Shown here piece after piece: positions 1 to 26,206 of a stretch of DNA of 26,206 nucleotides. A program made the translations under genes and the position numbers. Location of the stretch: the IMG/VR virus record IMGVR_UViG_3300047388_000255, positions 1 to 26,206 of that record; one strand, written 5' to 3'. The notes beneath the pieces were generated by a model that was not told the origin of the DNA, did no database searches, and saw only the letters and a program-made list of their open reading frames with translations. Within the stretch, counting starts at the first letter, position 1, and each line of letters opens with the position of its first letter. The stretch is from a virus.

Positions 1-115
1 AGTAAGGGGTCTGGTCCAGGCCCGCCTACTAGCGGCTCACTGGGGTGTCTGACATAAAATCAGCATCAAGAATGATTGATTTGACACCAAATTACAAGGG
101 TGTAGAATCACAGAT

Positions 116-123
116 GATAAATA
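116..123 (+). promoter_or_regulatory. late-promoter-like octamer GATAAATA
   Basis: Exact match to the octamer found upstream of many genes in this window and close to the T4 late promoter TATAAATA. No ORF follows, so it may drive an untranslated RNA. Confidence 0.4.
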
Positions 124-249
124 ACTTTGTCATAAGCAATATATCCTGTCTGAAGAAGATAACTGAATGACTTGACGGATCAGCTATAAAAGTATAAACT
201 TATGACTAGACGGTGTAGTAAAACATTGATAGATGTTTGATACGCAGAT

Positions 250-257
250 GATAAATA
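250..257 (+). promoter_or_regulatory. late-promoter-like octamer GATAAATA, second copy
   Basis: Same octamer inside a longer direct repeat (CAGATGATAAATAA) shared with the copy at 116-123. No ORF lies downstream. Confidence 0.4.
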
Positions 258-516
258 AGTTTGTAAGAAGTATCTTACAATACTTTAATCTAACTTAGGA
301 TTTTTGAATATATAAATGTTGAACTTTAGCCTAAAATTAGCGAATGAGAATATGGTGGCATCGACCTCCAATCATCTCTGCGCCGATCGAGGTTATTGGG
401 CATCGATCGGATTTATTCAGGTAACACCAAGTCTAAATGAACAAGATCCGATTAAGATGGCTTCCTTTTATAAGGAGTCTGGACACAAGTAAAGTATCCA
501 GAACACTTACAAAAGG

Positions 517-545
517 AAGCCGCTAGGAAACTAAGCGGCTTTTTT
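517..545 (+). terminator. rho-independent terminator
   Basis: Stem AAGCCGCT (517-524) with AGCGGCTT (534-541), loop of 9, running into a T tract. The upstream arm overlaps the arm of a competing helix (GGCTTCC 459-465 with GGAAGCC 515-521), so the terminator and that helix cannot form together over 517-521. Confidence 0.8.
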
Positions 546-734
546 GTTGATATAGAATGCTATATTAACTATTCTTTAACAATTTAATATGTAATGCAGT
601 GGAAGACTAGTAGTTTTCTACTACCACTGCGTTATTCTTATGCATCTTAACTCTAAGGGTTTATAAGAATAATGTCTAGTTATGAATTTTTAATTAATTT
701 ATTAGTAGCTTCTAGGAATGTTGTTAATTTAAAT

Positions 735-965
735 TAATTACCGTGCACGGTGCTCCGAAAGGACACGGTATAGAAACAGAGCCCTACCGCGTAGTCACTA
801 TTAAGGGATTAATAGTATGAACAGGGCCCGAATCCGTGAGGGATACCGAATCGTGCGGAACGGAAAAGGATATGAGAATTATCCATATGGCATAAATGGT
901 AATTCTTACGGAACTATAATCGGTTGTAACCATAAAATAACAACAACGGAACTTCGTTACCGTTA
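735..965 (+). ncRNA. candidate structured RNA upstream of tRNA-Tyr
   Basis: Dense short helices: ACCGTG with CACGGT, GCCCT with AGGGC enclosing a 7-bp hairpin ACTATTA/TAATAGT, AGAATTA with TAATTCT, and AACGG with CCGTT. There is no coding potential. It does not match a group I core, tmRNA or RNase P as far as I can tell. Boundaries are approximate. Confidence 0.35.
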
Positions 966-973
966 ATTATAAT

Positions 974-1061
974 GCGTCTTGTTCCTACTTGCGCTCTGTA
1001 AAAGCGTAGCCAAAATAAGGTGGGTGGTTGGCAAGTGGTTCGATTCCATCAAGGCGCACCA
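974..1061 (+). tRNA. tRNA-Tyr(GTA), D-arm reduced
   Basis: Acceptor GCGTCTT pairs AAGGCGC, followed by ACCA. The anticodon arm is GCGCT-CTGTAAA-AGCGT (anticodon GTA). A long variable arm (GCCAA with TTGGC) fits a type II tRNA-Tyr. Only about 10 bases lie between acceptor and anticodon stem, so a normal D-arm is absent. The 3' end overlaps the last codons of an antisense endonuclease gene. Confidence 0.7.
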
Positions 1062-1852
1062 TATTTTAAATTCCAGATAGATATTTTTAATAATAATTCT
1101 TCTAATGTTATATTACTTTTCTTTTTAGAATTATTCCCATTAGGTCCATTATGCTGTAATATTTGGCAATTAGCAGGATGTGATATAATAGTTGAATCAA
1201 TATTATATTTGAACCCGTCTGATATAGTATAAAGATGATCTCTACTAACACCGTTGAGATTTGGTGTTTTATTACGTTTCTTGTAACCATTAGGTGAAAA
1301 CCATCCATATTTTTCTACCAACGATAAATCAAATTCAGTAGGATAATCAAAGACGTTAAATCTAAATGAACAAATCGACCGATAATATCTTATGGTTGGT
1401 ATGCAAGAATCACAAAATTTTTTCTTATTATTCTCTAATTGTATGTTGCAGTGATTACAGAATCTAATTCTCGGAGAGTATTTTTTCTTTATAGGCCTCT
1501 TATACGTATTTTTACATGCATGTTCTCCTATATATATGGAAGAACATCTTTTACAATAATGAATAAATTGAAGATAATATTTTTTTATTGATGCAATTTG
1601 CTTTGCTCTTTCCTCTCGGGTTCTGTTCCTGTTATTATAAATTGCCGAACAGGTATGTGAGCAGAATTTTGTCTGATAACCAGATAATTCTGTATTACAT
1701 TCTAGGCAATTTTCGAGTTTAGATTTGGTTGAATTTTTCTTTTTGAAATTACTATGGCACAAGGTATTGCAATATGTTTTATTTTTGTCCCTTGGCAATG
1801 CATCGAAAATAGAATTACAATCTTTACAGATAAGTTTATAGTATGTAGGCAT
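1049..1852 (-). CDS. HNH homing endonuclease with zinc-finger repeats
   Basis: 267 residues. The N-terminal two thirds carry repeated Cys-pair modules (CKDC, CLEC, CKRC, CNHC types), likely zinc ribbons for DNA binding. The C-terminal part has an HNH-type core (SRDH, a His, then N-C-Q-I-L and a basic S-K-K-K-S tail). It is probably a free-standing homing endonuclease acting on phage or host DNA. Its stop codon lies inside the acceptor stem of tRNA-Tyr on the other strand, the layout shared with other endonuclease genes here. An AATAAATA element ends only a few bases upstream of the ATG, suggesting a nearly leaderless late transcript. A truncated HNH paralogue lies at 13216-13530. Confidence 0.8.
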   Translation of the reverse strand: MPTYYKLICKDCNSIFDALPRDKNKTYCNTLCHSNFKKKNSTKSKLENCLECNTELSGYQTKFCSHTCSAIYNNRNRTREERAKQIASIKKYYLQFIHYCKRCSSIYIGEHACKNTYKRPIKKKYSPRIRFCNHCNIQLENNKKKFCDSCIPTIRYYRSICSFRFNVFDYPTEFDLSLVEKYGWFSPNGYKKRNKTPNLNGVSRDHLYTISDGFKYNIDSTIISHPANCQILQHNGPNGNNSKKKSNITLEELLLKISIWNLKYGAP

Positions 1853-1907
1853 ACGGTTATTTATTAATTATTTTAATGATCGTTACCAACATGCCCCACC
1901 AATTTTT

Positions 1908-2038
1908 CCTAAGATAGACGAAGGGCTTTGAGTCCCAAGTAACGCCGCCGGCGAAAGCCAGGCACTGGTTTTAACGTGAAGTATGGTTTGTTTAAACTCG
2001 CTCTTTCGAGACGACAACTACCTGCAGGTAGTCTTAGG
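1908..2038 (+). ncRNA. candidate structured RNA closed by a 7-bp stem
   Basis: CCTAAGA (1908-1914) is exactly complementary to TCTTAGG (2032-2038). Inside lie GGC-GAAA-GCC, a GGG/CCC hairpin, a CTCG hairpin and the palindrome CTACCTGCAGGTAG. At 131 bases it is too long for an ordinary tRNA and has no recognisable anticodon arm. Family unknown. Confidence 0.35.
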
Positions 2039-2046
2039 AATTTACA

Positions 2047-2054
2047 GATAAATA
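2047..2054 (+). promoter_or_regulatory. late promoter GATAAATA
   Basis: Lies 26 bases before the ATG at 2081, with an AGGAG-type ribosome site between, the spacing seen at the other GATAAATA-driven genes. Confidence 0.65.
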
Positions 2055-2080
2055 CTACTATTATAGTTAGGAGTATTTTA

Positions 2081-2320
2081 ATGATTTATAAAGATGAAAA
2101 ATTAGTAAGGAGAGAATATACACCTCTTTTTAGTGAAAGTAATATGATTAGAGAGTATAATGAGAAAATAAATTCTATAGTAGGAAATCATAGGGATGTA
2201 GATAACGAGTTTTCGAAAAAGTTAATAGAATTTGAAAAGAATAAAATAATAAGAAAAGCTCTCCAGGATATCTTGGAAATAAAGATGAATGTATATAATA
2301 TTGTAGGAATAAAACTATGA
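2081..2320 (+). CDS. small hypothetical protein, cassette partner A
   Basis: 79 residues starting MIYKDEKLVRR. I chose the ATG at 2081 because TTAGGAG precedes it and the late promoter at 2047 is just upstream; the longer frame would run back through structured RNA. It is charged and mostly helical in composition, with no known domain. It shares a YKD-x-x-L-x-RR start with the protein at 4035-4268, so the two look like paralogues. Its stop overlaps the next start in ATGA. Function unknown. Confidence 0.65.
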   Translation: MIYKDEKLVRREYTPLFSESNMIREYNEKINSIVGNHRDVDNEFSKKLIEFEKNKIIRKALQDILEIKMNVYNIVGIKL

Positions 2321-2622
2321 GATTATATGAATTTGACGACTTAGATAGGCTTACATTTAAAACTAAATATGGTATGACAATTGAGGAATCTTTAAAACAA
2401 TTTGAAGATAAGGCTAAATCAATAACTAGCGATTATAAAATATTGTCTTCGACAAGCAAAGACAAAATTGCATTAACGTCGTATATTGGTGATTTTATGC
2501 AAGAAATTAGGGATTTATTTGATTTTTATAATAAATGTAATGTTGATAACGAAACTAAGGCATATCTTGACCGGATTATAGAATTGAATAATCTGATGAT
2601 TGATTTATTTGATTCTTTGTAA
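2317..2622 (+). CDS. small hypothetical protein, cassette partner B
   Basis: 101 residues, translationally coupled to the previous gene through ATGA. The N-terminus MRLYEF resembles MKIREF at 4265 and MRIFEI at 12072, and all three are second or last genes of small cassettes between tRNAs. The body is acidic and probably helical, ending LIDLFDSL (compare LNKIFDSI at 4265-4573). These similarities point to one small phage paralogue family without assigned function. Confidence 0.65.
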   Translation: MRLYEFDDLDRLTFKTKYGMTIEESLKQFEDKAKSITSDYKILSSTSKDKIALTSYIGDFMQEIRDLFDFYNKCNVDNETKAYLDRIIELNNLMIDLFDSL

Positions 2623-2645
2623 GTATTGAGTCTTAATTTTATTTA

Positions 2646-2720
2646 GGGGGCAGTAATGGGTTACGGCGTTGTTTTGCAAGCATCGCGACTAGCAGGATTC
2701 GATTTCCTCGGCCTCCACCA
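2646..2720 (+). tRNA. tRNA-Ala(TGC)
   Basis: 75 bases with encoded CCA. Acceptor GGGGGC pairs with GCCTCC; anticodon loop TTTGCAA gives TGC. T-arm AGGA-TTCGATT-TCCT. Confidence 0.8.
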
Positions 2721-2734
2721 TATTTTATTGTCCG

Positions 2735-2905
2735 GACGACCTAGTGTTGTTGGTATATGACGCAACTGTCTCTACTAATGTAAACTAGGCTGTGGTATCG
2801 AGCAGCGGAATTAGGTGCAAGGTTGCAAAAAGGGCTAACTCCCTGTCTAATGTAGCGTCGTGAAGTTGTAGAACAATAAACTGACAAAATCTACAATACA
2901 ATAAA
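2735..2905 (+). ncRNA. candidate structured RNA
   Basis: Nested helices: CCTAGT (2740) with ACTAGG (2784), GACGC (2759) with GCGTC (2855), ATTAG with CTAAT, AGGG with CCCT, and a terminal TTGTAG/CTACAA hairpin. It contains no ORF and no group I intron core. Family not recognised. Confidence 0.35.
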
Positions 2906-2915
2906 TGTTTTCTAA

Positions 2916-2970
2916 AGTGTTCGTTCATCAATTTTAAAAATTCAACTTGTAATTGAAAAATAAGAACACT
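2916..2970 (+). repeat. AG-N5 / N5-CT hairpin element, copy 1
   Basis: AGTGTTC (2916-2922) pairs GAACACT (2964-2970). It is preceded by TTTCTAA and followed by GATTTA, the conserved flanks of this family. The interior is A/T rich with a small TTCAA/TTGAA helix. It lies just upstream of a tRNA gene. Confidence 0.7.
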
Positions 2971-2983
2971 GATTTATTACAGT

Positions 2984-3059
2984 CGCGGCTGGGGAAGATG
3001 GTAATCCGCTGGTCTCATAAGCCAGAGAAACCAGGTTCGATTCCTGGAGTTCGCAACCA
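2984..3059 (+). tRNA. tRNA-Met(CAT), initiator-like
   Basis: Anticodon arm CTGGT-CTCATAA-GCCAG. The 3' end GCAACCA puts A at position 72 opposite C1, the unpaired C1-A72 feature of bacterial initiator tRNA. The anticodon stem lacks the full three G-C pairs, so initiator identity is likely but not certain. Confidence 0.7.
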
Positions 3060-3066
3060 AACCATT

Positions 3067-3144
3067 GGGGTAGTCGCATAGTGGCCATTGCATCTCCCTG
3101 TCTAGGAGAACCAACCGTGGGTTCGAGTCCCATCTACCTCGCCA
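3067..3144 (+). tRNA. tRNA-Asp(GTC)
   Basis: Acceptor GGGGTAG pairs CTACCTC, discriminator G, CCA. Anticodon loop CTGTCTA. The stop codon of the antisense nuclease gene (3134-3754) falls within the 3' acceptor strand. Confidence 0.85.
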
Positions 3145-3754
3145 CACATTTAGGGAGTCTTATATCAGTTGACCAGATAACTTCTAATTTCGGAACAGAC
3201 TTCCACCGAAGATCATCATCTTGTCTGATATATTTCTTTCCTTTTATTTCCACCCAGGAGTCGTACATGGGTAGATAGAAATCTGGATAATATTTCTTTC
3301 CGGGAAGATATTCGAAGAAGATATCGGTATTTTTGGTCCACGCAATGCTATGTTTATCTAGTAACTTTGCGAATGCCAATTCCGCGCCAGAGTCCATTTG
3401 TTGCCCGTTGTAGATTGAACGATGAACACGGGTCGAATTCGGATGAAAACCGCCAACCTTACCGGCTCTTACATTATATCTGTATTGTTTTATACAGGTA
3501 GTATTTGTGCAACATTTTTTATATCCGCGATGTAATGCATTCCACGTGTAGGGTGTTTTACATATTTCACATTTACAAAATAAAATTTTAATAGAAGTCC
3601 CGTACCCCTTTAATGAGGTAGATACTTTATTTTTACTTTCCTCTGTCCTTACATGGCTATTAGCACATTTTCTAGAACAGTTTTTAGGGATATATCCGTG
3701 TTTGATTGTTGCGGTAAATGGGTTGTTACATTTCTGGCAGATATAGTTAGTCAT
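3134..3754 (-). CDS. PD-(D/E)XK homing endonuclease
   Basis: 206 residues. The N-terminal half carries two zinc-binding modules (CQKC...C, CEIC...C). The C-terminal half has a PD-(D/E)XK core: conserved SGAE helix, then PDFYLP and WVEIKGKK. That fold occurs in a minority of homing endonucleases and in Vsr/TnsA-like nucleases. It ends inside tRNA-Asp on the opposite strand, and a decayed copy of that tRNA's 3' end lies beyond its start codon at 3780-3821, so it probably inserted at the tRNA 3' end. CTAAATA lies a few bases upstream of the ATG, implying a very short leader. Confidence 0.8.
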   Translation of the reverse strand: MTNYICQKCNNPFTATIKHGYIPKNCSRKCANSHVRTEESKNKVSTSLKGYGTSIKILFCKCEICKTPYTWNALHRGYKKCCTNTTCIKQYRYNVRAGKVGGFHPNSTRVHRSIYNGQQMDSGAELAFAKLLDKHSIAWTKNTDIFFEYLPGKKYYPDFYLPMYDSWVEIKGKKYIRQDDDLRWKSVPKLEVIWSTDIRLPKCVAR

Positions 3755-3779
3755 ATTGTATTTAGCAATATTGGGCCAT

Positions 3780-3821
3780 GGTGGGTTCGATTCTTTGGTT
3801 AGTTGTTAATCTACGGCGCCA
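3780..3821 (+). pseudogene. displaced tRNA-Asp 3' remnant
   Basis: Begins GTGGGTTCGA, identical to the tRNA-Asp T-arm, and ends ATCTACGGCGCCA against ATCTACCTCGCCA in the intact gene, with divergent sequence between. I read it as the original 3' end pushed aside by the nuclease gene. Confidence 0.5.
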
Positions 3822-3828
3822 TAACAAT

Positions 3829-3836
3829 GATAAATA
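3829..3836 (+). promoter_or_regulatory. late promoter GATAAATA
   Basis: 23 bases before the ATG at 3860. Confidence 0.65.
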
Positions 3837-3859
3837 TTATATTCTTATAGAGTTATAAT

Positions 3860-4048
3860 ATGAAAAACATAAATGAACTAACCGATAAGAGAAGTGACCT
3901 AGAAAAGCTAGAAGAACTTCACAGAATGCTTCAACAATCACATAAAGATTTCAATACTTGGTTAAATCACGTGAAAGTTAGCCCCGAATTATTACAAATA
4001 ATTAATGATAAATACATATATTGCGGAGACATACATGCCGAAATATAA
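3860..4048 (+). CDS. small hypothetical protein
   Basis: 62 residues starting MKNINELTDKRSD, with a predicted helical, charged N-terminal half. It follows GATAAATA at the standard distance, and its end overlaps both an internal late promoter and the start of the next gene. No recognised domain. Confidence 0.6.
   Translation: MKNINELTDKRSDLEKLEELHRMLQQSHKDFNTWLNHVKVSPELLQIINDKYIYCGDIHAEI
4007..4014 (+). promoter_or_regulatory. internal late promoter GATAAATA
   Basis: Sits within the 3' end of the preceding gene, 20 bases before the ATG at 4035. It would let the downstream pair be transcribed separately. Confidence 0.55.
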
Positions 4049-4268
4049 GGATGTTAGGTTAGAAAGAAGGTTATTGTCTGAAGATCATCCGTGCTACGAG
4101 GAATCAAAAAGATTATCGGAACTACCCACTAGCTTCGAACCTGACGAAACTAAAACATTTATGGAGAATCTAAAATTAAAGTTTATCTTTGATCTTAGAA
4201 GACAAACCTTAAACGAAATAAGACGACTGAAGTCAACTTTTTATAAAGAGACTGGTGAAAATTTATGA
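4035..4268 (+). CDS. small hypothetical protein, paralogue of 2081-2320
   Basis: 77 residues. The ATG at 4035 is preferred over 4005 because GCGGAG lies at ribosome-site distance and GATAAATA at 4007 supplies a promoter. The start MPKYKDVRLERR resembles MIYKDEKLVRR of 2081-2320. It is basic and mostly helical. It overlaps the next gene by ATGA, as its paralogue does. Function unknown. Confidence 0.6.
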   Translation: MPKYKDVRLERRLLSEDHPCYEESKRLSELPTSFEPDETKTFMENLKLKFIFDLRRQTLNEIRRLKSTFYKETGENL

Positions 4269-4573
4269 AAATAAGAGAGTTCACTGATGACGATATATTA
4301 GAATACGCCTTAACACACGGCGGTCGAAACATAAGAAGTGTCTTTAAGGAAGTAGAAGTTGAATATAATCAGATAAAGTTAGATGCAACATCTTTGGTCA
4401 GACATCGCACTTTGATAAACGATCTGAAGAATAGAATATCGATTTTAATTGATAAGATAATTGATTTACATGATCATTGTTTAAAATCTGAGGACGACGA
4501 TGAAACACATAAGGTGGCATCGTCCTTAAAGTCTATGTCCGAAGACTTAAATAAAATTTTTGATAGTATTTAA
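4265..4573 (+). CDS. small hypothetical protein, MKIREF family
   Basis: 102 residues, coupled through ATGA to 4035-4268. It begins MKIREF and ends LNKIFDSI, matching the ends of the 2317-2622 product in pattern and length. Probably helical. This second copy of the two-gene cassette supports co-duplication or co-mobilisation of the pair. Confidence 0.65.
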   Translation: MKIREFTDDDILEYALTHGGRNIRSVFKEVEVEYNQIKLDATSLVRHRTLINDLKNRISILIDKIIDLHDHCLKSEDDDETHKVASSLKSMSEDLNKIFDSI

Positions 4574-4578
4574 TACAC

Positions 4579-4653
4579 GCCCTTTTAGCAGAGTGGTAAT
4601 GCGCCAACCTTGTAAGTTGGATATCGGGAGTTCGATTCTCTCAAAGGGCACCA
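4579..4653 (+). tRNA. tRNA-Thr(TGT)
   Basis: Perfect acceptor GCCCTTT/AAAGGGC plus ACCA. Anticodon arm CCAAC-CTTGTAA-GTTGG. Confidence 0.9.
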
Positions 4654-4658
4654 ATCAT

Positions 4659-4776
4659 ATTTAGTAGAATGTATAATCGGCTTAGAGAGAAGCGTCCTCT
4701 ACACTACTAAATAAGTTTTTGTTAAGTATAAACTACATCTATGAACGGTGAGTTAGTCCGAAAGACTCTACTTAAC
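4659..4776 (+). ncRNA. two adjacent stem-closed RNA segments
   Basis: ATTTAGTAG (4659) is exactly complementary to CTACTAAAT (4704). GTTAAGT (4721) is exactly complementary to ACTTAAC (4770) and encloses an AGTC-CGAAA-GACT hairpin. Neither contains a T-arm or anticodon arm. Unknown family. Confidence 0.4.
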
Positions 4777-4787
4777 ATTTTTATAAT

Positions 4788-4866
4788 CTGGGTATATTGT
4801 CAGCCAGGCCAGACGGCTCGCCTTGGAAGTGAGAGGACGCAGGTTCGAATCCTGCTACCCAGACCA
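4788..4866 (+). tRNA. tRNA-Pro(TGG)
   Basis: Acceptor CTGGGTA/TACCCAG plus ACCA. Anticodon arm CTCGC-CTTGGAA-GTGAG. T-arm GCAGG-TTCGAAT-CCTGC. Confidence 0.88.
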
Positions 4867-4872
4867 AAATTT

Positions 4873-4947
4873 CCCTCTTTAAGTAAGTGGTTATACTAAT
4901 CGGCTGATAACCGGTCATTCCAAGTTCGATTCTTGGCGGAGGGACCA
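4873..4947 (+). tRNA. tRNA-Ile(GAT)
   Basis: Acceptor CCCTCT/GGAGGG, then ACCA. Anticodon arm ATCGG-CTGATAA-CCGGT. T-arm CCAAG-TTCGATT-CTTGG. Confidence 0.85.
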
Positions 4948-4949
4948 GA

Positions 4950-5012
4950 ATTACAATCAGCGTCAACTGATTGTAATAGTTGTATCCACGCATCCTTTGT
5001 AACTGTTGACGC
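4950..5012 (+). ncRNA. hairpin with loop complementary to downstream bases
   Basis: ATTACAATCA (4950-4959) and TGATTGTAAT (4968-4977) form a perfect 10-bp stem. Its whole 8-base loop GCGTCAAC is exactly complementary to GTTGACGC at 5005-5012. This is the geometry of a pseudoknot or of two competing helices. It lies between tRNA-Ile and a degenerate tRNA. Confidence 0.55.
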
Positions 5013-5026
5013 AGGGCATTGGGGGC

Positions 5027-5095
5027 GAACGTATAGCACAATGGCAGTGCTGCGCCCAAATCGGCGTGTGTGGGAGTTCGATTCTCCCTATGTGG
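5027..5095 (+). pseudogene. degenerate tRNA, 3' acceptor end lost
   Basis: A normal D-arm (GCAC-AATGGCA-GTGC) and T-arm (GGGAG-TTCGATT-CTCCC) are present. The anticodon loop has 6 bases without T33, and only five of seven acceptor pairs form. No CCA. Probably a decayed tRNA of the Glu/Ala type. Confidence 0.5.
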
Positions 5096-5128
5096 TTGGA
5101 TTACAACTTCAGAATATTTTTTTTAATT

Positions 5129-5204
5129 GGCTCTATCTTGCTAAGGGTAGGCAGCTGGACCTTCAATCCGGAAATCGCGAGTTCAATTCTCCGTAGAGCT
5201 ACCA
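5129..5204 (+). tRNA. tRNA-Glu(TTC)
   Basis: Acceptor GGCTCTA/TAGAGCT plus ACCA. Anticodon arm CTGGA-CCTTCAA-TCCGG, with C instead of T at position 33. Confidence 0.8.
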
Positions 5205-5209
5205 TTTAT

Positions 5210-5286
5210 GGACGACTAAGGTATTATATCTTACTGACTATCATTGACGTAAGTTGCTCTCGTTCGAATCGATGAGACGTCCACTA
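5210..5286 (+). tRNA. degenerate tRNA-like gene, isotype unclear
   Basis: Acceptor GGACG/CGTCC and T-loop TTCGAAT are present. The best central stem (CTTAC/GTAAG) has a 14-base loop instead of 7. The 3' end reads ACTA rather than NCCA, as in the gene at 11497-11594. Possibly a pseudogene or a tRNA with a tiny insertion. Confidence 0.4.
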
Positions 5287-5300
5287 GATTCTTAAAATAC

Positions 5301-5375
5301 GGGGTGCAAACTTTGACGGTGAAGTCCTGCCTCTTAAGCAGAGAGAACCCATTTCGAGTATGGGGCACCCCGCCA
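5301..5375 (+). tRNA. tRNA-Lys(CTT)
   Basis: Acceptor GGGGTGC/GCACCCC, discriminator G, CCA. Anticodon loop CTCTTAA within CTGC/GCAG. T-arm CCCAT-TTCGAGT-ATGGG. Confidence 0.8.
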
Positions 5376-5487
5376 AATCAATCTGCCTTCCCCGGTCTCT
5401 ATTAAACTATGTCGGACTGGCAGTCCAGTTTTTATCCGTTTTTCGCATCACTAAATTATATAATGCGTATAAACGGAAGCTAATAAT
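5376..5487 (+). other. inter-tRNA spacer with two hairpins
   Basis: GGACT-ggc-AGTCC followed by AGTTTTT could terminate transcription. Just after it, CCGTTT pairs AAACGG around GCAT/ATGC. No ORF or tRNA is seen. Confidence 0.35.
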
Positions 5488-5604
5488 GTCGCTGTATTGT
5501 AAAGGTAACACATCTATGAAGGTGATCCTGTCAAGGATACATACGGCAATCTAAATTCCACGTCAAGGAGTAGATCCGATGTTCGATTCCCGACAGCGGC
5601 ACCA
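5488..5604 (+). tRNA. oversized tRNA-like gene (117 bases)
   Basis: Acceptor GTCGCTG/CAGCGGC plus ACCA bracket a D-arm (TGT/ACA) and a T-loop TTCGATT. The middle is too long for an ordinary tRNA and contains GTCAAGGA twice, 32 bases apart. It may carry a small insertion or be decayed. The isotype cannot be assigned safely. Confidence 0.45.
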
Positions 5605-5672
5605 ATTGACATGTATGTGCATATGCATTAAAGTATAGTGGTAGATTCTCTACATTAAACAGAAAGGCACAC

Positions 5673-6701
5673 ATGAAGGTATATCAAGGACTTGCACGTG
5701 ATCATTCCGGCTCAATGGCAAATATTGCCAAATATGCCGCTCGTGATTACAACGAGAACATCGAATCCATTAGAGAAGGAGCCGAAGCGCACAACATTGA
5801 TACTGTGGTATCTGTTGTGGAACTTGGCTACGGTGACACCGACAAGGTTCGCACAGTTATTGCTAATTCATCAGTCACGGCATTGAAGCCGATTGCCGAA
5901 AATAGCTACAGCGCACGTGGATGTGGTACTCCGTTGTTTGATGCAGTTGGTGAGCTGGTGGAGCAACTCCAAGCGGTTCCCGATGCAGACAATCCCACCG
6001 TTTCCTTTGTGGTGTTTACTACCACCGATGGCGGAGAGAACGCCAGCAGGAAGTATTCGGGCGCAACGATTGCGAAGCTGATCAAGAATCTGCAAATGAC
6101 CGATCGTTGGACGTTTGTGTTCCGTGTTCCGCAGGGCTATAAGCATCAGCTTACCCAATACGGTATTCCGGAAGGCAACATCCAAGAATGGGAACAATCG
6201 GAGCGCGGTTTGGCTGTGTCGACAGTCGCTACCAAGAGTGCTTTCCGTGGCTTTTATGCTGCGAAGGCTGCTGGTATCAACGCAACTGATAAGTTCTACG
6301 CGGACTTGAGCACAGTTTCCTTGAAGGAAGTGAAGGGCGCATTGGTTGACATCTCCAAGCAAGTTGATGTCTACGAAGTGGATGCTGCCAACGATGGCGC
6401 ACAAATCCGTGACTTCGTGAATGACCAAGGCATTACCTTTGTGAAGGGTTGTGCGTTCTACGAGCTGAAGAAGACTGAAACTGTTCAAGGCTACAAGCAA
6501 ATTGCCATTCGTGATAAGACGACTGGTGCTGTTTACAGTGGTTTCAATGCACGTGACTTGCTTGGTCTGCCGCATACCGGTGACGTGAAGCTTGCCCCGG
6601 GTAACCATGCCAACTACGAAATCTACGTGCAATCCACGTCGGTCAACCGTAAGTTGACAAAGGGGATGGGATTGATGATTTGGATTAACGTTCCGGCGTA
6701 A
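5673..6701 (+). CDS. von Willebrand factor A-domain protein
   Basis: 342 residues. The MIDAS metal-binding motif D-x-S-x-S is seen as DHSGSM (10-15), with the conserved Thr in GTPLFDA (about 86) and Asp in TTDGGE (about 119). The C-terminal half has no assignment. VWA proteins bind partners through a divalent cation; in phages the partner is unknown. AAAGG precedes the ATG. The gene is clearly less A/T rich, with more GC-ending codons, than nearly everything else here, and lies alone between tRNAs. This suggests high expression or a different origin. No signal peptide. Confidence 0.85.
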   Translation: MKVYQGLARDHSGSMANIAKYAARDYNENIESIREGAEAHNIDTVVSVVELGYGDTDKVRTVIANSSVTALKPIAENSYSARGCGTPLFDAVGELVEQLQAVPDADNPTVSFVVFTTTDGGENASRKYSGATIAKLIKNLQMTDRWTFVFRVPQGYKHQLTQYGIPEGNIQEWEQSERGLAVSTVATKSAFRGFYAAKAAGINATDKFYADLSTVSLKEVKGALVDISKQVDVYEVDAANDGAQIRDFVNDQGITFVKGCAFYELKKTETVQGYKQIAIRDKTTGAVYSGFNARDLLGLPHTGDVKLAPGNHANYEIYVQSTSVNRKLTKGMGLMIWINVPA

Positions 6702-6703
6702 TG

Positions 6704-6711
6704 GATAAATA
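6704..6711 (+). promoter_or_regulatory. late promoter GATAAATA
   Basis: 21 bases before the ATG at 6733, with GAGGATAA as ribosome site between. Confidence 0.65.
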
Positions 6712-6732
6712 TTGTTATCTGAGGATAACAAT

Positions 6733-7383
6733 ATGCCCAAAAAAACATTACTCTCGTTCATCCGCCGGGTTATATCAATTCTGACATGGCCATCGGCTAT
6801 TAAGATTTTAATAATTTTTTGCATATTCTTTCTGGGTTTAATATCCCTGGGATTTAAAGATCAGATCTTTAATACCCGTTCCTCGGGTAAATTATCACTC
6901 GATAAACCCCCGTTGGAATTGTCTAAGGATGGACTTGATGCAATAGAACGCATTGTTAGGAAATCTGATTTGGTAGTTGGTATTGGCTTAGTGTCTGTGA
7001 ATTTTCAACAAAATTCTAGACGTATAATTTATTTTAATTCCGACAATGCAGAATTTGTTAGACTACACGATGAATATGTAAGAACACATATTTCAGTCGA
7101 TCAGCCGTTGTTTAACGATGATCAGGATAATAACAAAAGAATAATTAAGTTGATAAATGGTGATGTTATTTGCACAAAATATACAACGACGTTAACATAT
7201 AAATATGCGCCTAATGTCGGTATTGATACAACTTGTATCTATGGAGTTCCGCCATATTATGGTCAATTCCGTGGATTTATTGTTGTCTATTTACAAACAG
7301 AACCAACATCGTTAGAATTTGATCAGGTTAAGATTCTGTTAAGGGATTTATCGACTAGATTAGATAATCCTAAGTCGAAATAG
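6733..7383 (+). CDS. single-pass membrane protein of unknown function
   Basis: 216 residues from the ATG at 6733, preceded by GAGGA. A basic N-terminus (MPKKTLLSFIRR) is followed by one hydrophobic segment (about residues 22-42). The rest is a soluble domain probably facing the periplasm, with two Cys (ICTK and TTCIYG). The last third (GQFRGFIVVYLQTEP) looks like a mixed alpha/beta fold. Expressed from its own late promoter. Family not recognised. Confidence 0.7.
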   Translation: MPKKTLLSFIRRVISILTWPSAIKILIIFCIFFLGLISLGFKDQIFNTRSSGKLSLDKPPLELSKDGLDAIERIVRKSDLVVGIGLVSVNFQQNSRRIIYFNSDNAEFVRLHDEYVRTHISVDQPLFNDDQDNNKRIIKLINGDVICTKYTTTLTYKYAPNVGIDTTCIYGVPPYYGQFRGFIVVYLQTEPTSLEFDQVKILLRDLSTRLDNPKSK

Positions 7384-7478
7384 ACATAAGATAGCAGTGT
7401 TAACCTTGATCATGATAACATTGCTGTAAGTCGCAGCTGGTCCGAAAAGCGCGTAATAAATAACGGGCACGAATATAT
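7384..7478 (+). other. spacer with 10-bp hairpin
   Basis: AGCAGTGTTA pairs TAACATTGCT with one wobble, shortly after the stop codon at 7383. It lacks a T tract, so it is a possible processing or decay-blocking hairpin rather than a clear terminator. Confidence 0.35.
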
Positions 7479-7553
7479 GCGGGTGTGCCCGAGTGGTCCA
7501 AGGGAGCAGATTTCCAATCTGTAAAGCCGTCGGTTCGAACCCGACTACCCGCT
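7479..7553 (+). tRNA. tRNA-Gly(TCC), CCA disrupted
   Basis: Acceptor GCGGGTG/TACCCGC and discriminator T (typical of Gly). Anticodon arm GCAGA-TTTCCAA-TCTGT. The next bases are CAT, not CCA. A second copy of the 3' end carrying TCCA lies at 8475-8490, on the far side of the endonuclease gene. Confidence 0.8.
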
Positions 7554-7561
7554 CATCAGTA

Positions 7562-8374
7562 TTAAAATAGCGAATTAATTATAATTTGTTCTTTAGATTT
7601 ATTCTTGTATTCTTTATGAGAAACACGAATAACATCCCAGCCTCTTGTGCATAGATATGCATCTCGTATGACATCGAGTGCTTTGCGTTTTGGTTCTAGA
7701 TGGTGTGTTCCATCTAATTCGATAATTAACTTCTTTTTAGGGAAAACAAAATCAGCCCTTCCCCATTTATTAGTATATGGATTGAAGAATTTAACCTCCA
7801 TTAAATATCCATGCAGGGAATTAGTCATTCCTTTTGATTTTAACCATTCTTCAAATGATCTCTCCATGTAGGATTGTTTGTATGGATTTCGATTTAATTT
7901 ATGGCTAGGAGTAATTGATATATAAGATTTCATTTTTCGACTTACAAGTTTTGACTTACAGTCTTTTGAACAAGTTTTAGATCTTTTATTTTTTATTAAA
8001 GTGCCGCATATTACGCACCAAGAGATCGGACATATAAGCTTTTTACCGAGTAGTGCCGATGAAATTTTATCTTTTGTTTCTTGTGTAGGGCCACTTTTAT
8101 TAGAATTGTTGTATGTAGCTGAACACGAACATGAACAGAATTTATAATTTTTATTATCATATGTGAGTGAAATGCCGCATTGGTGACAGTAATTAGGGTT
8201 TTCGATATATTCTAAAATTAATTTTAATTTAGTTTGCATTGCTTTTAGTTTTAACTGAGTTCCGCTGTGGGAACTAGAACAGGAAAGATTGCAGAATATT
8301 TTCTTTGTATGATTTAGCGGAACTTCGAAAGATGAATCGCATTGGCAACACTTGCGATAAATAGGATTAGCCAT
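7562..8374 (-). CDS. zinc-finger endonuclease, DUF559/Vsr-like PD-(D/E)XK
   Basis: 270 residues. Three Cys-rich modules (CCQC...C, CHQC...C, CVIC...C) precede a restriction-endonuclease-like domain with RADFVF (acidic metal ligand), KLIIELDG and a terminal GWDVIRVS strand, the pattern of DUF559/Vsr-type nucleases. A run resembling NUMOD repeats (TQETKDKISSALLG) lies in the middle. AAAGGAC precedes the ATG. The gene runs antisense into tRNA-Gly(TCC) and is bracketed by 14-base direct repeats of that tRNA's 3' end, so it is a mobile insertion. The leader from the promoter at 8440 contains a perfect 14-bp hairpin. Confidence 0.8.
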   Translation of the reverse strand: MANPIYRKCCQCDSSFEVPLNHTKKIFCNLSCSSSHSGTQLKLKAMQTKLKLILEYIENPNYCHQCGISLTYDNKNYKFCSCSCSATYNNSNKSGPTQETKDKISSALLGKKLICPISWCVICGTLIKNKRSKTCSKDCKSKLVSRKMKSYISITPSHKLNRNPYKQSYMERSFEEWLKSKGMTNSLHGYLMEVKFFNPYTNKWGRADFVFPKKKLIIELDGTHHLEPKRKALDVIRDAYLCTRGWDVIRVSHKEYKNKSKEQIIINSLF

Positions 8375-8401
8375 TATAATGTCCTTTATTGTATATGGTT
8401 A

Positions 8402-8436
8402 GTGTAGATAAAATACCGAATATATTTTATCTACAC
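8402..8436 (-). promoter_or_regulatory. 14-bp perfect hairpin in endonuclease leader
   Basis: GTGTAGATAAAATA and its exact complement, loop of 7, lying between the late promoter and the endonuclease ribosome site. It could stabilise the late transcript or delay translation. Confidence 0.6.
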
Positions 8437-8439
8437 GTT

Positions 8440-8447
8440 TATTTATC
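8440..8447 (-). promoter_or_regulatory. late promoter GATAAATA (minus strand)
   Basis: Reads toward the endonuclease gene ending at 7562, about 65 bases upstream of its ATG. Confidence 0.6.
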
Positions 8448-8474
8448 ATGTAATTATAACTGCGAGTGTCATAA

Positions 8475-8490
8475 CCGACTACCCGCTCCA
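8475..8490 (+). repeat. displaced 3' end of tRNA-Gly(TCC)
   Basis: CCGACTACCCGCTC is identical to 7541-7554 and is followed by CA, restoring the TCCA missing at the intact-looking gene. It marks the insertion point of the endonuclease unit. Confidence 0.8.
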
Positions 8491-8834
8491 AATTTCAAGT
8501 CTCCAGTCCTAGTAGATCACACAGGCGCGTAACCATTCCGTAGTGGCGAACAGAGGAAGAGGATTGATAGGCTTTCTATGTGTGTAGCATAAAACAATGC
8601 ACCCGTATCAGAGATGATACAAACCTGTTACTAGTTTAAACGACGAGTGGGGGAAGATTTCGGGTTTGGACCGTTCACATTTCTAGAAAGCTGGCTTTAT
8701 TATTATAGTGTATTCCTGTGTGGACATCTACCCCGTTTCGGAAAGATGACTAGGTTAAAATCCTATATACACTGCCAATCAATGCCTACGTGTTTCGTCT
8801 CTATCGGTATACTTGACACCGGGCACCAATTAAT
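8491..8834 (+). other. 344-base tract with tRNA-like 8707-8777
   Basis: No ORF is convincing. Hairpins include CCAT/GTGG and GTATCA-gaga-TGATAC. From 8707 to 8777, AGTGTAT pairs ATACACT, followed by GCCA, with a T-arm like TAGG-TTAAAAT-CCTA; the anticodon region (ATCT/AGAT with a 14-base interior) is abnormal. I read it as a degenerate tRNA in an otherwise unassigned structured tract. Confidence 0.35.
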
Positions 8835-9114
8835 TCCGATATAGCACAGCGGTAGTGCAGGTGACTGTTTTTAATGGCAGCTTTTATCTGAAAGGATAAT
8901 TGAAAAATTCGTCAAATTCGGTGAACCCTAAGTACAGAAATGTATATGGTAACGCCGAGCCAAGCTTCATATAGAAATATATGTTGAAGGTGTAGAGACT
9001 AGACGGCGAATATCTAAGTCGAAAGATATGATAATGGCATAGTCCACGCTACTATGAAAATAGTAGATTAGTGTAATCACTTGGTCAGGAGTTCGAATCT
9101 TCTTATCGGAGCCA
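8835..9114 (+). tRNA. tRNA-Asn(GTT) with group I intron
   Basis: Exon 1 is 8835-8868 and exon 2 is 9074-9114. Joined, they give a 75-base tRNA with acceptor TCCGATA/TATCGGA, discriminator G, CCA, and anticodon loop CTGTTAA (GTT). The intron interrupts the anticodon between its second and third bases; the run of T leaves the exact junction ambiguous by a few bases. Confidence 0.85.
8869..9073 (+). mobile_element. group I self-splicing intron
   Basis: About 205 bases with a recognisable catalytic core: a Q-like GGTAACGCCGAGCC, R-element GAGACTAGACGG and S-element GGCATAGTCC, so that P7 pairs GACTA with TAGTC. Exon 1 ends in T and the intron ends in G, as required for group I splicing. It carries no endonuclease ORF. 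Confidence 0.85.
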
Positions 9115-9193
9115 GAATCGATGGTTTATCTGTAAGCCTGAATAATGCACAAGGCAACAGACAGTTAGGATGTGAAGCCTAATCTAGATATGT

Positions 9194-9267
9194 GGGAGTT
9201 TCGTATAGTGGTAATACCTCAGATTCCAAACCTGAAGACTAGGGTCCGATTCCTTAAATTCCCGCCA
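9194..9267 (+). tRNA. tRNA-Trp(CCA)
   Basis: Acceptor GGGAGTT/AATTCCC, discriminator G, CCA. Anticodon loop TTCCAAA with a single A-C mismatch at the top of the stem. Reads UGG only. Confidence 0.75.
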
Positions 9268-9272
9268 AATAT

Positions 9273-9348
9273 GCCTCGGTAGCTCAGATGGTGGAGCGGC
9301 GGTCTGAAGAATCGCGCGTCGCTGGTTCGATCCCAGCCTGGGGCACCA
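9273..9348 (+). tRNA. tRNA-Phe(GAA)
   Basis: Acceptor GCCTCGG/CTGGGGC plus ACCA. Anticodon arm GCGGT-CTGAAGA-ATCGC. Confidence 0.88.
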
Positions 9349-9644
9349 AGATTTATATGTATTATAATATGGTTCCTTGTCGGGACTCGGTGTTGTAGAC
9401 CACTATAAAACTGAATTCGAAGTATACGAGGATGATCTGTAACAACAAGCGTATTGCGAAGCGGGTCGGGTACCTACTTTGATATTAAAGATAATATTCT
9501 AAATCTGAAGTATATCACATGGACATTTAATGGCGGTAACACAATGCGTCTTAAATGGATACCTACTTCGATATAAAATAATATTATATTAGGATTATGA
9601 GCTTACCCACAGAAGGGATAAACCCCGCTAATCCGACTTTTTAT
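9349..9644 (+). other. 296-base spacer with a degenerate direct repeat
   Basis: Two related segments, 9469-9498 and 9558-9585, share TACCTACTT-y-GATAT and a following ATAATATT. Between them CATTTAA pairs TTAAATG. The second unit also contains GCGTCTT followed by CCTACTT, as does the 5' part of tRNA-Tyr at 974, so these may be decayed tRNA pieces. No ORF. Confidence 0.35.
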
Positions 9645-9701
9645 GCCCAAGTGGTGGAATAGTAGACATCGTAAAAATAACGATATATGTTTACCGTGCA
9701 G
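9645..9701 (+). pseudogene. 5' part of a tRNA-Leu-like gene
   Basis: GCCCAAGTGGTGGAAT-x-AGTAGACA matches the characteristic start of tRNA-Leu. An ATCGT/ACGAT stem follows, then CCGTGCAG where the T-stem should begin; there the HNH gene leader takes over. No matching 3' half is obvious downstream. Confidence 0.5.
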
Positions 9702-9725
9702 ATAAGTAACATAAGGGAGATCTTT

Positions 9726-10547
9726 ATGTTGTGTGATTATGGATGTAAACAAGAGGCAAATTTTGTCCTTAAAAATGGAAAACATTGTTGTAGTAAGAGC
9801 ACTAGTTCTTGCCAGAGTATTAAGTCTAAAAATTCTAAAGGTGGATTAAAATCTTACAAAGATGGTGATAGAAAATCTGGAAAAGATCAATATAATGATT
9901 TGCCGCAAGCAACAAAAGATAGCATGAATTGTCGTAAGGGAGTTTTGATACTTACCGATGATACATTTACATACGGTGGAAAAGGCAACCATAAAAAATT
10001 ATTGCTAGCAGAGCGGGGCTATAAATGTGAGGAATGTAATCTTATAGAATGGATGAAGAAACCAATTCCGTTAGAACTTGAGCACGTCGATGGTGATGGG
10101 AAAAATAATGTTAGAGAAAACCTGAAACTGCTTTGTTGTAATTGTCATGCTCAAACGCCTACTTGGCGCAGAAAGAAAGTCACTTTAGAGAATAATGCGA
10201 GATATACTGATGATGTAATGATAGAAGCAATTCAGAATTCTTATAGCATGCACGGTGTTTTGAAATTATTAGATTTAAGGTGGGGAAGTAATTCCACTAT
10301 TCGGCGTGTGATGAAACAATATAATATTGAATTTAAACAGAAAGAAGTAAAAGAAAAATTTATTGAAGTATTGCCTGCTATTGAAAAAGTTATACGTCGG
10401 GTTGATACTAAAAATTCTCAATATGGCACTTGTTGGGTATGTAATTTGACCTTACAGTGCAATAGAAAAATAAAGATTGAAGAACTAGAAAAGTATATAA
10501 ATGATGGATGGTTAAAAACCCGATCAATGGTATTTAAGATGGGATAG
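9726..10547 (+). CDS. HNH endonuclease
   Basis: 273 residues from the ATG at 9726, preceded by AAGGGAG; an earlier in-frame ATG at 9687 lies within the tRNA-Leu fragment and is unlikely. The core is a textbook zinc-supported HNH: CEEC (about 101-104), LELEHVDGDGKNN (117-128), ENLKLLCCNCH (131-141). A short Cys-rich motif begins the protein (CDYGC) and another, CWVCNLTLQC, lies near the end. It nicks or cuts DNA; homing is likely given its position in a broken tRNA-Leu gene. It is the only array endonuclease on the plus strand. Confidence 0.88.
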   Translation: MLCDYGCKQEANFVLKNGKHCCSKSTSSCQSIKSKNSKGGLKSYKDGDRKSGKDQYNDLPQATKDSMNCRKGVLILTDDTFTYGGKGNHKKLLLAERGYKCEECNLIEWMKKPIPLELEHVDGDGKNNVRENLKLLCCNCHAQTPTWRRKKVTLENNARYTDDVMIEAIQNSYSMHGVLKLLDLRWGSNSTIRRVMKQYNIEFKQKEVKEKFIEVLPAIEKVIRRVDTKNSQYGTCWVCNLTLQCNRKIKIEELEKYINDGWLKTRSMVFKMG

Positions 10548-10554
10548 AAATTTT

Positions 10555-10637
10555 GGGCCGCTGACATATGCAAACTGGTACAGCTACTAGATTTAGACTC
10601 TAGGTTTTTCCGGGTTCGAATCCCGGGTGGCCCACCA
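10555..10637 (+). tRNA. tRNA-Leu(TAG)
   Basis: Acceptor GGGCCGC/GTGGCCC plus ACCA. Anticodon arm CTAGA-TTTAGAC-TCTAG. T-arm CCGGG-TTCGAAT-CCCGG. The variable loop is short for a bacterial tRNA-Leu. Confidence 0.8.
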
Positions 10638-10646
10638 AAGTTTTAA

Positions 10647-10760
10647 AGGATACTTGCAGCAATGTCTTAAACGACAGTTGGTTCAATTCCAACATTATGA
10701 TTTGCATAATACGCTCAATGGTTGAGCAATGGACTCATAATCCATAATTAACAGTATCCT
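10647..10760 (+). tRNA. circularly permuted tRNA with CAT anticodon
   Basis: Order of parts: T-arm GTTGG-TTCAATT-CCAAC (10677-10693), 3' acceptor strand ATTATG plus A (10694-10700), four bases, 5' acceptor strand CATAAT (10705-10710), D-arm GCTC-AATGGTT-GAGC (10713-10727), anticodon arm ATGGA-CTCATAA-TCCAT (10729-10745). The acceptor strands are exactly complementary over 6 bp but face inward. The outer ends pair as AGGATAC/GTATCCT. CCA is not encoded. Met or lysidine-type Ile are both possible. Confidence 0.75.
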
Positions 10761-10774
10761 GTTTTAGTTTCTAA

Positions 10775-10870
10775 AGGATGGGTTCAGCCATACAAATTCG
10801 CAAACTTTGCGGCCCGCCCAGTTGGGGCGTGGCAATAGGGTTCGATTCCCGGTCTATAGCCAAACATCCT
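10775..10870 (+). repeat. AG-N5 / N5-CT element enclosing a T-arm-like hairpin
   Basis: AGGATG (10775-10780) pairs CATCCT (10865-10870), with family flanks TTTCTAA and GATTTA. Inside lie a GC-rich hairpin (CGCCC/GGGCG) and GGG-TTCGATT-CCC extended by ATAG/CTAT and followed by GCCA. It looks like a tRNA top half without a visible anticodon arm. Confidence 0.5.
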
Positions 10871-10885
10871 GATTTATTTGACCAT

Positions 10886-11062
10886 AGGTTCGCTTCAGCA
10901 CTAAATTAATCTTTCTTCCAAAAAGAAGATCTAGGTTCGAATCCTAGCAGTAGAGTTGGTCACTACTGTCGTCTAATGGTCGGATATAAATGCGAACCTG
11001 TTTTGAATTCTGGTAAGACTATGTTAATATTACCCTTTAACTAGGGCATCACTTCCGAGCCT
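10886..11062 (+). tRNA. second circularly permuted tRNA
   Basis: T-arm CTAGG-TTCGAAT-CCTAG, then 3' acceptor CAGTAG plus A, eight bases, 5' acceptor CTACTG, a D-arm like GTCTAATGGTCGGA, and an anticodon arm CCTGT-TTTGAAT-TCTGG. By position the anticodon is TGA, but two stem mismatches make the identity unsure. The outer ends pair as AGGTTCG (10886-10892) with CGAGCCT (11056-11062), followed by GA as in the repeat family. Extra hairpins flank both halves. Confidence 0.65.
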
Positions 11063-11094
11063 GACAGTATGGTATAGTCTTACTTTCTTACAAC

Positions 11095-11174
11095 GGTGAT
11101 TGAAGGTGAAGTAGACGAGCCCTCTGGCTGTGAACCAGAGCATTTAGCCAGTTCAAGTCTGGTCAGTCACCCCA
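11095..11174 (+). tRNA. tRNA-His(GTG)
   Basis: Acceptor GTGATTG/CAGTCAC with the additional G-1 opposite C73, the hallmark of tRNA-His. Anticodon arm TCTGG-CTGTGAA-CCAGA. CCA encoded. Confidence 0.9.
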
Positions 11175-11180
11175 AGTTTT

Positions 11181-11287
11181 GGTCGTATAGCTCAGTTGGT
11201 AGAGCGTCCGGGTTCTTATATACAAAGGTCGACTATATTTGTATATATCCTTATAGGAAGGTCGTGGGTTCGAGTCCCTCAGCGCCA
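11181..11287 (+). tRNA. tRNA with inserted hairpin, isotype unclear
   Basis: A canonical D-arm (TAGCTCAGTTGGTAGAGC) and T-arm (TGGG-TTCGAGT-CCC) are present. The anticodon region holds a perfect 10-bp insert hairpin (TATATACAAA with TTTGTATATA). The left side GGGTTCTTA suggests Arg(TCT) and the right side CTTATAG suggests Ile(TAT). The acceptor pairs poorly and CCA is missing, so this may be a decayed gene or one with a small intron. Confidence 0.45.
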
Positions 11288-11299
11288 AATTAATTTTAT

Positions 11300-11389
11300 G
11301 TATCGTTGGCCGAGAGTACGAAGGCAGCGGCTTGCAACACCGAAGTGGATAAAATCCCCACGCTGGTTAGAATCCAGCACGATACTCCA
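11300..11389 (+). tRNA. tRNA-Cys(GCA)-like with long variable arm
   Basis: Acceptor GTATCGT/ACGATAC, discriminator T, CCA. Anticodon loop TTGCAAC reads GCA; the weak stem rests on a CGG/CCG core. A GTGGA/TCCCAC variable arm is unusual for Cys. Discriminator T favours Cys over Ser. Confidence 0.6.
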
Positions 11390-11407
11390 GCATTTAATAA
11401 ATAATAT

Positions 11408-11484
11408 CCGCAAGTGACGTAACAGGAAACCGTGTTAGTTTCAAACACTAGATTTTGTGAGTTCGAATCTCACCTTGCGGACCA
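11408..11484 (+). tRNA. tRNA-Leu(CAA)
   Basis: Acceptor CCGCAAG/CTTGCGG plus ACCA. The best anticodon arm is TTAGT-TTCAAAC-ACTAG (CAA), leaving a 5-base variable loop before GTGAG-TTCGAAT-CTCAC. A competing GTGTT/AACAC stem would frame a loop without T33. Confidence 0.65.
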
Positions 11485-11496
11485 AAGTTACAATAT

Positions 11497-11594
11497 GGGT
11501 AGTAAATGGGAGTATTTGGGTTCGAATCCCAATTAAGTATGGTACTAAAATGTCGACGGACGCTCGGTAGGTTCAATTCCTCCACTATCCACTA
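11497..11594 (+). tRNA. type II tRNA-like, probable Ser(CGA)
   Basis: Acceptor GGGTAGT/ACTATCC. The central hairpin TTGGG-TTCGAAT-CCCAA reads as an anticodon arm (CGA) although it resembles a T-arm. A second T-arm TAGG-TTCAATT-CCT follows a long variable arm. The D-arm is minimal and the 3' end is ACTA. Alternative assignments are possible. Confidence 0.45.
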
Positions 11595-11748
11595 AAGTCA
11601 ACGGGCCGTAAAGAAGTCACTAAATTATACACCTTTTTGTGTCCACCATTTGCAGAACTTAGGTAATTTATATAAAATATAGCAATGCTTAAGAGTTTAC
11701 ATTAATATGCTATTAGAATGATGTTGCGGAATAGTGAAAAAATTTTTA

Positions 11749-11822
11749 CGGTCTTTAGTTTAAAGGCAAAACACTCTCCTTACAAGTGAGATACGGCGGA
11801 TCGTTACCGTCAAGACCGACCA
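11749..11822 (+). tRNA. tRNA-Val(TAC)
   Basis: Acceptor CGGTCTT/AAGACCG plus ACCA. Anticodon arm CTCTC-CTTACAA-GTGAG. T-loop ATCGTTA is atypical. Confidence 0.8.
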
Positions 11823-11826
11823 GAAT

Positions 11827-11877
11827 ATGGAAGTTAATAGTTAATAGTAAAATGTTCGACCTTCTAATCAGGTACCA
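11827..11877 (+). pseudogene. tRNA 5' fragment, Arg(TCT)-like
   Basis: A D-arm-like AGTTAATAGTAAAAT is followed by CTTCTAA, the usual tRNA-Arg(TCT) loop. The sequence then stops resembling a tRNA and a small ORF cassette begins. Confidence 0.3.
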
Positions 11878-11879
11878 AT

Positions 11880-11887
11880 GATAAATA
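11880..11887 (+). promoter_or_regulatory. late promoter GATAAATA
   Basis: 23 bases before the ATG at 11911, with GGGAGAG between. Confidence 0.65.
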
Positions 11888-11910
11888 TTTGCAGTATACG
11901 GGAGAGTATA

Positions 11911-12075
11911 ATGCAAAGACAAATAAAAAACGAAGAACAAATGATTGCTTTTTGTGAAGAACAGATTACATGGTTAAAAGAATTTAAAAAATCTCGCCAG
12001 CAATTTATAAAAGAAAATTTATCCGAGGACGAATTAATCGAATATAGGGTTGTCGTTGAGGATAATAATGAATGA
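11911..12075 (+). CDS. small hypothetical protein
   Basis: 54 residues, starting at the ATG that follows GGGAGAG and a late promoter. Charged and helical (MQRQIKNEEQM...ITWLKEFKKSRQQF). Coupled by a 4-base overlap to the next gene. First member of the third two-gene cassette in the array. No known domain. Confidence 0.6.
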   Translation: MQRQIKNEEQMIAFCEEQITWLKEFKKSRQQFIKENLSEDELIEYRVVVEDNNE

Positions 12076-12344
12076 GAATTTTTGAAATTGAAAACATAAA
12101 TCGTGCTATAATTGCGTTGAAGAGATTATCTGAAGACTACGAAGCTGAATTTATTGAATTATATAATGATTTAACACTATTTAAAAGACTAAAGGGTGGG
12201 CGATTAAATAATTTTGTAGATGATAAGATAATACCGTTTAGAGAAAAATTAAAAGATTTTCTATCTACGCAGTTTTATGATGATCCAGATATAGATAAGA
12301 TAAAAGCAAGATTGCAGAAAATGTTAGAATTATTAGAAGTTTAA
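12072..12344 (+). CDS. small hypothetical protein, MRIFEI family
   Basis: 90 residues starting MRIFEIENINRA, similar in position, length and opening residues to the products of 2317-2622 and 4265-4573. Acidic, probably all helical, rich in Leu, Glu and Lys. Function unknown. Confidence 0.65.
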   Translation: MRIFEIENINRAIIALKRLSEDYEAEFIELYNDLTLFKRLKGGRLNNFVDDKIIPFREKLKDFLSTQFYDDPDIDKIKARLQKMLELLEV

Positions 12345-12349
12345 ATTAT

Positions 12350-12442
12350 GGAAGTGCAAGCCAATTGGAGATGGCATCTGTCTTGAAAACAGCCGAGCGT
12401 TTAAATGGCGCCTTGAGGGTTCGACTCCGTCCACTTCCGCCA
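12350..12442 (+). tRNA. tRNA-Ser(TGA)
   Basis: Perfect acceptor GGAAGTG/CACTTCC, discriminator G, CCA. Anticodon loop CTTGAAA within CTGT/ACAG. Long variable arm of a type II tRNA. Confidence 0.88.
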
Positions 12443-12449
12443 ATATAAT

Positions 12450-12523
12450 GCGTGGTTAATTTAATGGTAAAATGTAAGGTTGCCAACTTTACTTCAAGGG
12501 TTCGATTCCCTTACCACGCTCCA
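12450..12523 (+). tRNA. tRNA-Gly(GCC)
   Basis: Acceptor GCGTGGT/ACCACGC, discriminator T, CCA. Anticodon arm TAAGG-TTGCCAA-CTTTA. Confidence 0.85.
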
Positions 12524-12531
12524 AAATTTAA

Positions 12532-12585
12532 AGAATGCGTTCAGCAATTTAAAAATCAAAATTGAAAATTGAAAATAAGCATTCT
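12532..12585 (+). repeat. AG-N5 / N5-CT hairpin element, copy
   Basis: AGAATGC (12532-12538) pairs GCATTCT (12579-12585). TTTAA precedes and GATAT follows; TTCAGCAA follows the left arm. Directly upstream of a tRNA-like gene. Confidence 0.7.
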
Positions 12586-12595
12586 GATATATTTA

Positions 12596-12664
12596 ATTCT
12601 TGTAGTCTAATGGAAAGATATGTGACATACCAGACACGATGTGGGTTCGATTCCTGCCAAGGAT
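12596..12664 (+). pseudogene. degenerate tRNA-like gene
   Basis: Acceptor ATTCTTG/CAAGGAT, D-arm GTCT-AATGGAA-AGAT and T-arm GTGGG-TTCGATT-CCTGC are sound. The anticodon loop has 6 bases (ATACCA), the variable loop is short, and CCA is absent. Possibly a decayed Val or Gln gene. Confidence 0.45.
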
Positions 12665-12669
12665 TTTGC

Positions 12670-12763
12670 GGACGATAGAAGTGTATCCTAGGTTAGCACA
12701 CAAATCACTGGTTCATATTTGGCCCAGCAATGGGCCGTGGTTCGAATCCATCATCGTCCGCCA
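12670..12763 (+). tRNA. type II tRNA-like, abnormal anticodon loop
   Basis: Acceptor GGACGAT/ATCGTCC, discriminator G, CCA, and a perfect variable arm GCCCA/TGGGC. The central stem CAAAT/ATTTG holds an 11-base loop; its middle seven bases CTGGTTC would read GGT. Isotype unsure. Confidence 0.5.
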
Positions 12764-12771
12764 GTTTCTAA

Positions 12772-12803
12772 AGGGTACAGTCCACAAATCCAGAAGGTAT
12801 CCT
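12772..12803 (+). repeat. AG-N5 / N5-CT hairpin element, shortest copy
   Basis: AGGGTAC (12772) pairs GTATCCT (12797). TTTCTAA precedes and GATTA follows. The interior is only 18 bases, showing that just the arms and flanks are constant. Confidence 0.65.
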
Positions 12804-12833
12804 GATTATTTTATCGCGTTGTGGCAGAGTTGA

Positions 12834-12907
12834 GGTCGGTTAGGTAAGTGGTATACTATTAGTTTCATACGCTGATTTCGCAAGTTCGATTCTTGCACCG
12901 ACTACCA
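12834..12907 (+). tRNA. tRNA with CAT anticodon (Met or Ile2)
   Basis: Acceptor GGTCGGT/ACCGACT plus ACCA. Anticodon arm TTAGT-TTCATAC-GCTGA. Elongator Met and lysidine-modified Ile cannot be told apart here. Confidence 0.8.
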
Positions 12908-12927
12908 CAATTTCGTTTAATGGATAT

Positions 12928-13008
12928 GCGACTGTATACCCTCACGCTACGAACGTGTTGAAAGGTTAGTTTGGAAACATGTAGGTTCGAGTCCTATCGG
13001 TCGCTCCA
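12928..13008 (+). tRNA. tRNA-Arg(ACG), D-arm reduced
   Basis: Acceptor GCGACTG/CGGTCGC, discriminator T, CCA. Anticodon arm CACG-CTACGAA-CGTG. Only eight bases separate acceptor and anticodon stem, while the variable region is about 24 bases, the same odd proportions as tRNA-Tyr at 974. Confidence 0.65.
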
Positions 13009-13194
13009 ATAATAAAATTTGGAAATGTATAGAATTTTTTCTTTTTATATACTGTTGCACACAATTGGTGCATTGACTATGCCCCCAACGCAAGCATAGC
13101 AGTCCCTAATAATACTAATATCGTATAAGAAGTATGCTGAGATTAAGTGAGATCAGGTAGATAGTTTAAGAATTTTGGATGATTGACAGAGTTT
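13009..13194 (+). other. spacer with GACTATGC hairpin
   Basis: Contains a strong hairpin (GACTATGC with GCATAG-c-AGTC) near 13075-13110. No gene is seen. Confidence 0.3.
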
Positions 13195-13283
13195 GGAAAG
13201 TAAATTAAACGGGGTTTAAGGCAACCTGCTAAGTTGTTCGTTCACATTTTGTGGATTCGGGTCGGTACCGATGCTTTCCTCCA
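13195..13283 (+). tRNA. tRNA-Ser(GCT)
   Basis: Acceptor GGAAAGT/GCTTTCC, discriminator T, CCA. Anticodon arm CAAC-CTGCTAA-GTTG. Long variable region. The 3' 68 bases are also the antisense end of a truncated HNH gene. T-loop GTCGGTA is atypical. Confidence 0.75.
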
Positions 13284-13530
13284 AATATTTATCAACTAAT
13301 GAAACAAGTTCTGTATAGATTAATGACGATTTAGTATATTTAGTTTTATTTTCAGAATGTTCCATTAATTGGCAATTCAATGAGTGAGAAATATAGAATG
13401 GGTCATATTCATTTTTAATAGCTTCATTTATAGATATTTTATGATCTCTTGAAATTCCGTTGTTATTTTTAGGAATTCTATTACCCGGGGAATACCAGCC
13501 GAATTTTTGTATCAGGGAGAAGTCAAACAA
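13216..13530 (-). pseudogene. truncated HNH endonuclease, C-terminal domain
   Basis: 104 residues resembling the C-terminal domain of the 1049-1852 protein: FDFSLIQKFGWYSPG matches FDLSLVEKYGWFSPN, followed by NGISRDH, ISHSLNCQLMEH and a K-rich segment. The zinc-finger N-terminal part is absent and no ribosome site is evident, so it is probably a remnant. The last 22 codons are antisense to tRNA-Ser(GCT), giving an odd tail (GTDPNPQNVNEQLSRLP). Confidence 0.6.
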
Positions 13531-13596
13531 ATTTGAATCAGACAGGATAGATTCGATAAAATAGACACGAAGTCCTGGCTAAACCCTCAAAATAAA

Positions 13597-14223
13597 TTAC
13601 CAATTTTCTAAAAGTTTACCTTCGAGATTTAGTACAAATTTATATCCAAGTGACTTATAAGAAGACATTTTATCTCTCATTTCCCTATCATTGAGCCAAT
13701 AGTTAGATTTAACTTCTACTATTGTGTTTGTATCGGGGAGATAAAAATCTGGAATTGCTATTCGATAGCGCCTTTCTATAGTATTAAAATATTTTATCCT
13801 CATATGTTCTACTAGATATTTTGTTTTCTCTATATCTAATATCTTAGCGTAATTTTCTTCGTACGACGATCTTAAACAAAATATTTCACCAAACCAGGCA
13901 GTGTGATAGATATGCTTATATCGTATTGAATTATGTATTTGTGCCCTATTCTGTAATAATGCATTTTGCATACCTTCCGAGTATGATCTAGGTTCAATAT
14001 CAAATAATCGAAATATTATGTTCATTGTTCGTGTACTTGGAATATTAAATTTTTTCATTAATGATAACATTGATTCACACTTGATGTGATATTCAGAATA
14101 TAACATAGATTGAATTTTAAGAAATTCAGATTCAGTATTATTATCAAAATTAAATCCTAATTTGATTAAATTTTTGGACTTTCGTTGATAAAATTGACTT
14201 TTAATGAAGTTTTGTAGTAACAT
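13597..14223 (-). CDS. PD-(D/E)XK homing endonuclease
   Basis: 208 residues. The N-terminal half is helical, with no zinc finger. The C-terminal half has EENYAKILD, then AIPDFYLPDTNTIVEVKSNYW, the PD-(D/E)XK active-site pattern also seen at 3134-3754, and a final GYKFVLNL strand. It stands between tRNA-Ser(GCT) with its HNH remnant and tRNA-Lys(TTT), so two endonucleases seem to have colonised one site in succession. GATAAATA sits six bases before the ATG, predicting a leaderless or near-leaderless transcript. Confidence 0.78.
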   Translation of the reverse strand: MLLQNFIKSQFYQRKSKNLIKLGFNFDNNTESEFLKIQSMLYSEYHIKCESMLSLMKKFNIPSTRTMNIIFRLFDIEPRSYSEGMQNALLQNRAQIHNSIRYKHIYHTAWFGEIFCLRSSYEENYAKILDIEKTKYLVEHMRIKYFNTIERRYRIAIPDFYLPDTNTIVEVKSNYWLNDREMRDKMSSYKSLGYKFVLNLEGKLLENW

Positions 14224-14229
14224 ATATTT

Positions 14230-14237
14230 TATTTATC
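14230..14237 (-). promoter_or_regulatory. late promoter GATAAATA abutting the start codon
   Basis: Minus-strand octamer only six bases before the ATG at 14223. Confidence 0.6.
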
Positions 14238-14263
14238 AGATTAAAATAATTTTTAACCAATTT

Positions 14264-14338
14264 GGGACTATGGCGTAGCGATAACGCATCGGTCTTTTAC
14301 ACCGTAAGTCCTGGGTTTGAATCCCAGTGGTCCCACCA
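14264..14338 (+). tRNA. tRNA-Lys(TTT)
   Basis: Acceptor GGGACTA/TGGTCCC plus ACCA. Anticodon arm CGGT-CTTTTAC-ACCG. T-arm CTGGG-TTTGAAT-CCCAG. Confidence 0.85.
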
Positions 14339-14348
14339 AAATTTCTAA

Positions 14349-14399
14349 AGAGTGTATTCAGCATACAAAATCAATTTGAAAACTTGAAAAACACACTCT
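14349..14399 (+). repeat. AG-N5 / N5-CT hairpin element, copy
   Basis: AGAGTGT (14349) pairs ACACTCT (14393). TTTCTAA precedes; ATTCAGCA follows the left arm and GACTA the right arm. It lies in the leader region of the next CDS. Confidence 0.7.
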
Positions 14400-14419
14400 G
14401 ACTATATAAAGGAAATGAT

Positions 14420-14797
14420 ATGTCACACTATATCGCAATTATTACAAGCAAGGATTACTATTCGGGATATGAGCACGATGAACGCGACATTCTCATTACA
14501 AGTATTACTGATTGGTATGAAGTTACTGATGACGAATACAAGGCACTTCGTGCAGCTCAATCGCGCCTTGGATACATGATACTTGAGCGCCCGACAGACA
14601 TGAAGGTATTTGTTGCTAAGACTGTTGCAGATTATCTTGCTTATGCTAAGGCAGAAGAGAAGAGAATGGCAGCAGAGAAGGAAGCAAGAGAGAATGCCGC
14701 AATTGAACGTAAGATCAAAAAGGAACTTAAAGATAAGGCATCTAAGCTTAAGATGTTTGAAAAATTAAAGGCCGAACTTGGCCAGGAAGCATCCTAA
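14420..14797 (+). CDS. hypothetical protein with C-terminal coiled coil
   Basis: 125 residues, with AAAGGA before the ATG. The N-terminal 75 residues (MSHYIAIITSKDYYSGYEHDE...) form a mixed fold; residues about 75-120 are a Lys/Glu/Ala-rich helix, likely coiled coil. Less A/T rich than the endonuclease genes. No family recognised and no membrane segment or signal. Confidence 0.7.
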   Translation: MSHYIAIITSKDYYSGYEHDERDILITSITDWYEVTDDEYKALRAAQSRLGYMILERPTDMKVFVAKTVADYLAYAKAEEKRMAAEKEARENAAIERKIKKELKDKASKLKMFEKLKAELGQEAS

Positions 14798-15183
14798 GAA
14801 GCTGACCTGTATGTGCTACAGCGGTGGTATACTAGACGGAGCCGTTGAAGTCTCTACATTATTAGGTTGATCTTGCTCACCTGCTATAGCCGGTGATATA
14901 CTGTTGCATATGTACTGCAATAGTTGACTATGTTAGCAGAATCTGGGCGATATTAACTGTTTTGGTATACGCCCTCCGTTTTTTGGTATATAGAATCACA
15001 TAGAATCTGCTACGGAAGGATTAGCTACCTTGCGTTCTCAGTGGACATGTGGAAAAATTTTAGACGAGCTAATCTACTCATGCTAGTGTTGGGCGCATCC
15101 TAACACAGGCACCAGGGTCTCGGGAATTCGCGATAAATCTAGCTGCTATGACGCGTGAAAGTAGATTATATACCATTTTTTGT
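14798..15183 (+). ncRNA. 386-base gene-free tract, candidate structured RNA
   Basis: Long-range complements: TAGCAGA (14934) with TCTGCTA (15006) enclosing GGGCG/CGCCC; GGATTAGCT (15018) with AGCTAATCT (15067); GTGTT with AACAC; ATCTA with TAGAT. No ORF or tRNA is seen. The first ten bases match the start of E. coli RNase P RNA, but the conserved RNase P core is not present. Confidence 0.4.
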
Positions 15184-15260
15184 GCCCTTATACGCTAATT
15201 GGTAGTGCGCGCAGTCCTAAACACTGTGGGTTGTAGGTTCGAATCCAACTAAGGGTACCA
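15184..15260 (+). tRNA. tRNA-Leu(TAA)
   Basis: Acceptor GCCCTTA/TAAGGGT plus ACCA. Anticodon arm GCAGT-CCTAAAC-ACTGT, with C at position 33. Short variable loop, as in the other Leu tRNAs here. Confidence 0.75.
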
Positions 15261-15265
15261 TTTTT

Positions 15266-15392
15266 AAAATAAGCCGAATATGCCTGGAAGAGTATTAGTG
15301 ATAGCATCCAAATAAGTCTGGATCTTTGTAAATTCTCTTGGCTAGCGATTGAAAACAGCAGAGAATATCTGCCATCTATTGATGCTTATTTT
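15266..15392 (+). ncRNA. candidate RNA closed by a perfect 9-bp helix
   Basis: AAAATAAGC (15266) is exactly complementary to GCTTATTTT (15384). Inside are ATCCA/TGGAT and ATTCTCT/AGAGAAT hairpins. Unknown family. Confidence 0.4.
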
Positions 15393-15401
15393 AATTTTTA
15401 A

Positions 15402-15460
15402 AGAATCCATTCCGCAACTCAAATGAAATTCAACTTGTAATTGAAAATAAAACGGATTCT
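15402..15460 (+). repeat. AG-N5 / N5-CT hairpin element, copy
   Basis: AGAATCC (15402) pairs GGATTCT (15454). The interior shares TTCAACTTGTAATTGAAAA with copy 1 at 2916. Just upstream of tRNA-Gln. Confidence 0.7.
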
Positions 15461-15471
15461 GTTTATACAAT

Positions 15472-15546
15472 CGGGGATTAGCCAAGTGGTACGGCACTGG
15501 TCTTTGAAATCAGTATGCGTTGGTTCGATTCCAACATCCCTTACCA
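15472..15546 (+). tRNA. tRNA-Gln(TTG)
   Basis: Anticodon arm CTGGT-CTTTGAA-ATCAG. Acceptor GGGGAT/ATCCCT with an unpaired first position, plus ACCA. Last tRNA of the array. Confidence 0.82.
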
Positions 15547-15549
15547 ATT

Positions 15550-15590
15550 AAAAGCTCGTTACTGTAGTGGTAACGAGCTTTTCTCTTTTT
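15550..15590. terminator. bidirectional terminator
   Basis: AAAGCTCGTTAC (15551-15562) pairs GTAACGAGCTTT (15570-15581), with T-rich sequence on the plus side and A-rich on the other. It separates the tRNA array from the convergent radical SAM gene. Confidence 0.9.
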
Positions 15591-15609
15591 AGGAACTGCA
15601 GATTTACCT

Positions 15610-16503
15610 TTATTTTCTTATTTTCGTTGCACTAATATCTGGATGACACCAACAGAAGTTTTGTTTACAGATAATGGGGTCTGTTTTTATTTTAATTCCG
15701 GTGAATATTGTGCCTACTAACTCTTTTTGTCTGCAAGCGGTGTTAAAGATGTCGCCACTTGCATTAATATGAAGCGTATTCGTGGGCGTATAGCATTCCC
15801 AGTTAAAGAAATTAGTGTTACTATTTGATAACATTTCAGATGGATTAGTTTTTTCTATTAATTCATTATCGGAGTTATATAATCCTATCCACTTTATTTC
15901 TGTTCCGGTTTTCCTATTGTTAAGCCATTCTATTTGATGTGGCAGATATTCGTCAACTAAGGATTCGGATTTATATCCGAAGTTTTTAACTAATGGTTTT
16001 GTAGTTACAGGGATATTTTTATCAATGAATGTTTCGTATGCACGAATACTTTCTTCCCATAACCACGGAATCATAGTTAGATTAACCCTGCTTAACTTTG
16101 GTTTACATAATTGAGCAGTTTCTATAAACCTATCTAATTTCGCAAATTCGTTATGGAATGTTAAGATAATGGGCGATAACTTTGGTATAACTCTTTCCCA
16201 GAATGCAATAGGCCTAGCCCCGTTACTAATTACACCTAACCTATGGGATGTGGGTATGTCTAATATATCTTCAAAGTCCGGATGATATGTTGGTTCACCT
16301 CCGGAAAACACTATATCGGATTTTTCCGGTAATTGCGATAATATAAATTTTATATTATCTAATGAGTGATAGGACTTACTACCATCATTATAATCTGGAC
16401 TGCAATAGGTACACTTGTAAGGACAAAAATTGCCTAGCAGCCAAATAACAGTCATTCCCGATTTTGGTCGTAACGGGCTCACCTTGTATATATTATTATT
16501 CAT
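15610..16503 (-). CDS. radical SAM protein with C-terminal Cys cluster
   Basis: 297 residues from the ATG at 16503, which overlaps the preceding stop (ATGAATAA). The radical SAM motif C-x3-C-x2-C is NFCPYKCTYC (Cys 27, 31, 34) and the SAM-binding GGE is FSGGEP (68-70). The C-terminus carries several more Cys (ECY, TACRQ, ICKQNFCWC), a SPASM/twitch-like arrangement that usually holds an auxiliary Fe-S cluster and is common in peptide-modifying enzymes. It probably generates a 5'-deoxyadenosyl radical to modify an unknown substrate. Cotranscribed with the upstream hydroxylase-like gene. Confidence 0.88.
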   Translation of the reverse strand: MNNNIYKVSPLRPKSGMTVIWLLGNFCPYKCTYCSPDYNDGSKSYHSLDNIKFILSQLPEKSDIVFSGGEPTYHPDFEDILDIPTSHRLGVISNGARPIAFWERVIPKLSPIILTFHNEFAKLDRFIETAQLCKPKLSRVNLTMIPWLWEESIRAYETFIDKNIPVTTKPLVKNFGYKSESLVDEYLPHQIEWLNNRKTGTEIKWIGLYNSDNELIEKTNPSEMLSNSNTNFFNWECYTPTNTLHINASGDIFNTACRQKELVGTIFTGIKIKTDPIICKQNFCWCHPDISATKIRK

Positions 16504-17002
16504 TCTGGTATAGATCAAATACGATGAAAATTAAAGACTCGTTTGACATGTTTTTATATGCGTGGTCTAGTAATGGGTTAAATGGTATAATTGTATTACT
16601 TTGTATCGGTGGCCCGCTGTGCTCGATAATAACATCTTTCGGTATGTTTAAATATACATGATATCTTCTTGTGATATGATAGTATTTTAGAGTGTCGGAG
16701 TGTTTGAATATTTCCAGCCCTGGGCCAAGATTATAGATATACGCTCGGCCAAATGTTGTTAATCCGATATTTTCCGAGACACTTTTTAAAAAAGAGATAA
16801 TAAATGGGGTCCTATCCTTTAATAGAAAATCGGTTTCTGGGTTTGGCGAATGAAGCCACACCGATTTGCCATCCTTTAAGGCACTTCCTGTATATTTTGG
16901 ATTGCCGGCATAGTGATCACCAAAGAGATCGCCTATATTGGTAATCTCTTCAAGAATCATCTTCGAGTCTTCGGCAGAAATTGTTCTAATAATATCAGTC
17001 AA
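16496..17002 (-). CDS. aspartyl/asparaginyl beta-hydroxylase-like dioxygenase
   Basis: About 168 residues. The likely start is TTG at 17002, seven bases after AGGAG; a TTG at 17008 is also in frame. The motif HSD, six residues later RRYHVYL, and a distal DHAYKN provide the HxD...H iron ligands and the Arg typical of the Asp/Asn hydroxylase branch of 2-oxoglutarate/Fe(II) oxygenases. It begins a two-gene minus-strand unit with the radical SAM gene. Substrate unknown; peptide or free amino acid are possible. Confidence 0.8.
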   Translation of the reverse strand: MTDIIRTISAEDSKMILEEITNIGDLFGDHYAGNPKYTGSALKDGKSVWLHSPNPETDFLLKDRTPFIISFLKSVSENIGLTTFGRAYIYNLGPGLEIFKHSDTLKYYHITRRYHVYLNIPKDVIIEHSGPPIQSNTIIPFNPLLDHAYKNMSNESLIFIVFDLYQNE

Positions 17003-17032
17003 TGACAATCTCCTAAAGTTGCTATCATGATA

Positions 17033-17040
17033 TATTTACC
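17033..17040 (-). promoter_or_regulatory. GGTAAATA late-promoter-like octamer, minus
   Basis: Drives the hydroxylase and radical SAM pair; TTTAGGAG follows as ribosome site. Confidence 0.5.
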
Positions 17041-17053
17041 GCAGATTTGATTA

Positions 17054-17061
17054 GGTAAATA
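17054..17061 (+). promoter_or_regulatory. GGTAAATA late-promoter-like octamer, plus
   Basis: The mirror of 17033-17040; together they make a divergent late-promoter pair. Only five bases separate it from the ATG at 17067. Confidence 0.5.
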
Positions 17062-17066
17062 CAGTA

Positions 17067-17618
17067 ATGAACATATACGAAATTCATGATATGTCTAATG
17101 ACGCAATTATATCTATGCTGAAGACTGAATTCTCGTTAATAACTAATATTGATATTTTGAAGAATTATCATCCGGATTTTTATAATTTTCCCGAAAATAT
17201 ATTTTTTATTTTAAAAAATGGACGATATCGTCCTCAACATGGCAAATATTATGTCGTGGAGGACGCCGGAGAATATATATGTAGTGCAGGATGGAATGAA
17301 TACGAGGTAGAACCAACAATAGCATTATTGCTGACTAGGATGTATGTAAACATAAAGCATCGAGCAAAATATATTGCAGGAAATATAATATTGCCGTTAA
17401 TACTAGACGAAACATTACGATATGATAGGTGTTGGATTACAAGTAATAAACACAATAATGCAATATATACTTGGTTTAATAGAATTGCTAACGGAAAGGG
17501 CCCGGCCCTGGGCAGCAGTTGCCCCGAAATATATAAACAATTTATACCGATTGGATTAAGAGAAGTCTATTATACTCAACAAGATGTTGTGGAACTAAAA
17601 CGGAATAGTATAAAATGA
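17067..17618 (+). CDS. GNAT acetyltransferase-like protein
   Basis: 183 residues beginning MNIYEIHDM. The middle (HGKYYVVEDAGEYICSAGWNEYE, then LLTRMYVNIKHR, then a Trp-containing strand) follows the strand-helix-strand order of a GNAT fold, though the acetyl-CoA loop is not textbook. First gene of the plus-strand operon; its stop overlaps the next start in ATGA. It may acylate or tailor a product of the cluster. Assignment is tentative. Confidence 0.5.
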   Translation: MNIYEIHDMSNDAIISMLKTEFSLITNIDILKNYHPDFYNFPENIFFILKNGRYRPQHGKYYVVEDAGEYICSAGWNEYEVEPTIALLLTRMYVNIKHRAKYIAGNIILPLILDETLRYDRCWITSNKHNNAIYTWFNRIANGKGPALGSSCPEIYKQFIPIGLREVYYTQQDVVELKRNSIK

Positions 17619-18544
17619 ACTTTACATTCAATAATCATTTAAAATATTCTATTGGTGGTAGAAAGTTCGGTGTGAGAGAGGAAGTATATGACAAATATAC
17701 TGTTTCTGTCGACGAAGTGGATCATTCACACTATAGAAAGACCAATTGGCTACTAGAACAATATCGCATTGCTGATCTTGTTTATCGAGATCTTGGTAAG
17801 GATCTAGTAGTAATGTTTAGCGGGGGCACTGATAGCGAAATTGTGCTGCGTGCATTTAAGAAAATTGGCATTAAGCCAAGGGCTGTCTTTATTAGATTTG
17901 AGAATGATTACAATTTAAGGGATTATGAAATTGCGCTTAAGGTCGCGGCAGATATCGGTATTCCTGTGGAAGTGATGGACTTTGATGTTATCGACTTTTA
18001 TAATAGTGGCCAGGCATTAGAGTTGGCCAGTCAGGTACAATGCAGCCAACTCGCTTATCTAAATGTATATCATCATATTGCAAAACTTCAGGTTCCCGCA
18101 GTAATGGGAGGGGAAGTTCTTTTAAAGCGTCACGTTTCTCCTAGTGCTTGTAAATGGTATTATTGTTTTAGAGAGACAGAGGATGCAAGTGCAATGAGAT
18201 TTAGTGAAAAGTATAATCTTCCACTTGTAAATGAATGGTTTTCGTATACACCGGAGGTGTTAGGTCACTACCTAACCTTGCCAGCTATTAATAAATTAGT
18301 ATCGGAACGTTTTAATTATAAATTGACCTCTGTAAGTACGAAAAATAGTATTTTACAGGCACTTATGCCATCTATACTTCGTAAGGTAAAGACAACTGGG
18401 TTTGAAAAGCTTATGGGATTTAATGCAATTGCATATCGGACACTCCAGGAAAGCTATGTAAAGGCCTTAGAACCAAGCTTAAATGGGATTTTTATGGAAG
18501 ATATTTATAGACAACTATTTGGTGAGAAATATGCCAGTAATTAA
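17615..18544 (+). CDS. PP-loop ATP pyrophosphatase-like enzyme
   Basis: 309 residues. The PP-loop motif SGGTDS (69-74) follows a hydrophobic strand (LVVMF), as in asparagine synthetase, QueC, ThiI and other N-type ATP pyrophosphatases that adenylate a carboxyl or carbonyl group. A second motif-like segment ACKWYYCFRE is near residue 190. There is no glutaminase domain, so the nitrogen or sulfur donor must come from elsewhere. Coupled by ATGA to the upstream gene. A plausible activating enzyme for the cluster; substrate unknown. Confidence 0.75.
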   Translation: MNFTFNNHLKYSIGGRKFGVREEVYDKYTVSVDEVDHSHYRKTNWLLEQYRIADLVYRDLGKDLVVMFSGGTDSEIVLRAFKKIGIKPRAVFIRFENDYNLRDYEIALKVAADIGIPVEVMDFDVIDFYNSGQALELASQVQCSQLAYLNVYHHIAKLQVPAVMGGEVLLKRHVSPSACKWYYCFRETEDASAMRFSEKYNLPLVNEWFSYTPEVLGHYLTLPAINKLVSERFNYKLTSVSTKNSILQALMPSILRKVKTTGFEKLMGFNAIAYRTLQESYVKALEPSLNGIFMEDIYRQLFGEKYASN

Positions 18545-18578
18545 ATTAGGTAAGTAACACATAGATGTAGTTAAACCT

Positions 18579-19127
18579 TTGTTTGAAACTGAGAAGTATA
18601 TGGGTGTTAAAATTGTAGGCAATTGGAGCTTTGCAGAGAACCCCGACAGATTCAATCGAAATTTATATGAGATTTTCTGCAATAATTATTTGAGCAACCT
18701 AGCAAGTTTTCATGCATATGGATACGAAGAAGACGGGAAGATCCTCGCGCTAATTTCTTTTTATGAAAGTTCGGAAGAACCGGCGTGGTTTTATACATTG
18801 TATCGTAGTGCAGGTGATAATAATTTGTTGCGTGATGTATTAGATGAAGTCATTGCTTACAATGAGGCAAATGGGCGTATGAGGTTTTATACATTAGTTC
18901 ATTCAACTCACAGCAAACTTCTGCGTAGATTTCATTGGAGTAAAATCAATGATGAGAGATATGGTTACTTTGATGAGTTTGTTGTCCCGGCGAAATGTAA
19001 GTGTTATTACCAGAATGCATGGGAACTCTTGTATAAACGTGCTTTGTTACCCGAAGAATCGATAGTTCGATGTAATTTTTTGAAGAATGAGTTCAGGACT
19101 AATTTGCCCATAGGTGGTAATTTATGA
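18579..19127 (+). CDS. acetyltransferase-like hypothetical protein
   Basis: 182 residues from a TTG at 18579; an in-frame ATG at 18600 (MGVKIVGNWSF) is an alternative, and neither has a strong ribosome site. The central part (FHAYGYEEDGKILALISFYES, AWFYTLYRSAGDNNLLRDVLDEVI, then a YTLVHSTHSKLLRRFHW segment) suggests a GNAT-type fold. The stop overlaps the desaturase start in ATGA. Identification is weak. Confidence 0.45.
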   Translation: MFETEKYMGVKIVGNWSFAENPDRFNRNLYEIFCNNYLSNLASFHAYGYEEDGKILALISFYESSEEPAWFYTLYRSAGDNNLLRDVLDEVIAYNEANGRMRFYTLVHSTHSKLLRRFHWSKINDERYGYFDEFVVPAKCKCYYQNAWELLYKRALLPEESIVRCNFLKNEFRTNLPIGGNL

Positions 19128-19921
19128 AGTGCCTTAGGTCTGTTTCTAAGTCATTCTGGTTTCAGTTTTTTCCAGCGATGATTTTTGGTACCATAACTAT
19201 CGGTCTTTTAATTTCTGGGACCATTCCGTTGTATTATTTGTTTTTTACATTAATAATGTGGATATTAGTGTGCGGACTGGGTATAGCAGTGGGGTATCAC
19301 CGAGTGTTTAGTCATAGAACTCATCAGTTACCGATGTGGAAAGAAAATATTATATTATTTTTTGCGGTATTTGCAGGACAGGGCGCTAGTATATTTTGGA
19401 CAGCATTGCACCGAGGTTACCATCACCCACACGCAGATACAAAATTAGATTATCATAGTCCGATTGCGTATGATAAGTTAACTGCATTTATTGGATGGTA
19501 TTTTAAGATTACTGAAAGTGCAAATCTTGTTAAGATGAAATATGCTGTTGACTTGTTAAGAAAACCTAATCACGTATGGTTTCATAAAAACTATTTAAAA
19601 GTATTGTGGGGCGTTCCACTTATAGTTGCATTATTTAATTGGCAATTTGCATTAACTGCATTTTGTTTAGTGACAATGATTGGATCGTTGCAAGATAATC
19701 TAGTGAATGTGTTTGGACATGCCGAAGGCTGGTTTGGATATAGAAACTTTGAAACAAAAGATAAATCGCAGAATAATATATTGCTCGGGTATCTAGCGTG
19801 GGGGCAAGGTTGGCACAATAATCATCATTATGATCCAAAATCATATGATTTTGGAAAAGGTGTGAGCGGTAAATGGTGGGAGTTTGATCCTTGTAGGATT
19901 TTTATATTATTTTTAGAATAA
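19124..19921 (+). CDS. membrane fatty-acid (acyl) desaturase
   Basis: 265 residues with four hydrophobic stretches. The three histidine boxes of the acyl-CoA/acyl-lipid desaturase family are clear: HRVFSH (59-64), HRGYHH (96-101) and HNNHH (231-235), which bind the di-iron site. It would introduce a cis double bond into an acyl chain at the cytoplasmic membrane. Similar desaturase genes are known in some T4-like marine phages. It is embedded in the oxygenase and radical SAM operon, so it may act on host lipid or on a lipidated cluster product. Confidence 0.9.
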   Translation: MKCLRSVSKSFWFQFFPAMIFGTITIGLLISGTIPLYYLFFTLIMWILVCGLGIAVGYHRVFSHRTHQLPMWKENIILFFAVFAGQGASIFWTALHRGYHHPHADTKLDYHSPIAYDKLTAFIGWYFKITESANLVKMKYAVDLLRKPNHVWFHKNYLKVLWGVPLIVALFNWQFALTAFCLVTMIGSLQDNLVNVFGHAEGWFGYRNFETKDKSQNNILLGYLAWGQGWHNNHHYDPKSYDFGKGVSGKWWEFDPCRIFILFLE

Positions 19922-19929
19922 AGTAGAAC

Positions 19930-20538
19930 ATGTTAACTGAAAAGTTTAAGAAAGTCCCCTTCCCTTTTATATATACATGGGACATTGATAATATTGTTAG
20001 TAAATTTACTAAAACAATTCATATTCAGAACAATAAAAGCCAAATTTACCGGGAACTTTCTGGAGATCCGGTTTGGCAGAATTACCCGTCGGGTATTGCC
20101 TTTGCCAGAAATTTCTACGAATCATTTACACAAGAGTGTATTCAAATATCTTCATTATTGTCGGAGTTACAATTAAAAGTTGTAGAAAATTCTGTAATTT
20201 TATCCAACTCAGTGTTATTGCGTGTATTTTCAAATCATATTTTTGATCCACGTAAAGTTAATTTAATCAGAGTACAGTCGGGCAATAGCGTTCAACCGCA
20301 CATAGATAAAAATAGATCTATTTGCATTAATATAGGTATTAAGAATTCTTCTACTTGCGACACACTTGTCGGTGATGATACTGTGGATAATTTCTGGAAT
20401 TCTAATATAGATAAGTATACAATGAATGATAGCGATGTATATATCCTAAATGTTAAACGGCCCCATGCAGTGGTCTCTAATATTTCACTAGTGGATAATT
20501 TATCTAGATATATAATTACATATACATTAATGAATTAG
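19930..20538 (+). CDS. 2-oxoglutarate/Fe(II) oxygenase-like protein
   Basis: 202 residues. VQPHIDK supplies the HxD pair (H124, D126), RPHAV the distal His (H179), and LSRYIITY an Arg for 2-oxoglutarate (R193), all in a double-stranded beta-helix order. The N-terminal 100 residues are unassigned. It lies between the desaturase and the second radical SAM gene. Confidence 0.7.
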   Translation: MLTEKFKKVPFPFIYTWDIDNIVSKFTKTIHIQNNKSQIYRELSGDPVWQNYPSGIAFARNFYESFTQECIQISSLLSELQLKVVENSVILSNSVLLRVFSNHIFDPRKVNLIRVQSGNSVQPHIDKNRSICINIGIKNSSTCDTLVGDDTVDNFWNSNIDKYTMNDSDVYILNVKRPHAVVSNISLVDNLSRYIITYTLMN

Positions 20539-20556
20539 AATATAAGGGATAGTAAA

Positions 20557-21864
20557 ATGTTTTGTAAGACTGTTTGGAATGGGTTGCATATTTTACCGGA
20601 TGGGTATATTAGATTATGTTCGTTGGGGACAAATACTAAGCCCGAACTCGATATGCAAAGGTGCCGTGATAAAGATGGTAACATCATGCACATTTTAACT
20701 CATGATATCAAGGATATCATGAATAGTGATAAACATCGAGAAGTCAGGCTTTTTAATAAAAATAATCCGTCAGAGTGGAGTCCTCATTGTGAGTGCTGTG
20801 AGAATAGAGAAATAATTACTAACTTCGATAGAAGCCACAAAAATAAGAGTAGGCGAGTATATCTGATGAAGGTTGATACTGCTGAAATTGTTGATGAGAA
20901 TAATTTTCGAGACAGAATGAGTACCGATGGTTGTATTGATTGGATGCCGAGTAGCCTTGATATACGATTTGGTAATCTATGTAATCAAAAGTGTATTATG
21001 TGTGGGCCGGTATTCAGTAATATGTGGTATGATGAATATTTTGATTATTATAAGACAAACTCATTCGGTCAAGGTAAGAAAATTGCAGTAACTAAGGATA
21101 CTTCTACCGGCAAATGGATAACGCCCGAACCGTTGCAGTGGTTCGAGGATCCGAGATGGTGGCCAAAATTTGAACAGATGATGCCATACCTAAAACATAT
21201 CTATATCACTGGTGGAGAGCCAATGGTCGCGCCCGCGCATGATATAATGTTAGATAAATTAATAGATGCCGGGTATGCGAAGAATATCTGGTTGGAGTAT
21301 GACACAAATTGTAGTGCAATTAATGATAAAATTGCACAAAGATGGGTAAATTTTAAGAGAGTAGAAATTCGTGGCAGTATGGATTCGATAGAAGATCAGT
21401 ATGAGATTATTCGCTATCCTGGTAACTGGACTAGATTTACAAAGAATATAGAAAAACTAAAGGTTTATGAATCAGAATCAAATAAACGTATTGAATTAAT
21501 TGCTCTATCATCGTGTTTTCAAATTTCTACTGCATATAGCATTATAAAAAGTGAAGAATGGTGTAAATCGGTTGATGTAGATTTCCATATGAGATTCCTT
21601 GAAGGGCCTGCACACCATAGTATATCATCATTGCCTGATTCTACAAAGTTAGATTTGATAGATTATTATAAGAAACATATAGGTAAAAATACAAAAGCTC
21701 AAATAATTGTAAATTATTTACAGAACCAAATAGGAAAAGGGCATTATATACCTAAGGCTGTTAAAGAATTTTCAACATTTATGGATTATCTAGATGTAAC
21801 ACGAAACACTAAGTGGCGTGAAATTTTCCCCGAGGTGTCTGTTATGGTAGACAAAGTATCATGA
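20557..21864 (+). CDS. radical SAM protein with N-terminal Cys-rich domain
   Basis: 435 residues. The radical SAM core has CNQKCIMC (Cys 142, 146, 149) and ITGGEP (about 218-222). The N-terminal 140 residues contain WNGLHILPDGYIRLCS and PHCECCE, a SPASM-like half more often found at the C-terminus, so the domain order looks inverted. TAAGGG-type sequence precedes the ATG. The stop overlaps the next start in ATGA, tying it to a dedicated oxygenase. Likely modifies a peptide or small molecule; substrate unknown. Confidence 0.87.
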   Translation: MFCKTVWNGLHILPDGYIRLCSLGTNTKPELDMQRCRDKDGNIMHILTHDIKDIMNSDKHREVRLFNKNNPSEWSPHCECCENREIITNFDRSHKNKSRRVYLMKVDTAEIVDENNFRDRMSTDGCIDWMPSSLDIRFGNLCNQKCIMCGPVFSNMWYDEYFDYYKTNSFGQGKKIAVTKDTSTGKWITPEPLQWFEDPRWWPKFEQMMPYLKHIYITGGEPMVAPAHDIMLDKLIDAGYAKNIWLEYDTNCSAINDKIAQRWVNFKRVEIRGSMDSIEDQYEIIRYPGNWTRFTKNIEKLKVYESESNKRIELIALSSCFQISTAYSIIKSEEWCKSVDVDFHMRFLEGPAHHSISSLPDSTKLDLIDYYKKHIGKNTKAQIIVNYLQNQIGKGHYIPKAVKEFSTFMDYLDVTRNTKWREIFPEVSVMVDKVS

Positions 21865-22469
21865 ATTATAAATTATTGGGCTCAATGCCCGATGATATAA
21901 TACAATTTTTTTATAATGAGCTCATTAAACGGAAGAAACATGGGATACCATACCAGTGGATTCATTTCGACACAGTATTGAATGACAGGTTCTTAGAAAT
22001 TTTTGAAAATACTGAATTAAAAATTCAGTGGAATCACCAATTAAAGCCTGCTCAACCAATCCAGAAGGCATTTTATAGCGATCCGGGTCACGGATTTAGA
22101 ATACATAAAGATGGCTTACGGTGTAAATCTGCGCTAAACATTGCTATATCATGTAATGATGATGATTGGGTAAGATGGTACGACACCGAATATATTGACA
22201 GTATTGGGAGCATGACTACAGTTAATAAACTGACTGCCAAATCTCGTAATATCGATATCATGGATTATGAAAGTATACCATTTATTGAAGAAAGGCGAAA
22301 TAAGATCGGGGATGTGTATATTGTTAATACAGATGTATATCATAGTTTCAAGTGCAATGGGCCAAACCCGCGAATTATAATCCAGACTAAATTTGAAAAT
22401 TTTCCAGATTTTAATACATTACGTGAATCATTGGGGGAAAGCAGTTTCTGTAACTTAATCAGCCACTGA
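21861..22469 (+). CDS. 2-oxoglutarate/Fe(II) oxygenase-like protein
   Basis: 202 residues. FRIHKDG gives HxD (H82, D84), VYHSFK the distal His (H161), and PRIIIQ an Arg (R171), matching the iron and cosubstrate ligands of small 2-oxoglutarate oxygenases. Translationally coupled to the radical SAM gene, so the two probably act on the same substrate. Third oxygenase-like protein of the cluster. Confidence 0.72.
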   Translation: MNYKLLGSMPDDIIQFFYNELIKRKKHGIPYQWIHFDTVLNDRFLEIFENTELKIQWNHQLKPAQPIQKAFYSDPGHGFRIHKDGLRCKSALNIAISCNDDDWVRWYDTEYIDSIGSMTTVNKLTAKSRNIDIMDYESIPFIEERRNKIGDVYIVNTDVYHSFKCNGPNPRIIIQTKFENFPDFNTLRESLGESSFCNLISH

Positions 22470-22475
22470 TAAATA
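22468..22475 (+). promoter_or_regulatory. late promoter GATAAATA
   Basis: Overlaps the stop codon of the preceding gene, 28 bases before the ATG at 22504. Separates the lysis genes from the enzyme operon. Confidence 0.65.
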
Positions 22476-22503
22476 CATGTATTATGTTAAGGGGAAGACT
22501 ATT

Positions 22504-22902
22504 ATGGTTGGATTACTATTAAAGAATTGGCAGTTGGTTGTTATTGCAGCGTTAATGGTTATGATTTCAGTTTCGGGATTGTATATATCGAGATTGAAAT
22601 CTGAAAAAAGAACATTAGTAGAGGAAAAGGTTACATTACAGATAGAACTTAATGAATCACATGCAAATATAGCCCAACTTACAAACGATATAGGTATTCA
22701 GAATACAGCAATTGATAAACTGAAAACTGATTCTGATAATAGACAAAAGGAACATGCTGTTGAACTCGCCTCAGCGAAGAAGGCAGCACTCGATTATAAG
22801 GCACAGGCAGCAGCGATTCTATCGGCAAAGGCCCCGCAAAATATATCTGATTGTGATGCAGCTAATAACTTAATTAATCAGGGAATTCGAAATGCAAAAT
22901 AG
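22504..22902 (+). CDS. i-spanin (Rz-like lysis protein)
   Basis: 132 residues from the ATG at 22504 (MVGLLLKNW), with AAGGGG upstream; an upstream in-frame ATG at 22477 adds nine residues. One transmembrane helix (about 7-25) is followed by a long periplasmic coiled coil (LKSEKRTLVEEKVTLQIEL) and a C-terminal DCDAANNLIN motif like those of Rz proteins. It would pair with an outer-membrane lipoprotein to fuse the membranes at lysis. A short o-spanin-like reading frame overlaps its end. Confidence 0.8.
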   Translation: MVGLLLKNWQLVVIAALMVMISVSGLYISRLKSEKRTLVEEKVTLQIELNESHANIAQLTNDIGIQNTAIDKLKTDSDNRQKEHAVELASAKKAALDYKAQAAAILSAKAPQNISDCDAANNLINQGIRNAK

Positions 22903-22963
22903 TCTAATTATGTTTTTATTGTTGGTATTGACTGGCTGTGCAACCGATTCACCGGTGATTTGA
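22892..22963 (+). pseudogene. truncated o-spanin lipoprotein start
   Basis: Codes for 23 residues with a hydrophobic signal and lipobox LTGC followed by ATDSPVI, then stops. Its overlap with the i-spanin end is where an Rz1-type gene normally begins. The intact o-spanin at 23610 has the same GCAT start, so this is probably the original 5' end, cut off by the endonuclease gene. Confidence 0.6.
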
Positions 22964-22987
22964 TTCCGAGATTATGGGTGATAATAA

Positions 22988-23617
22988 ATGATTTATTATG
23001 TTTATGCTTATCTACGAAAGTCCGATGGGACACCATATTATATAGGTAAAGGAAAGAATAATAGGGCATTTGTGCAACATAGAAAGAATGGTAACGGAGT
23101 TAGTACACCAAAAGATAAATCCAAAATCGTTTTTCTCGAAACTGGCCTAACCGATGTAGGTGCATTTGCCCTCGAAAGAAGAATGATTAGATGGTATGGC
23201 AGAAAAGATTTGGGAACAGGTATCCTACGTAATAGAACAGATGGCGGTGATGGCAGCCCTGTATTATCGGAAGTTGCCCGTAAATTAAAATCAAAGAAAT
23301 CAATCGGTAATAAAAGTAGGACAGGGCATAAGATGTCCACTTCCGAAAAATTACTACATTCTACGACATTAAAGGAATATCATAAGAATAATGATGCCGA
23401 ATGGTTAAGTAGGCCGAAATCTAAAGAGTCGAATGATAAGAGATCTAATACACTTACCGGTTTGACTAGATCTGATGATACAAAATCTAAGATGTCAGAA
23501 TCATCTAAGAATAGACCATTGGTCGGGTGTTTATATTGTTGTAAAATTATGTTTTATCCTAATTTTATAGCTTGGCATGGGGAAAAATGTAAATATAGGA
23601 ATCTGCAGAATGTATAA
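22988..23617 (+). CDS. GIY-YIG homing endonuclease
   Basis: 209 residues. The GIY-YIG domain is at the N-terminus: YVYAYL (4-9), then [12 protein letters not shown] (17-28) and HRK. The middle has NUMOD3-like repeats ([29 protein letters not shown]) used for DNA binding. A C-terminal zinc finger is [13 protein letters not shown]...HGEKC. It interrupts the spanin pair, and its 3' end overlaps the start of the downstream o-spanin, so it probably homes into the spanin locus. Confidence 0.9.
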
Positions 23618-23879
23618 GATATTATTTTTTATTATTATTATTATTTTCATATCAGGGTGCGCAACGACCGAGCAGCCCAAAATACAAATCCAACGTATAG
23701 AAATACCTATTTCGGTTCCATGTTCCGTAGATATACCGCCGCCCCCGGAGTTAAATTTTTCGAAGTTAGATCAAACTCGGAGTATTTTTGATAAATCGAA
23801 GGCGCTATTAGCTGATAGGGAATTGCAACTGGGATATGAGACTGAGCTACTTGCGGCCTTACAATCCTGTGTTAAGTGA
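23610..23879 (+). CDS. o-spanin (Rz1-like lipoprotein)
   Basis: 89 residues from the ATG at 23610, with AGGAA upstream; the longer in-frame start lies inside the endonuclease gene. A hydrophobic signal ([13 protein letters not shown]) ends in lipobox ISGC. The mature part is short and Pro-rich ([13 protein letters not shown]), as in outer-membrane spanin subunits, with further Cys. It pairs with the i-spanin at 22504 although 700 bases of inserted DNA now separate them. Confidence 0.8.
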
Positions 23880-24307
23880 CTATTCGAATTTTAGTTATGG
23901 GTTTATCCGGTTCCGGGAAGACTGTTTTTTCACAATGCCTGATGGAGAGATTTATTCTCCACAAGATAGATGTGAAATGGTTCAATGCAGATGATATTCG
24001 ACATAAATTTAATGACTGGGACTTTAGTTACGAAGGTAGAATTCGACAAAGCCATCGCATGAGGGAATTTGCAGATTCGTCTGATTCGGATATTGCGATT
24101 TGTGATTTTATTGCACCATTTGCGGAAATGAGAGATAATTTTGATGCAGATTGGGTTATTTGGTTAGATACTGTGCAACAAAGCAAATTTAATGACACTG
24201 ATGAAATTTTTATAAAACCGGTAAATTATGATTTTCGAATTAGAAATAAAGATGCGCATATGTGGTCAGATGTTGTAGCAACTCATATTGTTAATAGTTT
24301 GGTATGA
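23876..24307 (+). CDS. APS-kinase-like P-loop kinase
   Basis: 143 residues from a GTG overlapping the previous stop (GTGA). Walker A GLSGSGKT (9-16), FNADDIR and the WDFSYEGRIRQSHRM segment match adenylylsulfate kinases, which phosphorylate APS to PAPS, the activated sulfate donor. It is shorter than typical bacterial CysC, as is common for phage versions. The adjacent sulfotransferase-like gene strengthens the sulfate reading, but a different small-molecule kinase cannot be excluded. Confidence 0.7.
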   Translation: MTIRILVMGLSGSGKTVFSQCLMERFILHKIDVKWFNADDIRHKFNDWDFSYEGRIRQSHRMREFADSSDSDIAICDFIAPFAEMRDNFDADWVIWLDTVQQSKFNDTDEIFIKPVNYDFRIRNKDAHMWSDVVATHIVNSLV

Positions 24308-24834
24308 TAATAACTGCATTTCCACGATCGGGCGCAACTATATATTGCATGGACAAGGCTAAACAGCTTAATAGAAAATTTGCCGATGAACCATTTCAAT
24401 GGTCGATATCAAATAGGAAAGGAGTTCGCCAAAAACCGTTACATCATGAAGCATACATTGGCTATGGTGAACAAACTCTTTTTGATAGAAAGTATGTTCT
24501 CGATCATATGGACGAGTTTGTAGCACTCAATCACAAGTCGACAGACTTTTTATTGGAAAATACGCATACATTTATTATTCGACAAGACTTGCCACAGATT
24601 GCCGAAAGTTGGTTACATCTTTTTAAGAAGGCTGGCTTTAATGAGCGGAGAAGCTTAGAAATTTTTAGTTCTGCATTAAACAACATAGATAGAATTTGTG
24701 AATATTTGCTTAATAATTCAGACCTAAATGTAATTAAGTGTGAGGCATTGTATAAGTTTACAGCACGTCCTGTGACAATGCAATTTATATTGACACAACA
24801 ACTTATTGATCAGGTTTACCTTAAGTATAAATAG
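24304..24834 (+). CDS. sulfotransferase-like protein
   Basis: 176 residues, coupled by ATGA to the kinase. The N-terminus FPRSGATIYC fits the 5'-phosphosulfate-binding loop of PAPS sulfotransferases (PRSGTT type). The rest is helical with no second motif I can name. Acting with the kinase, it could transfer sulfate to a virion, lipid or sugar target. The call rests mainly on the loop and context. Confidence 0.55.
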   Translation: MIITAFPRSGATIYCMDKAKQLNRKFADEPFQWSISNRKGVRQKPLHHEAYIGYGEQTLFDRKYVLDHMDEFVALNHKSTDFLLENTHTFIIRQDLPQIAESWLHLFKKAGFNERRSLEIFSSALNNIDRICEYLLNNSDLNVIKCEALYKFTARPVTMQFILTQQLIDQVYLKYK

Positions 24835-24872
24835 AATGTATAATTGTGTGAAATAAAAGGGGAGAAGAGAAA

Positions 24873-25550
24873 ATGAAAAATCAATGCAGGATAATTGAGA
24901 TACGTGCCGCCGAAGGCGGTGAGGATAGTAAGCTGTTTACTGTGGACCTTGCACAGGCATATCAAAGACACTGCGATAGAGTTGGCTGACTTAATCGTTT
25001 AGTTAAGAATTTGCCCGGAGAAATCTTTATCGAAGTGAAGGGCGAGGATTTAACTAAACTAGAAAATGAAGCAGGCGGGCACCGTATTCAGCGTGTTCCA
25101 CCAACCGAACGTAAGGGTAGAGTTCATACCAGCACTGTAACAGTTGCGATTACAAATCCCGAGTTACAGGTAGAAGAATATAAAGAATCTGATTTTAAGA
25201 TCGAGTGGTATAGCGGAACAGGCGCAGGCGGCCAGCACCGGAATAAGCACCAAAATTCATGTCGCATGACGTATTTGCCCACTGGGCAGACTGCCACAGC
25301 ACAGTGTCGTTCTAGGCAAAATAGCCTAGAACAAGCGAAACAAGCATTGCTAGAGACCCTTAATTCACAAGCACGCCGCAAGCTTAAACAGAATATTGAT
25401 ATTGACCGTAAACAACAAGTCGGATCTGGCATGCGTGGTGATAAGATTCGTACTTACCGTATGCAGGATGATAGTGTAAAAGACCATAACACCGGAAGAT
25501 CTGCAACAGTTAGTAAGGTAATGCGTGGTTTCTTTGACTTAATGTGGTAA
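24873..25550 (+). CDS. RF1-type release factor with in-frame UGA
   Basis: 225 codons counting the UGA. A strong AGGGGAGAAG site precedes the ATG at 24873. IEIRAAEGGEDSKLF (8-22) begins the release-factor core, PPT (76-78) occupies the PxT stop-recognition site typical of RF1 (UAA/UAG), and GAGGQ (GGQ 119-121) is the peptidyl-tRNA hydrolysis motif. Codon 39 (24987-24989) is TGA; both sides stay in one frame with conserved sequence, and the codon aligns with a Trp of bacterial RF1. Domain 1 is absent, as in short release-factor homologues. Readthrough, recoding or a recent mutation are all possible; a downstream TTG start at 25011 would omit the first block. Confidence 0.8.
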
Positions 25551-25703
25551 GTATAATATATTAGCATTGTTGGTTACGAAAGGGGAATGTAAGGGTCCCG
25601 TATCGCAAGAGTGAAAGCCTCCTAGACCCGGGAACACCAACATCATTGTTGTACGAAGCTGAAGGAAAGCTTCTGATAAAGAATTCTGCTATTCAGTTAG
25701 CAA
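25551..25703 (+). other. structured leader region of permuted tmRNA
   Basis: TGTTGGT (25568) pairs ACCAACA (25636) around GGGTC/GACCC, and GAAGCT/AGCTTC follows. This probably forms pseudoknot or helix parts of the tmRNA acceptor-side transcript. The 5' boundary is unknown. Confidence 0.45.
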
Positions 25704-25970
25704 ATCTGTAATAAAAGGCAGGCAAGACTCGGCTATCGTAGGCCGACATCTCCACCAATTTTCCGTGCCGAACACGGGGGTGAAAGGATTCGATTGCGTG
25801 AGTAATACATTGCAGATGGAATCGTCAGGCGATCGACGCAAATGAAGCAAAAAACGTTAAATGCAAACGACAATATGTATTTCGAGGAACTTGCGCTAGC
25901 CGCGTAAGCTCGATGGGGCAGGAAATGCCTTATTATCCAAATAACCAATGGGGCTTCGGCCCCATTTCTT
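25704..25970 (+). ncRNA. ssrA: circularly permuted (two-piece) tmRNA
   Basis: The 3' acceptor piece precedes the coding piece. CATCTCC-ACCA (25747-25757) pairs GGGGGTG (25776-25782), which begins the conserved GGGGGTGAAAGGATTCGA. Helix P2 forms between ATCTGTAAT (25704) and ATTGCAGAT (25809). The tag frame 25863-25907 encodes ANDNMYFEELALAA then TAA, ending in the ClpXP-type ALAA signal. The 18 bases between the pieces would be removed. It rescues stalled ribosomes; an AND-N start is typical of alphaproteobacterial tags, whose tmRNA genes are also permuted. Confidence 0.9.
25947..25970 (+). terminator. terminator at tmRNA end
   Basis: ATGGGGC-ttcg-GCCCCAT followed by TTCTT. The hairpin is strong; the T run is short. 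Confidence 0.7.
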
Positions 25971-25991
25971 CTGAATGCACTTATACAAAGA

Positions 25992-25999
25992 GATAAATA
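25992..25999 (+). promoter_or_regulatory. late promoter GATAAATA
   Basis: Upstream of the final CDS, with a leader of about 70 bases. Confidence 0.6.
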
Positions 26000-26071
26000 G
26001 TAATGTTACGCAGTGTGACATCAACCAGTTAAAACAATATGCGGCCTACTGGTGCCCAGTATAAGGAAAAT

Positions 26072-26206
26072 ATGGAAATGTACTCAAATAAATTCGTTGT
26101 GGCAATTAAGTGTGGTGGAAAAGTTCTTAAAGAAGCAAAAGACTTAGTCCATCTTCCGTATGGTTCTGAATTTTCAGTCCTAGTTAAAAATCTCAATTCC
26201 CGTAGA
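26072..26206 (+). CDS. conserved phage protein, 5' part only
   Basis: 45 codons run off the window end. AAGGA lies just before the ATG. The sequence MEMYSNKFVVAIKCGGKVLKE..., with HLPYGSEFSVLVKNLNSRR, looks like a small beta-rich protein, a pattern I associate with conserved phage structural proteins, but I cannot name a family. Codon use is less A/T biased than in the array ORFs, as expected for a well-expressed late gene. Confidence 0.6.
   Translation, partial: MEMYSNKFVVAIKCGGKVLKEAKDLVHLPYGSEFSVLVKNLNSRR

What the first reader, a model, noticed from the sequence alone, without database searches (positions are those of the whole stretch)
2916..15460. Eight-copy covarying hairpin family among the tRNAs
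At 2916, 10647, 10775, 10886, 12532, 12772, 14349 and 15402 a left arm AG-N5 is complementary to a right arm N5-CT, mostly with TTTCTAA just before and GA-TTTA after, and TTCAGCA following most left arms. The N5 differs in nearly every copy yet stays paired, strong evidence for RNA selection. Interiors range from 18 bases to a whole permuted tRNA. It may be a processing tether, a mobile RNA or an uncharacterised small RNA.
Basis: seen in the sequence. Interest (0 to 1): 0.88.

Follow-up and report, generated by a model that had tools for sequence, protein, structure and literature searches.

The report
Phage Y-RNA-like RNAs carrying tRNA mimics
The eight look-alike hairpins belong to a widespread, apparently undescribed family of small phage RNAs that hold a tRNA-like piece on a closed stem and sit beside a phage Ro60-like gene, so phages seem to make their own version of the Y RNAs that Ro60 proteins bind; an amoeba RNA class thought to be unique shares the same stem.

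Summary
All eight copies exist, with flanks looser than quoted. Motif scans that did not use the arms found many more phage copies: the complementary right arm plus CTG follows in 71 of 281 motif occurrences, against 4 of 281 with N5 reversed. Consensus: AAG-N5-N-U(U/A)CAGCAA-insert-N5-CUG. Inserts are tRNA mimics: anticodon stem-loops with canonical loops (strict form 22 of 69, shuffles 1.0) or tRNAs in permuted order (14, shuffles 0). The RNAs cluster in phage tRNA arrays and beside a DUF2828 gene, present in 26/47 hairpin-bearing records against 4/35 others. The DUF2828 model has the Ro60 fold (Z 18.5). Permuted inserts match Rfam YrlA over its tRNA-like domain, below cut-off. Best reading: phage Y-RNA-like RNAs with a new Ro-binding stem. 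The same stem anatomy defines Dictyostelium Class I RNAs, reported as unique to dictyostelids. E. coli K-12 phages carry intact sets. Protein binding, RNA ends and function are inferred; the 26-kb record itself lacks DUF2828, its closest relative has it.

The parts
2916..2970 (+). Element 1: arms 2916-2922/2964-2970, motif GTTCATCA, insert hairpin TTCAA-CTTGTAA-TTGAA (anticodon-loop-like, UGU)
   Evidence: (71.3 bits)
10647..10760 (+). Element 2: arms 10647-10653/10754-10760 around a permuted tRNA: T arm 10677-10693, acceptor 3' strand 10694-10700, acceptor 5' strand 10704-10710, D arm 10713-10727, anticodon arm 10729-10745 (loop CTCATAA); break in the variable loop
   Evidence: z -4.35; strand boundaries read by eye
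10775..10870 (+). Element 3: 6-bp arms AGGATG/CATCCT; insert with a T-arm-like and a D-arm-like piece; counterparts in L040 and L047
   Evidence: 35.0 bits
10886..10999 (+). Element 4: arms 10886-10892/10993-10999; permuted tRNA: anticodon arm 10910-10926 (loop CTTCCAA), T arm 10931-10947, acceptor 3' strand 10948-10954, linker 10955-10961, acceptor 5' strand 10962-10968, D arm 10969-10985; break at the D/anticodon junction
   Evidence: boundaries read by eye
12532..12585 (+). Element 5: arms 12532-12538/12579-12585, motif GTTCAGCA, short insert
   Evidence: RF01414 28.6 bits; 61.7 bits
12772..12803 (+). Element 6: arms AGGGTAC/GTATCCT (one G-U), 18-nt insert, shortest copy
   Evidence: 32.0 bits
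14349..14399 (+). Element 7: arms AGAGTGT/ACACTCT, motif ATTCAGCA, short insert; same arms and flank at L048 7257, same left arm at L062 12208
   Evidence: 65.2 bits
15402..15460 (+). Element 8: arms AGAATCC/GGATTCT, insert hairpin TTCAA-CTTGTAA-TTGAA, directly before tRNA-Gln
   Evidence: (77.7 bits)

Best explanation
The hairpins are phage-encoded Y-RNA-like noncoding RNAs. Each RNA has a stem made by its own two ends (AAG-N5 ... N5-CUG) plus a conserved single-stranded U(U/A)CAGCAA beside the stem; this is the handle. I infer that the handle is the binding site of the phage's DUF2828 protein, which has the Ro60 fold. The loop carries a tRNA mimic: an anticodon stem-loop, or a tRNA body entered from its anticodon side, so that its parts appear in permuted order and its acceptor end is closed. 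By analogy with bacterial YrlA and Rsr, the mimic would either recruit a tRNA-binding enzyme to the Ro ring (PNPase in Deinococcus) or occupy a host tRNA-cutting nuclease; the frequent Lys-UUU anticodon loops fit the second use. The RNAs probably leave the long tRNA transcript when the flanking tRNAs are cut out, and N5 can vary because the protein would read the helix and the fixed letters at its ends. Shown: the family, its covariation, the tRNA-like inserts, the gene association, the predicted Ro60 fold of the partner. Inferred: binding, RNA ends, and any effect on RNA decay or tRNA nucleases.
For: Arms pair far above control in scans that ignored them. Anticodon-loop inserts 22 of 69 strict, shuffles 1.0. 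Permuted tRNA inserts 14, shuffles 0, while ordinary tRNAs parse in direct order. DUF2828 in 26/47 hairpin-bearing against 4/35 other records (p 3e-5), often within a few hundred bases, same strand. Cultured phages chosen by DUF2828 alone carry elements near the gene. DUF2828 model: the ten best VIA-align matches are all Ro60/Rsr/TROVE, Z 14.3-18.5, lone vWA domains 10.6; Foldseek top six all Ro60. Rfam YrlA matches permuted inserts over its tRNA-like domain, up to 43.5 bits, and on the window's relative 35.8 bits. YrlA anatomy from PMC8394870.
Against: No transcript, binding or genetic data. The window record holds no DUF2828 gene (a 26-kb fragment; relative G003 has one). 21 of 47 hairpin-bearing records lack DUF2828; many are fragments, but G008 (123 kb) and G043 (127 kb) also lack it. 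Some DUF2828 phages (Astolliot, Clautastrophe) showed no element near the gene. YrlA scores stay below the family cut-off and the YrlA model rings weakly in 13 of 14 control genomes.
Confidence: 0.8

Rival explanations
1. The long elements are circularly permuted tRNA genes whose ends are joined at the handle and whose acceptor loop is cut, giving working tRNAs; the short ones are remnants.
For: Complete acceptor, D and T arms in permuted order; some keep canonical anticodon loops (window 10886 and 10647; L287 CTGTTAA); a few L466 copies have CCA after the acceptor strand.
Against: Many long copies have no recognisable anticodon loop, L439 and L466+761 lack the anticodon arm, and L466+905 has no ordinary acceptor. 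Short copies carry only the anticodon stem-loop. Breaks lie at several positions but always within the same handle, which no single known splicing rule explains.
Confidence: 0.07
2. Stand-alone decoys for host anticodon nucleases, with no Ro-like partner.
For: Canonical anticodon loops, Lys-UUU commonest; loops differ between phages in the same slot.
Against: Strong association with the Ro60-fold gene; inserts with no anticodon loop. Not exclusive with the best explanation: the decoy may be the mimic's task.
Confidence: 0.07
3. Passive spacers or processing signals between tRNAs.
For: Several copies lie directly between two tRNAs (for example L131 7593-7661).
Against: Most tRNA pairs lack one; a spacer needs neither a conserved CAGCAA nor tRNA-shaped inserts; many copies lie beside DUF2828 and not between tRNAs.
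Confidence: 0.04
4. A mobile RNA or DNA element.
For: Several copies per genome with variable interiors.
Against: Four copies keep the same four slots in ten Felix-O1-type phages and relatives; the arms vary while flanks are fixed, the reverse of terminal repeats. Target duplications were not looked for.
Confidence: 0.02

Closest known systems
Bacterial Y RNA YrlA (Rfam RF02553) with Rsr/Ro60
   Same: Stem made by the two RNA ends, tRNA-like domain in permuted order, gene next to a Ro60-fold gene; tRNA-like domain matches by covariance model.
   Different: Different binding stem (AAG-N5, CAGCAA, CUG), score below the YrlA cut-off, many copies per genome, and a new insert type that shows only an anticodon stem-loop.
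Dictyostelium Class I RNA (Rfam RF01414)
   Same: AAG start, CUG(U) end, covarying short stem, CAGCAA motif beside the 5' stem, variable rest, about 40-65 nt for the short members.
   Different: One letter less between stem and CAGCAA; below the family cut-off (36 against 41.5 bits); found in phages, in tRNA arrays, with tRNA-like inserts; no DUSE promoter looked for.
Phage Ro-like proteins (Thermus phage phiLo Ro60, PDB 9l5y; mycobacteriophage 'Ro-like RNA binding protein')
   Same: Ro60 fold; the mycobacteriophage protein is a DUF2828 relative.
   Different: No RNA partner of the DUF2828 type was found described in the papers searched.
Circularly permuted tRNA genes (algae, archaea; from general knowledge)
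   Same: 3' half encoded before the 5' half.
   Different: Break at several places of the tRNA, always inside the same handle; anticodon often missing.

Membership tests
Ro60-associated Y RNAs (broad class) | Stem formed by the RNA's 5' and 3' ends | tested here: met
   (ends themselves inferred)
Ro60-associated Y RNAs (broad class) | Encoded near a Ro60-fold protein gene | tested here: met
   for the window only through its relative G003
Ro60-associated Y RNAs (broad class) | Bound by the Ro protein | not testable with these tools
   needs binding experiments
YrlA (RF02553) | tRNA-like domain in YrlA order | tested here: met
   permuted elements only, 35.8-43.5 bits over model 23-89
YrlA (RF02553) | Score over the family cut-off (69 bits) | tested here: not met
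   best 43.5 bits
Dictyostelium Class I RNA (RF01414) | AAG...CUG ends, covarying stem, CAGCAA motif | tested here: met
   spacing differs by one letter
Dictyostelium Class I RNA (RF01414) | Score over the family cut-off (41.5 bits) | tested here: not met
   best 36 bits
Dictyostelium Class I RNA (RF01414) | DUSE promoter about 60 nt upstream | not tested
   eukaryotic promoter, not expected in a phage
Permuted tRNA genes | 3' half before 5' half with complete arms | tested here: met
   14 elements by strict rules
Permuted tRNA genes | Joined halves give a canonical anticodon loop | tested here: inconclusive
   clear in some (window 10886), absent in others such as L439
TROVE proteins (PF05731), for the partner | Match to the TROVE sequence profile | tested here: not met
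   0 of 43 records; the predicted fold nevertheless agrees with Ro60

The most novel reading that the evidence does not exclude
Phage handle RNAs and dictyostelid Class I RNAs are one Ro-type RNA class, each bound by a DUF2828 Ro60-like protein. A class held to be unique to social amoebae would then be a Y-RNA relative shared with phages, and the phage members would be a fast-changing set of tRNA mimics presented by a viral Ro particle against host tRNA-targeting defences.
Probability: 0.35. Interest if true: 0.96.

Novelty: new variant of a known kind. Interest (0 to 1): 0.9.

Why it matters
DUF2828 genes occur in 681 of 50,697 phage records, among them KVP40 and Felix-O1-type, Listeria and Campylobacter phages, mostly without a named function. 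This work gives them a likely fold and RNA partner. It explains odd 'tRNA-OTHER' and over-long tRNA calls in phage tRNA arrays, and why those arrays carry tRNA-shaped RNAs that cannot decode. It offers dictyostelid Class I RNAs, abundant and of unknown mechanism, a candidate class of protein partner. It can be tested at once in E. coli K-12 phages.

Tried and rejected
Single-motif counts in the window: no excess over chance. Known RNA families: no Rfam match to the hairpins at gathering score; weak SNORD, miRNA and DsrA matches are noise. Close DNA relatives among GenBank phages: none. Bacterial genomes: 1 of 129 motif hits paired, judged chance. TROVE profile: nothing. ARAGORN on doubled elements was only partly useful, as it allows introns in the anticodon loop alone. 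The vWA protein inside the window's tRNA array (5673-6701) was first suspected as partner; it has no Pfam match and relatives in phages such as Caulobacter Cr30 that were not checked for elements, so nothing ties it to the RNAs. attC sites, IS200/REP, box C/D and bulge-helix-bulge ideas were dropped by inspection only. Literature: ten searches found no description of these RNAs, but key Y RNA papers (PMC4201824, PMC6047535, PMC10870794) are not held, so an earlier mention cannot be excluded.
Full report
What was checked. The window is a whole 26,206-base IMG/VR record holding a dense phage tRNA array (17 ARAGORN tRNAs), a group I intron and a permuted tmRNA. Always present are AG..CT and the G after it.

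Is it more than chance? I scanned viral contigs with flank and motif only, so the right arm was free. In the two broader scans 30 of 122 and 41 of 159 motif occurrences are followed by the complementary arm plus CTG; with N5 reversed the numbers are 2 and 2; in bacterial genomes 1 of 129. A covariance model of 27 short copies finds 52 matches in 15 phage records, up to 80 bits, in the larger records mostly in or near tRNA clusters. Pair statistics are extreme, with the caveat that those copies were chosen for pairing. A strict scanner gives 2 hits in 700 kb of shuffled sequence. Selection on a stem is established.

Anatomy. Consensus: A-AG-N5-N-U(U/A)CAGCAA-insert-N5-CU-G. In short members the insert is a hairpin. 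Of 69 distinct inserts, 45 have a 7-base loop on a stem of four or more pairs (shuffles 19.8), 28 have U and A where an anticodon loop has U33 and A37 (shuffles 2.7, largest 8), and 22 read [C/U]UNNNAA (shuffles 1.0, largest 5). The loop stems vary while staying paired (UCAA/UUGA, UUGA/UCAA, UUCA/UGAA, UACA/UGUA, UAGA/UCUA), and Lys-UUU is the commonest triplet, 8 of 24. Elements in the slot before tRNA-Gln carry different loops in different phages. In long members the insert is a tRNA in permuted order: 14 of 48 meet strict rules (full T arm, acceptor of six or more pairs, D-loop GG), no shuffled insert does, and ordinary tRNAs of the window come out in direct order (9 of 14 direct, 1 permuted). 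Breaks fall at the D/anticodon junction (window 10886), the variable loop (10647) or the anticodon loop (for example L305, L403, L466), and in L466+905 the handle stands where the acceptor should be (break points read by eye). Window 10647 folds into handle plus T arm, closed acceptor, D arm and anticodon arm, z -4.35. A further insert type carries a conserved CUUUCYGGAGGGGAAAG-AAAAACUCGCC.

The partner. Directly downstream of seven elements in L466 lies a 520-aa ORF with DUF2828 and DUF7788. DUF2828 is over its cut-off in 26 of 47 hairpin-bearing records and in 4 of 35 records of similar kind without paired hairpins; three of those four have matches of identical score and are probably one phage (p 3e-5, or 1e-5 after removing near-duplicates). 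Elements often lie within a few hundred bases of the gene on the same strand. The 26-kb window has no such gene, but its closest relative G003 (vWA protein 89% identical) has one with two elements just upstream (L492). A 22-sequence alignment gave a model with mean pLDDT 79.7. All six Foldseek hits below 0.001 are Ro60. VIA-align ranks ten Ro60/Rsr/TROVE structures first, Z 14.3-18.5 over 372-410 residues; lone vWA domains follow at 10.6. A sequence profile search also finds TROVE and Ro60 chains weakly (E 0.015 to 0.92), while the TROVE Pfam profile finds nothing in the records. Mycobacteriophage annotators already call the gene Ro-like.

The RNA class. YrlA is described as a stem of the RNA's two ends that tethers Rsr, plus a domain resembling tRNA D, T and acceptor arms that binds PNPase (PMC8394870). 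Rfam YrlA matches permuted elements over positions 23-89 of 114 in that order, 35.8-43.5 bits for the clearest ones, inside elements beside DUF2828 (for example G003 87650-87708, G039 2156-2235, G001 128450-128510). It stays below 69 bits, and the model rings at E<=1 in 13 of 14 control genomes, so its low scores mean nothing. I therefore say the RNAs are built and placed like YrlA but do not file them as YrlA.

Unbiased check in cultured phages. Among phages picked by DUF2828 alone, elements lie near the gene in Cronobacter S13, Citrobacter Ci1, Campylobacter F348, Listeria LP-083-2, E. coli dune, Aeromonas LAh_6 (seven) and SUSP1 (four); shuffles give 1.6 looser hits per 101 kb. KVP40, Astolliot and Clautastrophe showed none in the fetched stretch, though KVP40 has a Class-I-like match in its tRNA array. 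In ten Felix-O1-type phages and relatives four slots keep handle and motif while inserts diverge.

Dictyostelium. Rfam RF01414 was the one non-tRNA family that repeatedly hit the short copies end to end. Published features of Class I RNA are AAG start, CUGU end, a covarying stem and an 11-nt motif beside the 5' stem, and the class was reported absent outside dictyostelids (PMC7919456); the Rfam consensus reads CUUACAGCAA there. Phage scores reach 36 bits, below 41.5. In phages chosen without the motif the best E-values are 3e-4 (dune), 6e-4 (KVP40) and 4e-3 (Listeria); records with the motif but no paired arm give nothing below 0.02. Common descent and convergence on one Ro-type binding site are both open. 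Whether dictyostelids have a DUF2828 protein could not be tested here.

Mechanism. Shown: the RNA family, its tRNA-mimic inserts, and its association with a gene of predicted Ro60 fold. Inferred: release from the tRNA transcript, binding of the handle by DUF2828, and the use of the mimic, either to recruit a tRNA-binding enzyme to the Ro ring as in the Deinococcus RNA decay machine, or to occupy tRNA-cutting nucleases, an idea already raised for YrlA (PMC7790460). I put 0.8 on the Y-RNA-like class and well under half on either specific use.

Noticed in passing
window 24873-25550 (+): A release-factor-like gene (GGQ motif) with an in-frame TGA after codon 38, near where prfB genes carry a programmed frameshift; possible recoding or a broken gene.
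   Followed up: partly
window 5480-5605 (+); L014 reverse strand 140-330: A tRNA-like gene holds GATCCTGTCAAGGATACATACGGCAA (ATCCTGAAAAGGATACATACAGCAA in L014): the same stem and motif but closed by a short loop inside a tRNA in direct order, as if the family's two ends were joined.
   Followed up: partly
L123 reverse strand 16098, L129 reverse strand 16288, L273 reverse strand 1718, L326 400-508, L362 149-280: A conserved insert type, CUUUCYGGAGGGGAAAG-AAAAACUCGCC, possibly a pseudoknot, in elements beside DUF2828 genes; no Rfam match.
   Followed up: partly
window 8857-9066 (+) and 25696-25907 (+): Group I intron in the tRNA array and a permuted tmRNA over Rfam cut-off.
   Followed up: no
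L009 reverse strand 11895: A related element with AAG-N4 arms holds a permuted tRNA whose loop reads CTCTAAG (CUA, an amber-reading anticodon); several records also carry ARAGORN tRNA-Pyl (CTA) calls.
   Followed up: no
L543 6809-8020 (Listeria phage LP-083-2); L537 2262-3521 (Serratia phage BF): An RtcB-like ligase and an RNA ligase gene lie near DUF2828, echoing bacterial rsr-rtcBA operons.
   Followed up: no
L553 920-1050 (phage REP6); L533 5896-6138 (Cronobacter phage S13): Public records annotate stretches overlapping these elements as over-long tRNA-Thr, tRNA-Ser or tRNA-OTHER.
   Followed up: partly
window 3134-3754, 7562-8374, 13597-14223 (-) and 9687-10547 (+): Possible endonuclease-type genes inserted among the tRNAs (DUF559 on 7562-8374, otherwise weak or no matches).
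   Followed up: no

Follow-up and report, generated by a model that had tools for sequence, protein, structure and literature searches.

A phage RNA with permuted tRNA-like arms, probably a Y RNA-like tRNA mimic close in design to bacterial YrlA

Composition of the locus

In the window (the whole 26,206-nt stretch of viral DNA analysed here), positions 10647-10760 hold a T-arm, a 3' acceptor strand, a 5' acceptor strand, a D-arm and a CAT arm, all enclosed by an outer helix. The MFE fold of 10640-10770 consists of exactly this outer helix, a 4-bp hairpin, the T-arm, an acceptor hairpin, the D-arm and the CAT anticodon-like arm; its stability corresponds to z = -3.7 relative to shuffles, of which 1/200 was equally stable. 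The arms lie where a first-pass annotation had placed them, and all are in the MFE fold; the four bases it counted between the acceptor strands are actually the five of the loop ATTTG. The parts of the RNA are as follows:

10647 to 10654, plus strand: outer (Y-type) stem, 5' strand AGGATACT, pairing with 10753-10760 (8 bp)
10655 to 10662, plus strand: conserved internal-loop segment TGCAGCAA, invariant in 12/12 Met-type sequences
10663 to 10676, plus strand: small hairpin TGTC-TTAAAC-GACA (MFE fold; variable form in orthologues)
10677 to 10693, plus strand: T-arm GTTGG-TTCAATT-CCAAC (MFE fold, covariation)
10694 to 10710, plus strand: closed acceptor hairpin ATTATG-ATTTG-CATAAT, the 3' strand (10694-10699) upstream of the 5' strand (10705-10710) with which it pairs (covariation)
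10713 to 10727, plus strand: D-arm GCTC-AATGGTT-GAGC (both-side changes in 3/4 pairs)
10729 to 10745, plus strand: anticodon-like hairpin ATGGA-CTCATAA-TCCAT, with CAT at 10736-10738 (stem covaries, 4/5 pairs)
10753 to 10760, plus strand: outer stem, 3' strand AGTATCCT (MFE fold, covariation)

This RNA was reported neither by ARAGORN nor by Rfam at the gathering cut-off, and manA/wcaG and other phage RNAs of Rfam gave no match. A search of INPHARED for DNA similarity to the region returned nothing near, and the element searched alone as DNA matched only the D and anticodon arms of tRNA-Met.

The outer helix is part of an element with about eight copies in the window, most of which have no tRNA-like insert. 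Its layout is TAAAG - stem - TTCAGCA ... stem' - CTG, with stem sequences that differ from copy to copy, and TGCAGCAA is the counterpart of the TTCAGCA of the other copies. In a pattern-restricted scan, the element was found on one strand only, both in the window and in its relative. Larger inserts are present three times (10647-10760, 10771-10868 and 10887-10998). The remaining features of this kind are:

2913 to 2971, plus strand: empty outer element
10771 to 10868, plus strand: third element, stem AGGATG/CATCCT with GTTCAGC; counterpart conserved in a relative (L002:5281-5390)
10879 to 10884, plus strand: TGACCA, the upstream half of the second RNA's pseudoknot, complementing TGGTCA of the acceptor loop; covaries in relatives
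10887 to 10998, plus strand: second permuted tRNA-like RNA, outer stem GGTTCGC/GCGAACC (16-phage alignment; 131.9 bits with model R1, whose training set included the window)
12529 to 12586, plus strand: empty outer element, stem AGAATGC/GCATTCT with TTCAGCA
12770 to 12804, plus strand: outer element, short version
14346 to 14400, plus strand: empty outer element preceding the ORF at 14420
15399 to 15461, plus strand: empty outer element

The second RNA is made of TTCAGCA, an anticodon-like arm (loop CTTCCAA), a T-arm, an acceptor hairpin (CAGTAG/CTACTG) and a D-arm, and it too (10879-10999) was left unreported by ARAGORN and by Rfam at gathering. Its identification as a Glu or Gly tRNA was considered and dropped, as the triplet varies (TCC, TGA, GGA and others). 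The insert of 10771-10868, like that of L002:5281-5390, has D-arm- and T-arm-like hairpins without an anticodon arm.

Elsewhere in the window, a tRNA gene at 8835-9114 (Thr, TGT by ARAGORN -i) is split by a group I intron at 8857-9066, and in a tRNA-like sequence at 11182-11287 the acceptor stem is poor and the anticodon region is interrupted by a strong hairpin. A release-factor-like ORF at 25011-25550 matches only positions 161-335 of a 355-residue profile and is possibly truncated or frameshifted.

Conservation of the permuted order

A pattern scan of viral contigs gave 77 loci, about 50 of which we judged by reading to be genuine members, and a second scan recovered orthologues of the RNA at 10647-10760 (the pattern for such Met-type permuted tRNAs returned mostly ordinary tandem tRNAs). 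The search for homologues that keep the permuted order, proposed in the first-pass annotation, thus had a positive outcome: the order is kept in 11 distinct orthologues, hereafter the Met type. Across the 12 sequences of this type, window included, both-side changes affect 6/7 of the acceptor pairs counted, and there are 52 both-side-changed cells vs 16.0 in shuffles (0/500). The outer stem is 100% paired in the 12 orthologues, with both-side changes in 2/7 pairs counted. A covariance model built from the 11 orthologues, with the window left out of training (R2), matches 10638-10767 with 104.3 bits (E=2e-21). When R2 is used as a genome-wide detector, ordinary tandem tRNAs produce false positives of up to 41 bits, so we regard its cross-matches of 30-50 bits as supportive only and lower scores as no proof.

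The second type, represented by 16 members, shows the same pattern. All of its acceptor pairs (6/6) have both-side changes, with 94.6% of cells paired, and its whole structure has 84 both-side-changed cells, where slid controls give 8-20 and shuffles 29.4 (0/500). Across both types, 99-100% of the outer stem is paired, and it includes pairs with both-side changes. The comparison of orthologues, with its covariation, excludes chance as the source of the structure at 10647-10760. Judged by sequence comparison, the covariation of both types and the R2 match at 104.3 bits indicate that what is conserved here is an RNA with its arms in permuted order.

Tandem duplication can give rise to permuted genes, and odd and degenerate tRNAs fill this region of the window. 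A decayed pair of tandem tRNA genes might on these grounds have left a T-arm and acceptor strand beside an acceptor strand and D-arm by accident, but the 11 orthologues, in which the permuted helix covaries and the outer motif is invariant, make such an origin exceedingly improbable.

The 136-kb IMG/VR contig L002/G001, a relative of the window (89% identity in the protein of 5673-6701), retains the second RNA (window 10887-10998) with compensatory changes and has another permuted module at about 87625-87745 on the minus strand. A further orthologue is carried by Synechococcus phage BUCT-ZZ01, and Felixounavirus Alf5 also has a relative. The RNAs at 10647-10760 and 10879-10999 most likely belong to a family of small RNAs that is widespread in phages, and our search of the non-subscription literature found no description of this family or of its pseudoknot. 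On the reverse strand of ON615601 (about 128465-128620), a permuted T-arm/acceptor/D-arm module is nested in the variable arm of a tRNA whose order is otherwise normal.

Relation to tRNA genes and to tmRNA

The first-pass annotation had read the locus as a permuted tRNA gene whose product could be a two-piece tRNA. The topology is indeed that of circularly permuted tRNA arms, in conserved order and covarying, and the 3' half of the cloverleaf is encoded upstream of the 5' half, as in the circularly permuted tRNA genes of algae and archaea. In those organisms the product is a functional tRNA, whereas the phage RNA has a capped acceptor and an anticodon that is not conserved. If this were a true circularly permuted gene, RNase P and the 3' processing enzyme would cut between the acceptor strands, CCA would be added, and the outer helix would hold together a two-piece (or later ligated) tRNA-Met. 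All the tRNA arms are present, with U33 and purines after the anticodon and the T- and D-loop consensus retained, and ARAGORN under relaxed settings calls a tRNA-Met on the rearranged halves with a trimmed variable loop, although the rearranged sequence is not called at the normal threshold.

The acceptor end fits such processing poorly. In the Met type, to which the window belongs, the acceptor strands are linked by loops of 3-5 nt without CCA; elsewhere they are capped, by a UUCG tetraloop (L085, L133), by GAAA (L092) or, in other relatives, by a loop that can pair with the sequence immediately 5' of the outer stem, giving a pseudoknot (pairings GACCA/TGGTC, TACCTA/TAGGTA, ATCCCA/TGGGAT and ACCCT/AGGGT). 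In an alignment-free test on 16 members (with the loop misread in two), this pseudoknot had a mean of 5.0 Watson-Crick pairs vs 3.4 with shuffled upstream sequence (0/2000); in the MAFFT alignment it is only 44% paired, because its spacing varies. A few relatives (L062, L223) encode CCA after the 3' acceptor strand.

Nor do the orthologues have a consistent decoding identity (anticodon, 7-nt loop). CAT is found only in the window, L227 and L256, the others having CAA, GAA, AAA or TGA, and in some orthologues the anticodon-like loop has 5 or 6 nt instead of 7. In addition, the same outer stem also takes non-tRNA inserts or occurs without any tRNA module, and the window already has ordinary CAT tRNAs (12834-12907 and 2984-3059). 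These features, together with the capped acceptors, speak against an aminoacylatable two-piece tRNA, which we consider unlikely at 10647-10760. A true circularly permuted tRNA gene is quite improbable, even given the encoded CCA of a few relatives and the CAT kept in L227 and L256. There is a slim chance that some members, above all the CCA-encoding L062 and L223, are processed into working tRNAs. Circularly permuted tRNA genes would then be functional in phages, and a single RNA could double as Y RNA and precursor of a tRNA.

Permuted (two-piece) tmRNA (RF04321) resembles the phage RNA in its permuted acceptor domain. The RNA at 10647-10760 differs from it by having no tag-coding part, and Rfam gave no RF04321 match at 10637-10767. 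A permuted tmRNA is present at 25696-25907 of the window (RF04321, 90 bits), and G001 has one too (ARAGORN).

A Ro60-like protein and the comparison with YrlA

Several elements are followed by a gene for phrog_850, an 'RNA-binding protein' with the Pfam domains DUF2828 and DUF7788 (DUF2828 + VWA). When a structure model built from 13 homologues (pLDDT 76.7) was compared with the PDB using Foldseek, the top 10 matches were all TROVE/Ro60 (E 1e-10 to 2e-5, TM 0.4-0.6), led by TROVE 9kop, Thermus phage Ro60 9l5y, Rsr 2nvo and Ro60 1yvr. The protein is predicted to combine a TROVE HEAT-repeat ring with a VWA fold, as a relative of Ro60, although a PF05731 search found no TROVE. By predicted fold, it is related to the mycobacteriophage 'Ro-like RNA binding protein', to the Ro60 of Thermus phage phiLo (9l5y) and to the ROT/TROVE proteins of jumbo phages, for which a role as RNA repair platform, with a tRNA-like partner, is described (PMC7824862).

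phrog_850 is present in 12/12 and 9/10 of the IMG/VR carrier records of at least 100 kb (21/22 in total) vs 0/7 large tRNA-rich records with tandem Met tRNAs, picked regardless of phrog_850 (Fisher p=5e-6, a value that ignores shared ancestry, the clades not being independent). Among phage records overall, 681/50,697 have Ro60-like proteins. Some elements lie near the phrog_850 gene (G001, G004, G006 and others), and most of the copies in tRNA arrays lie far from it. The window, a 26-kb fragment, has no phrog_850 gene, either because the fragment misses it or because the phage is without it. Cr30, a relative by the protein of 5673-6701, has neither phrog_850 nor the RNA. That protein is of VWA type (phrog_26613), has a strongly conserved C-terminal domain (QSTSVNRK) and could possibly be a second partner; in BUCT-ZZ01 its homologue adjoins phrog_850.

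The positions of the copies also bear on another explanation, namely that the element acts in cis in tRNA and gene operons (as a processing site, antiterminator or leader regulator) and has a loop that tolerates tRNA-like inserts. Copies are found between tRNA genes, in ORF leaders (14346-14400 before 14420) and upstream of phrog_850 in G001 and G004; in the pattern-restricted scan of the window and its relative, they were on the coding strand only. Yet a cis-acting element has no need of a covarying, capped tRNA-like module or of co-occurrence with a Ro60-like protein, and we think this account unlikely.

The closest counterpart is YrlA (RF02553; Salmonella rsr-yrlBA). In YrlA RNAs, the stem formed by both ends tethers the Ro60-like protein Rsr, and the tRNA-like domain, which resembles D, T and acceptor arms, is modified by DusA and TruB (PMC8394870); YrlA is also present in several phages (PMC7765460). 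The Rfam consensus of YrlA runs stem - T-arm - acceptor hairpin - D-arm - stem, the same order as at 10647-10760. Like YrlA, the phage RNAs pair their two ends into a stem, have a T-arm, a closed acceptor without free CCA (L062 and L223, which encode CCA, are exceptions) and a D-arm in permuted order; in large carrier records, though not in the window itself, they also occur with a predicted Ro60-family protein. Unlike YrlA, they have a full anticodon-like hairpin, many copies per phage within tRNA arrays and, in one subtype, a pseudoknotted acceptor loop. Their outer stem differs in sequence (TTCAGCA), and its departure from the YrlA consensus is a counterpoint to the Y RNA reading. They also score below the Rfam cut-off: the gathering score of RF02553 (69 bits) is never reached, the best relatives have 35.8-40.3 bits, and the window RNA has no real match. 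We therefore do not file the phage RNA as YrlA; what we claim is a YrlA-like construction and, probably, a YrlA-like mode of action.

Individual relatives come closer. The module of L002/G001 at about 87625-87745 (minus) matches RF02553 with 35.8 bits (E=2e-7). In Mycobacterium phage Clautastrophe, an RNA directly 3' of the annotated 'Ro-like RNA binding protein' gene matches YrlA from end to end (39.3 bits) and, at the same place, R2 (49.7 bits), a supportive bridge between YrlA and the R2 family. In Citrobacter phage Ci1, the annotated 'tRNA-Pseudo-AAC' (L276:3512-3625) follows the phrog_850 gene at a short distance. Its arms are in the normal tRNA order, with a Y-type stem (CAAACT-GATA-AGTTTG), itself followed by TATTCAGCA, in place of the anticodon arm. 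It seems to be the reciprocal permutant: one RNA design would then occur in two forms, opened at opposite ends, in keeping with a tRNA mimic that has the Y stem as its anticodon side. Upstream of phrog_850 in L133 and L146, the tRNA-like element comes after a second one that is not tRNA-like (stem GATTAG/CTAATC), a pair that recalls yrlB-yrlA of Salmonella.

Since the layout matches YrlA Y RNAs, the acceptor is capped and the anticodon is not fixed, we favour a mimic over a two-piece tRNA: the RNA at 10647-10760 is, with good probability, a phage Y RNA-like tRNA mimic, closest in design to bacterial YrlA. In the mechanism that we infer, the conserved internal segment (TGCAGCA/TTCAGCA), which lies opposite an A-rich strand in the stem of the paired 5' and 3' ends, would serve as the grip for the Ro60-like phrog_850. 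The loop side would be the tRNA mimic, in which a T-arm, an acceptor helix with a short closing loop, a D-arm and an anticodon-like hairpin follow one another in an order that amounts to a circularly permuted tRNA. To tRNA-handling factors or nucleases, this side may offer the elbow and acceptor of a tRNA and so tether them to the Ro60 ring, where RNA would be quality-checked or repaired in the course of infection.

Sequences of permuted tRNA shape in phages are, on this evidence, not necessarily tRNA genes. Ro60-like proteins are common in phages and have had no clear role so far, and we found no RNA partner family of this design described for phage Ro60/TROVE in the searchable, non-subscription literature. 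A covarying family of tRNA-imitating RNAs that travels with these proteins is a concrete candidate partner, and it suggests that phages run a Ro60-Y RNA system of their own, perhaps against host defences that cut tRNAs.

Follow-up and report, generated by a model that had tools for sequence, protein, structure and literature searches.

A circularly permuted tRNA fold in the tRNA array of a large bacteriophage, read as a Y-RNA-like tRNA mimic

The tRNA array of a large bacteriophage contains an element, E2 (positions 10886–10999), that is a complete tRNA fold in circularly permuted form, the breakpoint lying between base 26 and base 27. The DNA analysed, referred to here as the window, is the 26,206-base IMG/VR virus record IMGVR_UViG_3300047388_000255, which carries a dense tRNA array. 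We read E2 as a Y-RNA-like tRNA mimic, with a function that we infer, rather than as a gene for a spliced tRNA, and it may belong to a class of RNA not yet described. An earlier note on this DNA had described a second permuted tRNA here, an observation that is partly confirmed, on evidence stronger than that note could draw on: covariation bears out the fold, whereas a processed, working tRNA is doubtful. The features of E2 and of its sister elements in the window are listed in Table 1.

Table 1. Parts of E2 and sister elements in the window
Feature	Position	Strand	Sequence and remarks
P1 closing stem, 5' strand	10886..10892	+	AGGTTCG; perfect 7 bp with 10993-10999
Single-stranded motif directly after P1	10893..10900	+	N-UUCAGCA; invariant in homologue alignment; family consensus N-UUCAGCAA
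Anticodon arm	10910..10926	+	TCTTT-CTTCCAA-AAAGA, anticodon TCC; compensatory stem changes in L104
Variable region	10927..10930	+	AGAT; between anticodon arm and T-arm
T-arm	10931..10947	+	CTAGG-TTCGAAT-CCTAG; 100% paired, double change in 2 pairs
Acceptor stem, closed as hairpin	10948..10968	+	CAGTAG [AGTTGGTCA] CTACTG; 6/6 pairs double-changed
D-arm	10971..10985	+	GTCT-AATGGTC-GGAT; 100% paired; CG, GC and UA types at one pair
P1 closing stem, 3' strand	10993..10999	+	CGAACCT, then GTTTT; matches family end NNNNNCT-G
Sister element 1	10647..10760	+	P1 AGGATAC/GTATCCT; hairpin TGTC-TTAAAC-GACA, T-arm, closed acceptor, D-arm, anticodon arm
Sister element 2 (E1)	10775..10872	+	P1 AGGATG/CATCCT; three hairpins, one T-loop-like GGGTTCGATTCCC
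Anticodon-stem-loop-only element	2916..2970	+	TTCAA-CTTGTAA-TTGAA (TGT)
Short element	12532..12585	+	P1 AGAATGC/GCATTCT
Short element	14349..14399	+	P1 AGAGTGT/ACACTCT
Anticodon-stem-loop-only element	15402..15460	+	TTCAA-CTTGTAA-TTGAA (TGT)

The window includes 17 tRNAs called by ARAGORN and further ones added by Rfam. E2 lies between genes for tRNA-Leu(TAG) (~10555–10637) and tRNA-His(GTG) (~11096–11171), both visible in the sequence and both overlooked by ARAGORN, which also calls none of the permuted and related elements in the window. Other RNA genes here include a permuted tmRNA gene at 25696–25907 (RF04321, 90 bits) and a group I intron at 8857–9066 (RF00028, 77 bits) within a tRNA anticodon region. 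Three tRNA-like genes are irregular: that at 5483–5603 has an insert of ~45 nt in the anticodon loop and no group I intron match, that at 11182–11290 resembles tRNA-Arg(TCT) and carries an additional hairpin (TATATACAAA...TTTGTATATA) as an insert in its anticodon arm, and that at 11490–11597 has a second T-arm-like hairpin in its D region, an arrangement found also in L122 at ~6091–6193. Two catalytic candidates for E2 were rejected, namely self-splicing or permuted intron-exon circles (E2 has no group I core in its vicinity and lacks a conserved splice site) and a hammerhead or other known ribozyme (no Rfam match).

In the 5' to 3' direction, E2 consists of P1, the UUCAGCA motif, the anticodon arm, the variable region, the T-arm, the acceptor 3' strand and a loop, followed by the acceptor 5' strand, two bases (U8-9), the D-arm, an A-rich linker and the second strand of P1 (P1'). 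The acceptor strands (CAGTAG, 10948–10953, and CTACTG, 10963–10968) are separated by an A and a loop of 8–9 nt, with no CCA. The T-arm, CAGTAG plus A, spacer, CTACTG and D-arm were thus all located in the permuted order that had been proposed for them, inside a closing helix. No anticodon-like arm follows the D-arm, where one had been placed; the canonical arm is upstream of the T-arm (10910–10926) and is kept in homologues, and the TGA anticodon that had been suggested belongs to the homologue in L122/L104, the window having TCC. As to the outer helix, the 5' strand was correctly recognized but the 3' strand was not: instead of CGAGCCT (11056–11062), the true partner is CGAACCT, a perfect complement of 10886–10892 that begins 7 nt past the D-arm (p ~0.0005) and is kept in relatives, whose similarity stops at ~11009. 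A 7-bp partner allowing G-U pairs is found by chance within 250 nt in 41% of cases, and on this basis CGAGCCT was rejected as chance-level pairing. It sits in a separate, perfect 10-bp hairpin just 3' of E2 (11013–11022/11074–11083) that is specific to the window and absent from relatives, and E2 therefore ends near 11004. Because a three-way alignment keeps AGGTTCG, CGAACCT and the anticodon arm, the molecule is read as running from P1 through the anticodon arm and T-arm to P1'.

The circularly permuted tRNA fold is strongly supported by comparison with homologues. Plain DNA similarity identifies two relatives, on contigs of 136 kb (L122/L104) and 385 kb (L123/L116). Adding L360 and an E2-type element at ~122.2 kb of the record of a cultured Synechococcus phage, BUCT-ZZ01 (L370), brings the alignment to five sequences; two further homologues, L140 and L247, share the E2 plan. 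Pairing is found in 133 of the 135 aligned cells (98.5%), a percentage that is partly selected for the stems used in searching, because most homologues came from motif or structure searches, and 12 of 27 pairs are changed on both sides; with partners shifted by 1–3 columns, pairing is 40–48% with 0–2 double changes. For E2, the pairs of P1, the acceptor and the D-arm were recovered in two relatives by plain sequence similarity. Both helices for which the earlier note had asked for covariation, the outer helix P1 and the acceptor stem, show compensatory changes in relatives, including a C-G to U-A double change of P1 in L360 and L370; the loss of acceptor pairing alongside a retained T-arm, which it had named as contrary evidence, is not seen, all six acceptor pairs being changed on both sides. 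The aligned anticodon arms read TTCAT-CTTGAAA-ATGGA in L122 and TCTTT-CTGTAAA-AAAGA in L123, and the loop is of the C32-U33-NNN-A37-A38/U type, with the anticodons TGA, GTA, GCT and GGA in homologues. Four phages (the window, L104, L116 and L360) keep the acceptor loop GUUGGUC while the acceptor stem varies. The argument that such an arrangement is not due to chance also holds well, as a plain structural finder for the permuted core (a T-arm, then an acceptor hairpin, 2 nt and a D-arm) gives 21 occurrences across the 158 kb of loci with elements, compared with 0.15 per shuffled set.

E2 belongs to a set of at least 77 non-redundant elements from 36 phage loci. These elements apparently constitute an undescribed family of phage tRNA mimics akin in build to bacterial Y RNAs; no description of permuted tRNAs in phages was found in the literature searched, which included few subscription papers. 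The family frame is AAG, a 7-bp covarying stem, N-UUCAGCAA, a cargo, the returning stem and CUG(A/U), or, more fully, CUAAAG or similar, a stem of the form AGNNNNN/NNNNNCU, one base, UUCAGCAA, the cargo, an A-rich linker, the stem and G(A/U). E2 departs slightly from this frame, with a TAG start and CAGCAC. Across the 77 elements P1 has 38 different 5' strands, every one of them paired. When bacterial genomes were searched for the element pattern, 78 matches came up, approximately the chance level estimated beforehand, and after a helix test only isolated matches were left, without other family features.

The cargo is either a lone anticodon stem-loop or a permuted tRNA whose breakpoint varies. 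Among the short elements, a stem of at least 4 bp with a 7-nt loop (xUNNNRN) is present in 18 of 33 clusters, compared with 1.9 (sd 1.2) in shuffles, which rules out chance hairpins as the origin of the cargo; the anticodons displayed include TGT, TTT, GAA, GTA, TAA, TCC, TCT, CAC, GTT and others. By inspection, the permuted tRNAs are broken within the anticodon stem (28|29) in L348, L349, L357, L358 and at 3875 of L140, in the anticodon loop in L340, L353 and L366, and in the variable region in the window element at 10647; other long cargo lacks one arm. The earlier note had described two permuted cases of the same architecture, and the one at 10647 (sister element 1) is indeed real and shares the frame, but its breakpoint, in the variable region, differs from that of E2 at 26|27. 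Its acceptor is ATTATG[ATTTG]CATAAT and its anticodon arm ATGGA-CTCATAA-TCCAT (CAT), and it has a relative in L360 (8051, −). E1 (10775–10872) contains a T-loop-like GGGTTCGAYTCCC and is conserved in L122, L123, L141 and L346; no full tRNA fold could be obtained for it and no recognisable tRNA is present. In one 208-kb phage contig (L357), a skipping-rope RNA (RF02924, 41.2 bits) is located close to the elements, at 2887–3004.

Where loci hold a tRNA, the nearest one is co-oriented with the element in 69 of 69 cases, at a median distance of 14 nt. Such proximity might be expected of a signal for processing or transcription of the tRNA array, with P1 and UUCAGCAA marking where cleavage between tRNAs takes place and the cargo being incidental, but the cargo is non-random, being tRNA-like or an anticodon stem-loop far more often than in shuffles, and we regard this role as very unlikely. 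The many copies per array, and a permuted order that is just what a tandem tRNA pair leaves once its outer halves decay, could also indicate that the elements are left over from tandem duplication of tRNAs, or are a repeat that spreads, with no function as RNA. This reading, already disfavoured, is highly improbable given that each helix class shows compensatory double changes, that UUCAGCAA is conserved and that co-orientation is uniform.

A more substantial question is whether E2 is processed. As a true permuted tRNA gene, its acceptor loop would be removed by RNase P and a 3' endonuclease and CCA added, yielding an aminoacylated tRNA-Gly(UCC) whose pieces are held together by P1, as in two-piece tmRNA, or whose ends are ligated. 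The complete tRNA anatomy with canonical anticodon arms is compatible with this, as are the CCA encoded in the loop of two relatives (L357 and L366), the presence in the window of a permuted tmRNA, a kind of RNA processed in this way elsewhere, and RtcB in 4 of 24 records. However, these are the only 2 of 21 permuted elements to encode CCA, whereas 302 of the 413 ordinary tRNAs in those loci do so, and a short loop of 3–12 nt connects the two acceptor strands; the conserved loop GUUGGUC is kept though processing would discard it, which counts against a processed tRNA. The 1-72 pair is mostly mismatched, the anticodon varies freely (TCC, TGA, GTA, GCT, GGA) on a kept body, the short sister elements lack an acceptor, and sister elements may keep the anticodon arm alone or a T-arm without an anticodon arm. 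No tRNA splicing endonuclease (PF01974) was found in 25 records, the same search giving control matches in 4 archaea, and inspection of the E2 junction revealed neither a bulge-helix-bulge nor a second helix beside P1. Processing of the permuted gene into a working tRNA is thus poorly supported, and we consider the aminoacylated tRNA-Gly(UCC) unlikely.

An RNA that stays whole is favoured because CCA is rare, the loop is conserved, no splicing endonuclease is found, RtcB is rare and the anticodons vary. From these sequence features, E2 is quite probably a tRNA-mimic RNA that stays closed, and if so, a role as decoy or scaffold is likely; that it serves as an anticodon-nuclease decoy in particular is a tentative and rather doubtful suggestion. 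The best explanation overall, to which we lean slightly, is of a small non-coding RNA of ~114–120 nt with both ends paired in the 7-bp P1, containing a permuted tRNA fold, remaining whole and acting as a tRNA mimic.

In the mechanism we propose, the E2 RNA would stay whole and act as a tRNA mimic, with its basal stem and UUCAGCAA serving as a handle to which a putative protein binds. The target of the tRNA-like head, or of the anticodon loop, would be an enzyme for which tRNA is a substrate to be handled or attacked. It has been proposed that the tRNA-like domain of YrlA inhibits an anticodon nuclease competitively (PMC7790460), and a role against such nucleases is also suspected for phage tRNAs (PMC10264068, PMC11555353). 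The variety of displayed anticodons would fit a decoy set. A candidate protein partner that was considered is a vWA-like protein (5673–6698; phrog_26613, without a Pfam match), which neighbours the array here and in close relatives; 8 of the 24 records with elements encode a homologue. A 125-aa protein at 14420 gave no relatives.

Phage tRNA genes are often counted and are a matter of debate, and tRNA finders overlook the handle elements. If these are tRNA mimics, large phages have a second layer of tRNA-shaped RNAs beside their tRNAs, offering a testable route to how they survive tRNA-cutting defences, and Y-RNA-like mimicry would come to include RNAs whose anticodon arm is complete and which have no Ro60.

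Several known systems resemble E2 in part. It has every tRNA arm in a permuted order, as do the algal and archaeal permuted tRNA genes (PMC3978253, PMC3218864), in which the tRNA halves are likewise inverted and joined by an acceptor loop; the phage elements differ in having a conserved family frame and a conserved acceptor loop, and neither a bulge-helix-bulge nor a splicing endonuclease was found with them. The two-piece tmRNA, also represented in the window as noted above, has a similar permuted order and acceptor loop, but includes a tag reading frame and an encoded CCA, neither of which is in E2. The anticodon-nuclease-resistant phage tRNAs (PMC10264068, PMC11555353) have a possible purpose in common with the elements, and anticodon loops under change, but these are charged tRNAs from standard genes.

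YrlA, which consists of a basal stem and a domain like the D, T and acceptor arms and tethers Rsr (Ro60) to PNPase (PMC8394870), is closer in shape. Its consensus order is basal stem, a second stem where a tRNA would have its anticodon stem, then T-arm, closed acceptor, UA and D-arm, and E2 has a permuted tRNA-like domain of this kind (T-arm, closed acceptor hairpin, D-arm), together with an end-to-end basal stem and an A-rich 3' linker. The elements might therefore be bona fide Y RNAs acting with host-supplied Ro60/Rsr and PNPase; besides the common topology, full-length matches to the YrlA model (RF02553) are found on relatives (L140, 46.0 bits; Pseudoalteromonas phage J2-1, 45.0; L247, 41.4; L340, 36.7), and Y RNAs have been reported from mycobacteriophages, as cited in PMC12282133. 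However, the curated cut-off of 69 bits is reached in none of the 27 records (best, 46.0), the window copy of E2 gives no match at E<=2, and weak matches mean little because 9 of 14 control genomes also match at E<=0.01, all below the cut-off. The basal stem sequence and UUCAGCAA are unlike the YrlA consensus, and YrlA is without an anticodon arm (PMC8394870), whereas the phage elements have a full one, or that arm alone. No TROVE (Ro60/Rsr) gene is present in the 24 element-bearing records, in a search that was positive in Brevundimonas phage Gurke and Mycobacterium phage Phabba. We do not file E2 as YrlA, and think a bona fide YrlA distinctly unlikely. Gurke and Phabba themselves code for long-stem YrlA-like RNAs as well as a TROVE gene; the RNAs (L383 at 1509, 1683 and 1982; L384 at 1509) are unannotated or called tRNA-Ser.

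The handle has its nearest counterpart in the Class I RNAs of Dictyostelium, which start with AAG, end with CUGU, and have a short stem with compensatory changes, a motif ending CAGCAA adjoining the 5' strand, and a variable interior (PMC7919456). The Class I model (RF01414) finds short elements in 15 of 27 records and in none of 14 control genomes, including three in the window (2917, 12533 and 15403), with scores up to 35.6 bits, below the curated cut-off of 41.5 bits. The family consensus has the AAG start, a CUG(A/U) end, the covarying stem (6–7 bp) and the motif positions U, C, C, A and A; the short elements also match the Class I length of ~60 nt and E2 (~114 nt) does not. The differences are in the motif (UUCAGCAA in the phages, CCUUACAGCAA in Class I), the tRNA-like interiors and the setting in phage contigs rather than a dictyostelid host. 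To our knowledge, dictyostelid Class I RNAs have been thought unique to social amoebas. Convergence is a possible source of the likeness, because the scores are below the cut-off and the model and the search share one short motif. We tentatively suggest, as a proposal that falls somewhat short of probable, that the elements are a new modular class of phage small RNAs, in which a handle shared with Class I RNA (the 7-bp stem plus UUCAGCAA) would display a bare anticodon stem-loop or a whole permuted tRNA with a closed acceptor, so as to bind or disable tRNA-attacking proteins. The handle match to Class I RNA would suggest either a common type of binding protein or a striking convergence.
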